Both the position numbers and the translations under genes were made by a program. A model generated the notes under the pieces. That model was not told the DNA's origin, made no database searches, and saw nothing but the letters and a program-made list of their open reading frames with translations. DNA of 36,869 bases, taken from a virus. The first letter of the stretch is position 1. Every line of letters starts with the position of its first letter. Positions 1-36,869 of the stretch are shown piece after piece. The stretch lies in IMG/VR virus record IMGVR_UViG_3300032245_000383, positions 1 through 36,869 of that record; one strand, written 5' to 3'.

Positions 1-1
1 C

Positions 2-43
2 GGGTCAATTGATGACCTTTTTGCGCTTCTCAGAAGAGGTTAA
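2..43 (+). CDS. C-terminal end of an upstream gene (partial)
   Basis: An open frame enters from the left edge and ends at TAA (41-43), two bases before the next ATG. The last 13 residues, ending DLFALLRRG, are all that can be seen. The short spacing to the next gene and its Shine-Dalgarno sequence (AGAGG at 34-39), which overlaps this tail, fit a co-transcribed virion gene. The function cannot be judged. Confidence 0.55.
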   Translation, partial: GSIDDLFALLRRG

Positions 44-45
44 AT

Positions 46-1869
46 ATGGCTGGCTACTACGACGAAACAACTGGCGATTGGGTTAATACTGGGGATACTG
101 GCAGCACACCGGCCCCTTTGACAAATGCGACGTCTGGTACCGGCACTGTCGGGGACTACACCAACGTTCAAAAGTTTGATGACGGAAGCACAATAATCAT
201 GGACAAGGACGGCAACGTCATTGGTTCAACTCCTGCAACCGACGGAACTGCCACAAGTGGTGGCGATATATTAACTAGCGCTGGGGCAAATACTTCCGGA
301 CTCACCAGCTTCCTAAACTCCCTAGGCATCAAGGGCAGTGACTTAAAGAGCATGATTACTGGCAACGCTGGTGCATTGACTGGCTTGGCTGCGTTGTACT
401 CCGCTATGGGTGGCAACAAGATCACAAACCAAAACGGTGGCTACTCAGGTTCTATTCCTAAATACACAGCTACTCGTGCGGCAGTGCCATATAGCGATGT
501 AAGCACTATGGGCCGCCAATATTTCACTCCCGTGCAGTTCACATCTGCTGCTGGAGCCCCTGCAGCGCAAGAGGCTGCTACTCAACAAGCCCAAGGCATT
601 GCCGCTGCTGCTCCGCGTGCTGCCGCTCAACCCAACCCATACGCAGGCAAGTTTGCTACACCATGGGCACCAAAAGGACAAAATATGGCAGTAGGCGGAC
701 TTGCGCATGGGCGCTATCTTCAAGGCAACACAGACGGTATGGCCGACAAAATCAATACGTCAATCGACGGTGAACAACCCGCCAAGCTCAGCCATGGGGA
801 GTTTGTTGTGCCCGCTGATGTGGTATCTCATCTCGGTAATGGCAATTCTGATGCTGGTGCACAGCGCTTGTATGCCATGATGGACAAGGTTCGCCAAGCC
901 CGTACCGGTACAAAGAAACAAGGCAAGGAAATCAATCCTGACAAGTTCATGCCCGGTGGCCTTGCAACCCACCACAACTACGCCGGCGGCGGGGCAGTTG
1001 CTTTTGCAGATGGCGGAACGACCACAACGGCGCCAGCTACCACTACAGGGTACGGCACATCGTCGTCCTCTACGTTGTCTCCTTGGGCTGGTGACTATGT
1101 CACTAACATGTTGGGCAAAGGCCAAGCTCTGTCAGAGATGCCATACCAGCAATACCAAGGCCCGTTGACTGCCGGCCCATCTGACTTGCAACAACAGCAG
1201 TACGCAGGTCTGTCTCAAGTTGCTCAAACAGGCTTGACTCCTACGCAATTCAGCACCGGTACGTTTGATGCGGCGCAAGCCAATAAGTACATGAATCCGT
1301 ACTTGCAAGCGTCACTTGACCCACAGTTGAAAGAACTGCAACGCCAAGCCCAAATTGCTAACGTAAATGATGCGTCTAAGCTGACCCAAGCGGGAGCCTT
1401 TGGTGGCGGCCGTCAAGCTGTATTGATGGGCGAACAGAACCGTAACTTGCTGGACAAAACTCAGCAACTGTTGGGTTCGGGCTACAACACTGCGTACAAC
1501 AATGCAATGTCTCAGTTCAATACTGAACAAGGTCGTGGTTTGGATACACAACGCGCCCAAGAAGCTGCAAACGAAGCTTCCGCACAATTTGGCCTTAACT
1601 CCCTTAACGCACTGGGTACGGCGGGTGCGACACAACGTGACATCGAACAGCAAGGTCTCACTGCTGCGCAAAATCAGTTCAATGAAGCACGCGACAACCC
1701 ATACAAGATGGTGCAGTACCAGCAAGGGCTGTTGCAAGGATTGCCAATCACTACGAACACGACAACGCCTAACCAAACTGGTTTGTCGTCAGCACTGACG
1801 CAAGGTAGCGACCTGTTGGGTCTCTACCAGATGCTTGCAAACTTGGGCCAAACAAAGGCTACGGCATAA
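46..1869 (+). CDS. Putative virion-associated protein, 607 aa
   Basis: The protein is rich in Gly, Ala, Gln and Thr, with no signal peptide. Residues about 220-310 hold a module with HGEFVVPADVV, then NGNSDAGAQRLYAMM and a basic stretch ending DKFMPGG. I recall this arrangement from structural-region proteins of aquatic phages, where its role is unknown. The C-terminal half is Gln/Asn/Ala-rich and probably helical. The start at 46 follows an AGAGG ribosome-binding site. The gene is first of three collinear large genes (10-bp gap to the next), which implies late expression and virion incorporation. Both this protein and the next carry glycine-rich segments of the form FA-x-GG. A structural role is inferred from size, position and composition, not from a catalytic motif. 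Confidence 0.7.
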   Translation: MAGYYDETTGDWVNTGDTGSTPAPLTNATSGTGTVGDYTNVQKFDDGSTIIMDKDGNVIGSTPATDGTATSGGDILTSAGANTSGLTSFLNSLGIKGSDLKSMITGNAGALTGLAALYSAMGGNKITNQNGGYSGSIPKYTATRAAVPYSDVSTMGRQYFTPVQFTSAAGAPAAQEAATQQAQGIAAAAPRAAAQPNPYAGKFATPWAPKGQNMAVGGLAHGRYLQGNTDGMADKINTSIDGEQPAKLSHGEFVVPADVVSHLGNGNSDAGAQRLYAMMDKVRQARTGTKKQGKEINPDKFMPGGLATHHNYAGGGAVAFADGGTTTTAPATTTGYGTSSSSTLSPWAGDYVTNMLGKGQALSEMPYQQYQGPLTAGPSDLQQQQYAGLSQVAQTGLTPTQFSTGTFDAAQANKYMNPYLQASLDPQLKELQRQAQIANVNDASKLTQAGAFGGGRQAVLMGEQNRNLLDKTQQLLGSGYNTAYNNAMSQFNTEQGRGLDTQRAQEAANEASAQFGLNSLNALGTAGATQRDIEQQGLTAAQNQFNEARDNPYKMVQYQQGLLQGLPITTNTTTPNQTGLSSALTQGSDLLGLYQMLANLGQTKATA

Positions 1870-1878
1870 GGAACTAAC

Positions 1879-3402
1879 ATGAATCTGTACAAAGTCCAAG
1901 AAGAACTCAAGTTCAAATCTATTCCCGAGCTGCAACGTTTTGCAAACGGCATGGACCCCAAGGTTCCAGCATGGATGGCATCGGCCGTACTTAAAGCCAA
2001 GGTGGACGAAAAAGAACGTTGGGACAACATGCAAGGTGCGGCCAAGGGCCAAATGCCAAGCGTTAAGGAACAACTCGAGCAGAAAGCTGGATTGATGCAG
2101 CAACAAGCTGCACAGACTCCCATGGGTTTAGCTCAACCTGCAGCCCAACCGCCACAAGGTCCAGTTCAGATGCCCGGTGGGTTGACAAGCGGCAGCGCTG
2201 GTTCAGGTATGCAGTTTGCCGAAGGCGGCATTGTTGGGTTTGATGGAACTACAGGAAGTTACATTGGTCGCTCTGAAGGTTCCAACGTATTACCAGATAA
2301 AACTGGCTATGAGGGCATGGGCATTCTTGAGGCTATTCAAGCTATGGGCGGCGATGTTGGGGAGTTCTTAAAGCGTAAAGGTAGCGACGCTGCGCAATAC
2401 ATACGAGACATGGAGAAAAATGCGCTCCAAACAACAAAATCTACGACGGTTCCAGTTACTATTCCAGAAAACGCTCCCGCGCCACAAAGTTTGTCCGAAG
2501 GCGCTGTTGAGTCAGCCTTAAAAAATAACCGACAAGGTATTGCCCAAGGTAATGTCACCAACGTGGTTTCTGGTGCTCAAACTGTACCTCCTACTAGCGG
2601 CCCACGTCCTCCTGCTGCACCTGCTGCTGGTGGTTTAGGTTCGTCGTCTGTTGCTGGCATGTTGCAAAAACAGTTGGCTAAAGAGCCCGCACAACCAACA
2701 ACCGAAGATGCTATTAACGCAATCAAAGGCATCCAAAAAGGTTTTGGTGTTGACCAGCCTGCAGGGGCAGAAGAACGCGCCATGATTGAAGAGATGAAAG
2801 CTCGGTACGCCAAAGGCCAAGAAGACCGCGGTATGCGTAATCTGCAAGGAGTCTTGTCTGCGTTTGGGCGTGGATACGGCGCAGCAGGTTTGGAGTCTGC
2901 TCGTCAATCAGAAGCAGCTACAAATGCAGATATGGCGCAGCAGCAAAAAGTTTACGAGATGATTAACGGCATCAACAAGGCCAACCGCGCCGAAGGTGTT
3001 GGCGCATCTAAATCTGCTGGTGAGTTGTTGGCAGGCCGCGAGAAAACCGCAGGTGAAGAAGGCCGCGCACGTCTGCAAGCCTTGGCCCAGACATACCATA
3101 CCGACGTGGCTGCCGCTGCACAAATGGAAGCATCGCGCATCATGGCCGCTGCCCGTACGGGGCAAATGGACGAACGCCAACAACTTGCCGAATTGAAAGC
3201 ATTGCAAAGCGGTTTGCAGGCCCAACTCAAAGGCATGAATCAGTTTGATAAAGCAGGCCGCGCTCCCTACGAGCAACAGCTACAAATTATCAACGCTGAG
3301 ATTGCAAAGATGGCCGGGGTGAGTACAATGCCTGCAGCCCCCGGCGCTGCGAACGCTGGCGGAACCCCTCCCCCCGGTGCAGTCCGAGAGGTAAAACGTT
3401 AA
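1879..3402 (+). CDS. Putative internal virion protein, 507 aa
   Basis: The N-terminus (MNLYKVQEELKF, then PKVPAWMAS by residue 35) is followed by Gln/Pro-rich low-complexity sequence, a Gly-rich segment near 115-125 (FAEGGIVGFDG) and a long Ala/Glu/Gln-rich helical region from about 290 to 470 that should form coiled coil. No enzyme motif or membrane segment is visible. An AAGGA site lies 5' of the ATG, and 13 bases separate its stop from the next gene. Similar repeat-poor, helix-rich proteins often precede very large polyvalent proteins in phage virion operons. The assignment as internal or ejected virion protein is an inference from that context. Confidence 0.65.
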   Translation: MNLYKVQEELKFKSIPELQRFANGMDPKVPAWMASAVLKAKVDEKERWDNMQGAAKGQMPSVKEQLEQKAGLMQQQAAQTPMGLAQPAAQPPQGPVQMPGGLTSGSAGSGMQFAEGGIVGFDGTTGSYIGRSEGSNVLPDKTGYEGMGILEAIQAMGGDVGEFLKRKGSDAAQYIRDMEKNALQTTKSTTVPVTIPENAPAPQSLSEGAVESALKNNRQGIAQGNVTNVVSGAQTVPPTSGPRPPAAPAAGGLGSSSVAGMLQKQLAKEPAQPTTEDAINAIKGIQKGFGVDQPAGAEERAMIEEMKARYAKGQEDRGMRNLQGVLSAFGRGYGAAGLESARQSEAATNADMAQQQKVYEMINGINKANRAEGVGASKSAGELLAGREKTAGEEGRARLQALAQTYHTDVAAAAQMEASRIMAAARTGQMDERQQLAELKALQSGLQAQLKGMNQFDKAGRAPYEQQLQIINAEIAKMAGVSTMPAAPGAANAGGTPPPGAVREVKR

Positions 3403-3415
3403 TCTGGAGTGCTAA

Positions 3416-6400
3416 ATGCCCACGTATGAAGTAGATGTCGGTGGTAAAACTTACGAAGTTGACGCCCCCGATCCGAATACTGCATGGCAGTGGGCAAACT
3501 ACACGCACAGTACTCCTCCAAAGCCTGTCAAGCAGGCACCATTCTCTCTGTCCGACACAGCCATCTCCGGTGCGCAAAGTGCCGTAGGTGCTGCCAAATC
3601 TATTGCCGAAGCGTTCGGGGCAGGCAATGCACCCGCTGAGTATCTTGAAGGCATCCAGAAAGGTTTAGGCGCAAAACTTTCCCCAGAGCGCCAAGCAGAA
3701 ATGCAGCGCCGTGCGCAGCTTGAACAAGAAGCTGCCAAGTCTGGCAAAACTCTTGAAGAGATCTCCGCCGGTCTAGGCGGTATCAAAGAAGCCCCCATCC
3801 AAACTATTGCACAGGGCGTTGGTTCCTCGCTGCCCACCGTGGCATTGGGTATTGGTGCGGGTGCTTTGGGCGCTACGCTTGGCGCTCCTGTTGCTATTGC
3901 TGCCGGTGTTGGCCTTGGCGTTAAATTCCTGATCGGTGCCCTGCAAGGTGCCGGTGAAGTCAAAGGCTCCGTGTACGACGCGGTGCGTGAAGGCCTTGAA
4001 AAGCAAGGAATGAAGCCTGAAGAGGCTAAGAACAAAGCCCGTGAAGCTCAGAACTACATGGGCGACAACTGGGGCACTATTGCTACGGCTGCGGGTCTTG
4101 GCGGTGTGGCCGGTGGCACCGGTGTTGAATCTGAATTGCTTGGTAAGTTCTCCAAGCCAGTGGCCGCAAAGATTGCCGCCCAAGCAGGCAAGAAAGCCGA
4201 AACTGGATTTATCGGTGCAGGTCTCAAAGAAGCATTGCCAGAAGGTGCGCAAGGCGGCCAAGAACAATACGCTGTCAACAAAGCCTTGCAACGTGCTGGC
4301 ATTGAAACTCCTACATGGTCTGGTGTTGCTGGTGCTGCGGCGCGTGATGCCGCTATGGGTGCCCTGACTGGCGCTGCAGTTCATCCTATCTCTGGTGCTG
4401 CCCCTGAAGCAAAAGCCCCAACACCCCCTGCAGCTACTCCAGACGCAAACGGCCAACTGCCTTTGTTCTCTGCCGACCAGTTGCCGCCTAACCCATACAA
4501 GCCAATTGAGCCGGTGCCTGAAGTAAAGCCTCCAGAAGCCCCCGGCGGCCCTAAAGGTGAACAGCTTGACCTTGGCTTAGAAGCGGTCCGTAACTATGGC
4601 GACATGGTCAAGGAACTTGAACGCCTCAAACGCGCTGAGAAAACACCTGAGACGGAAGCACGCGTTGCAGATTTACAACAGCAGCTACGTGACCGTGATA
4701 CCTACGAGGTTGACCGTATTCGTGGGGAGAAAGCCCAAGCCGAATCGGACGCTGCCAAGGCCGCCAACTTCCCTGCCCTGCAGAACGCACCAATCATCCC
4801 CCGTACCCAAGTCGATATGTTTGGGGACAACCTGCATGTACCAGAAGAAGTACAACGCGACTTGTTCGGTGAGCCTGTCCGCCCAGACCTAGGGCAAACA
4901 CCTACTACTGAACTAACAGGCAAGCAGTTACCGCTTAATTTGCGCCGTAACCCAGAAGGCCAGCCAACGGCACATGGTCGCCCAGAACCAACCATCTCTT
5001 CTGAAGATGTAATGATGACCGCTATACCGCTGCGCACCGCCGCACAGTGGGTAGAAAAGAACGTAGTCGGGAAAACCCGTACACAGTTGCAAGACTTGGT
5101 TAAACGCCAGCCAGACTTGATCGAAGGCAAGAGCCCACGCGCTCAGTTGCTGCAAACGCTGCTAGCATCCGAAGTCCCTGCATTTAAGGAGGCCCCAAGT
5201 GTCAAGACAACCCAAGCACCTGCAATTAAGCCGCCAGCTCAGCCCCGAGGAAGTCAGCCAAGCGTGGGAGTATCTGGTAAGCCTGCCGGAACCCGAGTGG
5301 TCACCCCTCGACCAGCCTCCGCCGCACCAACCACCACATCACCTGCAGGGCCTGTCGGACTCGGACTGGTACCTTCTGAGCAACCTGCTGGCAAGAGAAA
5401 CAATGCTCCTGTCGCACAGCCAAGTGCACTAAAGCCGCCTTCTGCTAAACCTACTGTCGCTACGGAGACAGCGGAAGAAGCCGCACAACGCAAAGCAGAT
5501 GCCAAGGCTATGCAAGAAGCAATGGCGGCACAAGACAAAGCCTACGCTAAAGGCCGCAGCGGTCAAGAGTTCAAAGTAACTCCTCCTGCATCTACCAAGA
5601 CAGCCGCCGCAGTTAAGCGTAGCGAAGAAGACGAGCAGGCCGACAAAGATTGGCAAGGCGTGCTGGATAAGGTGTACAATCTCAAGAGCCCGTTCGATGT
5701 GCTCGATCTTTACCAGCAAAACAAAGAGCGCAAATCAGTCGGCACAATGCCCGGCCAGACGCTTGATGAACTTAGTGCTGAAATCGCTGCAGATAAGACT
5801 TCCGTTGGTAAGGCGATGGCACGCCTGCTGAAGTCAGGCAAAGTCAAACTTGCTGACAAGAGCCCGATCAAAGGTGTGGGCGGTGAGTTCGATGGTAAGA
5901 CTGTGACGCTTTACGCTGACGGTATTCCAAAAGGACATGCCATTGCAGTTGCTTTGCATGAAGTCGGTGCACACATGGGTATGAAGAACATGCTTGGCGA
6001 AGCTGCGTACCAAAAGGTCGCAGACCGCATCGTTGAAATGGCGCAATCGAAAGAAGCCAGCCCCGAACGGGCCCTTGCACAACGTGCGTTAAACCGTATT
6101 CCCGAAGCAGATATTGCCCGTGGTAAGGAAGTCATCGACGACGAAGCCATTGCCTACTTCATTGAAGAGTTGTCCAAGGCCGAAGCCTCTGGCGAACTGC
6201 CAAAGACAGGACCACTGCGTGCGTTCTGGAATCAAGTCCGTGCCGCATTTGTTGCGGCCATTAACCGTACCTTTGGCACTACTTTTGGTATGGGCGACCT
6301 GACTCCCGAACAAATCGGAGCGTTCGCAAGTGCTGCAATTACCCGCGAATCAAAGACGGGCATCAACACCGAAGCAGAAGCCAAGAAGAACTTCTCCGTT

Positions 6401-9007
6401 TCCTACACCGCAGAGCAACTCATTGACTCTATGGGTCCACTGGAAGCCCAACAGAAGTCAGCGCTCAAGCGTTTGATTGAAGGTTTCCAAGCGCAAGGTG
6501 ACATTGACACTGTAACCAAAGCCCGTACGCAAGTTGCTGACGTTGCTGCCACAGTCGAGAGCCGTCTGTCTAAGCAGTTCAATGGCGCAGTGCGTGACTC
6601 ACTTGGCAAGCTAAACCCTATGGGCTTGTACCGTCAGGCACAGGACTACAGCAAGCTGTTATTGGAGTATTTCCAAACCGGTACGCTGGTCAAAGACAAA
6701 GACACCGGCCAGTATCGTTCCGAACTCACTACAGAAAACAATGCACCTGCACAGGTCTACGATGCACTGACTAAGTGGGGTAACAAGAACGGTTACTCAT
6801 TTGAACGCGCTACTAACTTGGCCAGCCGCATCTTGGAAGGTGTGCGTTTGGATGAGATGCGAACATCCAACAGAACGCAAGGTACTGACTTTGTGCTCCA
6901 CATGAAGGATGCGGATATTGATACGCTGGTGGCCGAGTACAAGGCCGACAAAGACCTGCAGAATCTCAGCGCACTCATGGACAAGCCACGTATTGCGCTC
7001 GTCGATCACATGATTAAAGTTGGCCGCTTGACCCCCGAAGAAGGTGCCAAGTGGAAAGAGGTTGTGGGCTATGTGCCATTCGACCGCATTGAAGACTTTG
7101 CTGAAAAGTTCAACAAGATCAAGAAGATTTCCGGCAAGGGTATCGCACAGGTTGGCAAGCTGCCAGAGTTGGTTGGCTCTCTGAACCGTCCAGTGGGCAA
7201 TGTGTTCGATAACTACATCAACACGCTCGGTTGGATGGTGGGCCAGATCACTAAGACAGATGCCACTACCAATACACTGCGCAGCTTGGAAGACCTTGGC
7301 CATGCTAAGTTCCTTGGCAACACTACGCAAGGCAAAGACAACACCGTGATGGCATACATCGGCGGTGAACCACAATACTTCCAACTGCCTACCAAGTACG
7401 ATGTGATGGCATTCAAGGACTTGAACCCACCAAAGGCCAAGTGGCTGCAAGGTTTGGGCGCGTTCTCCAACGTCTTGCGTACGACTGTGACTGCCATGCC
7501 TCCGTTTGCTTTGAAGCAGGTGACGGACGATATTCAACGTGCGATTATGACCTCGGGTGTTAAGAGCCCCTTGGCCTTGGTTCGCATGTCGTTGGTTAAC
7601 TTCCCCAAGCTGGCATTGGCAGAGTTGCGCGGCATCCAGCACCCATACGTCAAAGAGTTTGGCGCGTTGGGCTTGACTGGTGAGTTCGACTTCCAACAAG
7701 GTAAACCTGCTGCGTCATTGCTGGCTGACCTCGGCTACAAGCCACGCGGCAAAGTCAAAGAACTCCTGCACAGACTAGAGGGCGTTACTCGTGCGTCTGA
7801 CTTGGCTGTGCGTAAGGCAATCTACGATCAGACCGTTAAGGAATCTGGTGATGCGTTGTTGGCACAGACCCGTGCCCGTGAATTCATCAACTTCCGCCGC
7901 CGTGGTGCAAGCGACTTCGTGGGTGCAATGGTTACAACCATTCCGTTCTTCAACGCTTACATTCAAGGTATGGATGTTCTGTACCGCGCAGCATCGGGTG
8001 CAGACTCAAGCGCATCCATTAACCGCGCCGAAGCCCGTAAGATGTTCTGGAACCGTGCCGCTACCGTGTTGGCATTGAGCACCTTGTACGCTATGGGCAA
8101 GAGCGACGATGACGATTACAACGAGATGGACCTGCGTACCCGTGATGGCAACTGGGTTATCGGCAACGGCGTCAAGCTGCCAGTACCTACCGAATTGGGT
8201 GCCTTGTTCAAGGTCATCCCCGAACGCGCTGTCGAGTACATGCGCCGCCAAGGGACACCAGAGGAACAGGAAGCATTTGAGGCCGTGCGTACGGCGGCTA
8301 CCTACATCTTTGAACAATACGTTGGTCGCACTGTGCCAATCCCGCAGGCTGCCAAACCATTGCTTGAGGCATGGACGAACCACTCGTTCCTGACTGGCCG
8401 CGAGTTGGAAGGTATCCACCAGAAAGGCATGTTGCCTAGCATGCGCCGCGCATCCGGCACAAGCGAGTTGGCTATTGCCATCGCAGATTTTGCAAAGAAC
8501 TCTGTGGGCGTGGAAGTCTCCCCAATCATGGTGGACAACGCACTGCGCGGATACCTCGGCTCAACTGCTGCCACGGCCACTATGGTCACGGACAGCTTGC
8601 TGAACCCAACGCGTATGGACCGCCCACTGCACAAGTGGGCACTGGTAAGCAACTACGCATACGACCCTGTCGGTACGCGCCGCACGTCAGAGTTCTACGA
8701 TACGCGTGAGCAAGTTGGGCAGATCAACAACACGCTCAACGACTTGGCAAAGACTGACATCAATGCTGCTGAGAAGTTCTATAACGAGCACAAGGACGAG
8801 CTAGCTTTGGCATCTGCGGTGAATTCCACACTGAACCAGATCGAGGAAGCCCGTGCCTATCGCAAGTACCTTGATGGCGCCGAAGCTGCGGCAACCATGA
8901 CGCAAGAAGAACGCCGCGACAAGCTTGAGGAAGTACGCAAGTACGAAGTGGAAATGGTCCGCTGGCTGCGAGACGCCAAGACTCAAATCCGCAACATGCC
9001 TCAGTAA
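3416..9007 (+). CDS. Giant polyvalent virion protein with HExxxH zincin-like motif, 1863 aa
   Basis: The largest gene here. The N-terminus (MPTYEVDVGGKTYEVDAPD) is a small beta module often found at the start of phage ejected proteins. Residues about 134-180 are Gly/Ala/Val-rich and hydrophobic and could insert into membrane. Residues 330-700 are Pro-rich linkers with amphipathic stretches. HEVGAH at 848-853 resembles the metallopeptidase-like module of large polyvalent phage proteins. The remaining 1000 residues are mainly helical with a charged C-terminus. Length and composition match internal virion or ejected proteins that enter the host with the DNA. Start chosen from TGGAG seven bases upstream. 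Its last 7 bases overlap the convergent gene 9001-9255. Peptidase activity is unproven. Confidence 0.75.
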   Translation: MPTYEVDVGGKTYEVDAPDPNTAWQWANYTHSTPPKPVKQAPFSLSDTAISGAQSAVGAAKSIAEAFGAGNAPAEYLEGIQKGLGAKLSPERQAEMQRRAQLEQEAAKSGKTLEEISAGLGGIKEAPIQTIAQGVGSSLPTVALGIGAGALGATLGAPVAIAAGVGLGVKFLIGALQGAGEVKGSVYDAVREGLEKQGMKPEEAKNKAREAQNYMGDNWGTIATAAGLGGVAGGTGVESELLGKFSKPVAAKIAAQAGKKAETGFIGAGLKEALPEGAQGGQEQYAVNKALQRAGIETPTWSGVAGAAARDAAMGALTGAAVHPISGAAPEAKAPTPPAATPDANGQLPLFSADQLPPNPYKPIEPVPEVKPPEAPGGPKGEQLDLGLEAVRNYGDMVKELERLKRAEKTPETEARVADLQQQLRDRDTYEVDRIRGEKAQAESDAAKAANFPALQNAPIIPRTQVDMFGDNLHVPEEVQRDLFGEPVRPDLGQTPTTELTGKQLPLNLRRNPEGQPTAHGRPEPTISSEDVMMTAIPLRTAAQWVEKNVVGKTRTQLQDLVKRQPDLIEGKSPRAQLLQTLLASEVPAFKEAPSVKTTQAPAIKPPAQPRGSQPSVGVSGKPAGTRVVTPRPASAAPTTTSPAGPVGLGLVPSEQPAGKRNNAPVAQPSALKPPSAKPTVATETAEEAAQRKADAKAMQEAMAAQDKAYAKGRSGQEFKVTPPASTKTAAAVKRSEEDEQADKDWQGVLDKVYNLKSPFDVLDLYQQNKERKSVGTMPGQTLDELSAEIAADKTSVGKAMARLLKSGKVKLADKSPIKGVGGEFDGKTVTLYADGIPKGHAIAVALHEVGAHMGMKNMLGEAAYQKVADRIVEMAQSKEASPERALAQRALNRIPEADIARGKEVIDDEAIAYFIEELSKAEASGELPKTGPLRAFWNQVRAAFVAAINRTFGTTFGMGDLTPEQIGAFASAAITRESKTGINTEAEAKKNFSVSYTAEQLIDSMGPLEAQQKSALKRLIEGFQAQGDIDTVTKARTQVADVAATVESRLSKQFNGAVRDSLGKLNPMGLYRQAQDYSKLLLEYFQTGTLVKDKDTGQYRSELTTENNAPAQVYDALTKWGNKNGYSFERATNLASRILEGVRLDEMRTSNRTQGTDFVLHMKDADIDTLVAEYKADKDLQNLSALMDKPRIALVDHMIKVGRLTPEEGAKWKEVVGYVPFDRIEDFAEKFNKIKKISGKGIAQVGKLPELVGSLNRPVGNVFDNYINTLGWMVGQITKTDATTNTLRSLEDLGHAKFLGNTTQGKDNTVMAYIGGEPQYFQLPTKYDVMAFKDLNPPKAKWLQGLGAFSNVLRTTVTAMPPFALKQVTDDIQRAIMTSGVKSPLALVRMSLVNFPKLALAELRGIQHPYVKEFGALGLTGEFDFQQGKPAASLLADLGYKPRGKVKELLHRLEGVTRASDLAVRKAIYDQTVKESGDALLAQTRAREFINFRRRGASDFVGAMVTTIPFFNAYIQGMDVLYRAASGADSSASINRAEARKMFWNRAATVLALSTLYAMGKSDDDDYNEMDLRTRDGNWVIGNGVKLPVPTELGALFKVIPERAVEYMRRQGTPEEQEAFEAVRTAATYIFEQYVGRTVPIPQAAKPLLEAWTNHSFLTGRELEGIHQKGMLPSMRRASGTSELAIAIADFAKNSVGVEVSPIMVDNALRGYLGSTAATATMVTDSLLNPTRMDRPLHKWALVSNYAYDPVGTRRTSEFYDTREQVGQINNTLNDLAKTDINAAEKFYNEHKDELALASAVNSTLNQIEEARAYRKYLDGAEAAATMTQEERRDKLEEVRKYEVEMVRWLRDAKTQIRNMPQ

Positions 9008-9255
9008 ACCCGCCAGACCCTCACGCCATACCGCACGTACTCATAACGGGCGCGTATGGCGAACTTGTATCCTAACTCGTCAGCAACGGGCTTCAGAATT
9101 GCTCTTACATGTGTTGGCGTAGCTACAGTGGGTAGGAAAAACGAGTCTCCCACACCTACTTGTGACCATTCGATGAAGTACTCAACATCTTGAATGGTCA
9201 CAACCCGTAGGTCATGGAGTAGATGGGTCGGTGTTGGTTTGGAACGCGGTGGCAT
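9001..9255 (-). CDS. Small phage protein of the GD...GxKF...RVWR type, 84 aa
   Basis: The protein has the order QVGVGDSFFLP, a spacer, then A-x5-G-x-KF and a C-terminal GVRVWRV. I recall this pattern from small phage proteins of unknown function, possibly nucleic-acid binding. The gene at 35660-35851 has the same layout (MQIGD...GKKF...IKIWRL), so the two are probably paralogues at opposite ends of the leftward region. ATG at 9255 lies inside the end of the primase gene (44-bp overlap). The stop overlaps the end of the convergent giant gene. As the last leftward gene it marks the end of the early transcript. No terminator hairpin is evident at the junction. Confidence 0.65.
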   Translation of the reverse strand: MPPRSKPTPTHLLHDLRVVTIQDVEYFIEWSQVGVGDSFFLPTVATPTHVRAILKPVADELGYKFAIRARYEYVRYGVRVWRVY

Positions 9256-12097
9256 CTATACCCATAGCCTTTCCATCAAATACATAGCAGCGTACGTTGA
9301 GGCCAGTCATGCCGCCCACAGCGCCAGCACCGATACGCTTGGTATCAGACTTGCCATCATGCTTGACGATACCGGCGGCGGCCAGATGCTTCAAGCTCTC
9401 GCGTACGTCCACTTGGCGCTTGGTGAAGAACGCACGGAACTCGGCAGAGGTGATGAACAACTCCTTGGTGTCGGGCTCGTAGCGCAAGCGCAATGAACCG
9501 CGAGGAGACACGATAGGTGCCTGTGGGAGTGCCCCACGCATCGTGCTGTTGATAACCAGTGCGTTGTTGACGTTCTCGTTGATGAAGGCAGATAGCGTCT
9601 CTTGTGCAACCAGCAATGGATTGCCAACGCTGTTGAACTGTGCCACTTTGTTTGACTCAACCAAGCCCAATGCGTATTGATACACGCGGGGAATGTCGAT
9701 GTTGAACAAGCCACACTTCTGCGCAATAGCCGCGCCCACGAAGGCACAAGTCAAGATGCAAGAGTAGAACCGGTCTGATTGGTCAAGCTTCAAGTCACTG
9801 TCGATACGAGCCTGCATCTTCACCAGCATGTCCTTGACTGCATCACGGTTGGCAATAACGTACTCAATGAATATGGGGCCAGCTACGCCGAAGTTGGTTG
9901 CCATCTTTGCAAACAACGAGTCAATCTCAAACTTGGACATGGACTCGATCTTGGGTACCTCAATCTCCAACACGCGGCGCAGTTCGCCATCGGCTGTGCT
10001 TTTGAGTTGTGCCAGCTTATCAACGATTGATGCGTTAGAAGATGTGATAGTAATTGTGCACCACGTTGTGTTGTTGGTGCGCAGCTTGTTGCTGTTGGCT
10101 TCCATGCGGTGACGTGCACGGCCAGTAGTCACACCATACGCAGTATCAGATAGCTCTTGATCTTCCGAGTTGGTAATTTCGTCCATCGTAAATGCGATGC
10201 TGTTCATCATGCCGATGCGGTGCATCTTGGACGCATACGTGTCGTCTTTTGTCATCAGCAATTCAGATGGGTGCCCAAAGATTGAGTTGACCATCATCTG
10301 TGCCGTAGTCTTGCCTGAGCCAGATACGTTTGATTTCAAGTGAACCATTGCGCCCTTGACCGCCGTGCCGCCAACGAACTTGAGAAGCGGAGCACCAAAC
10401 CCAAAGAACAATGTAAGCGCATGCGCTTCAAGGCCGGGCGTGTTGTAGAAGTTAGCCATTGAAGACCATTCCTCCAACGTACCTTGCGGGGTAAATGCAG
10501 GGGCCAGTTGTCGTGTGCCGCTTGCAGGGGGTGCTAGCTTAGTGCCGCTTGGTGTGTACTCCAGTTCGCCGACAACGAAGCCAAGCATGTCAGGAGTCCA
10601 GCCCATTTGGCTGCGTGTTTTGTTTGCTGCAAATTTAGATTGCAACTGTCGAATTGAAGATGCAAAGTAAGCCATGAGTGAGTCCAGTGTTTTTCCGTAG
10701 GCCATTACGCCGTTCTTGATAAGCGTATCGCGCAGTTTGTCTTTTGAAAACAAGTCAGCAACAGGACTGTAGAACTGGCGAACACCATCGTGCTCCATGT
10801 GCAGGCGCATGCAGACCATCTCTCCGTCTCCATCGCCATGCTCGTCTGAATCAAAGAAGCGTTCCGTGATGTATAGGTCGCGGTCGTAGATTAGTACGGG
10901 AGTTAAATTACCGTCTCCGTCTTTGACGTTTACATACACGCCGCCTTTAACGCCACGCTCGTAACCAAATGGCATTGGTGGAATCTCCACCAAGATGCGA
11001 GGGCCGCCCTCGTCACCATCCATGTCTTCTTCAACCGTATAGCCTACATTGGGTGGGGCCGATACAACTTCAACCACGTTCGTGGTCGCCATCTGAATTA
11101 TCTTGCCCAAGATGATCGGGCTTGTTATGCGGTGGGTGCAACCTTCGCAAGCTGACGGGTTGTTGTCGCGGTACCACTCGCAGGTGTATGGGCCTTTGGT
11201 CTCGGCAGCTTTTGCTTCGGTCGCTGACGCTGTGTACTCGGGGTGATCTTTAGAAACCAAATGAATTGCCGTATCACGATCTTCGCAACGGTTGGCAATA
11301 GACAGCGCGGCTCTCCACAATGGTTCTTCCAAGGTAGCGGCTTCTACGACTGCCTTCTTGATCTGTGCACAACCTTTGTCGGTGTTGACCGACATAAACA
11401 CGATCTTCCTGAAGTTGCATACGGGGTAGTCGCCCCCTGCCAAATCTTTTGATGCCTCGTCCATGCCGAACGCTTTAGCCGCGCTCAAGTCCATAGCCGG
11501 TGCAGGTAGGCAAGATGTGATTGCTTCTAACGGACTAGCTTGGCCGGTTGCAATGATTTGCACTCCACGGGCTGTACCGTTCTTAAAATTGTGTGTGCCG
11601 GGTACGCGCAAGATACGCGCAGCGTCCGCAGTTACCGCAGGGTCGGCAAATAGTTTTTGCTCACGGCACAACGCCTTGAGCGACTTGGCATACTTGACCC
11701 ACTCGGGCGCAGCAATGTCTTCGGTAAGTGGCCAGTAGACGTGAATACCGCCGCCTGAGTTAACCACTGTGGGTGTTGGTAGACCTGTCGTTTGCACGAA
11801 CACGGCCAGCTCTTGTGCGGCATGCGCTTGGTCACGGTATGGTTTACCTGTGCCGCAGTCGAGGTCAAGGAAAAAAGAACGTAGGTAGAGTGCGTTGTCA
11901 GCTTTGCGCCCATCGGCGATAACATCAAAACTAGCCAATGCAAAGTACGCATCAATCCCACCGGCATCTAAGCCTTCGGCAACAGCTTCAACATCATCGA
12001 GGTTGTTGTGGAATGATGGGCGTACGGTACCTGCTCTGATCCCCACAACGCAGTAGTTGCCTTGCGTTGGTAAAACGGATTCGAGGAAGTAGTTCAC
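9212..12097 (-). CDS. Primase-helicase fusion (AEP-type primase + DUF927-like ATPase), 961 aa
   Basis: This is probably the replicative primase-helicase. Residues 75-82 (FFLDLDCG) give the DxD metal site of archaeo-eukaryotic primase folds. SGGGIHVYW at 114-122 is the conserved sGxGxHxYW-type motif, and RVPGTHNFKNG follows near 165-175. A cysteine cluster near 310-325 (C-x8-C-x2-C) may bind zinc. The C-terminal ATPase has Walker A GSGKTT near 593-598 and TMDE as probable Walker B near 640, in a DUF927-like setting. The frame opens with GTG, and no nearby ATG is better placed. The family usually unwinds DNA and lays primers at the fork, which fits the polymerase and SSB-like genes upstream in the same transcript. 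Confidence 0.88.
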   Translation of the reverse strand: MNYFLESVLPTQGNYCVVGIRAGTVRPSFHNNLDDVEAVAEGLDAGGIDAYFALASFDVIADGRKADNALYLRSFFLDLDCGTGKPYRDQAHAAQELAVFVQTTGLPTPTVVNSGGGIHVYWPLTEDIAAPEWVKYAKSLKALCREQKLFADPAVTADAARILRVPGTHNFKNGTARGVQIIATGQASPLEAITSCLPAPAMDLSAAKAFGMDEASKDLAGGDYPVCNFRKIVFMSVNTDKGCAQIKKAVVEAATLEEPLWRAALSIANRCEDRDTAIHLVSKDHPEYTASATEAKAAETKGPYTCEWYRDNNPSACEGCTHRITSPIILGKIIQMATTNVVEVVSAPPNVGYTVEEDMDGDEGGPRILVEIPPMPFGYERGVKGGVYVNVKDGDGNLTPVLIYDRDLYITERFFDSDEHGDGDGEMVCMRLHMEHDGVRQFYSPVADLFSKDKLRDTLIKNGVMAYGKTLDSLMAYFASSIRQLQSKFAANKTRSQMGWTPDMLGFVVGELEYTPSGTKLAPPASGTRQLAPAFTPQGTLEEWSSMANFYNTPGLEAHALTLFFGFGAPLLKFVGGTAVKGAMVHLKSNVSGSGKTTAQMMVNSIFGHPSELLMTKDDTYASKMHRIGMMNSIAFTMDEITNSEDQELSDTAYGVTTGRARHRMEANSNKLRTNNTTWCTITITSSNASIVDKLAQLKSTADGELRRVLEIEVPKIESMSKFEIDSLFAKMATNFGVAGPIFIEYVIANRDAVKDMLVKMQARIDSDLKLDQSDRFYSCILTCAFVGAAIAQKCGLFNIDIPRVYQYALGLVESNKVAQFNSVGNPLLVAQETLSAFINENVNNALVINSTMRGALPQAPIVSPRGSLRLRYEPDTKELFITSAEFRAFFTKRQVDVRESLKHLAAAGIVKHDGKSDTKRIGAGAVGGMTGLNVRCYVFDGKAMGIDATAFQTNTDPSTP

Positions 12098-12119
12098 GGA
12101 GTCTCACGGGTTAGCAGGT

Positions 12120-12368
12120 TCAAGCGCGGCGTTGCCAACGCGCTAAAGCCTTGCGGATTTTTTCTTGTTGGTGAGCGCGGGGGGTCGCCTTACCAGTAAA
12201 CCAGTTGTAGATGGTGGCACGAGTCACATCCATCCGACGCGCAACCTCCGTCATGGGGAGATTGCGGTCTATACAAGCATAGGCATACTGGCTAACCAAG
12301 TCGCCTCGGTCAGCTTCCTCCACCTTGCGAATAAAGAGGGTGCTATACCCTCTTGAGATTGAACTCAT
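12120..12368 (-). CDS. Small helix-turn-helix protein, 82 aa
   Basis: Residues about 38-70 form a clear HTH: LPMTEVARRMDV, a turn, then TRATIYNWFTG, followed by a basic tail ending ARWQRRA. The layout fits a small Cro/XRE-like or replication-associated DNA-binding protein. The ATG at 12368 is preferred over a longer reading because TAATG couples it to the stop of the SSB-like gene. It lies between the ssDNA-binding protein and the primase, so it may regulate that block or help load the helicase. It is not close to any TCTAATATTAGA site, which makes it a weaker candidate for that operator. Confidence 0.7.
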   Translation of the reverse strand: MSSISRGYSTLFIRKVEEADRGDLVSQYAYACIDRNLPMTEVARRMDVTRATIYNWFTGKATPRAHQQEKIRKALARWQRRA

Positions 12369-13249
12369 TATTCGTCTTTGCCCCAAGCGTCCAACACGGA
12401 TGCCACATCTTTAGATGGTGCGGGTGCTGATTCAGCTTTCTTTGAGGGGCGCTTTGTAGGCTCACTAACGTCCGCATCAGCGGCAGCTTGTGGCGCAGGC
12501 TCTTTGAACGCTGCAGGCAACGCAGGTTGTGCTTCGTTCTTAGATGGAACCATCTTGAACTCGATAGCTTGCTTGGCGTCTTCGGTCTGGCTCTGCAACT
12601 TGCCTTGTTCCCATTCCTCTTGGGTCAAGGGGCGCACAGCGCGGAACTTCAACACTGGCACAGCTTCGGCTGTATCAAAACGAGCTTCAGTCACGATGCC
12701 GGTAATTGGAATACCGTGGCCTGCCAAGAATTTACCAAACGCTTGCAGTGGCATCTTGTCACCGTCAGCACGACCGAAGTAAGACTTCGCAGGGATAGAC
12801 AGGCGGTAGATGTTGCCGCTAATGTCGTTCTCCAAAGCCACAGCCAAACGCTTGCTGTAACGGCAAGCACGAGCCTTACCATCGCCTGAACCCTCGATGT
12901 TCTGTGGGCAGGTAGCGCACGACTTGCTTTGTGGGCGTGTGACTTCTTCGTTGGGCACGACACCTTCTGCTGACCAGCAGGCAGGCTTAATGTCTTTGCC
13001 TTCTTCGTACTTCTCTGCGTAGTAGGTGCGAGTCACGCCCTTGCCACTTGCGATGACGACCAAGTTCATGGCACGGTCTTCGTTCTTTGCAACTTCTTCG
13101 CCGCCTACGATCATGCGCCATACGCCGCCTTTGATCGAGATTGACTTACCGCCGGACGAGCCTGCGATTTCTTTAGTTGTTGCGTCTGAACCTTCACGCA
13201 AGTAGTCGGGGATAACTGAACCAGATTTGAAGAGAGAGATATTGCTCAT
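12368..13249 (-). CDS. Putative single-stranded DNA-binding protein, 293 aa
   Basis: The core (residues about 35-215) resembles a conserved phage replication protein I recall as SSB-like. It has SKSCATCPQN near 108-117, then RACRYSKRLAV, and MPLQAFGKFLAGHGI further on. The four cysteines could bind a metal ion. The last 70 residues are Pro/Ala/Lys-rich and end DAWGKDE, an acidic tail like those of phage ssDNA-binding proteins that recruit polymerase or helicase. Ribosome-binding site AAAGGAAATCAA precedes the ATG. The gene sits between a small coiled-coil companion and the primase block, downstream of an internal promoter. Function is inferred from tail and context; a direct OB-fold signature was not identified by eye. 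Confidence 0.65.
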   Translation of the reverse strand: MSNISLFKSGSVIPDYLREGSDATTKEIAGSSGGKSISIKGGVWRMIVGGEEVAKNEDRAMNLVVIASGKGVTRTYYAEKYEEGKDIKPACWSAEGVVPNEEVTRPQSKSCATCPQNIEGSGDGKARACRYSKRLAVALENDISGNIYRLSIPAKSYFGRADGDKMPLQAFGKFLAGHGIPITGIVTEARFDTAEAVPVLKFRAVRPLTQEEWEQGKLQSQTEDAKQAIEFKMVPSKNEAQPALPAAFKEPAPQAAADADVSEPTKRPSKKAESAPAPSKDVASVLDAWGKDE

Positions 13250-13270
13250 TTGATTTCCTTTGATGGTGGT

Positions 13271-13657
13271 TTATTTTGCACGGCGCACAAGAATCGAATA
13301 ACGAGATTCAACGTTCATGCCTTCGGGCAGTTTGTCAGGGTTAGCTTGCAAGAATTCCTTGAAGTTAGTCTGACTTACGCGACGTTCCAGAAGCTCTGGT
13401 GCATCGTGTTCTTTGATGAATCGGTACATAGCATCCCAATCAGAAGGCCAGTACCGAGTCTTGACGGAACGTGTGAACGAACCGAATTGTGTTTTGCCAC
13501 CGTCTTGTCCGGTGGTCTTGCATATCTCAAGTAGCTCATGCTCCACGAGGTCCATTTGATCTTGCAGTTCTTTTAACTGCGCTTCCATCTCGGCAGTCTT
13601 CGCTGCTTTTGCGTCTCGAATCTTGATGTAGACCTTGACTAGTTCATTGGCGTCCAT
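13271..13657 (-). CDS. Conserved phage replication-region protein with coiled coil, 128 aa
   Basis: Residues 1-50 are helical and charged (LVKVYIKIRDAKAAK, then MEAQLKELQDQMDLVEHELL), followed by a compact domain with WPSDWDAMYRFIKEHDAPELLE and a C-terminal SRYSILVRRAK. I recall this arrangement from phage proteins encoded beside SSB-like genes. The function is not known to me. It is the first gene after the internal promoter at 13692-13719 and has the AAAGGAAATCAA leader shared with its neighbour. Co-expression suggests a partner of the ssDNA-binding protein. Confidence 0.65.
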   Translation of the reverse strand: MDANELVKVYIKIRDAKAAKTAEMEAQLKELQDQMDLVEHELLEICKTTGQDGGKTQFGSFTRSVKTRYWPSDWDAMYRFIKEHDAPELLERRVSQTNFKEFLQANPDKLPEGMNVESRYSILVRRAK

Positions 13658-13691
13658 TTGATTTCCTTTGATTTGCGGGGTTGGGGGTGAA

Positions 13692-13719
13692 AGTATACAG
13701 TGTCAAATTACCTCGTCAA
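13692..13719 (-). promoter_or_regulatory. Internal sigma70-type promoter for the SSB/primase genes
   Basis: Reading leftward, TTGACG (13714-13719) and TATACT (13692-13697) are separated by 16 bp. The -35 box overlaps the stop of the helicase gene. The transcript would begin near 13685, just before the 128-residue protein and SSB-like genes, giving them a dose independent of the upstream operon. A second TTGACA inside the spacer has the wrong spacing. Confidence 0.55.
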
Positions 13720-15254
13720 GCTAATTCTTGTTTATAAAGTTCAACGAGGTCTAGGTGAGCGTCCACTTTGTTCTGGAGCATGGTGTACATGCGGCGCTCG
13801 ACAGGGCTACCTTGCAGGTGGGTGACTGTAACCTTGTTTGTCTGGCCTGCGCGGTGGGCGCGTGAGTTTGCTTGTAGGTATATCTCCGTAGAAGCTACTG
13901 GACCCCACCAGACAACTTGGTCTGCGCGAGTCAGGGTAATCCCGTGTGCCGTTGCCTGCGGAATAAGCAACAAGATACGTGGGTCATCTTCGGTTTGGAA
14001 TCGCTTGATGATCTCTCCGCGTTGGTGACTAGGTACGCCGCCATGAATACACTCAACGGTATATCCTCTTTTGAGCAACTCCTCCTGCAACATCTCCATA
14101 GAGTGTCGGAACGGAATGAACACCAGCACCTTGTGGTCAGTGCCGTCAATCACATCGACCAGTTCATTCAAGCGGTTGCTCACATCAAACGACACAACTT
14201 CCCTAGTGTCCGTGTACGCCGCGCCTTGTGATATTTGCAGTAACTTGTTGAGCATGGCCGCCGCATTGGTTGCGGTGATTTCTTCGCCTGCCGCCACGGT
14301 CATCATTTGCTTCTTGATGGCCTCGTAGTATTTGGATTGCTGTGCGGTCAGTGGTGCTTCGCGTGTGGTGTAAAGCAAGTCCGGCAGGTCAAGACATTCT
14401 TCTTTGGTAAACCGTATGGCAGGTTGCAGAATCCTGTGCACCGTATCTTTGGAGTCAGCCTTGGGCACCCACTTGTACTGCGTCAGCTTGAGCATTACTT
14501 TGTCGCGGAACGAACCAAAGAAGCGTGGCACCGAGTCGGGGTTCACCAACTTAGCCAAGCCATACGCATCTAACGGAGACTGCGATGCAGGTGTGCCAGT
14601 CATCAGCCACATACGCGTGTTGGCTTTCATCAAGCTAGCGAGGTACTTCCAACGATCTGTCTGCACACTCTTAACAGCATTGGCCTCGTCCACAATGATT
14701 AAGTCAAACCCACCTGCGGCAAGTTCATCGGACACTACCTTCACGCCATCAAAGTTGATGATGACAAACTCGAACTGCCCTTCTACTACGGCTTTGCGTT
14801 GCTTCTTGGTACCTTGTGCAATTGCCACGGTGCGGTGCATCACTGTGCGGAACAGGTCAGACCTCCATGCAGTCTCCATGATGGACACGGGGCACACGAT
14901 CAAGACACGATGCACCTTGCCTTGAGTCATCAGGTAGTCAGCCGCCCACGCCGCCGCACTGGTCTTGCCAGTACCCGCCTCGTTAAACACGAAGCAACGT
15001 GGATGCAGTGTGAGGAATTCGGCTGTGGTTCGTTGGTGATCGAACGGCGTGTACACGCCCGGCCATTTGTATCGTCCCAAGATGGGACTCGGCACCTCTT
15101 GTATGCCAAGATTACGCAGGAGTTGAACCTCCTCGAAGTCCCAATTAACGAGCAGATTGCCGTCAGGCAGGACTTTGCTTTTGGGTATCAGCGACGTGAT
15201 TTGCGCCGCCTTGGGCGTGCTAAAAAGCAACGCTTTGTTTTCTATGATTTGCAT
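13716..15254 (-). CDS. SNF2-type DEAD/DEAH-box helicase, 512 aa
   Basis: Superfamily 2 ATPase with Walker A EAGTGKTSAA near residues 89-98, Walker B IIVDEAN near 183-190, MTGTPASQSP as motif III and, in the second RecA fold, QATAHGITLTRADQVVWWGP and NSRAHRAGQTN as motifs V and VI. This order matches SNF2-like helicases common in phage replication regions. They may remodel protein-DNA complexes or help recombination. The longer frame opens with TTG at 15278 and runs into the terminator. ATG at 15254 is the better start, though no strong ribosome-binding site precedes it. A UUCG-loop terminator sits about 20 bp upstream, so expression may depend on read-through. Confidence 0.9.
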   Translation of the reverse strand: MQIIENKALLFSTPKAAQITSLIPKSKVLPDGNLLVNWDFEEVQLLRNLGIQEVPSPILGRYKWPGVYTPFDHQRTTAEFLTLHPRCFVFNEAGTGKTSAAAWAADYLMTQGKVHRVLIVCPVSIMETAWRSDLFRTVMHRTVAIAQGTKKQRKAVVEGQFEFVIINFDGVKVVSDELAAGGFDLIIVDEANAVKSVQTDRWKYLASLMKANTRMWLMTGTPASQSPLDAYGLAKLVNPDSVPRFFGSFRDKVMLKLTQYKWVPKADSKDTVHRILQPAIRFTKEECLDLPDLLYTTREAPLTAQQSKYYEAIKKQMMTVAAGEEITATNAAAMLNKLLQISQGAAYTDTREVVSFDVSNRLNELVDVIDGTDHKVLVFIPFRHSMEMLQEELLKRGYTVECIHGGVPSHQRGEIIKRFQTEDDPRILLLIPQATAHGITLTRADQVVWWGPVASTEIYLQANSRAHRAGQTNKVTVTHLQGSPVERRMYTMLQNKVDAHLDLVELYKQELA

Positions 15255-15275
15255 ATACAGACTTTGAACAGATGG

Positions 15276-15306
15276 CAAAAATAGCTAGGTAGCGAACTAC
15301 CTAGCT
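15276..15306 (-). terminator. Internal rho-independent terminator, UUCG loop
   Basis: On the minus strand a perfect 10-bp stem (15283-15292 with 15297-15306) closes a UUCG tetraloop and is followed by A then five U (15277-15281). It lies between the small HNH gene and the helicase gene inside a long same-strand gene run. It could split the operon, attenuate it, or be bypassed by antitermination. Confidence 0.75.
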
Positions 15307-15355
15307 GAACCCCTTACCAGAGACGCCCAATGATCTTAGGCGCTCAAATATTACA

Positions 15356-15631
15356 TTATTTTTTACGTTCGCGCTTGGAAATTTGAGACTTCATGGCACC
15401 AGTTTTGGTGCGGGAGAAGCTCGTATTTTCCGCTTCACTAGCTGCTCTAAGATTAGATAGCTTGGTGGGTGCGCCGCCCTTGGAGAGCGCCTTCTTGTGG
15501 TCTACGTCCACGTTGGTTGGCAGGTCGCCGTTGGCTTTTTCATACGCTCGTCGTGCTTGGTTGCGTTCGGAACGGTTTTTAATTTGTTCGGGTTTCCCCT
15601 GATATTTTTCATATTCGCTATTTGTAATCAC
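15356..15631 (-). CDS. Small HNH-like endonuclease, 91 aa
   Basis: The central segment VDVDHKKALSKGG, LSNLRAASEAEN and SFSRT is the HNH pattern: His of DVDH as metal ligand/base, Asn of SNLR and a second Asn two turns later. The N-terminus is basic (RSERNQARRAYEK) as expected for DNA contact. It starts with GTG at 15631, which forms a GTGA overlap with the stop of the next gene upstream. Proteins like this may be free-standing homing nucleases or packaging/replication nucleases. A TCTAAGATTAGA variant at 15446-15457 encodes SNLR here and is probably a coincidence of the HNH motif. Confidence 0.8.
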   Translation of the reverse strand: MITNSEYEKYQGKPEQIKNRSERNQARRAYEKANGDLPTNVDVDHKKALSKGGAPTKLSNLRAASEAENTSFSRTKTGAMKSQISKRERKK

Positions 15632-16173
15632 GCTTTTTGGCCATGATCGTACTCCTGTTCCCCTTGCGCAACCTGCAAGGTAGGTGTGTTGTAGTCAACG
15701 ACTCTGCGGCACCATGCAACAAAATCTTCTATGGAGGTATCAGCACGCCAATGGTTAAGCGCCCTGCACACCATTTGAATATTGTCCTCGGTATATGAGC
15801 CGCCTGCAACTATGCGGTCAACTGAAGCATTTGTTTGCGATACAACCCCTTTGGACAAATCACACGTCAACGGCACCCCTGACAGGGCGCATTTGTAGTC
15901 CTGCGCTTGTAGCTTGTCTAGCAGGATTTGCTTGGTAAGCTGGTCGCGCTTACGGCCGCCGTAGTACAGCAGTCGTGCGCAGTATCGAGCCCAATTGCCA
16001 CTGATCTGCTTATACTGATTTTCTGTGGACTGCGCTCCGGTGATGTACTGCCACTTGCCCTTGCATTGCACCGAGCAAAACTTGTGCACCCCACTGTGCG
16101 GAGTGAATTCAGCGCCGCATACTGCGCAGGGCTTGGGTTTCCAATTTGCGTTTTCGTGATGCCATCCAGCCAT
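15628..16173 (-). CDS. HNH endonuclease with N-terminal zinc ribbon, 181 aa
   Basis: Residues about 15-40 carry CAVCGAEF and FCSVQCKGKW, a four-cysteine zinc ribbon. The C-terminal half has YKCALSGVPLTC, ASVDRIVAGGSY, DNIQMVC and ALNHW, the beta-beta-alpha metal fold of HNH proteins, with Asp-Arg replacing the usual Asp-His. ATG at 16173 is chosen. An extension to 16221 needs a TTG start, and an AAGAGA site lies upstream of the ATG. It ends in a GTGA overlap with the smaller HNH gene, so two nucleases are translationally joined. A homing-type nuclease inserted in the replication block, or a processing enzyme, are both possible. Confidence 0.82.
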   Translation of the reverse strand: MAGWHHENANWKPKPCAVCGAEFTPHSGVHKFCSVQCKGKWQYITGAQSTENQYKQISGNWARYCARLLYYGGRKRDQLTKQILLDKLQAQDYKCALSGVPLTCDLSKGVVSQTNASVDRIVAGGSYTEDNIQMVCRALNHWRADTSIEDFVAWCRRVVDYNTPTLQVAQGEQEYDHGQKA

Positions 16174-16217
16174 ACGAATCTCTTGGTACTGTTGATATGC
16201 CGCCAGTATACCATGTA

Positions 16218-16874
16218 TCAATTATGGGGGCAACTGGACACTGGGCAAAACTTACACAGAGCTGAACTGCGGGGGTTCCAAATATTTAACTCCACCGCCT
16301 TCTCGATTGCATTGGCTCGGCCTGCCCACTTAGACCAAATCTCAGGCAATTGTTCTCTTGTGTATTGAGATCTAATTACATCGCCAACCACCATAAAAAG
16401 CAAGACACCTTTGACGGTGTGAATCTCAGGGTGGTGCGCCATGATCATGGCAGCAAGTAGTTCCAGTTGGGCTGTGTCTGCGTAGCGGCTTGACTTACCT
16501 GTTTTGTAGTCAGCGACTCGGGCAATGCCTCGTTCGTTGTTAACTGCTAAGAAGTCAGGGATGCCCCTGAACCATACGTCTTTATCAAAAAATCCACACG
16601 GCGTAAAGTCTGCTCGGATTGCCATGCGTTCTTCGCAGTAGAGAGTTCCCTCAATAGCTGCAAGTGGCTCCACGAAGCGTTGGAACTGAGCAAATTGTGG
16701 GGGGAAAGGTGTCCTGAGTTTGATGAAGTCTTCGCAGGCTTTGTGTACGGCTGTGCCGTATAGGGTAGCTTCTGTGTCACTTTGTTTGAATGATTTAAGG
16801 ATACGCACTTCATGGTACCTTTTAGGGCAACCCTCGAAGTCTTTGATTGACGAGTAGGAATGTGCAAGTGCCAT
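16218..16874 (-). CDS. PD-(D/E)XK nuclease, RecB/Cas4-like, 218 aa
   Basis: Motifs in order: HSYSSIKDFEGCPKRYHEVR at the N-terminus, GTAVHKACEDF near 40-50, RGIPDFLAV (catalytic Asp) and ARVADYKTGK (Asp and Lys of the active site), QLELLAAM, and a C-terminal C-x2-C...C cluster (CKFCPVSSC). With the early cysteine this could hold an iron-sulfur cluster as in Cas4 and AddB-type nucleases. Such phage enzymes process DNA ends or recombination intermediates. It is next to the polymerase. No CRISPR or cas gene is near, so an adaptation role is not suggested. The ATG lacks a clear ribosome-binding site. Confidence 0.9.
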   Translation of the reverse strand: MALAHSYSSIKDFEGCPKRYHEVRILKSFKQSDTEATLYGTAVHKACEDFIKLRTPFPPQFAQFQRFVEPLAAIEGTLYCEERMAIRADFTPCGFFDKDVWFRGIPDFLAVNNERGIARVADYKTGKSSRYADTAQLELLAAMIMAHHPEIHTVKGVLLFMVVGDVIRSQYTREQLPEIWSKWAGRANAIEKAVELNIWNPRSSALCKFCPVSSCPHN

Positions 16875-16909
16875 GAGTGCGAACCAATTTTGTTTGTGAG
16901 GTCTATAGT

Positions 16910-18793
16910 TTAGCAGTCGCCGTATGAGGCGCCTACCCCTGACTCACAAGCAAGTGGCAACCCCTGTGCCCACGATGGACGCCATGACATGCACTCCTCA
17001 ACGTACGCTTGGGCTTCCTTGGCTTCGGCAATAGGGGCGATGCAGGCTACCGCATCATGTACGGTCAGCACCACCTTGTAGCGCTTGGCGATACGCAACA
17101 TCTGCTCCCCCACGACACAGCGTGCTACGGCTTGACAGAAGTTCTCCACCATCAGGCCGCCATACACCCGAGTCACCAGACCCTTGGATGTGTAGACCCA
17201 CTGGTCTTTGCCGTCATAGATTACTTTCGTAAGTTCGGGGTACTGGATGTGCAAGCCGCTTGGCAGGGTGATTCCCTTTTGCGTAGCGTTAATCAAGCCC
17301 ACAGCATCAATCGGAGCCTCGCCGCCGCAGGTCATCACAGACAGCGAATCGTTGGCTTTTCGCCACAGTTCAGGGATTTTGTGGTACTTACCACGATAGG
17401 TGTCAACGATTGCCTTGGCCGCGGACTCGGTGTAATCCACACCTGCGGCCAGCTTCAGGAACGCCCGTAGCTTGACGTGCCCAACGCCATAGCCTGCACC
17501 CAAGATCACAGTCTTACCAACTTGTCGTTCAGTCTTGTCTGCCTTAGTGATTTCCCTACCGTAGATGGCCGAGGCCATGATGCAATAGACGTCTTCCTTG
17601 TTCTCAAACGCTTCCACCAAGTCATCCTGCCCTGCCAACCATGCCAACGTACGGGCTTCAATCTGTGCTGAGTCACAGTCAATGATGACGTAGCCTTCGG
17701 GCGCTTTGATCGCGCTCTTGATCTTGTTGGCGTTCGCACCACGGGCGGGTAAGTTCTGCATGTTCACCTTGTCCTGCCCTGACCAACGGCCTGAGTGTGC
17801 GCCGTAATAGCGCAATGGAATAGGGAACTTGCCACGGCTTGCCATGCCAATGAAGCGCTCGGTACGGGTTTCCTCGAGTGTTGTTTTATTGCCAAGACGG
17901 GCGGCTACCAATGCCTGCACTCGGTCATCGGAGTGTTCTTCCAACGCCTTCATGCCATCGTCTGTCTTAGCAAACGCATAGGCTGTCTTGCCTGTGGCGG
18001 CGCTCACCTTGGTAGGCGGGATAACGTCAAACGTACGCAGGGTCTCAGCAAACTTCTCGTTGGACATGAGCAACTTCTTGATGCCCTCGGTGCCTTCGGA
18101 GAAGATCGTGTGTACGAAGTCAGGGTTAGCGTCCTTGAGCATCTGGTCACGCACAGTCTCAAGCAGGGTCAGCTTACGCTCCCTCACTTCTAATAGATGT
18201 GACTGCAACAACGGCAGGTCAAGCTCCAACACGGGCTCGATGTACATACGCAAGGTCAGGTCAAGCAAGCGCAACTCTTGGCGCGGGAACCCTTCAGCTA
18301 GGTAGCGATTGAACAGCGTATAGGTAAGCTCAACGTCATTGATACAGTATTCGCCGTAGCGTTCCAGTTCCTCAGCAGTGAATTCTGAATAATGTTTACC
18401 CAACGCGTTCAGCACCTCGTTACCCTTCTCGCCGATGCCTGCACGTTCAGCTTGCGCGGCTAGGCTGTGCGACTTCTCATGCGGATACAACGCGCGGGAC
18501 ATACCCATGATGTCAAACCAAGCCATAGGCTTAATGCCGTAGCGCCACGCCATGATCGCACCATCGAACGCGGTGTTCTGACACACCACCATCTTGTCTG
18601 ACCAATCAATCTCGGCAAGTACATTAGCCACCTCGGGCTGTGCGTACCACTTCGTATCTCCATCGCCAATCTTTATCGCAACACCAATGGTCTCGAACTG
18701 CGGCGACCGCACGTACTCTTCCGTTGTGAACTTCGTCAAGCTGAAGTCACGGGAGTAGAACGTTTCCCAATCCAAAGTGATTACTGTGCTCAT
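16910..18793 (-). CDS. Family A DNA polymerase with 3'-5' exonuclease, 627 aa
   Basis: The replicative polymerase. TLDWETF at 6-12 and CQNTAFDG near 71-78 supply exonuclease motifs I and II, and CINDVELTYTLF supplies the third. Polymerase motif A is IIDCDSAQIEARTLAWLAG near 369-387, motif B is RQVGKTVILGAGYGVG near 422-437, and motif C is TVHDAVA near 575-581, where Ala replaces the usual Glu of HDEV. The length is slightly below T7 polymerase (about 700). ATG overlaps the stop of the upstream gene as ATGA. Partners encoded in the same operon are the primase-helicase and the SSB-like protein. Confidence 0.95.
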   Translation of the reverse strand: MSTVITLDWETFYSRDFSLTKFTTEEYVRSPQFETIGVAIKIGDGDTKWYAQPEVANVLAEIDWSDKMVVCQNTAFDGAIMAWRYGIKPMAWFDIMGMSRALYPHEKSHSLAAQAERAGIGEKGNEVLNALGKHYSEFTAEELERYGEYCINDVELTYTLFNRYLAEGFPRQELRLLDLTLRMYIEPVLELDLPLLQSHLLEVRERKLTLLETVRDQMLKDANPDFVHTIFSEGTEGIKKLLMSNEKFAETLRTFDVIPPTKVSAATGKTAYAFAKTDDGMKALEEHSDDRVQALVAARLGNKTTLEETRTERFIGMASRGKFPIPLRYYGAHSGRWSGQDKVNMQNLPARGANANKIKSAIKAPEGYVIIDCDSAQIEARTLAWLAGQDDLVEAFENKEDVYCIMASAIYGREITKADKTERQVGKTVILGAGYGVGHVKLRAFLKLAAGVDYTESAAKAIVDTYRGKYHKIPELWRKANDSLSVMTCGGEAPIDAVGLINATQKGITLPSGLHIQYPELTKVIYDGKDQWVYTSKGLVTRVYGGLMVENFCQAVARCVVGEQMLRIAKRYKVVLTVHDAVACIAPIAEAKEAQAYVEECMSWRPSWAQGLPLACESGVGASYGDC

Positions 18794-19293
18794 TTATTTT
18801 TCTTCCAAGGGTCTGGTACAGGGTTGCCGTCCCACCCAGTAGAATAGCGGCCAAGGGCCTTGTACTTTATCGTACCCGTGTTGTGGTCCTTTGCGTATGT
18901 TTCATCAAACGACTTGTTCATCAGTTGTAGAGCGTCATTCACCATCTGCGCCTTAGTCAACGGGCGGTTTGCGTTGCGTATAGCTTTCGCTACATCTACT
19001 TCGGGCTCGGGTTCAGCAAGCAGCTTCTCGACTACTCTCTGCGTCGCCCACCTACGCCGCATATCTACATACGCTTTGACAAGCATGGCCTTCTCAGTTT
19101 CGTTCAAGTACCAGAAGTTTTCTTTGCCTGCGGCCTCGCCTTTGGCAAGGGATTCAATCTCCCTGCCATCGTAGTAGAACTTGCCAAGCGTGCGGTGCAT
19201 TGTGCTTGGGTTGTATTCGGTCTCTTCGAATTCTTCGGGGTTGTTCTCCATGCGGTCGCACAGAATCTTTACGCCGTCACTGATTTCTTCCAT
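18790..19293 (-). CDS. Unknown phage protein, paralogue of its neighbour, 167 aa
   Basis: A charged, helical, soluble protein with no enzyme motif. Residues 5-22 (SDGVKILCDRMENNPEEF) match the neighbour at 19295 (SAGAEMLIARMKTNPDDF), so the two share an N-terminal module. The middle contains LNETEKAMLVKAYVDMRRR, a likely helix hairpin, and the end (WDGNPVPDPWKKNK) is basic. It is joined to the polymerase by ATGA, so the pair are probably made in step. A polymerase accessory or head-structure role would be speculation. Confidence 0.65.
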   Translation of the reverse strand: MEEISDGVKILCDRMENNPEEFEETEYNPSTMHRTLGKFYYDGREIESLAKGEAAGKENFWYLNETEKAMLVKAYVDMRRRWATQRVVEKLLAEPEPEVDVAKAIRNANRPLTKAQMVNDALQLMNKSFDETYAKDHNTGTIKYKALGRYSTGWDGNPVPDPWKKNK

Positions 19294-19294
19294 G

Positions 19295-19813
19295 TCAGAG
19301 TCCTAGTTTGTTTTTCATTGACGTAAATATACCCGCAGGGTCCGTGTTAGATACTTCCACCGCCATACCCGGCGATACCATGCCGCCATACCCGGCGATA
19401 CCTTGCAACGGGTTAGTCACTCCGCTTGCATAGCGTGAGTTACGCATTGCATTTTGCATCTGCGCTAGTTGTCCTTGTACAGCGGCCTGTTTATACGAGC
19501 TTTGGTAACGCTCTTCTTCCTTCGGGTTGAAGATTTCGTTGTACACCCACTCGCTGAACTCGGCTTCTTGGATGTGCTCCGCAAACGCGGTCTTCAAAGC
19601 GACAGTGTCTCGTTCTGATACCCACCCCTGCCCACCTGCGTTCCACGCGTCCACTACACGGTAGAACCGTCCACCGTATTTGAAGTCATCAGGGTTAGTC
19701 TTCATCCGCGCTATCAGCATCTCTGCTCCAGCGCTCATGTTCATGGCGTCTGATTCGGGCTTGGTAGTTGGCTCGGTCGCGCTCTCGGCGCCTAATGAGT
19801 CTGAGTTCGTCAT
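19295..19813 (-). CDS. Unknown phage protein with internal out-of-frame duplication, 172 aa
   Basis: Residues 27-45 repeat the R-M-x-x-NP-(D/E)-(D/E)-F signature of the 18790 gene. The tail is Gln/Ala-rich (QLAQMQNAMRNSRYASG), then a Gly/Pro-rich segment. A 20-bp sequence is duplicated at 19360-19379 and 19383-19402 with a 23-bp period, so the second copy is read in another frame. The first yields GIAGYGG and the second VSPGMA. Start is ATG at 19813, overlapping the upstream stop as TGATG. No function is recognised. Confidence 0.6.
   Translation of the reverse strand: MTNSDSLGAESATEPTTKPESDAMNMSAGAEMLIARMKTNPDDFKYGGRFYRVVDAWNAGGQGWVSERDTVALKTAFAEHIQEAEFSEWVYNEIFNPKEEERYQSSYKQAAVQGQLAQMQNAMRNSRYASGVTNPLQGIAGYGGMVSPGMAVEVSNTDPAGIFTSMKNKLGL
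19360..19402. repeat. 23-bp tandem duplication read in two frames
   Basis: Twenty identical bases occur at 19360-19379 and 19383-19402. The 23-bp period is not a multiple of three, so the duplication changed the downstream reading frame or was compensated. Confidence 0.85.
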
Positions 19814-20166
19814 CAGTCGGTCTCCGTTTGTTTTGGTTCAAAAAGCTCGTAATTGGATCGAGCGTGTCCGTAGGTTTTGATGAGGTCAAGGCAACTCCCC
19901 AAGTAGTCAAGGTTGGTTTCGTTAATCACAAGTGCAAGCCCACCTGCATTGTTTATGTCCCGCAGGTTCTTGAACTGCAACATGGTCAGCTTGCCACGCC
20001 CTGCCTTGCACTCAATGCCGATGAAGTGTTTCTTGTAGCACACGAGAATGTCAGGGGTGCCTGCGTTCGCATATTGTCCACCAATGTAGTTCACAGCATA
20101 CGCCCCGTGTTCTTTCAACAGGGCATGTACCTTCTTCTTTACCTTGGATTCAGGTGTTGCGGCCAT
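19813..20166 (-). CDS. VRR-NUC domain nuclease, 117 aa
   Basis: A stand-alone VRR-NUC, the small PD-(D/E)XK-type nuclease common in phages. GTPDILVCYK holds the catalytic Asp (about residue 39), and IGIECKAGRGKLTMLQ the E-x-K pair (about 52-54) with the Gln of the core motif. The N-terminal helix (ESKVKKKVHALLKEHG) is the family's usual cap. Homologues are thought to resolve branched DNA, which suits the adjoining polymerase and RecB-like nuclease. It overlaps the DUF3310 gene by 17 bp and the next gene by one base. Confidence 0.9.
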   Translation of the reverse strand: MAATPESKVKKKVHALLKEHGAYAVNYIGGQYANAGTPDILVCYKKHFIGIECKAGRGKLTMLQFKNLRDINNAGGLALVINETNLDYLGSCLDLIKTYGHARSNYELFEPKQTETD

Positions 20167-20377
20167 TTATCTCCTCCAGCTTTAGCTTGTAGTGCTTGGC
20201 CTTGCCTGCATCATCGCTACCTTCCTTCTTGCCTTGGCGCATGGCGTACTTGATGATGTTGCCTTTCAAGAACCCACGGAATTCTTCGGGCGTTAGCACT
20301 GCCTCCATCACAGCCCAAGGTTGCATGGCCATGTCCTTGTAGTGTGTGCCGCTTACTTGGGTTTCGTCTGCGTTCAT
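20150..20377 (-). CDS. DUF3310 protein, 75 aa
   Basis: The segments SGTHYKDMAMQPWAVME, FLKGNIIKYAMRQGKK and DAGKAKHYKLKLEEI follow the DUF3310 pattern (hYk...P...GNiiKYxxRxGxK...Kaxxyl). The family is sometimes labelled nucleotide kinase in phage annotation, without convincing proof. The gene starts within an ATGA overlap with the upstream stop. Confidence 0.85.
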   Translation of the reverse strand: MNADETQVSGTHYKDMAMQPWAVMEAVLTPEEFRGFLKGNIIKYAMRQGKKEGSDDAGKAKHYKLKLEEINGRNT

Positions 20378-20856
20378 TTTGTTTCTTCCTTAACTACAAC
20401 AGGTCTCATTAATTTCTTTTGGAACTCGAGGTTAACCAAGTCCATCGCTTGCTCAAGGTCACGCACATTGGTTTGGTCAAGCTGTGCATCGTGCAACTCC
20501 ATGACAAGGTTCATGGCTTTCAACTCACTTGCCTTCAATATGAACCTGCCTGACTCAACACCACGCCTACCTACCGCCAGTAGTGCATCTTGCCCTTGCT
20601 TGATTTCTTCTGCCCAATCGACACCAAGCTCAGGTCGCAGGCGCATATACGCCTCGGTCATGTTGAACATGCCAATCAATATGTCAATGTCGTCTCGGGT
20701 TGCATCGCCCCTACGGAGCGTGTCCATCGCCGCATGGTTCTTGATTCGTATGTCAGTGGTTACTGCAATCGAATTCATTGGCTTGAGTCCAGCCAACACC
20801 CACGTCACGGGGTCGAGCAGATTTTTCTTTGGCTTGTACTTGCTTCGTTTTCGCAT
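20374..20856 (-). CDS. Conserved phage protein of unknown function, 160 aa
   Basis: A basic N-terminus (RKRSKYKPKK) is followed by VTWVLAGL, IKNHAAMDTLRRGDAT, DIDILIGMFNMTEAY, GRRGVESGRFILKA and MNLVMELHDAQLD. I recall this order from conserved proteins of unknown function in phages of Burkholderiales and related hosts. It is soluble and mainly helical. Coupled by ATGA to DUF3310. Confidence 0.7.
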   Translation of the reverse strand: MRKRSKYKPKKNLLDPVTWVLAGLKPMNSIAVTTDIRIKNHAAMDTLRRGDATRDDIDILIGMFNMTEAYMRLRPELGVDWAEEIKQGQDALLAVGRRGVESGRFILKASELKAMNLVMELHDAQLDQTNVRDLEQAMDLVNLEFQKKLMRPVVVKEETK

Positions 20857-20858
20857 AA

Positions 20859-21020
20859 TTATTTAATCCCATGCAGGGCTTCCACGTCGCGGGCAATCAG
20901 CACATAATCAGCGAAGTCGATTTCGGCGTCAGTCATGTCTAACACTTTGGCGACCTGCCAATGCGCGCGCAGTTGCTCCACCGTCAGTGGATTGCGTTGT
21001 TGGGGTTTATCTTGCGTCAC
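20859..21020 (-). CDS. Small conserved phage protein, 53 aa
   Basis: The end (ADYVLIARDVEALHGIK) resembles the xxARAxExxHGI ending of small proteins found in many phage early regions, function unknown. The frame extends to an ATG at 21065, but a GTG at 21020 forms a GTGA overlap with the upstream stop, like most junctions here, and removes a 49-bp overlap. I therefore prefer GTG. An ATG start would add 15 residues. Confidence 0.6.
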   Translation of the reverse strand: MTQDKPQQRNPLTVEQLRAHWQVAKVLDMTDAEIDFADYVLIARDVEALHGIK

Positions 21021-21235
21021 TTTTCGGTAGGGGACTGAGAGACCGATTGGTTTTCTTTCAGGCATTCCATGTCCTTCTTGTATTGCGCGTGGGCTTCTGC
21101 AAAGTTCTTGTCCACGTTGTCGAACTCTTCTTTGGTGATGCCCGACCTTCTGCCGAATATCAATTCAAAATTGCGCTCGAACTTCTCGTGATCTGTTGGG
21201 CGTTGCTTATCGCCCTTGCCTGCTTCGTGTGTCAT
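21017..21235 (-). CDS. Small phage protein with GKGDKQRP motif, 72 aa
   Basis: It begins MTHEAGKGDKQRP and continues FERNFELIFGRR. This N-terminal pattern recurs in many phage small proteins of unknown function. ATG at 21235 overlaps the upstream stop as ATGA. A longer reading to 21292 is not needed. The rest is charged and helical. Confidence 0.68.
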   Translation of the reverse strand: MTHEAGKGDKQRPTDHEKFERNFELIFGRRSGITKEEFDNVDKNFAEAHAQYKKDMECLKENQSVSQSPTEK

Positions 21236-21501
21236 TTGTTTATCTCCTCTAATGCTTGCTGTGTTTTCTTGATGTACTCCTCGGCGCTCCACCAGTAGGT
21301 ATCACCTTCAAGCACCAACGATTCGATCTTTCGCTTGGTCAGTTTCTTCCACTTAGGCTTTAGAACCTTGGGTACCTTGTCTGTTTGATCGCGTTCGCAA
21401 TACAGCGAGAGTGTGTGGTCTTTGTCGATCGCAACGCTGGCTTCCATCATGTCGTGACCCCATTGGGTCCTTACGGGGGCCTTATCCCATTCGAGTTTCA
21501 T
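21232..21501 (-). CDS. Unknown protein, 89 aa
   Basis: A soluble, basic protein (LKPKWKKLTKRKIESLV) with WWSAEEYIKKTQQALEEI near the end. No motif is recognised. Its start overlaps the upstream stop by ATGA and its stop overlaps the downstream start, so it belongs to the coupled small-gene chain. Confidence 0.6.
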   Translation of the reverse strand: MKLEWDKAPVRTQWGHDMMEASVAIDKDHTLSLYCERDQTDKVPKVLKPKWKKLTKRKIESLVLEGDTYWWSAEEYIKKTQQALEEINK

Positions 21502-21653
21502 TCCTTACCCCTCCAAATACGATAGGCGCGTTTGATTGTGAACCACAAGCTGCTACGCATAAGCTGCTTCTTCAGTTGTTCGTTCTCCAGCAACAACTCG
21601 CTGTTGTGCATGGACAGTAATTTCCACGCTTTTTCTATTTCATCTTGTGTCAT
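21498..21653 (-). CDS. Small coiled-coil protein with basic tail, 51 aa
   Basis: From ATG 21653: MTQDEIEKAWKLL, then a leucine-rich heptad stretch (LLLENEQLKKQL) and a basic end (FTIKRAYRIWRGKE). AAGTGAA upstream is a fair ribosome-binding site, and the preceding gene ends one base earlier. A longer reading of 80 residues to 21740 would overlap the upstream gene by 86 bases. It is probably an oligomeric membrane-surface or nucleic-acid-associated peptide, but the function is unknown. Confidence 0.55.
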   Translation of the reverse strand: MTQDEIEKAWKLLSMHNSELLLENEQLKKQLMRSSLWFTIKRAYRIWRGKE

Positions 21654-21654
21654 T

Positions 21655-21876
21655 TCACTTCCCCATCTCGCAGATGTAGCCTGTCGTGCCAATGCGGAAA
21701 CCATTGGTGAACTTGCAGTCGTTGTGGATACGCGCTTCAATCAAGTTTGACCCGATCTCTGCGCCAATAAATGCCGCCAACAAGTAAGGGAACGCAACCC
21801 ATAGCAGGTTGCGTGTGTTGCCCAAGAAGATTAACCCAAGGCGCTTCAGTCGGCGCAACATTGCGGAGTCTTTCAT
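21655..21876 (-). CDS. Small membrane protein, one TM segment, 73 aa
   Basis: A basic N-terminus (LRRLKRLGL) precedes a hydrophobic segment at about residues 24-43 (LLWVAFPYLLAAFIGAEIG), consistent with a single membrane span, N-in. Two cysteines lie in the C-terminal part. No holin family is recognised, and its place in the early region argues against lysis. Confidence 0.6.
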   Translation of the reverse strand: MKDSAMLRRLKRLGLIFLGNTRNLLWVAFPYLLAAFIGAEIGSNLIEARIHNDCKFTNGFRIGTTGYICEMGK

Positions 21877-22076
21877 GTCCCCTCCAGTTCAGTGATTCGT
21901 TGTTTCATTTCAGCCATAAGGTCTTCGTAGTTGCTCAAAATGTCGCCCATGTCAAGGATAGCCATGCGCTCCACATCTAAGAGGGTTTTCAGCTCCTCAT
22001 TATCTTCACGAAGCTTACGGTTTTCTTGCATGGCTTCAGCCAATGCCAAGTCCAGTTCACGTTCTTGTTCAGTCAT
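21873..22076 (-). CDS. Small acidic coiled-coil protein, 67 aa
   Basis: Nearly the whole protein has heptad spacing (ELDLALAEAMQENRKLREDNEELKTL is one part, given here only by its positions 6-31, with a second helix at 45-64). Both ends overlap neighbours as ATGA. A scaffold or inhibitor role is possible but not shown. Confidence 0.6.
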   Translation of the reverse strand: MTEQERELDLALAEAMQENRKLREDNEELKTLLDVERMAILDMGDILSNYEDLMAEMKQRITELEGT

Positions 22077-22306
22077 GTGTTCTTCTCCTTCAATGCTGCC
22101 TGCACCATGCGACCAAGGCTGTATTTTTTGCCTTCGTGCTGCTGCCCGTAAATCATCAACATTTCATCGTCTGTTAGGTCTACCCAAGGCGCTTTTGCAA
22201 AAAGAGGGATGTCACCGTCTTCTTTGTGCTTTCTTAGGTTGTATGAATAATCCGAAATAATCGTGCTATCCATCAGTAGCCACGCATTAGGCTTAACTTC
22301 ACTCAT
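22073..22306 (-). CDS. Small conserved phage protein, 77 aa
   Basis: PLFAKAPWVDLTDDEML in the middle resembles the P-W-x-(D/G)-L-(T/S)-D-(D/E)-E motif of many small phage proteins with unknown roles. The N-terminus (NAWLLMDSTIISD) is mixed. Its start lies 8 bp inside the end of the 54-residue gene upstream. Confidence 0.65.
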   Translation of the reverse strand: MSEVKPNAWLLMDSTIISDYSYNLRKHKEDGDIPLFAKAPWVDLTDDEMLMIYGQQHEGKKYSLGRMVQAALKEKNT

Positions 22307-22463
22307 CGTCGTGGCCCTCCAAGCTGTCGTTAATCAATTGCTGTTTAACCAACTCCAAGCATCCAATCACAGTTGCCATGTAAAGCGTCTCGTCATACTT
22401 GTGAACAAGCTCTAGCATTTCGTCTACCAGACCGCCAGCCACCTTGCCTTGGTTTAGATTCAT
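22299..22463 (-). CDS. Short gene, 54 aa
   Basis: Found by following gene overlaps. ATG at 22463 overlaps the upstream stop as ATGA, and TGA at 22299 overlaps the next start. The peptide reads MNLNQGKVAGGLVDEMLELV, then a cysteine-containing helix and an acidic end (EGHDDE). It fills what would otherwise be a 150-bp gap in a gap-free region. No family is recognised. Confidence 0.6.
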   Translation of the reverse strand: MNLNQGKVAGGLVDEMLELVHKYDETLYMATVIGCLELVKQQLINDSLEGHDDE

Positions 22464-22732
22464 TTTGATGCCACCGCTTTGCTGTATGTGTAGAAGCTTG
22501 ACCGCTTCAGAAGCTCTGCCTTGACTTCTTCCATCGTCATGCGTTGTTGTGACTTGGAGTTGATGTGCACCTGCTTGGGTATCTTCACAGATGCGCGGGG
22601 CTTCCTGATCTTCTTGCGCGGCTCCTTGACTCTACGCTCCGCTTGGTTGGCCTCAACTGTACGAAAGTCTTTCATAAAGTTGGGCTCGTGTGTCTTCATG
22701 TAGTCGGGATGAAACGCATTGATGATTGTCAT
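22460..22732 (-). CDS. Very basic small protein, 90 aa
   Basis: From ATG 22732: MTIINAFHPDYMKTHEPNF, then a strongly basic stretch (RRVKEPRKKIRKPRASVK) and a mixed C-terminus. Positive charge suggests nucleic-acid contact. A longer reading into 22846 would overlap the 34-residue gene. The ATGA overlap at 22729-22732 fixes the start chosen here. Confidence 0.6.
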   Translation of the reverse strand: MTIINAFHPDYMKTHEPNFMKDFRTVEANQAERRVKEPRKKIRKPRASVKIPKQVHINSKSQQRMTMEEVKAELLKRSSFYTYSKAVASK

Positions 22733-22833
22733 AGGGGGCTCTCGGGTAGTTGTTGTCGTTTCTGTGCTTGGTACTCGCGCTCTTGTTGCGGAGTCCAAGG
22801 TATCGGTGGGTGTGGAGGGAACGGCCATGTCAT
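22729..22833 (-). CDS. Short proline-rich gene, 34 aa
   Basis: ATG at 22833 and TGA at 22729 both lie in ATGA overlaps with neighbours. The peptide starts MTWPFPPHPPIPWTPQQERE and ends QQLPESPL. Short W/P-rich peptides of this kind occur in other phage early regions. The coupling on both sides is the main evidence. Role unknown. Confidence 0.6.
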   Translation of the reverse strand: MTWPFPPHPPIPWTPQQEREYQAQKRQQLPESPL

Positions 22834-23042
22834 GGGTACTCCGCACCGCGCTGTACGTCCTGCAATATGTCGATTAAATCCCCCTCAATACTTTTGCGGT
22901 GGTCGCCCCAATATATCAAGATGTTTGCTACACGGGCGCGTTCCTGTTCCACGCCTATTTCATACGCGTTCTCCATTCCCGTCACGGTGTTCTCGTTCAC
23001 ACCCACGCTACGCAGTAGCGTACTCATTTCTTCTTTAGTCAT
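22830..23042 (-). CDS. Unknown protein, 70 aa
   Basis: A soluble helical protein beginning MTKEEMSTLLRSVGVN and containing YEIGVEQERARVANILIYW. It begins with the same MTKEE as the gene at 23362, which may reflect a common translation-start region rather than homology. Both ends are ATGA overlaps. Confidence 0.58.
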   Translation of the reverse strand: MTKEEMSTLLRSVGVNENTVTGMENAYEIGVEQERARVANILIYWGDHRKSIEGDLIDILQDVQRGAEYP

Positions 23043-23365
23043 CTTGAATTTCCTTTTGCTCTGTCCGCTACTCTTTCCATAGCATCTCCATAACTCATGC
23101 CTAACGCTTTGCTAATCAGCGCCAACGCCTCGTCAATAATTTCGTCATAGACCCCCGCTTCCGCTTCTTTGATGACGGTCAGGGTTATCTTTGCGTCCTC
23201 CAACGCGTCAACGTCCGCGCTATTGACTTGGTACAGCAAATCAATGTCTTCTTGAATAGTGTCAAAGTATGGCTTGATGGGTTTTAGCGGTTTAATCCGA
23301 TCAAACATACGTTGTCCTTTTTCATAAAACTCTTTGTCTTTCCCTGTGATGTTACTTTTACTCAT
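23039..23365 (-). CDS. Unknown acidic helical protein, 108 aa
   Basis: Residues 1-35 are basic, then a long acidic helical region (DALEDAKITLTVIKEAEAG, DEIIDEALALISKAL). No catalytic motif is seen. It overlaps the upstream zinc-finger gene and the downstream gene by ATGA. Confidence 0.6.
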   Translation of the reverse strand: MSKSNITGKDKEFYEKGQRMFDRIKPLKPIKPYFDTIQEDIDLLYQVNSADVDALEDAKITLTVIKEAEAGVYDEIIDEALALISKALGMSYGDAMERVADRAKGNSR

Positions 23366-23601
23366 TGGTAATCCCTACATGAATGGTGTTTTGCATCTTC
23401 GCGGTCTGTCCAAGTGCCCGTGCACCCCGTACATTTAAATGCACCCGCCCTGATGGAGAACTTACCAGTCAACCTTGGCTGGGGTAACTCTAATTTCTCC
23501 ATAAGAACATGATCTTCTACAAGGGCGGCAAAGTGTTCTATGTCGCCATGCAATGTCAGTCCGTTAGTCTCAATCAATTTAAAAATTTCTTCTTTAGTCA
23601 T
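23362..23601 (-). CDS. Small zinc-finger-like protein, 79 aa
   Basis: The C-terminal segment FKCTGCTGTW, then AKHHSC, gives a C-x2-C...H-H-x-C set that could bind one zinc ion. The N-terminal 50 residues are helical. Possibly a DNA- or protein-binding adapter. Start is ATG 23601, 8 bp inside the end of the small membrane peptide gene. Confidence 0.62.
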   Translation of the reverse strand: MTKEEIFKLIETNGLTLHGDIEHFAALVEDHVLMEKLELPQPRLTGKFSIRAGAFKCTGCTGTWTDREDAKHHSCRDYQ

Positions 23602-23707
23602 CTAGCACCTCGAAAAAGTAAATTAGGCCAAGCAGGACTGCCCACGTTGCACTAATACCAAGTGCCATGAGCGCCGCCATCAATGCTATGTTTTCAATCG
23701 CTGTCAT
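23594..23707 (-). CDS. Short membrane peptide gene, 37 aa
   Basis: ATG at 23707, TAA at 23594. The peptide is almost one membrane span: MTAIENIALMAALMALGISA, then WAVLLGLIYFF and an acidic end. It overlaps both neighbours (14 bp and 8 bp). It sits next to another small membrane protein gene, so the two might act together. Function unknown. Confidence 0.55.
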   Translation of the reverse strand: MTAIENIALMAALMALGISATWAVLLGLIYFFEVLDD

Positions 23708-23903
23708 GTTTTCTTTCGTGAGTTAGACGGATAAGCAACATAGCACCAAACACCCATGCCGTGATCAGGCAGAAGGCTCGGTCAACGCGTTGCCATTCGT
23801 TAGGGTTCCAACTTGCAGACAAGAACGAACCCATCAGGTACATCATAAAACTGACCACGAAGAAGGGCGTAACAACGAACACAATCTCTTGTAGGTATTT
23901 CAT
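23694..23903 (-). CDS. Small membrane protein, two TM segments, 69 aa
   Basis: Hydrophobic segments at about residues 6-28 (IVFVVTPFFVVSFMMYLMG) and 43-59 (FCLITAWVFGAMLLIRL), with a polar loop and a charged C-terminus. It may modify the host envelope during early infection, but no family was recognised. Coupled by ATGA to the winged-helix gene upstream. Confidence 0.6.
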   Translation of the reverse strand: MKYLQEIVFVVTPFFVVSFMMYLMGSFLSASWNPNEWQRVDRAFCLITAWVFGAMLLIRLTHERKHDSD

Positions 23904-24391
23904 TTGGTGCTCCCAAAATAGACTTCGAGTTCTTTGAACAAAGCAAACGCCTCACGGATTGGCAGGTTGTTGATGATGTAGTCTGCTGAGATTACAAGTT
24001 GCGGCTTAGATTCCATACGTGTGATAGTAGGCTCCGAGATGGGCTTGGCTACTTCCGACTTCTTGGATTCTTTCTTCAGCTTGCGCGAAGGCTTGAGGGG
24101 TACGTATTCCTCCGCTGTGACAAAGTACTTGTACCCTTCTTTGCGACACAGGCCATTACGCACCATAGCCGCCATGAGCGATGATACCGAAGATGCCTTG
24201 AACCCTTGCGGCTCCATTGCGTTAGCGGCTTGAGTGGCAGTAACGCCAGGGTTTGCTTTCACATAATCAAATGTGGCACGAGTTACGTTGTTGGTGACGT
24301 TGAAAAGGTTTTGTTTGGCTTGCATAAGTCCTCCGTTGTTTACTTCCCATTCTTTCAGGGTACGAGCTAATTCTTCTTGCATTGTGGGCAT
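23900..24391 (-). CDS. Winged-helix-like DNA-binding protein, 163 aa
   Basis: Residues about 36-95 show a winged-helix layout: TRATFDYVKANP (helix 1), VTATQAANAM (helix 2), SSVSSLMAAMVRNG (recognition helix) and LCRKEGYKYFVT (wing). A Lys-rich linker follows, then a helical end (LPIREAFALFKELEVYF). ATG 24391 is the start. A longer frame to 24403 begins inside the ribosome-binding site GGAGG. A TCTAATATTAGA site overlaps the upstream stop and lies 11 bp before the start, the leftmost exact copy. That makes this protein a candidate member of the palindrome circuit, as regulator or target. Confidence 0.68.
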   Translation of the reverse strand: MPTMQEELARTLKEWEVNNGGLMQAKQNLFNVTNNVTRATFDYVKANPGVTATQAANAMEPQGFKASSVSSLMAAMVRNGLCRKEGYKYFVTAEEYVPLKPSRKLKKESKKSEVAKPISEPTITRMESKPQLVISADYIINNLPIREAFALFKELEVYFGSTK

Positions 24392-24402
24392 GGTTACCTC
24401 CA

Positions 24403-24414
24403 TCTAATATTAGA
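24403..24414. promoter_or_regulatory. Palindromic operator-like site 1 (exact)
   Basis: TCTAATATTAGA. On the minus strand its TAA is the stop of the 63-residue gene, and GGAGG for the winged-helix gene follows directly. It is the leftmost exact copy. Confidence 0.85.
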
Positions 24415-24601
24415 AGTTGAATTTCATTTGGGCATCGTTAGGGATAGGCTGTGGTGCCTTGCGCCCCAATAGATGTTCGAGTTCGTCAAGGTCGCGCAAG
24501 CGCATCTCGAGTCGCTCTGTTAACGCTTTGATAAGCGGGTCAGCGTAGTGTGCATCCGCAAAGCGGAGCAATTCGGAATCGGTTAAGTTGTCGTAGGTCA
24601 T
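24410..24601 (-). CDS. Unknown small protein, 63 aa
   Basis: Helical and acidic (SELLRFADAHYADPLIKALTE; EMRLRDLDELEHLLG) with a short tail ending FNF. Its stop codon TAA (24412-24410) lies inside the operator palindrome. It starts in an overlap with the upstream gene. No function recognised. Confidence 0.6.
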   Translation of the reverse strand: MTYDNLTDSELLRFADAHYADPLIKALTERLEMRLRDLDELEHLLGRKAPQPIPNDAQMKFNF

Positions 24602-24918
24602 GCTAGTTCAATAAAGTTGATGAGGGTATGGTTCTTGTCGGTATGGAACCAAAGGATGACCTCTGGCGGTGGGGTGATTGGCGTCTTGAGGCGGCCTGCA
24701 ACCCTCGCAACATCCACGATGCCCGTAAGCCATTCGGGTTGCGTAGAGACTGAACCATGTAGCGTGTTCTCTTTGCCGTCATGCCAGCATTTGAGTTTGA
24801 ACTCACCGCCGTGGGCTTCGTATCGAAATTCATATAGGTCATCGTTCATTCGGTCCTTGTAGTAAAAGTTGTCGATTTGCCGTATGGCGTCTGCTTTTTT
24901 AAATTCCTTATATGTCAC
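24598..24918 (-). CDS. Unknown protein, 106 aa
   Basis: A mixed alpha/beta protein with WHDGKENTLHGSV and a C-terminal beta-rich segment (EVILWFHTDKNHTLINFIE). It has no enzyme motif. It is coupled to the DUF3150-like gene by ATGA. Confidence 0.58.
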   Translation of the reverse strand: MTYKEFKKADAIRQIDNFYYKDRMNDDLYEFRYEAHGGEFKLKCWHDGKENTLHGSVSTQPEWLTGIVDVARVAGRLKTPITPPPEVILWFHTDKNHTLINFIELA

Positions 24919-25787
24919 TCAATCCCCCAGTCAAATGCAGATAGGATTTCATCTACCTTCTGCTTGGTTGTAATACGAGTACCGTCTTCCTCCCGAAGTT
25001 CTTTAGGAGTTACGCCAGATAATACTGACTCAAGCTGACGCGAAGCTTTCGTGAGCGCAGAATCTCCAGTCACATTCAGTTGGTCAAGCAACTCGCACAA
25101 TTCAAGCGCACCCGTCACCATCGTGTCGTGAAAGACTTTCTTCTTGCCGTCCTCAGTCACCACTAGGCGCTCACTCAGTCGCTTCAGGGCGTCATACAGT
25201 CGAGTCCAAGAGTCTTGGTTAGCGGCGGCAATCTGCTCTGTAATACGCTTCTCGTACTTGTCCACCAATTCCTGCTGAACCTCGTTCTCAATATCTAAAC
25301 GAAAGTCGCCCGATGTAGGCAGGGGCGTAAACGAAGTCTCCATGCGGAACTTCTTCTCGACTGCATCACGCAACGGGTACTCGTCACGCTCAAACAACGT
25401 ACCCAACTGGAACGCGGCGGCGGCAACCAACGTGTCGTACTTGTCCAAGAACGCACCCACCAGTCGGTCGAACTCAGCTTGGTATTTACCCATTGCTTTT
25501 TGGTAGTCGAGCAACGCCTTAGTGGGCAACAAGCGAGCGCCGTAGTCATTCCAAGGCAGGGTCAAGCGGTAATGCTCTGCCCTTGCTCGCGCTTGGAACT
25601 TAGTGATGGCATCCAACTCCACGCAGTCAGCGAACAGCGACTTGTACACCGATGCTGCCTTCTTAGAGTTAGCGCCCTTGGATAGCGTGACCTCAGCTTG
25701 CGTACGCTTGTCTTGCTTACGCCCTGAGTAGATTGAGATTTGTAAGTCAACGAGCATTGCGGCTCGTGCGATTCCTGCGACTTGCAT
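24915..25787 (-). CDS. DUF3150-like protein, 290 aa
   Basis: Residues 12-25 (LVDLQISIYSGRKQ) and the following helix, LPWNDYGARLLP near 90, and FDRLVGAFLDKYDTLV near 115 match my recollection of DUF3150. Phages often encode that family beside a CobS/MoxR-type ATPase and a VWA protein. Both partners are encoded 2-5 kb upstream in this operon, which supports the call. The remainder is long helices, probably coiled coil. It may be a structural or substrate-binding partner of the ATPase. ATG 25787; its stop overlaps the next gene. Family call from memory, so moderate confidence. Confidence 0.6.
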   Translation of the reverse strand: MQVAGIARAAMLVDLQISIYSGRKQDKRTQAEVTLSKGANSKKAASVYKSLFADCVELDAITKFQARARAEHYRLTLPWNDYGARLLPTKALLDYQKAMGKYQAEFDRLVGAFLDKYDTLVAAAAFQLGTLFERDEYPLRDAVEKKFRMETSFTPLPTSGDFRLDIENEVQQELVDKYEKRITEQIAAANQDSWTRLYDALKRLSERLVVTEDGKKKVFHDTMVTGALELCELLDQLNVTGDSALTKASRQLESVLSGVTPKELREEDGTRITTKQKVDEILSAFDWGIE

Positions 25788-25788
25788 A

Positions 25789-26049
25789 TTAGTCTTCCTT
25801 GTTCAGTTTGGTTACTAGCTTGGTTGATTCGTACTGTTCGTTCGTCATAACCTTGACCTCCAACGAATCGTTTATGTTGTACGGCTTGATGTGATGTATG
25901 TAGCTGTTGTTGTACCCGTGAGTACCTAAGTCTTTGCCAACGCTGTGGTCATACACCATTTCGCATCCCTCAAGGATGTGTGTCATAGCTTCGAGTTGTT
26001 CGGCGGTCATCACAAGTTTTGTGCCGCCAACGGTGAATGTAAATTTCAT
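25789..26049 (-). CDS. Unknown small protein, 86 aa
   Basis: ATG 26049 is fixed by AAGGAG eight bases upstream. The longer 157-residue reading would overlap the upstream gene. The start MKFTFTVGGTKLVMTAEQLE suggests a beta hairpin plus helix. HHIKPYNINDSLEVKVM lies in the middle. No motif of known function. Confidence 0.62.
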   Translation of the reverse strand: MKFTFTVGGTKLVMTAEQLEAMTHILEGCEMVYDHSVGKDLGTHGYNNSYIHHIKPYNINDSLEVKVMTNEQYESTKLVTKLNKED

Positions 26050-26050
26050 A

Positions 26051-26659
26051 TTAAGCTCCTTCATCAATCTCAATTTCAAACGAAATTTCATTGCACTCAC
26101 ATGACTCAAGAAACGATTCCACGCTCGTGATATGTTCGTAATCGGCTTCCAAATCCCTTGCCAACTTAGCGCAGGCATCGGAGCAGAATTCTTCAATGCA
26201 AGTTTCAAGACCCGCAAACGTGAGTTGTTCATTAAGTAGGTCCTCCCATGCGTAAGCGTCAAGGTATTTAAAGATACCTTCGGGCTCGGTGTTGTATAGA
26301 TGTTCGTTCAGGTTGAACGCATTGCCATAGCGCCCCGCCCTCACAGTCACATAGCTTCCGTCTTGCTTCACGGCAAGATAGAGTGCAGGGTACTTCTCAT
26401 CTAATATTAGATGCTGCATAAACTGCGCCACATCAACGTGTCCGTCAAACATGGCACTCGCAGGGTATGTATCGAACTGAATCTTCTCAACACGCACACC
26501 TGCCTCAGTCATATCGCACTTGAACGAGTCCTGAAGCCACTCCCACCAGTCGTCATGTACGGCGTACTCGCACCATGCGTAGTACTCTTTGTCGAAACGC
26601 TTGGGGTCAAGCACTTGCAATTCTTTCGCGGTTACTAATTTCAATACTCGCGTATTCAT
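26051..26659 (-). CDS. Conserved phage protein of unknown function, 202 aa
   Basis: FDKEYYAWCEYAVHDDWWEW followed by VRVEKIQFDTYPASAMFDG resembles a phage family with W-x3-Y-x3-DWW, then I-x-F-SGF-x-QGDGAxFxG. Here the QGDGA part is altered. The C-terminal half is acidic with four cysteines. Codons for H83 to D87 (HLILD) contain an exact TCTAATATTAGA (26400-26411). The function is unknown. An early host-interaction role is only a guess from position. Confidence 0.65.
   Translation of the reverse strand: MNTRVLKLVTAKELQVLDPKRFDKEYYAWCEYAVHDDWWEWLQDSFKCDMTEAGVRVEKIQFDTYPASAMFDGHVDVAQFMQHLILDEKYPALYLAVKQDGSYVTVRAGRYGNAFNLNEHLYNTEPEGIFKYLDAYAWEDLLNEQLTFAGLETCIEEFCSDACAKLARDLEADYEHITSVESFLESCECNEISFEIEIDEGA
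26400..26411. promoter_or_regulatory. Palindromic operator-like site 2 (exact, inside a gene)
   Basis: Extended form ATCTAATATTAGAT. Read as LILD in the 202-residue gene, about 250 bp from its start. Confidence 0.75.
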
Positions 26660-27051
26660 AGTGATACCTCAATGGTTGGTTTGATTCGCATTAACGGGTT
26701 CAATACGTTCTTTGATTTGTTGTAAGTAGTCTTACGTTGCTCATGGTCTTGTGGCACAACGGCAACTTCCCACGAGTAGTCAGCATCCAAGTCGCTTACT
26801 GCATTTAGTAGCTTGTTCAACGCTAAGTCGTCTTTGTGGTTTGCTTTGCCGTCACGCACCGCAATCTCAATTACAAACTCGTTGTCGTGGTAGACAACCT
26901 TGGTGTCTCTGCTCATTTTCAGAATCACATTCAGATCATCTACGCATAGTGTGTGCATCAGAACCTTGAGCATCTGATACTGTTCTTCCCTGTTCTTGGC
27001 AACATACACGCCGCGTCTAGGGTAGATAAGAATCTTCATGTCGCAGTACAT
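26656..27051 (-). CDS. Unknown phage protein, paralogue of next gene, 131 aa
   Basis: MKILIYPRRGVY near the N-terminus, Y-x2-LK-VLMHTL, then VIEIAVRDGKANHKDDLALN and LLNAVSDLDADYSWEVAVV. The neighbour at 27059 has CLIYP, a matching LMNTTF, VDFAIDDVKW, AAFMNLLNEVEDLGYEYEFIRV. The shared order indicates a tandem duplication. It may start at ATG 27051 (GAGG site) or at the internal Met 5. Function unknown. Confidence 0.62.
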   Translation of the reverse strand: MYCDMKILIYPRRGVYVAKNREEQYQMLKVLMHTLCVDDLNVILKMSRDTKVVYHDNEFVIEIAVRDGKANHKDDLALNKLLNAVSDLDADYSWEVAVVPQDHEQRKTTYNKSKNVLNPLMRIKPTIEVSL

Positions 27052-27058
27052 ACGCGCC

Positions 27059-27439
27059 TCACAGATTGCAGTTGATATGGGTTGATACGTTGAGATACCC
27101 GTTGTGGTTGTTGGTCTCTTTCATTTCAATGTCATTGTTATCCTCACCGACACGAATGAACTCGTACTCATACCCAAGGTCTTCGACCTCGTTAAGCAGA
27201 TTCATAAACGCCGCAACGTCAGGGTAAGACTCGTACCACTTCACATCGTCAATCGCAAAATCAACAACGTGATGGTCTTCGTCAAACGTCACGCAACCAT
27301 CCCAAAAACCAACAACTTCTTTGAACGTGGTGTTCATCAGCGTGACAAGCGTGTGATAGTTGTCAACGAGCGTTGGCTTGTCCCCCGTTGGTGTGTCCAT
27401 TGGGTAGATCAGGCATCTAATATTAGATCGGTATCCCAT
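27059..27439 (-). CDS. MGYRS-type unknown protein, 126 aa
   Basis: The N-terminus MGYRSNIRCLIYP resembles a group of small phage proteins starting MGYRS. The rest parallels the 131-residue neighbour (LMNTTFKEV; DFAIDDVKW; NLLNEVEDLGYEYE). Residues 5-8 (SNIR) are encoded exactly by the palindrome TCTAATATTAGA, 13 bases after the ATG, so the site overlaps the translation-initiation region. Confidence 0.62.
   Translation of the reverse strand: MGYRSNIRCLIYPMDTPTGDKPTLVDNYHTLVTLMNTTFKEVVGFWDGCVTFDEDHHVVDFAIDDVKWYESYPDVAAFMNLLNEVEDLGYEYEFIRVGEDNNDIEMKETNNHNGYLNVSTHINCNL
27416..27427. promoter_or_regulatory. Palindromic operator-like site 3 (exact, codons 5-8)
   Basis: TCTAATATTAGA read as SNIR at codons 5-8 of the 126-residue gene. 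The frame differs from the LILD sites. Confidence 0.78.
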
Positions 27440-27441
27440 GC

Positions 27442-27768
27442 TCAGTCCTCCTTGTCCATTAACACCAATACAACAGAGATAGCATCAATCAACGTATCGC
27501 CGTCACGCACGATGTACACGCATTGCTCGTTAATATCAGGCCCGTTAGGGTTGTACTTGTGTTTATGAAACGTGATGTACTGACCGTTCAAAGCATCGCG
27601 TACTGTGAATGTCTTTGATTGCATGTGGTCAGGCGATGAGTCGGCGCCAAGCGCAATACCCAATCGGTGTTTCTTGCGTTCCTCTATCTTGCCTTCCACC
27701 CAACGAGGGATGTACATAATCGCAAAACCTGCAACCACCCCTATGAGGGCGCTAACTACTGAATCCAT
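27442..27768 (-). CDS. Membrane-anchored unknown protein, 108 aa
   Basis: An N-terminal hydrophobic segment (VVSALIGVVAGFAIMYIP, residues 3-20) is followed by a basic stretch (KIEERKKHRLG) and a soluble beta-rich domain (YITFHKHKYN; QCVYIVRDGDTLIDAI). It is probably a single-span inner-membrane protein with its domain in the cytosol. It lies directly downstream of the metallopeptidase-VWA gene, so it could be a membrane docking partner, which is speculative. Confidence 0.6.
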   Translation of the reverse strand: MDSVVSALIGVVAGFAIMYIPRWVEGKIEERKKHRLGIALGADSSPDHMQSKTFTVRDALNGQYITFHKHKYNPNGPDINEQCVYIVRDGDTLIDAISVVLVLMDKED

Positions 27769-27771
27769 ATC

Positions 27772-28938
27772 TCAATCCTCCAAGTTAATAGTGATGCCGT
27801 ATGGCGCTTGCAAGTTAGAAGTCAATGCCCACATAGTCGGACAGTCAGCACGACCCCAATCACCTACATAGCCATCGCTGAACTGCACAATCGCTTGTGG
27901 TGTGATGCGCTTGTCACGCAGGTAGTCAAACAATACCGAGCCGTCAGTACCGCCACCGCCTCGGGGCTTCAAGTCTTGAACAGCGAACTGACCTTCCTCG
28001 AATGTTTGATGCCCTGCTACCTCGGTGTCCCAATAGATAACGTGTGTCTTGGCAGGTTTAACGTCTTCGATGATGGTGCGAATCTCAGACACGAAGCGTG
28101 TCATCTCGTCACCGCCAAAGCATGAGCCTGACGTATCGAAGCCAATCACTAACTCGTTCATCTTTGTGCCAAGCATGGTGGGCATATAAATGTCCTCTGC
28201 CAAGTACCTACGATTAGGTCTGCGCCATGATGACTCGTCACGCCCTGCACAAGTCTCTTGAATGAATTCACGCAACACCTTACGCCAGTCAACCTTGGGA
28301 GTAAGCAAGTCACCGAACACACCATCGGCACCACCTGCACCCTTACCTGCCAACTTCTTGCGGAGAATCTCGCCTTGACGAATCGCACGTTGAATCTCAT
28401 TGGCACGTTCAGCTTCTTGTTGTGGGTCGCCTGCGGCATTGCCCCACTCATGGTCATCTAAGCCACTCTCGTCTTGACCCTGACCCTTGCCGCCCTTCTC
28501 TTGCTCTTGCTTGAGGTCGTCGAAGATTTGCTTGACCGACCAACCGCGATACTTAGCTTCGGGCTTGATACCGACACTTGGCATCTTGATGAACCCCTCG
28601 CCTGAGTCCATGTCTTCGAGCGACAGATTGACGAAGTGGTCAGCCGCGATGTTGGACAGCATGGGGTCTTCCTCATGCAACGCTTGCCACACACTCATGT
28701 GGCGATACGCCTTGTGTACTGCCTCGTGCAATACAACGAAGCGCAACTCGGGGTCAGTTGATAAGAACTTCTCGACAAACTTCTCGTTGTACTTGACGTT
28801 CCATCCATCGGTAGCCGCAGTCGGCACCTCGTCAGTTACGGACACAGTACCGCAAGCAAGTACGCCTGAGAACGCACAGAACTTTTTGTGTTGCATGATA
28901 CTGATATGTGATTTCTTGATACGGTCAGACACATTCAT
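27772..28938 (-). CDS. DUF2201-like metallopeptidase/VWA protein, 388 aa
   Basis: Two domains. The N-terminal one has VLHEAVHKAYRH with HExxH at 71-75, then NIAADHFVN near 95, as in the DUF2201 putative metallopeptidase region. A Lys/Gln/Glu-rich linker follows. The C-terminal VWA-like domain has IGFDTSGSCFGG near 267-278 (the DxSGS metal-ion-dependent adhesion site), GGGGTDGS near 330 and QFSDGYVGDW near 350. VWA proteins of this type usually pair with MoxR ATPases, and one is encoded two kilobases upstream. An exact palindrome lies 14 bp before the ATG, just ahead of the AAGGAAATCAAA leader. Activity and substrate are unknown. Confidence 0.82.
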   Translation of the reverse strand: MNVSDRIKKSHISIMQHKKFCAFSGVLACGTVSVTDEVPTAATDGWNVKYNEKFVEKFLSTDPELRFVVLHEAVHKAYRHMSVWQALHEEDPMLSNIAADHFVNLSLEDMDSGEGFIKMPSVGIKPEAKYRGWSVKQIFDDLKQEQEKGGKGQGQDESGLDDHEWGNAAGDPQQEAERANEIQRAIRQGEILRKKLAGKGAGGADGVFGDLLTPKVDWRKVLREFIQETCAGRDESSWRRPNRRYLAEDIYMPTMLGTKMNELVIGFDTSGSCFGGDEMTRFVSEIRTIIEDVKPAKTHVIYWDTEVAGHQTFEEGQFAVQDLKPRGGGGTDGSVLFDYLRDKRITPQAIVQFSDGYVGDWGRADCPTMWALTSNLQAPYGITINLED

Positions 28939-28951
28939 TTTGATTTCCTTA

Positions 28952-28963
28952 TCTAATATTAGA
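28952..28963. promoter_or_regulatory. Palindromic operator-like site 4 (exact)
   Basis: ATCTAATATTAGAT lies in the 32-bp gap between the 187-residue gene and the metallopeptidase/VWA gene, directly 5' of the AAGGAAATC ribosome-binding site. Confidence 0.85.
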
Positions 28964-28970
28964 TGGTTGA

Positions 28971-29534
28971 TTAAAAGATTTCGAGTTTCATCGGGATAGG
29001 TGTGGGGTCATCCAACCTATCGGCTAACGCATTGAGCGCCGCTACATCTTCAGGCAGTCGCAGGGATAACAACTTGTTGTGTACGATCTCTCGTAACTCT
29101 TGGTTGTCGAGTCGCACATAGAACTGCATCATTTGCGGGGCGTAGTCGTTGAGTTTGCGTATCGTGCGCTTGTTCTCGACTATGTTGGTGTCGAGGCGTT
29201 TGATTGCCCAATGATTTGTAGACCCGTCAATCTTCATTTTCTCGAGCGCCGCGTCAGCTTCAAACCATTCATCGAACTGCGCTAAGTCCGCAGGTGATAG
29301 TCGTTGGCAACGAAACATAGAGTCCCACCCATTCAACACAGGCAAGTTCTTGTCACGCATAAGCTGACGCGCTAACTGCATTGACTTACTTGACCATCCA
29401 CCCTTCAGCTTGCCCTTGCGAAACATATCTTGCGCCATCTTCTTGATGCGTGGTGAGATTTGCGTTGGGTCGATGTGGGCTTGCACTACTACGCCCGAGA
29501 TTTTTAGTTGTCGTGCCGTGTCATAGATACTCAT
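28971..29534 (-). CDS. Unknown protein between the MoxR and VWA genes, 187 aa
   Basis: A helical, basic protein (IKKMAQDMFRKGKLKGGW; MQLARQLMRDKNL) with ENKRTIRKLNDYAPQMMQFY in the middle. No motif is recognised. Its place between the MoxR ATPase and VWA genes suggests it is part of that assembly. Start overlaps the upstream stop by ATGA, and TTAAGGAATC supplies a ribosome-binding site. Confidence 0.6.
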   Translation of the reverse strand: MSIYDTARQLKISGVVVQAHIDPTQISPRIKKMAQDMFRKGKLKGGWSSKSMQLARQLMRDKNLPVLNGWDSMFRCQRLSPADLAQFDEWFEADAALEKMKIDGSTNHWAIKRLDTNIVENKRTIRKLNDYAPQMMQFYVRLDNQELREIVHNKLLSLRLPEDVAALNALADRLDDPTPIPMKLEIF

Positions 29535-29716
29535 GTTGATTCCTTAACAAATTTTGCGTGTGCCGCAACTAAGTCGTTGCGTACTGATTCGTCTGTGATG
29601 ATTTTGTGAACGAAGAACTTAGCCATCTCCGCATCGTGGTTGTACTTGAACGCATAGGCGGTAGCCACCATGCCCCATGCAAACAAGATAACCTCTGTGA
29701 ATGTGAACTCAATCAT
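29531..29716 (-). CDS. Small membrane-associated protein, 61 aa
   Basis: An N-terminal hydrophobic stretch (FTEVILFAWGMVATAYAF, residues 6-23) and a soluble end (ITDESVRNDLVAAHAKF). Overlaps both neighbours by ATGA. Function unknown. Confidence 0.58.
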   Translation of the reverse strand: MIEFTFTEVILFAWGMVATAYAFKYNHDAEMAKFFVHKIITDESVRNDLVAAHAKFVKEST

Positions 29717-29883
29717 TTGCCTAACCCTTTTCCGATGTACGCAGTCTGCAAACGATATGCGTCTTTGGTTTGCACGTTGTTCTGTACAGGTGGTGTGTAT
29801 GCCTTACCGATGCGGCTAGGCGACCAGTCCTTGCGAATCTTGACGATGTTTCGCCCGTTGATTGTTTGTTCAATGATTAACAT
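29713..29883 (-). CDS. Short basic protein, 56 aa
   Basis: ATG 29883 follows GGAGG at the correct distance. A longer frame to 29955 would run back into the MoxR gene. The peptide starts MLIIEQTINGRNIVKIRKDW and ends YIGKGLGK. An exact palindrome sits directly 5' of its ribosome-binding site. Confidence 0.6.
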   Translation of the reverse strand: MLIIEQTINGRNIVKIRKDWSPSRIGKAYTPPVQNNVQTKDAYRLQTAYIGKGLGK

Positions 29884-29893
29884 ATTGCCTCCA

Positions 29894-29905
29894 TCTAATA
29901 TTAGA
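29894..29905. promoter_or_regulatory. Palindromic operator-like site 5 (exact)
   Basis: TCTAATATTAGA. The TAA stop of the MoxR gene (29903-29901) is part of it, and GGAGG for the 56-residue gene follows. Confidence 0.85.
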
Positions 29906-30986
29906 AGTACTTGCCCAACTTGGCGGCGGATGCGGTGAACTTGCGGTTGCGACACGCCATGCCTACCTTGGATTTGTTGGATGCCAATGATGTGACAAAC
30001 AACGCGAACGCCTCGAATGAAGTCTCACCCATACGCTCGGCATACACCATGACTTCATCAATAGTCTCAGCGTCTACACGGCTTGCCAACATGAAAGCGA
30101 GAATGAACATTGCACCTACTGAGTCAGCCTTCGGCACCTTGGTCTTGTGTGGGTCTTTCACAATGGTCTCGAACAATGGCAACGAATCGGACAGATTAAC
30201 TAACGCCTCCATCTGACGGGCGGCGGCTTCGCCTACTGTGCCTGACAACGCAGGTAAGAACGCATTACCCAACACATCACGACTAGACACAAGGTTGGAT
30301 GCCTTGGCTAACGAACGAGGCGAACAGAACGTACGAGTGTTGCCTGTCAATGGGTTGAAGATGTAGGGATTCTTAGCCTTGGGGTCGAGGTCGGTGTAGC
30401 AATCGAACACTTCGGGTGTCTGCTTGGCGAACGCCATGATCTCAGGTGCTACGCTGTTGTCTGCCGCCCACTCTAGCCACTCGTCACACGTTGGGTTGTT
30501 GATGACTAACTCGGTCATGCGGTTGTAAGCATGGGCAGGGATGTTGTCGCCTACGCCGTCAGTATCTAGGTTGGTTGTTGCGAACACGATTGAACCAGTA
30601 GGCAACTCCACATCACCGAGGCGATGCTCAAGAATCACAGGCAACAACATATTGAGTACGGGGCGCGATGCTTTGCCTAGTTCGTCTAACATTAGAAGAA
30701 CAGGGCGTGTTTGGTTTTTGCCGATACCGAATCGTGCATTGGGTGCATAGTTTGTAACCATGCTCTCGCGGTCAATGACTGGCATACCCAAGTCACCGAG
30801 GTCGAGGTTAGCTACGTCAATGTAGCAAGGCAAGTAGTCAGGCAGTTCACGCTTGAGTGTTTTAAGAATGTCAGACTTGCCGACACCTGGCTGACCACGC
30901 ATGATGAACGTGTTAGATGACCCGCAGTTACGAACGAGAGTCGCGGCTTGCTTGAGGTTGATTTTGAGTGTGTTACGAACTTGCAT
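29901..30986 (-). CDS. MoxR-type AAA+ ATPase, 361 aa
   Basis: Walker A GQPGVGKSD at 31-39, Walker B VLLMLDE at 96-102, FATTNLD as sensor 1 near 143-149, and FCSPRSLAKA as the likely sensor 2 region near 230. The fold matches MoxR/CobS-like AAA+ ATPases, which act as remodelling chaperones together with VWA proteins. The VWA partner and a DUF3150-like protein are in the same operon. The leader TTAGGAAATCAAAATG is shared with the VWA gene, and a palindrome lies 37 bp before the ATG. The stop codon is inside another palindrome. The role in phage biology is unknown. Confidence 0.9.
   Translation of the reverse strand: MQVRNTLKINLKQAATLVRNCGSSNTFIMRGQPGVGKSDILKTLKRELPDYLPCYIDVANLDLGDLGMPVIDRESMVTNYAPNARFGIGKNQTRPVLLMLDELGKASRPVLNMLLPVILEHRLGDVELPTGSIVFATTNLDTDGVGDNIPAHAYNRMTELVINNPTCDEWLEWAADNSVAPEIMAFAKQTPEVFDCYTDLDPKAKNPYIFNPLTGNTRTFCSPRSLAKASNLVSSRDVLGNAFLPALSGTVGEAAARQMEALVNLSDSLPLFETIVKDPHKTKVPKADSVGAMFILAFMLASRVDAETIDEVMVYAERMGETSFEAFALFVTSLASNKSKVGMACRNRKFTASAAKLGKYF
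30685..30696. promoter_or_regulatory. Possible palindromic variant inside MoxR Walker B codons
   Basis: TCTAACATTAGA, one central change from consensus and identical to the copy beside P2. It overlaps codons for LMLD of Walker B, so coincidence is possible. Confidence 0.35.
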
Positions 30987-31022
30987 TTTGATTTCCTAAA
31001 AGATTAAAAAGATTTGGTTGCA

Positions 31023-31034
31023 TCTAATATTAGA
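31023..31034. promoter_or_regulatory. Palindromic operator-like site 6 (exact)
   Basis: ATCTAATATTAGAT in the 57-bp gap between the 246-residue gene and the MoxR gene. Confidence 0.85.
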
Positions 31035-31043
31035 TGGCTTGGC

Positions 31044-31784
31044 TTACAGGTGGGTTACGTCTGTCTTTACTATTTCATAGCAGTCCTTTCTGAGTGTTTG
31101 CATTAGTGAATCCCACGCCTCATGCGGTTCGCGTTTAGCGTAGACATATTTGCTTTGGCTATAACTGTAATAACGAGTCCATGTGAACGCCGATACTACG
31201 CTCGGCCAATAGTTCGAGTGATGTTCAAACGTCACTACGTTGCTAAGTCGGTCGGGGCGATACCCTGCTTCTTCAGGTGTGCTTACTGCCCACAACAGAT
31301 TGAACGCATCCTTGAACCCACACGCCGCCATGTCTTCGCGTATTTTTTTGGATTCCTCACGATTCACACGCTTGCGCTCGAACGTGCGAAGCGGAGATGT
31401 GATAGTGCCATCGGCGCCCAACTCCATGCCGTCATAGTAGAGATAAGTCTTGCCACCGATGTATAGAGTGGGTTGCGACAGTCCGAATACTTTGCGTGAT
31501 GACAGGCGCATATAGAAATGGGGTATGAACCCGAACGCTTCATTCATGCGTAGCTTAGTTGTGGGGCGGTCATACCATCCGTGTGTGTCGAGCACCACAC
31601 GCCCATCGGGGTACGCAGTCAACAAGTCTGTGCCATACATACGCACACGCATAGAGTCATCGTTGCCCTTGACTACGCGCACATAGGTACGCCAACGCTT
31701 ACCCGCAGGTGCATCGCCCTTGTATTGCCCACGCTTGAATACGTGGCGCTCGAGATGTAATTTAAGTTTCATGTAAGTGTTCAT
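31044..31784 (-). CDS. Conserved phage protein of unknown function, 246 aa
   Basis: The segment VRMYGTDLLTAYPDGRVVLD, then GWYDRPTTKLRMNEAFGF, matches a module I recall from many phage proteins (TDxxxxxxDGxxxLxxxGWxxxTTxxRxN) whose role is not known. A Tyr/Trp-rich C-terminus (WTRYYSYSQSKYVYAK) follows. It is soluble. ATG is in an ATGA overlap with the upstream gene. Its stop lies 9 bp before a palindrome. Confidence 0.65.
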   Translation of the reverse strand: MNTYMKLKLHLERHVFKRGQYKGDAPAGKRWRTYVRVVKGNDDSMRVRMYGTDLLTAYPDGRVVLDTHGWYDRPTTKLRMNEAFGFIPHFYMRLSSRKVFGLSQPTLYIGGKTYLYYDGMELGADGTITSPLRTFERKRVNREESKKIREDMAACGFKDAFNLLWAVSTPEEAGYRPDRLSNVVTFEHHSNYWPSVVSAFTWTRYYSYSQSKYVYAKREPHEAWDSLMQTLRKDCYEIVKTDVTHL

Positions 31785-32026
31785 TTGTTTCTCCGATATC
31801 CATAAAGTTTTAAAAGCATGGGTGCTGCCGAATCGGCTTCGTCAAACGTCTTAAACGATGCGATGTAGTTGCCATTGATAGACAAGTCCCATTCTTTGGT
31901 GCGACTGTTTATCTCAAGCCATAGGTAGTCGGGGTAAGCTAGGTCGGGGTAGCCTATCTGCATATCCCACACCCGTTGGTTTACCTTGTGCCACTTACCT
32001 CTGTGTGTTGGCCCGAAGTTAATCAT
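31781..32026 (-). CDS. Unknown small protein, 81 aa
   Basis: Begins MINFGPTHRGKWHKVNQRVW. LWLEINSRTKEWDLSING and FKTFDEADSAAPML suggest a small beta sheet plus helix resembling the neighbours at 32384-33527. Its ATG overlaps the end of the palindrome (TTAGATG), and no separate ribosome-binding site is visible, so the palindrome may lie directly in the initiation region. Confidence 0.6.
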   Translation of the reverse strand: MINFGPTHRGKWHKVNQRVWDMQIGYPDLAYPDYLWLEINSRTKEWDLSINGNYIASFKTFDEADSAAPMLLKLYGYRRNK

Positions 32027-32037
32027 CTAATATTAGA
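32026..32037. promoter_or_regulatory. Palindromic operator-like site 7 (exact, stop and start embedded)
   Basis: On the minus strand the palindrome supplies TAA ending the 41-residue gene, and its final base is the A of the next ATG. Confidence 0.85.
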
Positions 32038-32158
32038 CGTTGCGCCATCCTGTCACTAACCTTGCAATCAACTGGTCGAACCCGATTCGTTTCAGGTTGC
32101 CGAACCCATCGTCTACCCATAGAGCGTTTACCTCGCCCCGTGTTGTGTGTTTAGTCAT
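32033..32158 (-). CDS. Short gene, 41 aa
   Basis: ATG at 32158 overlaps the upstream stop by 8 bp. TAA at 32033-32035 lies in the palindrome. The peptide MTKHTTRGEVNALWVDDGFG continues to GWRNV. It fills an otherwise empty 120-bp interval. No family recognised. Confidence 0.55.
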   Translation of the reverse strand: MTKHTTRGEVNALWVDDGFGNLKRIGFDQLIARLVTGWRNV

Positions 32159-32387
32159 CTACTTTCTCCATCGTGTTGCACAATAGCCATAGCAAGTCTC
32201 GTGCTTCTTGCTCTGTTGGTACGCTTGTCTTGAAGCCCGTATAAAACAACTCGACAATCCAATACGTACCTTTCTTTGCAGGGTAGTACTGCCCTGCGTA
32301 CATCCATGTGTGGTGTCCTGCATTACCGAACGCTACTAGCCTCTCGACATGGTTCGGGCGGAATCCATCGCTCCATCGGATGTTCAT
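32151..32387 (-). CDS. Unknown small protein, 78 aa
   Basis: ATG 32387 (MNIRWSDGFRPNHVERLVAF) is chosen because GGAGG precedes it and ATGA overlaps the upstream stop. The frame could extend five residues. YWIVELFYTGFKTSVPTEQEARDLLWLL resembles the strand-helix pattern of the next genes (shown by positions 43-70). Function unknown. Confidence 0.6.
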   Translation of the reverse strand: MNIRWSDGFRPNHVERLVAFGNAGHHTWMYAGQYYPAKKGTYWIVELFYTGFKTSVPTEQEARDLLWLLCNTMEKVDD

Positions 32388-32683
32388 GCTGACTCCCTCC
32401 ATTGCCTGAGTTCATCGGCGTTCATGCGGTTGGCTACGCCTGTTATCCACCACACCTTTGCGTAGTCCGTCACATCATTCTTGGCATCACACAACAGTTT
32501 GTATGGCTTCTCAACGTGAACATGGTCTTCGCATACAAAGCCTGATACGAAGACTTCCCATTCCTCGATGTGCTCATACCAAGTGACGACGGCAAACAGA
32601 TACTTGTGTCCATCTAATATTAGATACAGTTTCCATGTATCGTCATCCCATGAGTCAGTTGATTTCTTCCATCGGTATTTCAT
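32384..32683 (-). CDS. Unknown small protein of a tandem family, 99 aa
   Basis: WKLYLILDGHKYLFAVV, a Trp/Phe-rich centre and the C-terminal DVTDYAKVWWITGV. The C-terminal (Y)A-x-(V/L)W-x-I-x-G pattern is repeated in the genes at 32680 and 33240, so these may be tandem paralogues. Codons 21-24 (LILD) carry an exact palindrome. Confidence 0.6.
   Translation of the reverse strand: MKYRWKKSTDSWDDDTWKLYLILDGHKYLFAVVTWYEHIEEWEVFVSGFVCEDHVHVEKPYKLLCDAKNDVTDYAKVWWITGVANRMNADELRQWRESA
32613..32624. promoter_or_regulatory. Palindromic operator-like site 8 (exact, inside a gene)
   Basis: ATCTAATATTAGAT read as LILD at codons 21-24 of the 99-residue gene. Confidence 0.75.
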
Positions 32684-32904
32684 AGGTCATCTCCGTCTGG
32701 TCTACCTGCAACAATCCACACACGGGCGTATCGCGCTACTCTGCGCTTGATTCCTGCCTCTGTCTTGCATGGCGTGTAGTTTGGTTTGAGGTGTCTATGC
32801 ACCCATGAGTGATGCACACAGCACCACCCCTTGTCTGTGTTGTATACGGATGCAATACATCGCCCATCTAAGAACAACAAAGTTCCGTGCCACTCGATGC
32901 TCAT
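32680..32904 (-). CDS. Unknown small protein of a tandem family, 74 aa
   Basis: ATG 32904 follows AGGA and overlaps the upstream stop as ATGA. A longer reading needs a TTG start. MSIEWHGTLLFLDGRCIASV is followed by GWCCVHHSW and RRVARYARVWIVAGRP. The ending matches KYIELWAIAGYP of the 33240 gene. Cys/His content could allow metal binding. Confidence 0.6.
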   Translation of the reverse strand: MSIEWHGTLLFLDGRCIASVYNTDKGWCCVHHSWVHRHLKPNYTPCKTEAGIKRRVARYARVWIVAGRPDGDDL

Positions 32905-33029
32905 GGTGTCCTGCCTTGTTCTTTCAGGATACGCACCCAATCAACACGCGTCATAAACCAACGAAACAATGCGGTACAACAATCCTGACAAAGCAAGTCA
33001 TGGTTGTCGCCTAGTTTTTTCTCAGTCAT
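32901..33029 (-). CDS. Short cysteine-containing gene, 42 aa
   Basis: ATG 33029 and TGA 32901 both sit in ATGA overlaps. The peptide contains LLCQDCCTALFRWF, with a C-x2-CC group that may bind metal, and ends KEQGRTP. It lies beside a four-cysteine zinc-ribbon gene. No family recognised. Confidence 0.58.
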   Translation of the reverse strand: MTEKKLGDNHDLLCQDCCTALFRWFMTRVDWVRILKEQGRTP

Positions 33030-33238
33030 GCCACACCTCCCTTGTGTGATGTGTTAAGCCCTCGCAGTAACGAGTGGTCGGTTATCAGGATGTAGTTGCT
33101 CTTGGGCATGGGTGCTACTGTGTGCTTGACTTGTCGTGCCTGCACCTCGCCGCACTTGAGGCAGGTGTGATACCCCAAGCGCCAACGCAGTACGGGTACG
33201 TACTCGTCACATTCAATGCAATGATTTCTCTTGCTCAT
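33026..33238 (-). CDS. Small zinc-ribbon phage protein, 70 aa
   Basis: HCIECDEYVPVLRWRLGY then TCLKCGE gives two C-x2-C knuckles, a zinc ribbon. The tail (ARQVKHTVAPMPKSNYILIT, then LLRGLN) matches small phage zinc-ribbon proteins I have met with the same KHTxxPxxKSNYxL sequence. The function is unknown, probably nucleic-acid binding. GGAG lies upstream, within the end of the gene before it in plus coordinates. Confidence 0.7.
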   Translation of the reverse strand: MSKRNHCIECDEYVPVLRWRLGYHTCLKCGEVQARQVKHTVAPMPKSNYILITDHSLLRGLNTSHKGGVA

Positions 33239-33239
33239 A

Positions 33240-33527
33240 TCAACTCCTTGTCGGATAACCTGCTATTGCCCACAACTCGATGTACTTGCGTACCCTGCGC
33301 GTTGCACCTTTCCTAGTGTTTAGGCGTGTGACTGGTGGGCTGAAATACGTTCTGATTGATGGCAGAAACCCCACGCTGTACTTGCCGTCTGCCAACACGA
33401 CTGCCGCCGCTGTTACCCAGTAGCGGTCTGTCTGCCGTCTAAGATTAGATGGCGGTTCAATCTTTGCGAGCCATGTCACAGTACCTTCGCCGTTGTAGTT
33501 CTCGCGGGTTTCCCATACGATGTTCAT
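33240..33527 (-). CDS. Unknown protein of a tandem family, 95 aa
   Basis: ATG 33527 with GGAG nine bases upstream is chosen over a 116-residue reading. MNIVWETRENYNGEGTVTWL, then DRYWVTAAAVVLADGKYSVG and RVRKYIELWAIAGYP. The C-terminus matches that of the 32680 gene. Codons 27-30 (SNLR) overlap a one-mismatch palindrome. Confidence 0.6.
   Translation of the reverse strand: MNIVWETRENYNGEGTVTWLAKIEPPSNLRRQTDRYWVTAAAVVLADGKYSVGFLPSIRTYFSPPVTRLNTRKGATRRVRKYIELWAIAGYPTRS
33438..33449. promoter_or_regulatory. Palindromic operator-like variant (one central mismatch)
   Basis: TCTAAGATTAGA, the same variant as in promoter P3 on the other strand. Read as SNLR at codons 27-30. Confidence 0.55.
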
Positions 33528-33528
33528 T

Positions 33529-33879
33529 TCAGTTCTCCAGTTGCCAGTCTTTACAGTTGCAGAATTCCTCGTTGCCCGTTTTAGTTGCATCGCAACTTGT
33601 CATGTGTGTACTCAGCGGCTTAGGCTTCGTGCCGTGGTACAGATAGGCGTCAATGGCATTTGCCGTATCGTTAAGCCTTTGCGTCACATTTGAGTACGCC
33701 TTTGCCACCAACGCCATTTGCTCAGGCGTTGTCTGCGGGTTGCTCATTAGCTTGAGCATCACTTCCTCCATGTGCGCCACGTTCTCACGGATGCCGTTCC
33801 ACTTACGCATCAGGATGCTTACCTTTGGGTTGTTCATGCCGAACGCCCACGATGTTGGTTGCATATCGCTTGTCTTCAT
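33529..33879 (-). CDS. Unknown protein, first gene after the P1 leader, 116 aa
   Basis: A helical protein (IRENVAHMEEVMLKLM; EQMALVAKAYSNVTQRLNDT) with a Cys-containing end (SCDATKTGNEEFCNCKDW), C-x-C perhaps metal binding. AGGAG lies 7 bp before the ATG. As the first gene of the P1 transcript it should be an early product. No family recognised. Confidence 0.65.
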   Translation of the reverse strand: MKTSDMQPTSWAFGMNNPKVSILMRKWNGIRENVAHMEEVMLKLMSNPQTTPEQMALVAKAYSNVTQRLNDTANAIDAYLYHGTKPKPLSTHMTSCDATKTGNEEFCNCKDWQLEN

Positions 33880-34000
33880 AGTTTTCTCCTGTTAAAACTC
33901 AAGTCATAGCCCACTACTACATGGGCTACAAGCTGAACTTGTCAGCCACGGGCGTCTCCCGTGTCGGTACGATAGGGTTTGTCGGTGTGATTTACTGGCG

Positions 34001-34012
34001 TCTAATATTAGA
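34001..34012. promoter_or_regulatory. Palindromic operator-like site 9 (exact)
   Basis: TCTAATATTAGA in the P1 leader, about 120 bp before the first gene. Confidence 0.82.
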
Positions 34013-34324
34013 TAGCCATCCCACATCCCAAGGGTTGTTGTCGGTTAGGACAGAGCAACCCAACCCATTTAGGTACATTGCGTTTGCATTGCATCCAGCC
34101 TATACAGGCAGCTATCCCGTTCGGTGTCATGGTGAGCGTCAGCCCCCATATACATACACACTACTAGGTACACCACTTGATGCTCCGACTGACTACGGAA
34201 CGCCTATTCACTCAGGGAGGTTGCACACATCAGTTCGGGGAGTCTTAGTGCCTCTTGTTTTACTGCTTGTCGTCACCTGTGTAGCTTCTGGTATTTACCA
34301 GCGGCGGTTTGGTTTGGTGTTGTA

Positions 34325-34336
34325 TCTAATATTAGA
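34325..34336. promoter_or_regulatory. Palindromic operator-like site 10 (exact)
   Basis: ATCTAATATTAGAT in the P1 leader, right after the boxA-associated hairpin in the direction of transcription. Confidence 0.85.
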
Positions 34337-34340
34337 TGGC

Positions 34341-34358
34341 TTGGTTAGATGTAACCAA
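34341..34358 (-). promoter_or_regulatory. Hairpin, boxB-like position
   Basis: In the P1 RNA, UUGGUUA and UAACCAA pair around a CAUC loop. The hairpin starts about 20 bases after boxA, as boxB does in lambdoid nut sites, though the loop differs from a lambda boxB loop. Confidence 0.45.
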
Positions 34359-34377
34359 CAACACAATGTCTGATAGG

Positions 34378-34390
34378 TTTTTAAAGAGCA
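34378..34390 (-). promoter_or_regulatory. boxA-like antitermination element
   Basis: Minus-strand TGCTCTTTAAAAA lies about 55 bases after the P1 start. TGCTCTTTAA is identical to the core of the bacterial rRNA boxA, which NusB and S10 recognise. Position and sequence suggest factor-dependent antitermination of the long transcript. Confidence 0.55.
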
Positions 34391-34451
34391 ATGAAGGCGC
34401 CGATGTGTAATGCTACCTACCTTTCGGAACGATTTCCTACTCGATGGCTCT

Positions 34452-34480
34452 ATTGTAACATCTAATGGAGAGTTTGTCAA
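34452..34480 (-). promoter_or_regulatory. Promoter P1, strong sigma70 type
   Basis: Leftward TTGACA (34475-34480), 17-bp spacer, TACAAT (34452-34457). The spacer contains ATTAGAT, a palindrome half-site. An exact palindrome lies 35 bp upstream of the -35 box. The sequence is nearly the same as P2 (shared CACTTGACA and TACAATAGAG), so the two arose by duplication. It is the most likely start of the long leftward operon. Confidence 0.85.
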
Positions 34481-34515
34481 GTGTTTTGGGAGCCGTTTCC
34501 AGCCCCCACTAAGCG

Positions 34516-34527
34516 TCTAATATTAGA
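34516..34527. promoter_or_regulatory. Palindromic operator-like site 11 (exact, 18-bp symmetry)
   Basis: Symmetry extends to GCGTCTAATATTAGACGC, the longest copy. It lies between the twin-HTH gene stop and the P1 -35 box. Confidence 0.88.
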
Positions 34528-34548
34528 CGCGGTGATAGTCCCTAGCCC

Positions 34549-35205
34549 TTACTTATCCCATCCCCCCGTGATTGGGTTGTACATCACATCGGCAATGGCG
34601 ATGTAGTGTCCGCCTCGCCATGCAATATCTCCGCCTGTCATGTCGGGTGGGTACTTGGCTTCGAGTTGTGCTTGTCCCATACCATCGAGTCGGTCTGCCA
34701 CGATCTTTCTTGCAATGGGTTCGTACTTGGACACCAAGATGTTGCACTCGTCACCAAACGTCAGGTCGTCAAACGCATGGTATTTCTTGTTGGATATGGC
34801 AAAGCGTTCTTCTTGCGTTAGCTTCTTCGCCTTGGGCGCGGCTCCGACAATTTGATTGACCCTGATAACGCTGAGTCCATGTTGTCTTGCAATCTCGGCA
34901 CGAGGCACTTTGTTCCGCGCCGCATCTAATATTAGACGATTGCGCTCGGCATTTGGGTTGCGCTTTTCGGGGTTTGGGTTTGGTCGTGTGGACATGATCT
35001 GCGTGATGCGGTTCACAGATAGTCCGTATTCAACTGCGACTTCGGATTGCTTTGCACCTGCCCATACTTTGTGGGCAATCTCGGCATCTCTGTCGGCGTT
35101 CTTTGCCTTGGTGTATAGCGAAGCGATAGCAGCTCTTGCTGCGGGGTCATTACGCAGGGCTTCGAGCAGTTCGACTGTGGTGAGTTGGGCGGCGGTGTTG
35201 GTCAT
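34549..35205 (-). CDS. Twin helix-turn-helix DNA-binding protein, 218 aa
   Basis: Two HTH units in tandem. The first spans about 45-71 (AKQSEVAVEYGLSVNRITQI) and the second about 91-120 (PRAEIARQHGLSVIRVNQI), joined by a Pro/Asn-rich linker. The unrelated C-terminal domain (WRGGHYIAIADVMYNPITGG) may bind a partner. The HTH repeat resembles sigma region 4 or Mor-like folds. Palindromes surround the gene: upstream at 35270, inside codons 91-94 (LILD), and downstream at 34516 beside P1. That makes it the best candidate for the palindrome-binding regulator, probably autoregulatory. ATG 35205 has no clear ribosome-binding site. Confidence 0.78.
   Translation of the reverse strand: MTNTAAQLTTVELLEALRNDPAARAAIASLYTKAKNADRDAEIAHKVWAGAKQSEVAVEYGLSVNRITQIMSTRPNPNPEKRNPNAERNRLILDAARNKVPRAEIARQHGLSVIRVNQIVGAAPKAKKLTQEERFAISNKKYHAFDDLTFGDECNILVSKYEPIARKIVADRLDGMGQAQLEAKYPPDMTGGDIAWRGGHYIAIADVMYNPITGGWDK
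34925..34936. promoter_or_regulatory. Palindromic operator-like site 12 (exact, inside the twin-HTH gene)
   Basis: TCTAATATTAGA read as LILD (codons 91-94) in helix 1 of the second HTH. Confidence 0.75.
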
Positions 35206-35269
35206 ATATGCGTGTGATAGTTGAGTTGAGTGAAGGTTATATGATACACGAAAATGTATAGGGAGTTCA

Positions 35270-35281
35270 TCTAATATTAGA
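35270..35281. promoter_or_regulatory. Palindromic operator-like site 13 (exact)
   Basis: ATCTAATATTAGAT, 65 bp before the ATG of the twin-HTH gene. An ATACA/TGTAT inverted repeat lies between them. No clear -35/-10 pair was seen here. Confidence 0.85.
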
Positions 35282-35659
35282 TGCGATGTATGTTGAAACA
35301 GAGGGGGTTTGTTGCGTGTGGCGGGGATGCAACGGGGGGTATGTTATGTCAGAACCCGCATAGATACGTTGAGCACTTGCCGATGCAACAAAGTAACGCT
35401 GTTTTGGCGTATATTTGCCCATGGGGGGTAGTTGTCGTACGCCAACATATACATGAGGGTGCTGAGTTATATGTATATGCGAAATTCCAAGGCTACATAT
35501 TCTCGTTTGTGTGTGTTACTTTATATTATTTTATAGAATAGTAGTAGAGAGAGAGAGAAAAACCCCTGCAACAGACAGAAAGTGAAACCATTAGTAGTCG
35601 TTACAAATGTCACACCCTGCCTGTTGCACCCTGTTGCAAGTGTTGCATCTAATATTAGA
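35282..35659. other. AT-rich intergenic region with iteron-like repeats, possible origin
   Basis: No convincing gene. It holds TGTTGCA three times in direct order (35622, 35632, 35641; 10 and 9 bp apart) and twice inverted (35384-35390, 35567-35573). There is an 8-bp inverted repeat TTGGCGTA/TACGCCAA (35404-35411, 35438-35445), a strongly AT-rich stretch (about 35466-35545), and a GA tract (35545-35560). Iterons beside an AT-rich segment resemble a replication origin or a protein-loading site. A plus-strand frame (35281-35541) lacks support. Confidence 0.4.
35648..35659. promoter_or_regulatory. Palindromic operator-like site 14 (exact)
   Basis: Directly follows the TGA of the 63-residue gene in the direction of transcription and adjoins the iteron-like repeats. 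Confidence 0.82.
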
Positions 35660-35851
35660 TCATTCGAGTCGCCATATCTTGATACTGCGGTCGGGCTGTT
35701 GCTGTGTGGTGAACTTCTTGCCTGATGCTCGTGCGTATGTGTGGCATTGCACTTGTGCTTTAGGCCCTATGTCTGCGGGGAATGTGTGGCAGTCTCCGAT
35801 CTGCATATCCTTGAATGGCCACGCTCTGCGCTTTGGGATTGTGTTGTCCAT
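35660..35851 (-). CDS. Small protein of the GD...GxKF...IWR type, 63 aa
   Basis: From ATG 35851 (TTGGAG upstream): MDNTIPKRRAWPFKDMQIGD, then ARASGKKF and IKIWRL. The layout matches the gene at 9001-9255. A basic N-terminus fits nucleic-acid contact. It is directly under promoter P3 and next to the possible origin. A four-residue-longer start at 35863 would include the ribosome-binding site and is less likely. Confidence 0.65.
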   Translation of the reverse strand: MDNTIPKRRAWPFKDMQIGDCHTFPADIGPKAQVQCHTYARASGKKFTTQQQPDRSIKIWRLE

Positions 35852-35878
35852 GTCTGACTCCAAGTAGTTAAAGATACA

Positions 35879-35907
35879 ATTATATATCTAATCTTAGACG
35901 CCGTCAA
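35879..35907 (-). promoter_or_regulatory. Promoter P3 with palindrome variant in the spacer
   Basis: Leftward TTGACG (35902-35907), 17-bp spacer, TATAAT (35879-35884). The spacer contains the 12-bp palindrome variant, so a bound protein would block RNA polymerase directly. Just after the -10 box the RNA reads CUUUAAC, weakly like boxA. Confidence 0.8.
35887..35898. promoter_or_regulatory. Palindromic operator-like variant inside P3
   Basis: TCTAATCTTAGA on the plus strand, one central mismatch, placed between -35 and -10 of P3. Confidence 0.75.
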
Positions 35908-35913
35908 CACGCT

Positions 35914-35943
35914 CACTCTCGCGCCTTTGCCCACTCTCGCGCC
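35914..35943. repeat. Direct repeat of CACTCTCGCGCC upstream of P3
   Basis: Two identical 12-bp copies at 35914-35925 and 35932-35943, 18 bp apart, directly upstream of the P3 -35 box. This is a possible activator or repressor site. Confidence 0.7.
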
Positions 35944-35972
35944 CGCACTCCCCCTCGGTCAGGCTACTATCA

Positions 35973-35992
35973 CGCATGGCGCAAGCCATGCG
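35973..35992. other. Perfect hairpin with four-base loop
   Basis: CGCATGGC and GCCATGCG pair (8 bp) around GCAA on the plus strand. No U-run follows on either strand, so it is not a standard terminator. Role unknown. Confidence 0.5.
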
Positions 35993-36013
35993 CAGGGTAC
36001 AAAAGTACAGGCG

Positions 36014-36038
36014 AAAAAAAGCCGCCCCGAAGGGCGGC
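36014..36038 (-). terminator. Strong rho-independent terminator, UUCG loop
   Basis: Minus-strand stem of 7 GC-rich pairs (36021-36027 with 36032-36038) around UUCG, followed by seven U (36014-36020). It lies just after the 178-residue gene, ending the P2 transcript. Confidence 0.9.
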
Positions 36039-36049
36039 GGTTGGGTTGA

Positions 36050-36061
36050 TCTAATATTAGA
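36050..36061. promoter_or_regulatory. Palindromic operator-like site 15 (exact)
   Basis: Adjoins the TAA of the 178-residue gene and precedes the terminator by 12 bp. Confidence 0.82.
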
Positions 36062-36598
36062 TTAGTTCAAGACTGTCTCTTTAAAACCTTCAAGACGTTC
36101 AAGTGCGAGATCTAAAACGTCAGCCGCGAATTCAGTCAGCCCCAAGACGCGGGCTTGTGCCAGTGCTTTGCTTAGGGTTTTGTCCAATTCGTCACGGGTT
36201 GTGCTTGTGACTTTGCCAGTCTTGGGGGTTGCACTTGACGCGCCCTTTTTTGACCAAGGCAATTTTTTGGTGTCGTCATTCTTAAGTGCGGCCGCGAATG
36301 GTACATTGTAATGAAGGGCGCGTGCGGCCGATTGTGCATATTCCGTGAATGTCTTTTTCTCCATGATACCGGCCGCGACTGTATCAATGACAACTTGAGA
36401 ATCAGCGATAGCCTTTTGCAAGGCCTTGCACGCTTTTTCATCGCGCCCCATTGTGACGCTTACATGATCAACAAAGCGTTGCATTGTCGATTCAACTGTT
36501 GTGCTGAGTTTACCTTGTGCTTTGTCGAAGGCCTTGTAACCCTTGACGATATCGCGTGCGAAGTTGTCGAAGCTGAGTGTTGTGTTTTGAACTGACAT
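36062..36598 (-). CDS. Unknown protein in an isolated strong transcription unit, 178 aa
   Basis: A helical protein with no recognised domain. It contains DNFARDIVKGYKAFDKAQGK, FTEYAQSAARALHYNVPFAAAL (about residues 84-105, perhaps HTH-like), a Lys/Ser/Thr-rich linker and a C-terminal leucine-rich helix (FAADVLDLALERLEGF). It has its own strong promoter P2, the AAGGAAATCAAA leader, a palindrome beyond its stop and a strong terminator, so it is a single-gene unit. That suggests an abundant early protein. Host takeover factor or the palindrome repressor are both possible. Confidence 0.7.
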   Translation of the reverse strand: MSVQNTTLSFDNFARDIVKGYKAFDKAQGKLSTTVESTMQRFVDHVSVTMGRDEKACKALQKAIADSQVVIDTVAAGIMEKKTFTEYAQSAARALHYNVPFAAALKNDDTKKLPWSKKGASSATPKTGKVTSTTRDELDKTLSKALAQARVLGLTEFAADVLDLALERLEGFKETVLN

Positions 36599-36659
36599 TT
36601 TGATTTCCTTAAATAGAAGTTGATTTGAATCTCTGACTCATTACTGAACCAGAGCCTCT

Positions 36660-36688
36660 ATTGTATTAGATCTAATGGAGTCTGTCAA
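36660..36688 (-). promoter_or_regulatory. Promoter P2, strong sigma70 type
   Basis: Leftward TTGACA (36683-36688), 17-bp spacer, TACAAT (36660-36665). The spacer contains ATTAGATCTAAT, the palindrome half-sites in inverted order (36665-36676). A TCTAACATTAGA variant lies 6 bp upstream of the -35 box. Near duplicate of P1. Confidence 0.87.
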
Positions 36689-36694
36689 GTGTTA

Positions 36695-36706
36695 TCTAAC
36701 ATTAGA
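36695..36706. promoter_or_regulatory. Palindromic operator-like variant upstream of P2
   Basis: TCTAACATTAGA, one central mismatch, just upstream of the P2 -35 box. Confidence 0.7.
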
Positions 36707-36869
36707 CGCCCTGAGCCAATCCCGATTTCCTGCCAGCCGCGACCCACCGCACCCCGACCCCCACTTGTGGCCTTTGGAGTCCCCCTCCGCGCTTACGCTG
36801 AGCGCGACATCCGCTACTACCTCAATTCCCCCAACATATACAAATTCTCTACTAACCCAGACCCACCCC
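36707..36869. other. Right end without a gene
   Basis: C-rich on the plus strand. One 6-bp hairpin with a 7-base loop is seen at 36788-36806 (CGCGCT/AGCGCG). No coding frame, promoter or palindrome was recognised. Confidence 0.4.

Follow-up and report, generated by a model that had tools for sequence, protein, structure and literature searches.

Palindromic sites across the early arm of a virus genome: a putative operator network respelled as a set among relatives, with the orphan protein F1 as candidate regulator

The window, a stretch of 36,869 nucleotides of viral DNA (positions 1 to 36,869 of IMG/VR record IMGVR_UViG_3300032245_000383), carries 20 copies of a short palindrome, nearly all of which lie in its arm of early genes. 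The first of these genes codes for F1, the proposed regulator, and two other proteins with helix-turn-helix (HTH) segments are also encoded. The sites, promoters and regulatory candidates are given below, where an exact site is the 12-bp palindrome TCTAATATTAGA (given without strand).

15446..15457, minus strand, site within an HNH-type gene; the strand of early transcription reads TCTAATCTTAGA, a centre variant
24403..24414, exact site, overlapping the start codon of gene 23900-24403
26400..26411, exact site, within gene 26051-26659
27416..27427, exact site, within gene 27059-27439, 12 bp past the start
28952..28963, exact site, with the VWA/DUF2201 gene starting 14 bp downstream; an orthologous site exists at 25 of 31 loci
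29894..29905, exact site, lying across the MoxR-like stop codon, with the next gene probably starting downstream of it
30685..30696, minus strand, site, centre variant TCTAATGTTAGA, coding for LLMLD in Walker B of the MoxR-like ATPase
31023..31034, exact site, in the gap upstream of the MoxR-like gene
32026..32037, exact site, overlapping the start codon of gene 31781-32026
32613..32624, exact site, within gene 32384-32683
33438..33449, minus strand, site, centre variant TCTAATCTTAGA, within gene 33240-33590
34001..34012, exact site, intergenic
34325..34336, exact site, intergenic
34516..34527, exact site, intergenic, part of the 18-bp palindrome GCGTCTAATATTAGACGC
34925..34936, exact site, within the HTH gene 34549-35205
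35270..35281, exact site, some 65 bp before the HTH gene begins
35648..35659, exact site, at the end of gene 35660-35863
35887..35898, minus strand, site, centre variant TCTAAGATTAGA, which takes up the spacer of the sigma70-type promoter 35879..35907
36050..36061, exact site, directly 3' of F1
36695..36706, minus strand, site, centre variant TCTAATGTTAGA, a short distance 5' of the F1 promoter's -35 box; an orthologous site exists at 34 of 37 loci
35879..35907, minus strand, promoter TTGACG-17-TATAAT, its spacer holding site 35887
36660..36688, minus strand, F1 promoter TTGACA-17-TACAAT, with TTGACA at the same place in most sampled relatives
36062..36598, minus strand, F1 (178 aa), encoded by the first early gene and proposed as the regulator, with a class-specific signal at residues 82-89 (KTFTEYAQ)
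34549..35205, minus strand, HTH protein, 218 aa, with two HTH segments, rival candidate; many homologs have a ribbon-helix-helix-like N-terminus
12120..12386, minus strand, Cro/C1-type HTH protein

The 12-mer occurs in 15 exact copies between 24403 and 36061, with none expected, and was absent from 100 dinucleotide shuffles; no exact copy lies in the first 24.4 kb of the window. A sequence-only reading had described these 15 copies over 12.3 kb, and the count and shuffles bear it out. That reading had also put the copies with a central mismatch at three or more; such copies are indeed present, but number four in the interval (30685, 33438, 35887 and 36695), with a fifth outside it (15446), and in all five the changes are confined to the two central bases. 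The arms TCTAA and TTAGA are unbroken in 20 of 20 sites, and no arm variant with one mismatch was found in the early arm. Across the sites the consensus extends to 16 bp (CATCTAATATTAGATG). A literature search for the 12-mer found no description of it. A weak match to the ryfA RNA was disregarded, as it fell far below the gathering score.

The early arm holds 19 of the 20 sites, the exception being 15446 in the HNH-type gene. The motif is not equally dense in sequence of the same composition, being absent from the shuffles and from the structural arm. Twelve of the 19 early-arm sites are intergenic against 2.9 expected (p <= 5e-5), and sites that are at first 1-2 kb apart come to lie 0.2-0.4 kb apart toward the right end, the increase in density noticed at first reading. 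The settings described then were all seen: one site precedes a promoter (36695), another sits in the spacer of one (35887), and others lie between or inside genes. Sites are rare near sigma70-like promoters; start codons are often found 20-45 bp downstream of them, with no promoter element at a fixed offset, and many sites are positioned immediately 5' of ribosome-binding sites. This last placement would suit palindromes acting in the transcript as small hairpins, involved in processing, translation control or protein binding, for which the 16-bp form could provide a 6-bp stem and of which the strand-biased centres of the odd-spacer classes (see below) are also suggestive. However, the conserved site upstream of the F1 -35 box lies outside the transcript of that promoter, another site occupies a promoter spacer, and the arms show no G-U style drift, making a role in RNA quite unlikely.

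Relatives in IMG/VR carry an equivalent network in other spellings (TTTTAANNTTAAAA, TCTTAANNTTAAGA, TTATAANNTTATAA, AACTAATATTAGTT and TTCTAACGTTAGAA), with an odd spacer in some of them (CATCTAA-NNN-TTAGATG). Nearly complete relatives, 62-68 kb in length, possess 11-17 sites each compared with the 20 of the window, all restricted to the early arm with the remainder of these genomes site-free. Orthologous site positions are kept in all motif classes; a site is found upstream of the MoxR-like gene at 32 of 33 loci (0.07 expected per locus), and mid-gene control windows had sites in 0 of 33, 0 of 31 and 0 of 28 loci. The motif was thus not lost without pattern from relatives, an outcome that the sequence-only reading had named as one that would tell against it; its spelling changed as a set. 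Such class-wise respelling at fixed junctions is a concerted rewriting of the operator set, with few independent class switches (about 5-9). In the odd-spacer classes the asymmetric centres are oriented almost uniformly with transcription (11:0 in L033 and 11:1 in L094); most even-spaced classes have a symmetric or mildly biased centre, and polarity is not general.

Iterated palindromes are typical of parS, and the polar centres of some classes recall ter, so that sites for partition, packaging or replication (parS-like, Tus/ter-like or origin-like) were considered. Against this, no match to the ParA family (PF13614) was found in 10 records, the control genomes being positive, and the sites are limited to the early arm of 62-68 kb genomes, where they follow individual gene starts; a function of this kind is very improbable. 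The palindromes are very probably operators for a phage-encoded protein.

Evidence on the identity of this protein comes from the comparison of classes. Once identity elsewhere is corrected for, the excess of within-class identity in F1 is highest at residues 82-89, with a value of 0.32 against a null mean maximum of 0.08 (permutation p<0.005). In the AlphaFold2 model of F1 (pLDDT 95) these residues fall at the start of a helix spanning 81-97, with another helix (68-75) and a turn before it. The same corrected scan showed no localised signal in the HTH protein (0.09, p=0.35) and nothing significant in TerS, MoxR, DUF2201 and DUF3150. F1 was detected in every motif-bearing locus holding this region, including loci without the HTH gene, and its types stay within motif classes, while HTH subfamilies cross them. 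Tree parsimony on common sets required 5 changes for F1, 6-7 for the HTH protein and 4-5 for a terminase subunit; as the terminase-subunit tree explains the classes about as well, part of the covariation between F1 and the sites is shared ancestry, and with counts so similar the trees alone do not single out the regulator. Mantel tests on whole-protein distances gave weak correlations and were uninformative. The Cro/C1-type HTH protein was also considered as specificity factor and was rejected, its recognition helix being nearly invariant across motif classes.

The operators may be real and yet be served by the HTH or RHH-HTH protein (34549-35205), with F1 hitchhiking. This protein has recognisable HTH motifs with weak matches to Sigma70_r4, HTH_23 and KORA, and its gene sits in the operon with a site upstream. 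Covariation with motif class is also seen in its alignment columns, with a mean z of 2.2 where controls have 0.3-0.6, and the helix residue preceding QI sorts by class (G, H, N, or V/T/A). Furthermore, locus L118 retains an L080-like HTH protein and ATCTAA-like sites but has a very different F1 helix. However, the HTH gene is missing from clear networks (L033, L091, L094, L112, L025, L026 and L030), one of its helices, SEIRVHQI, serves both the TCTTAA and TTATAA classes, and two of its subfamilies span the CTTAA, TATAA and TCTAA classes. KorA/TrfB of IncP plasmids is a known case of one small HTH repressor serving several palindromic operators, which are promoter-bound; the weak KORA profile match here is to the HTH protein rather than F1, and is below the family cut-off. 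The HTH protein is an unlikely specificity factor. F1 is favoured over it because, among the proteins scanned, a localised class-specific signal is present in F1 only, and on these sequence comparisons F1 is quite probably the protein that the operators serve.

F1 is an orphan helical protein. It has no match to a known DNA-binding family or fold, its profile search yielded no solved repressor related by sequence, and fold searches with the whole protein and with its N-domain gave no PDB match of note. The best rows of a second look, at Z 4-5, were ribosomal-subunit chains and chorismate mutase, which have little meaning for a helical bundle, and the fold search also returned one uncharacterised viral model (E 0.02). 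No relative of F1 was found in 50,697 phage records and no homolog in the bacterial genome contigs scanned. This last result also bears on whether a host-encoded protein binds the sites, as palindromic sites are possible for host regulators. None of the results favours such a protein directly, the spelling shifts class by class with the helix of a phage protein at constant positions, and binding by a host protein is scarcely likely.

In the proposed mechanism, F1 would be made first, from its strong host sigma70-type promoter, and the start of its predicted recognition helix (81-97) would read each half-site, the dyad symmetry implying a dimer, or two F1 subunits per site. Accumulating F1 would then occupy the site next to its own promoter, along with about 19 others where early genes meet, and so repress initiation and block elongation by host RNA polymerase. 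The early arm may thereby be silenced once used, or an incoming phage of the same specificity may be silenced. Action at the sites is probably repression or roadblock, since sites 20-45 bp from start codons are too close to activate a promoter downstream of them, and the transcription-oriented centres of the odd-spacer classes, as in stoperators (PMC9283540), count for stoperator-like action. Activation or antitermination by F1 or another phage protein was weighed also: the site upstream of the F1 promoter is near activator-like positions, which would equally suit an insulator, and the phage needs some factor for the switch to its structural arm. Yet relatives have this site at anything from 8 to 28 bp from the -35 box, most sites have no promoter at a fixed offset, and the structural arm has no sites at all; an activating role is improbable. 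The explanation as a whole, F1 operators with early-arm silencing by repression and elongation block, is judged slightly likelier to be right than wrong.

A palindromic, L5 stoperator-like network of a phage regulator, as suggested at first reading, fits everything tested. The stoperators of cluster A phages comprise 20-30 repressor sites per genome, mostly away from promoters and in short intergenic spaces, with one near the early promoter, and their spelling varies between related phages along with the repressor (PMC6550527, PMC9283540). Those of L5 are asymmetric sites of 13-14 bp; their repressor binds as a monomer that has two DNA-binding domains, and the phages are temperate (PMC6550527, PMC9283540). 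The window resembles L5 in having 20 sites, mostly in short intergenic spaces, for what would be a single protein. It differs in that its sites are confined to the early arm, their arms have perfect dyad symmetry, and genes for lysogeny were not found. By sequence, the profile of F1 has no solved repressor match, though F1 may be distantly related in fold to the cluster A repressor. The T1-like phages TLS and Stevie, which have no RNA polymerase gene, carry intergenic repeats of 21-22 bp that were compared with stoperators by their authors (PMC11447400, PMC4319613); these repeats are asymmetric and from another phage family, unlike the early-arm palindromes described here, for which there is a candidate protein. 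Each genome of the Nostoc phages A-1 and N-1 has 21-43 motifs, as a rule in gaps between genes, which were suggested to be promoters or stoperators (PMC4916379); they are asymmetric and inconsistently oriented, and no covarying regulator is named in the passages drawn on here.

Searches for an integrase (PF00589) and a resolvase (PF00239) gave no match. The T7-like or virion RNA polymerase that N4-type hairpin promoters would call for (PF00940) gave none either, in a search to which the control set did not respond. No prophage was found. With integrase, ParA and prophage not found there is no sign of lysogeny, although integration may proceed by other routes. It is an even call whether F1 founds a new regulator family, without recognised relatives, that runs a symmetric stoperator-like network, in which the helix and about 10-20 genomic sites have co-switched within this one phage group, giving six or more spellings and three lengths of spacer, like temperate immunity groups.

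Stoperators are known from temperate cluster A phages, and similar repeats of virulent T1-like phages are without a binding protein or assigned function, the function of the TLS repeats being listed as an open question (PMC11447400). With a candidate protein, a likely reading helix and natural matched protein-site variants all available here, short duplexes and reporters can be used to test both function and specificity. Many sites changing together at fixed junctions would represent a rare natural experiment, in which a regulator changes its word and keeps its regulon, and raise the question of why a phage without apparent lysogeny should switch its recognition word.

The window, an IMG/VR virus record of 36,869 bp, lacks end repeats and is therefore probably a fragment. 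The features relevant to its palindrome network are as follows:

46-9007, rightward, structural genes
36598 down to about 9000, leftward, early/replication arm
12120-12386, Cro/C1-type helix-turn-helix (HTH) protein
24915-25787, 27772-28938 and 29901-30986, minus strand, conserved gene set for MoxR-like ATPase (29901-30986), VWA/DUF2201 metallopeptidase-like (VWA) and DUF3150 proteins
34549-35205, minus strand, HTH protein
35660-35863, minus strand, small stand-alone domain
35879-35907, second promoter
36062-36598, minus strand, F1, the first early gene (178 aa)
about 36740-36822, minus strand, strongly conserved non-coding block

The 15 exact copies of TCTAATATTAGA counted in the sequence-only reading were recovered on recounting, and as 100 shuffles gave no match, the motif is not equally dense in sequence of the same composition. 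Five further copies have an altered centre, the arms TCTAA-NN-TTAGA being perfect in all 20, and flanking bases lengthen the palindrome to CATCTAATATTAGATG. The claim of at least three centre-mismatch copies alongside the exact ones held for 24403-36706 (19 sites, 15 exact), with one more lying outside at 15446. Twelve of these 19 sites are intergenic, against 2.9 expected. The site at 30685-30696 falls within the ATPase gene's codons for Walker B, where loci L001 and L022 carry one too.

Relatives were collected from IMG/VR via the MoxR-like ATPase gene (34 loci) and via F1 (60 loci, in part on the same contigs). Nearly complete relatives are 62-68 kb in size, two of them with 127-bp direct terminal repeats. 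No F1 relatives were found in the bacterial genome contigs scanned or among 50,697 phage records. Distant relatives of MoxR are present in 374 phage records, and many of these measure 70-75 kb. When half-site palindromes were searched for without bias, most relatives with enough sequence showed one dominant iterated palindrome, spelled CATCTAA or cTTCTAA (both spacer 2 or 3), CTTTTAA (spacer 2), gTTTTAA (spacer 4), cAACTAA, gTCTTAA or GTTATAA; the classes were set by script and short fragments underlie some loci. Sites concentrate in the early arm of nearly complete genomes, and L028, L029 and L031 gave no clear network in this search. A further palindrome, GTTACNNNGTAAC or a close variant, is also iterated, at about 3-4 copies per contig, in L103-L107, L110, L115 and L126 (and L014), mostly of the TTATAA/TTCTAA group.

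When mapped onto conserved genes, sites of all classes lie at the same junctions. Allowing one arm mismatch, 32/33 loci carry a site immediately upstream of MoxR, and 29/33 carry one 5-60 bp past the preceding gene. Around F1, a site lies 70-140 bp upstream (34/37 loci) and 150-260 bp past the gene (30/38), and 25/31 loci have one at 10-35 bp on the upstream side of the VWA gene. Density would predict 0.02-0.17 sites per locus, and sites were absent from three mid-gene control windows, so positions have been kept while the word was rewritten genome-wide. The relatives thus do not keep the genes and lose the motif without pattern, the outcome named earlier as counting against a network. Kept positions with a rewritten word are the signature of putative operators whose binding protein changed specificity.

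Three DNA-binding candidates for this protein were compared. The recognition helix of the Cro/C1-type HTH protein is nearly identical in CATCTAA and CTTTTAA phages. The HTH protein at 34549-35205 sorts with class at first sight; several networks lack its gene, however, and two of its subfamilies span the CTTAA, TATAA and TCTAA classes. This protein and its homologs are regulator-like, often with a ribbon-helix-helix-like N-terminus and with one or two HTH segments; the types of the window, L001 and L022 are without the N-terminal part, and subfamilies vary between otherwise close phages. F1 is present in the motif-bearing loci that cover its place, the remaining loci ending before it. Column covariation with class had a mean z of 2.6 for the F1 N-domain and 2.2 for the HTH protein, compared with 0.3-0.6 for the controls TerS, TerL (terminase subunits) and MoxR. 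Once corrected for identity elsewhere in the same protein, a strong localised peak was seen in F1 only, at residues 82-89 (KTFTEYAQ in the window; excess 0.32, matched by 0/200 label permutations), the HTH protein giving 0.09 (p=0.35). Among controls, the 31044 gene had a small significant value (0.13), the 24598 gene 0.15 (p=0.025) and the terminase large subunit, with 7 rows only, a high value that was not significant.

The F1 helix pairs with the site as T[FVMI][TVI]EYA[QN] with ATCTAA or GTCTAA, ISKS[ST][GA]ASYQ[ST]AF with TTTTAA, NTARQYAQCF with TTATAA, ISKSSGVSYACAF with TCTTAA and NT[IV][ST]SYSGG with AACTAA, locus L118 being an exception by its helix sequence. Ancestry is not fully removed from this pairing, as independent specificity switches are few and class membership is accounted for about equally well by trees of a terminase subunit and of F1. 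AlphaFold2 was applied to whole F1 and to the alignment of its N-domain; the N-domain model (pLDDT 95, pTM 0.80) predicts a long helix at residues 11-50, two more at 54-65 and 68-75 and, after a turn, one at 81-97. The last two are arranged as in a helix-turn-helix, and the class signal lies at the start of the second. Family and fold searches gave no match of note for F1, so it is from layout and covariation that we infer helix 81-97 to be the recognition helix.

The non-coding block upstream of the F1 promoter (CTCAGCGTAAGCG..GGAGTCCCA..GGGGTGCGGTGGGGTC) is found at the same place in 22 relatives, between this promoter and the divergent terminase genes. An Rfam search of it returned nothing convincing, and it could be a packaging site or terminator. 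The small domain WPFKDMQIGD..AQ..HTYARASGKKF, which stands alone in the window, was also found in L024, L025, L026, L028, L029, L030, L031 and L094, in most of which it belongs to a larger protein and the HTH gene is missing.

In the loci examined, a strong sigma70-type promoter precedes F1, in most cases with TTGACA and a 17-bp spacer, and a class-specific palindrome, often imperfect, lies upstream of its -35 box. The second window promoter has a site within its spacer. For most of the other sites no promoter stands at a constant distance, and many are 20-45 bp away from a start codon; this placement fits blocked transcription better than it fits activation. Among odd-spacer classes the asymmetric centres nearly all face one direction relative to transcription (11:0 in L033, 6:0 in L018, 11:1 in L094 and 6:1 in L112); reversal of L5 stoperators led to loss of repression (PMC9283540). 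No integrase, resolvase or ParA families were found in the records searched. It is proposed that the regulator would dimerise and repress at these sites, with the timing of early-arm shut-off likewise proposed, and the network is best read as a system that would shut off the early arm or exclude phages of the same specificity.
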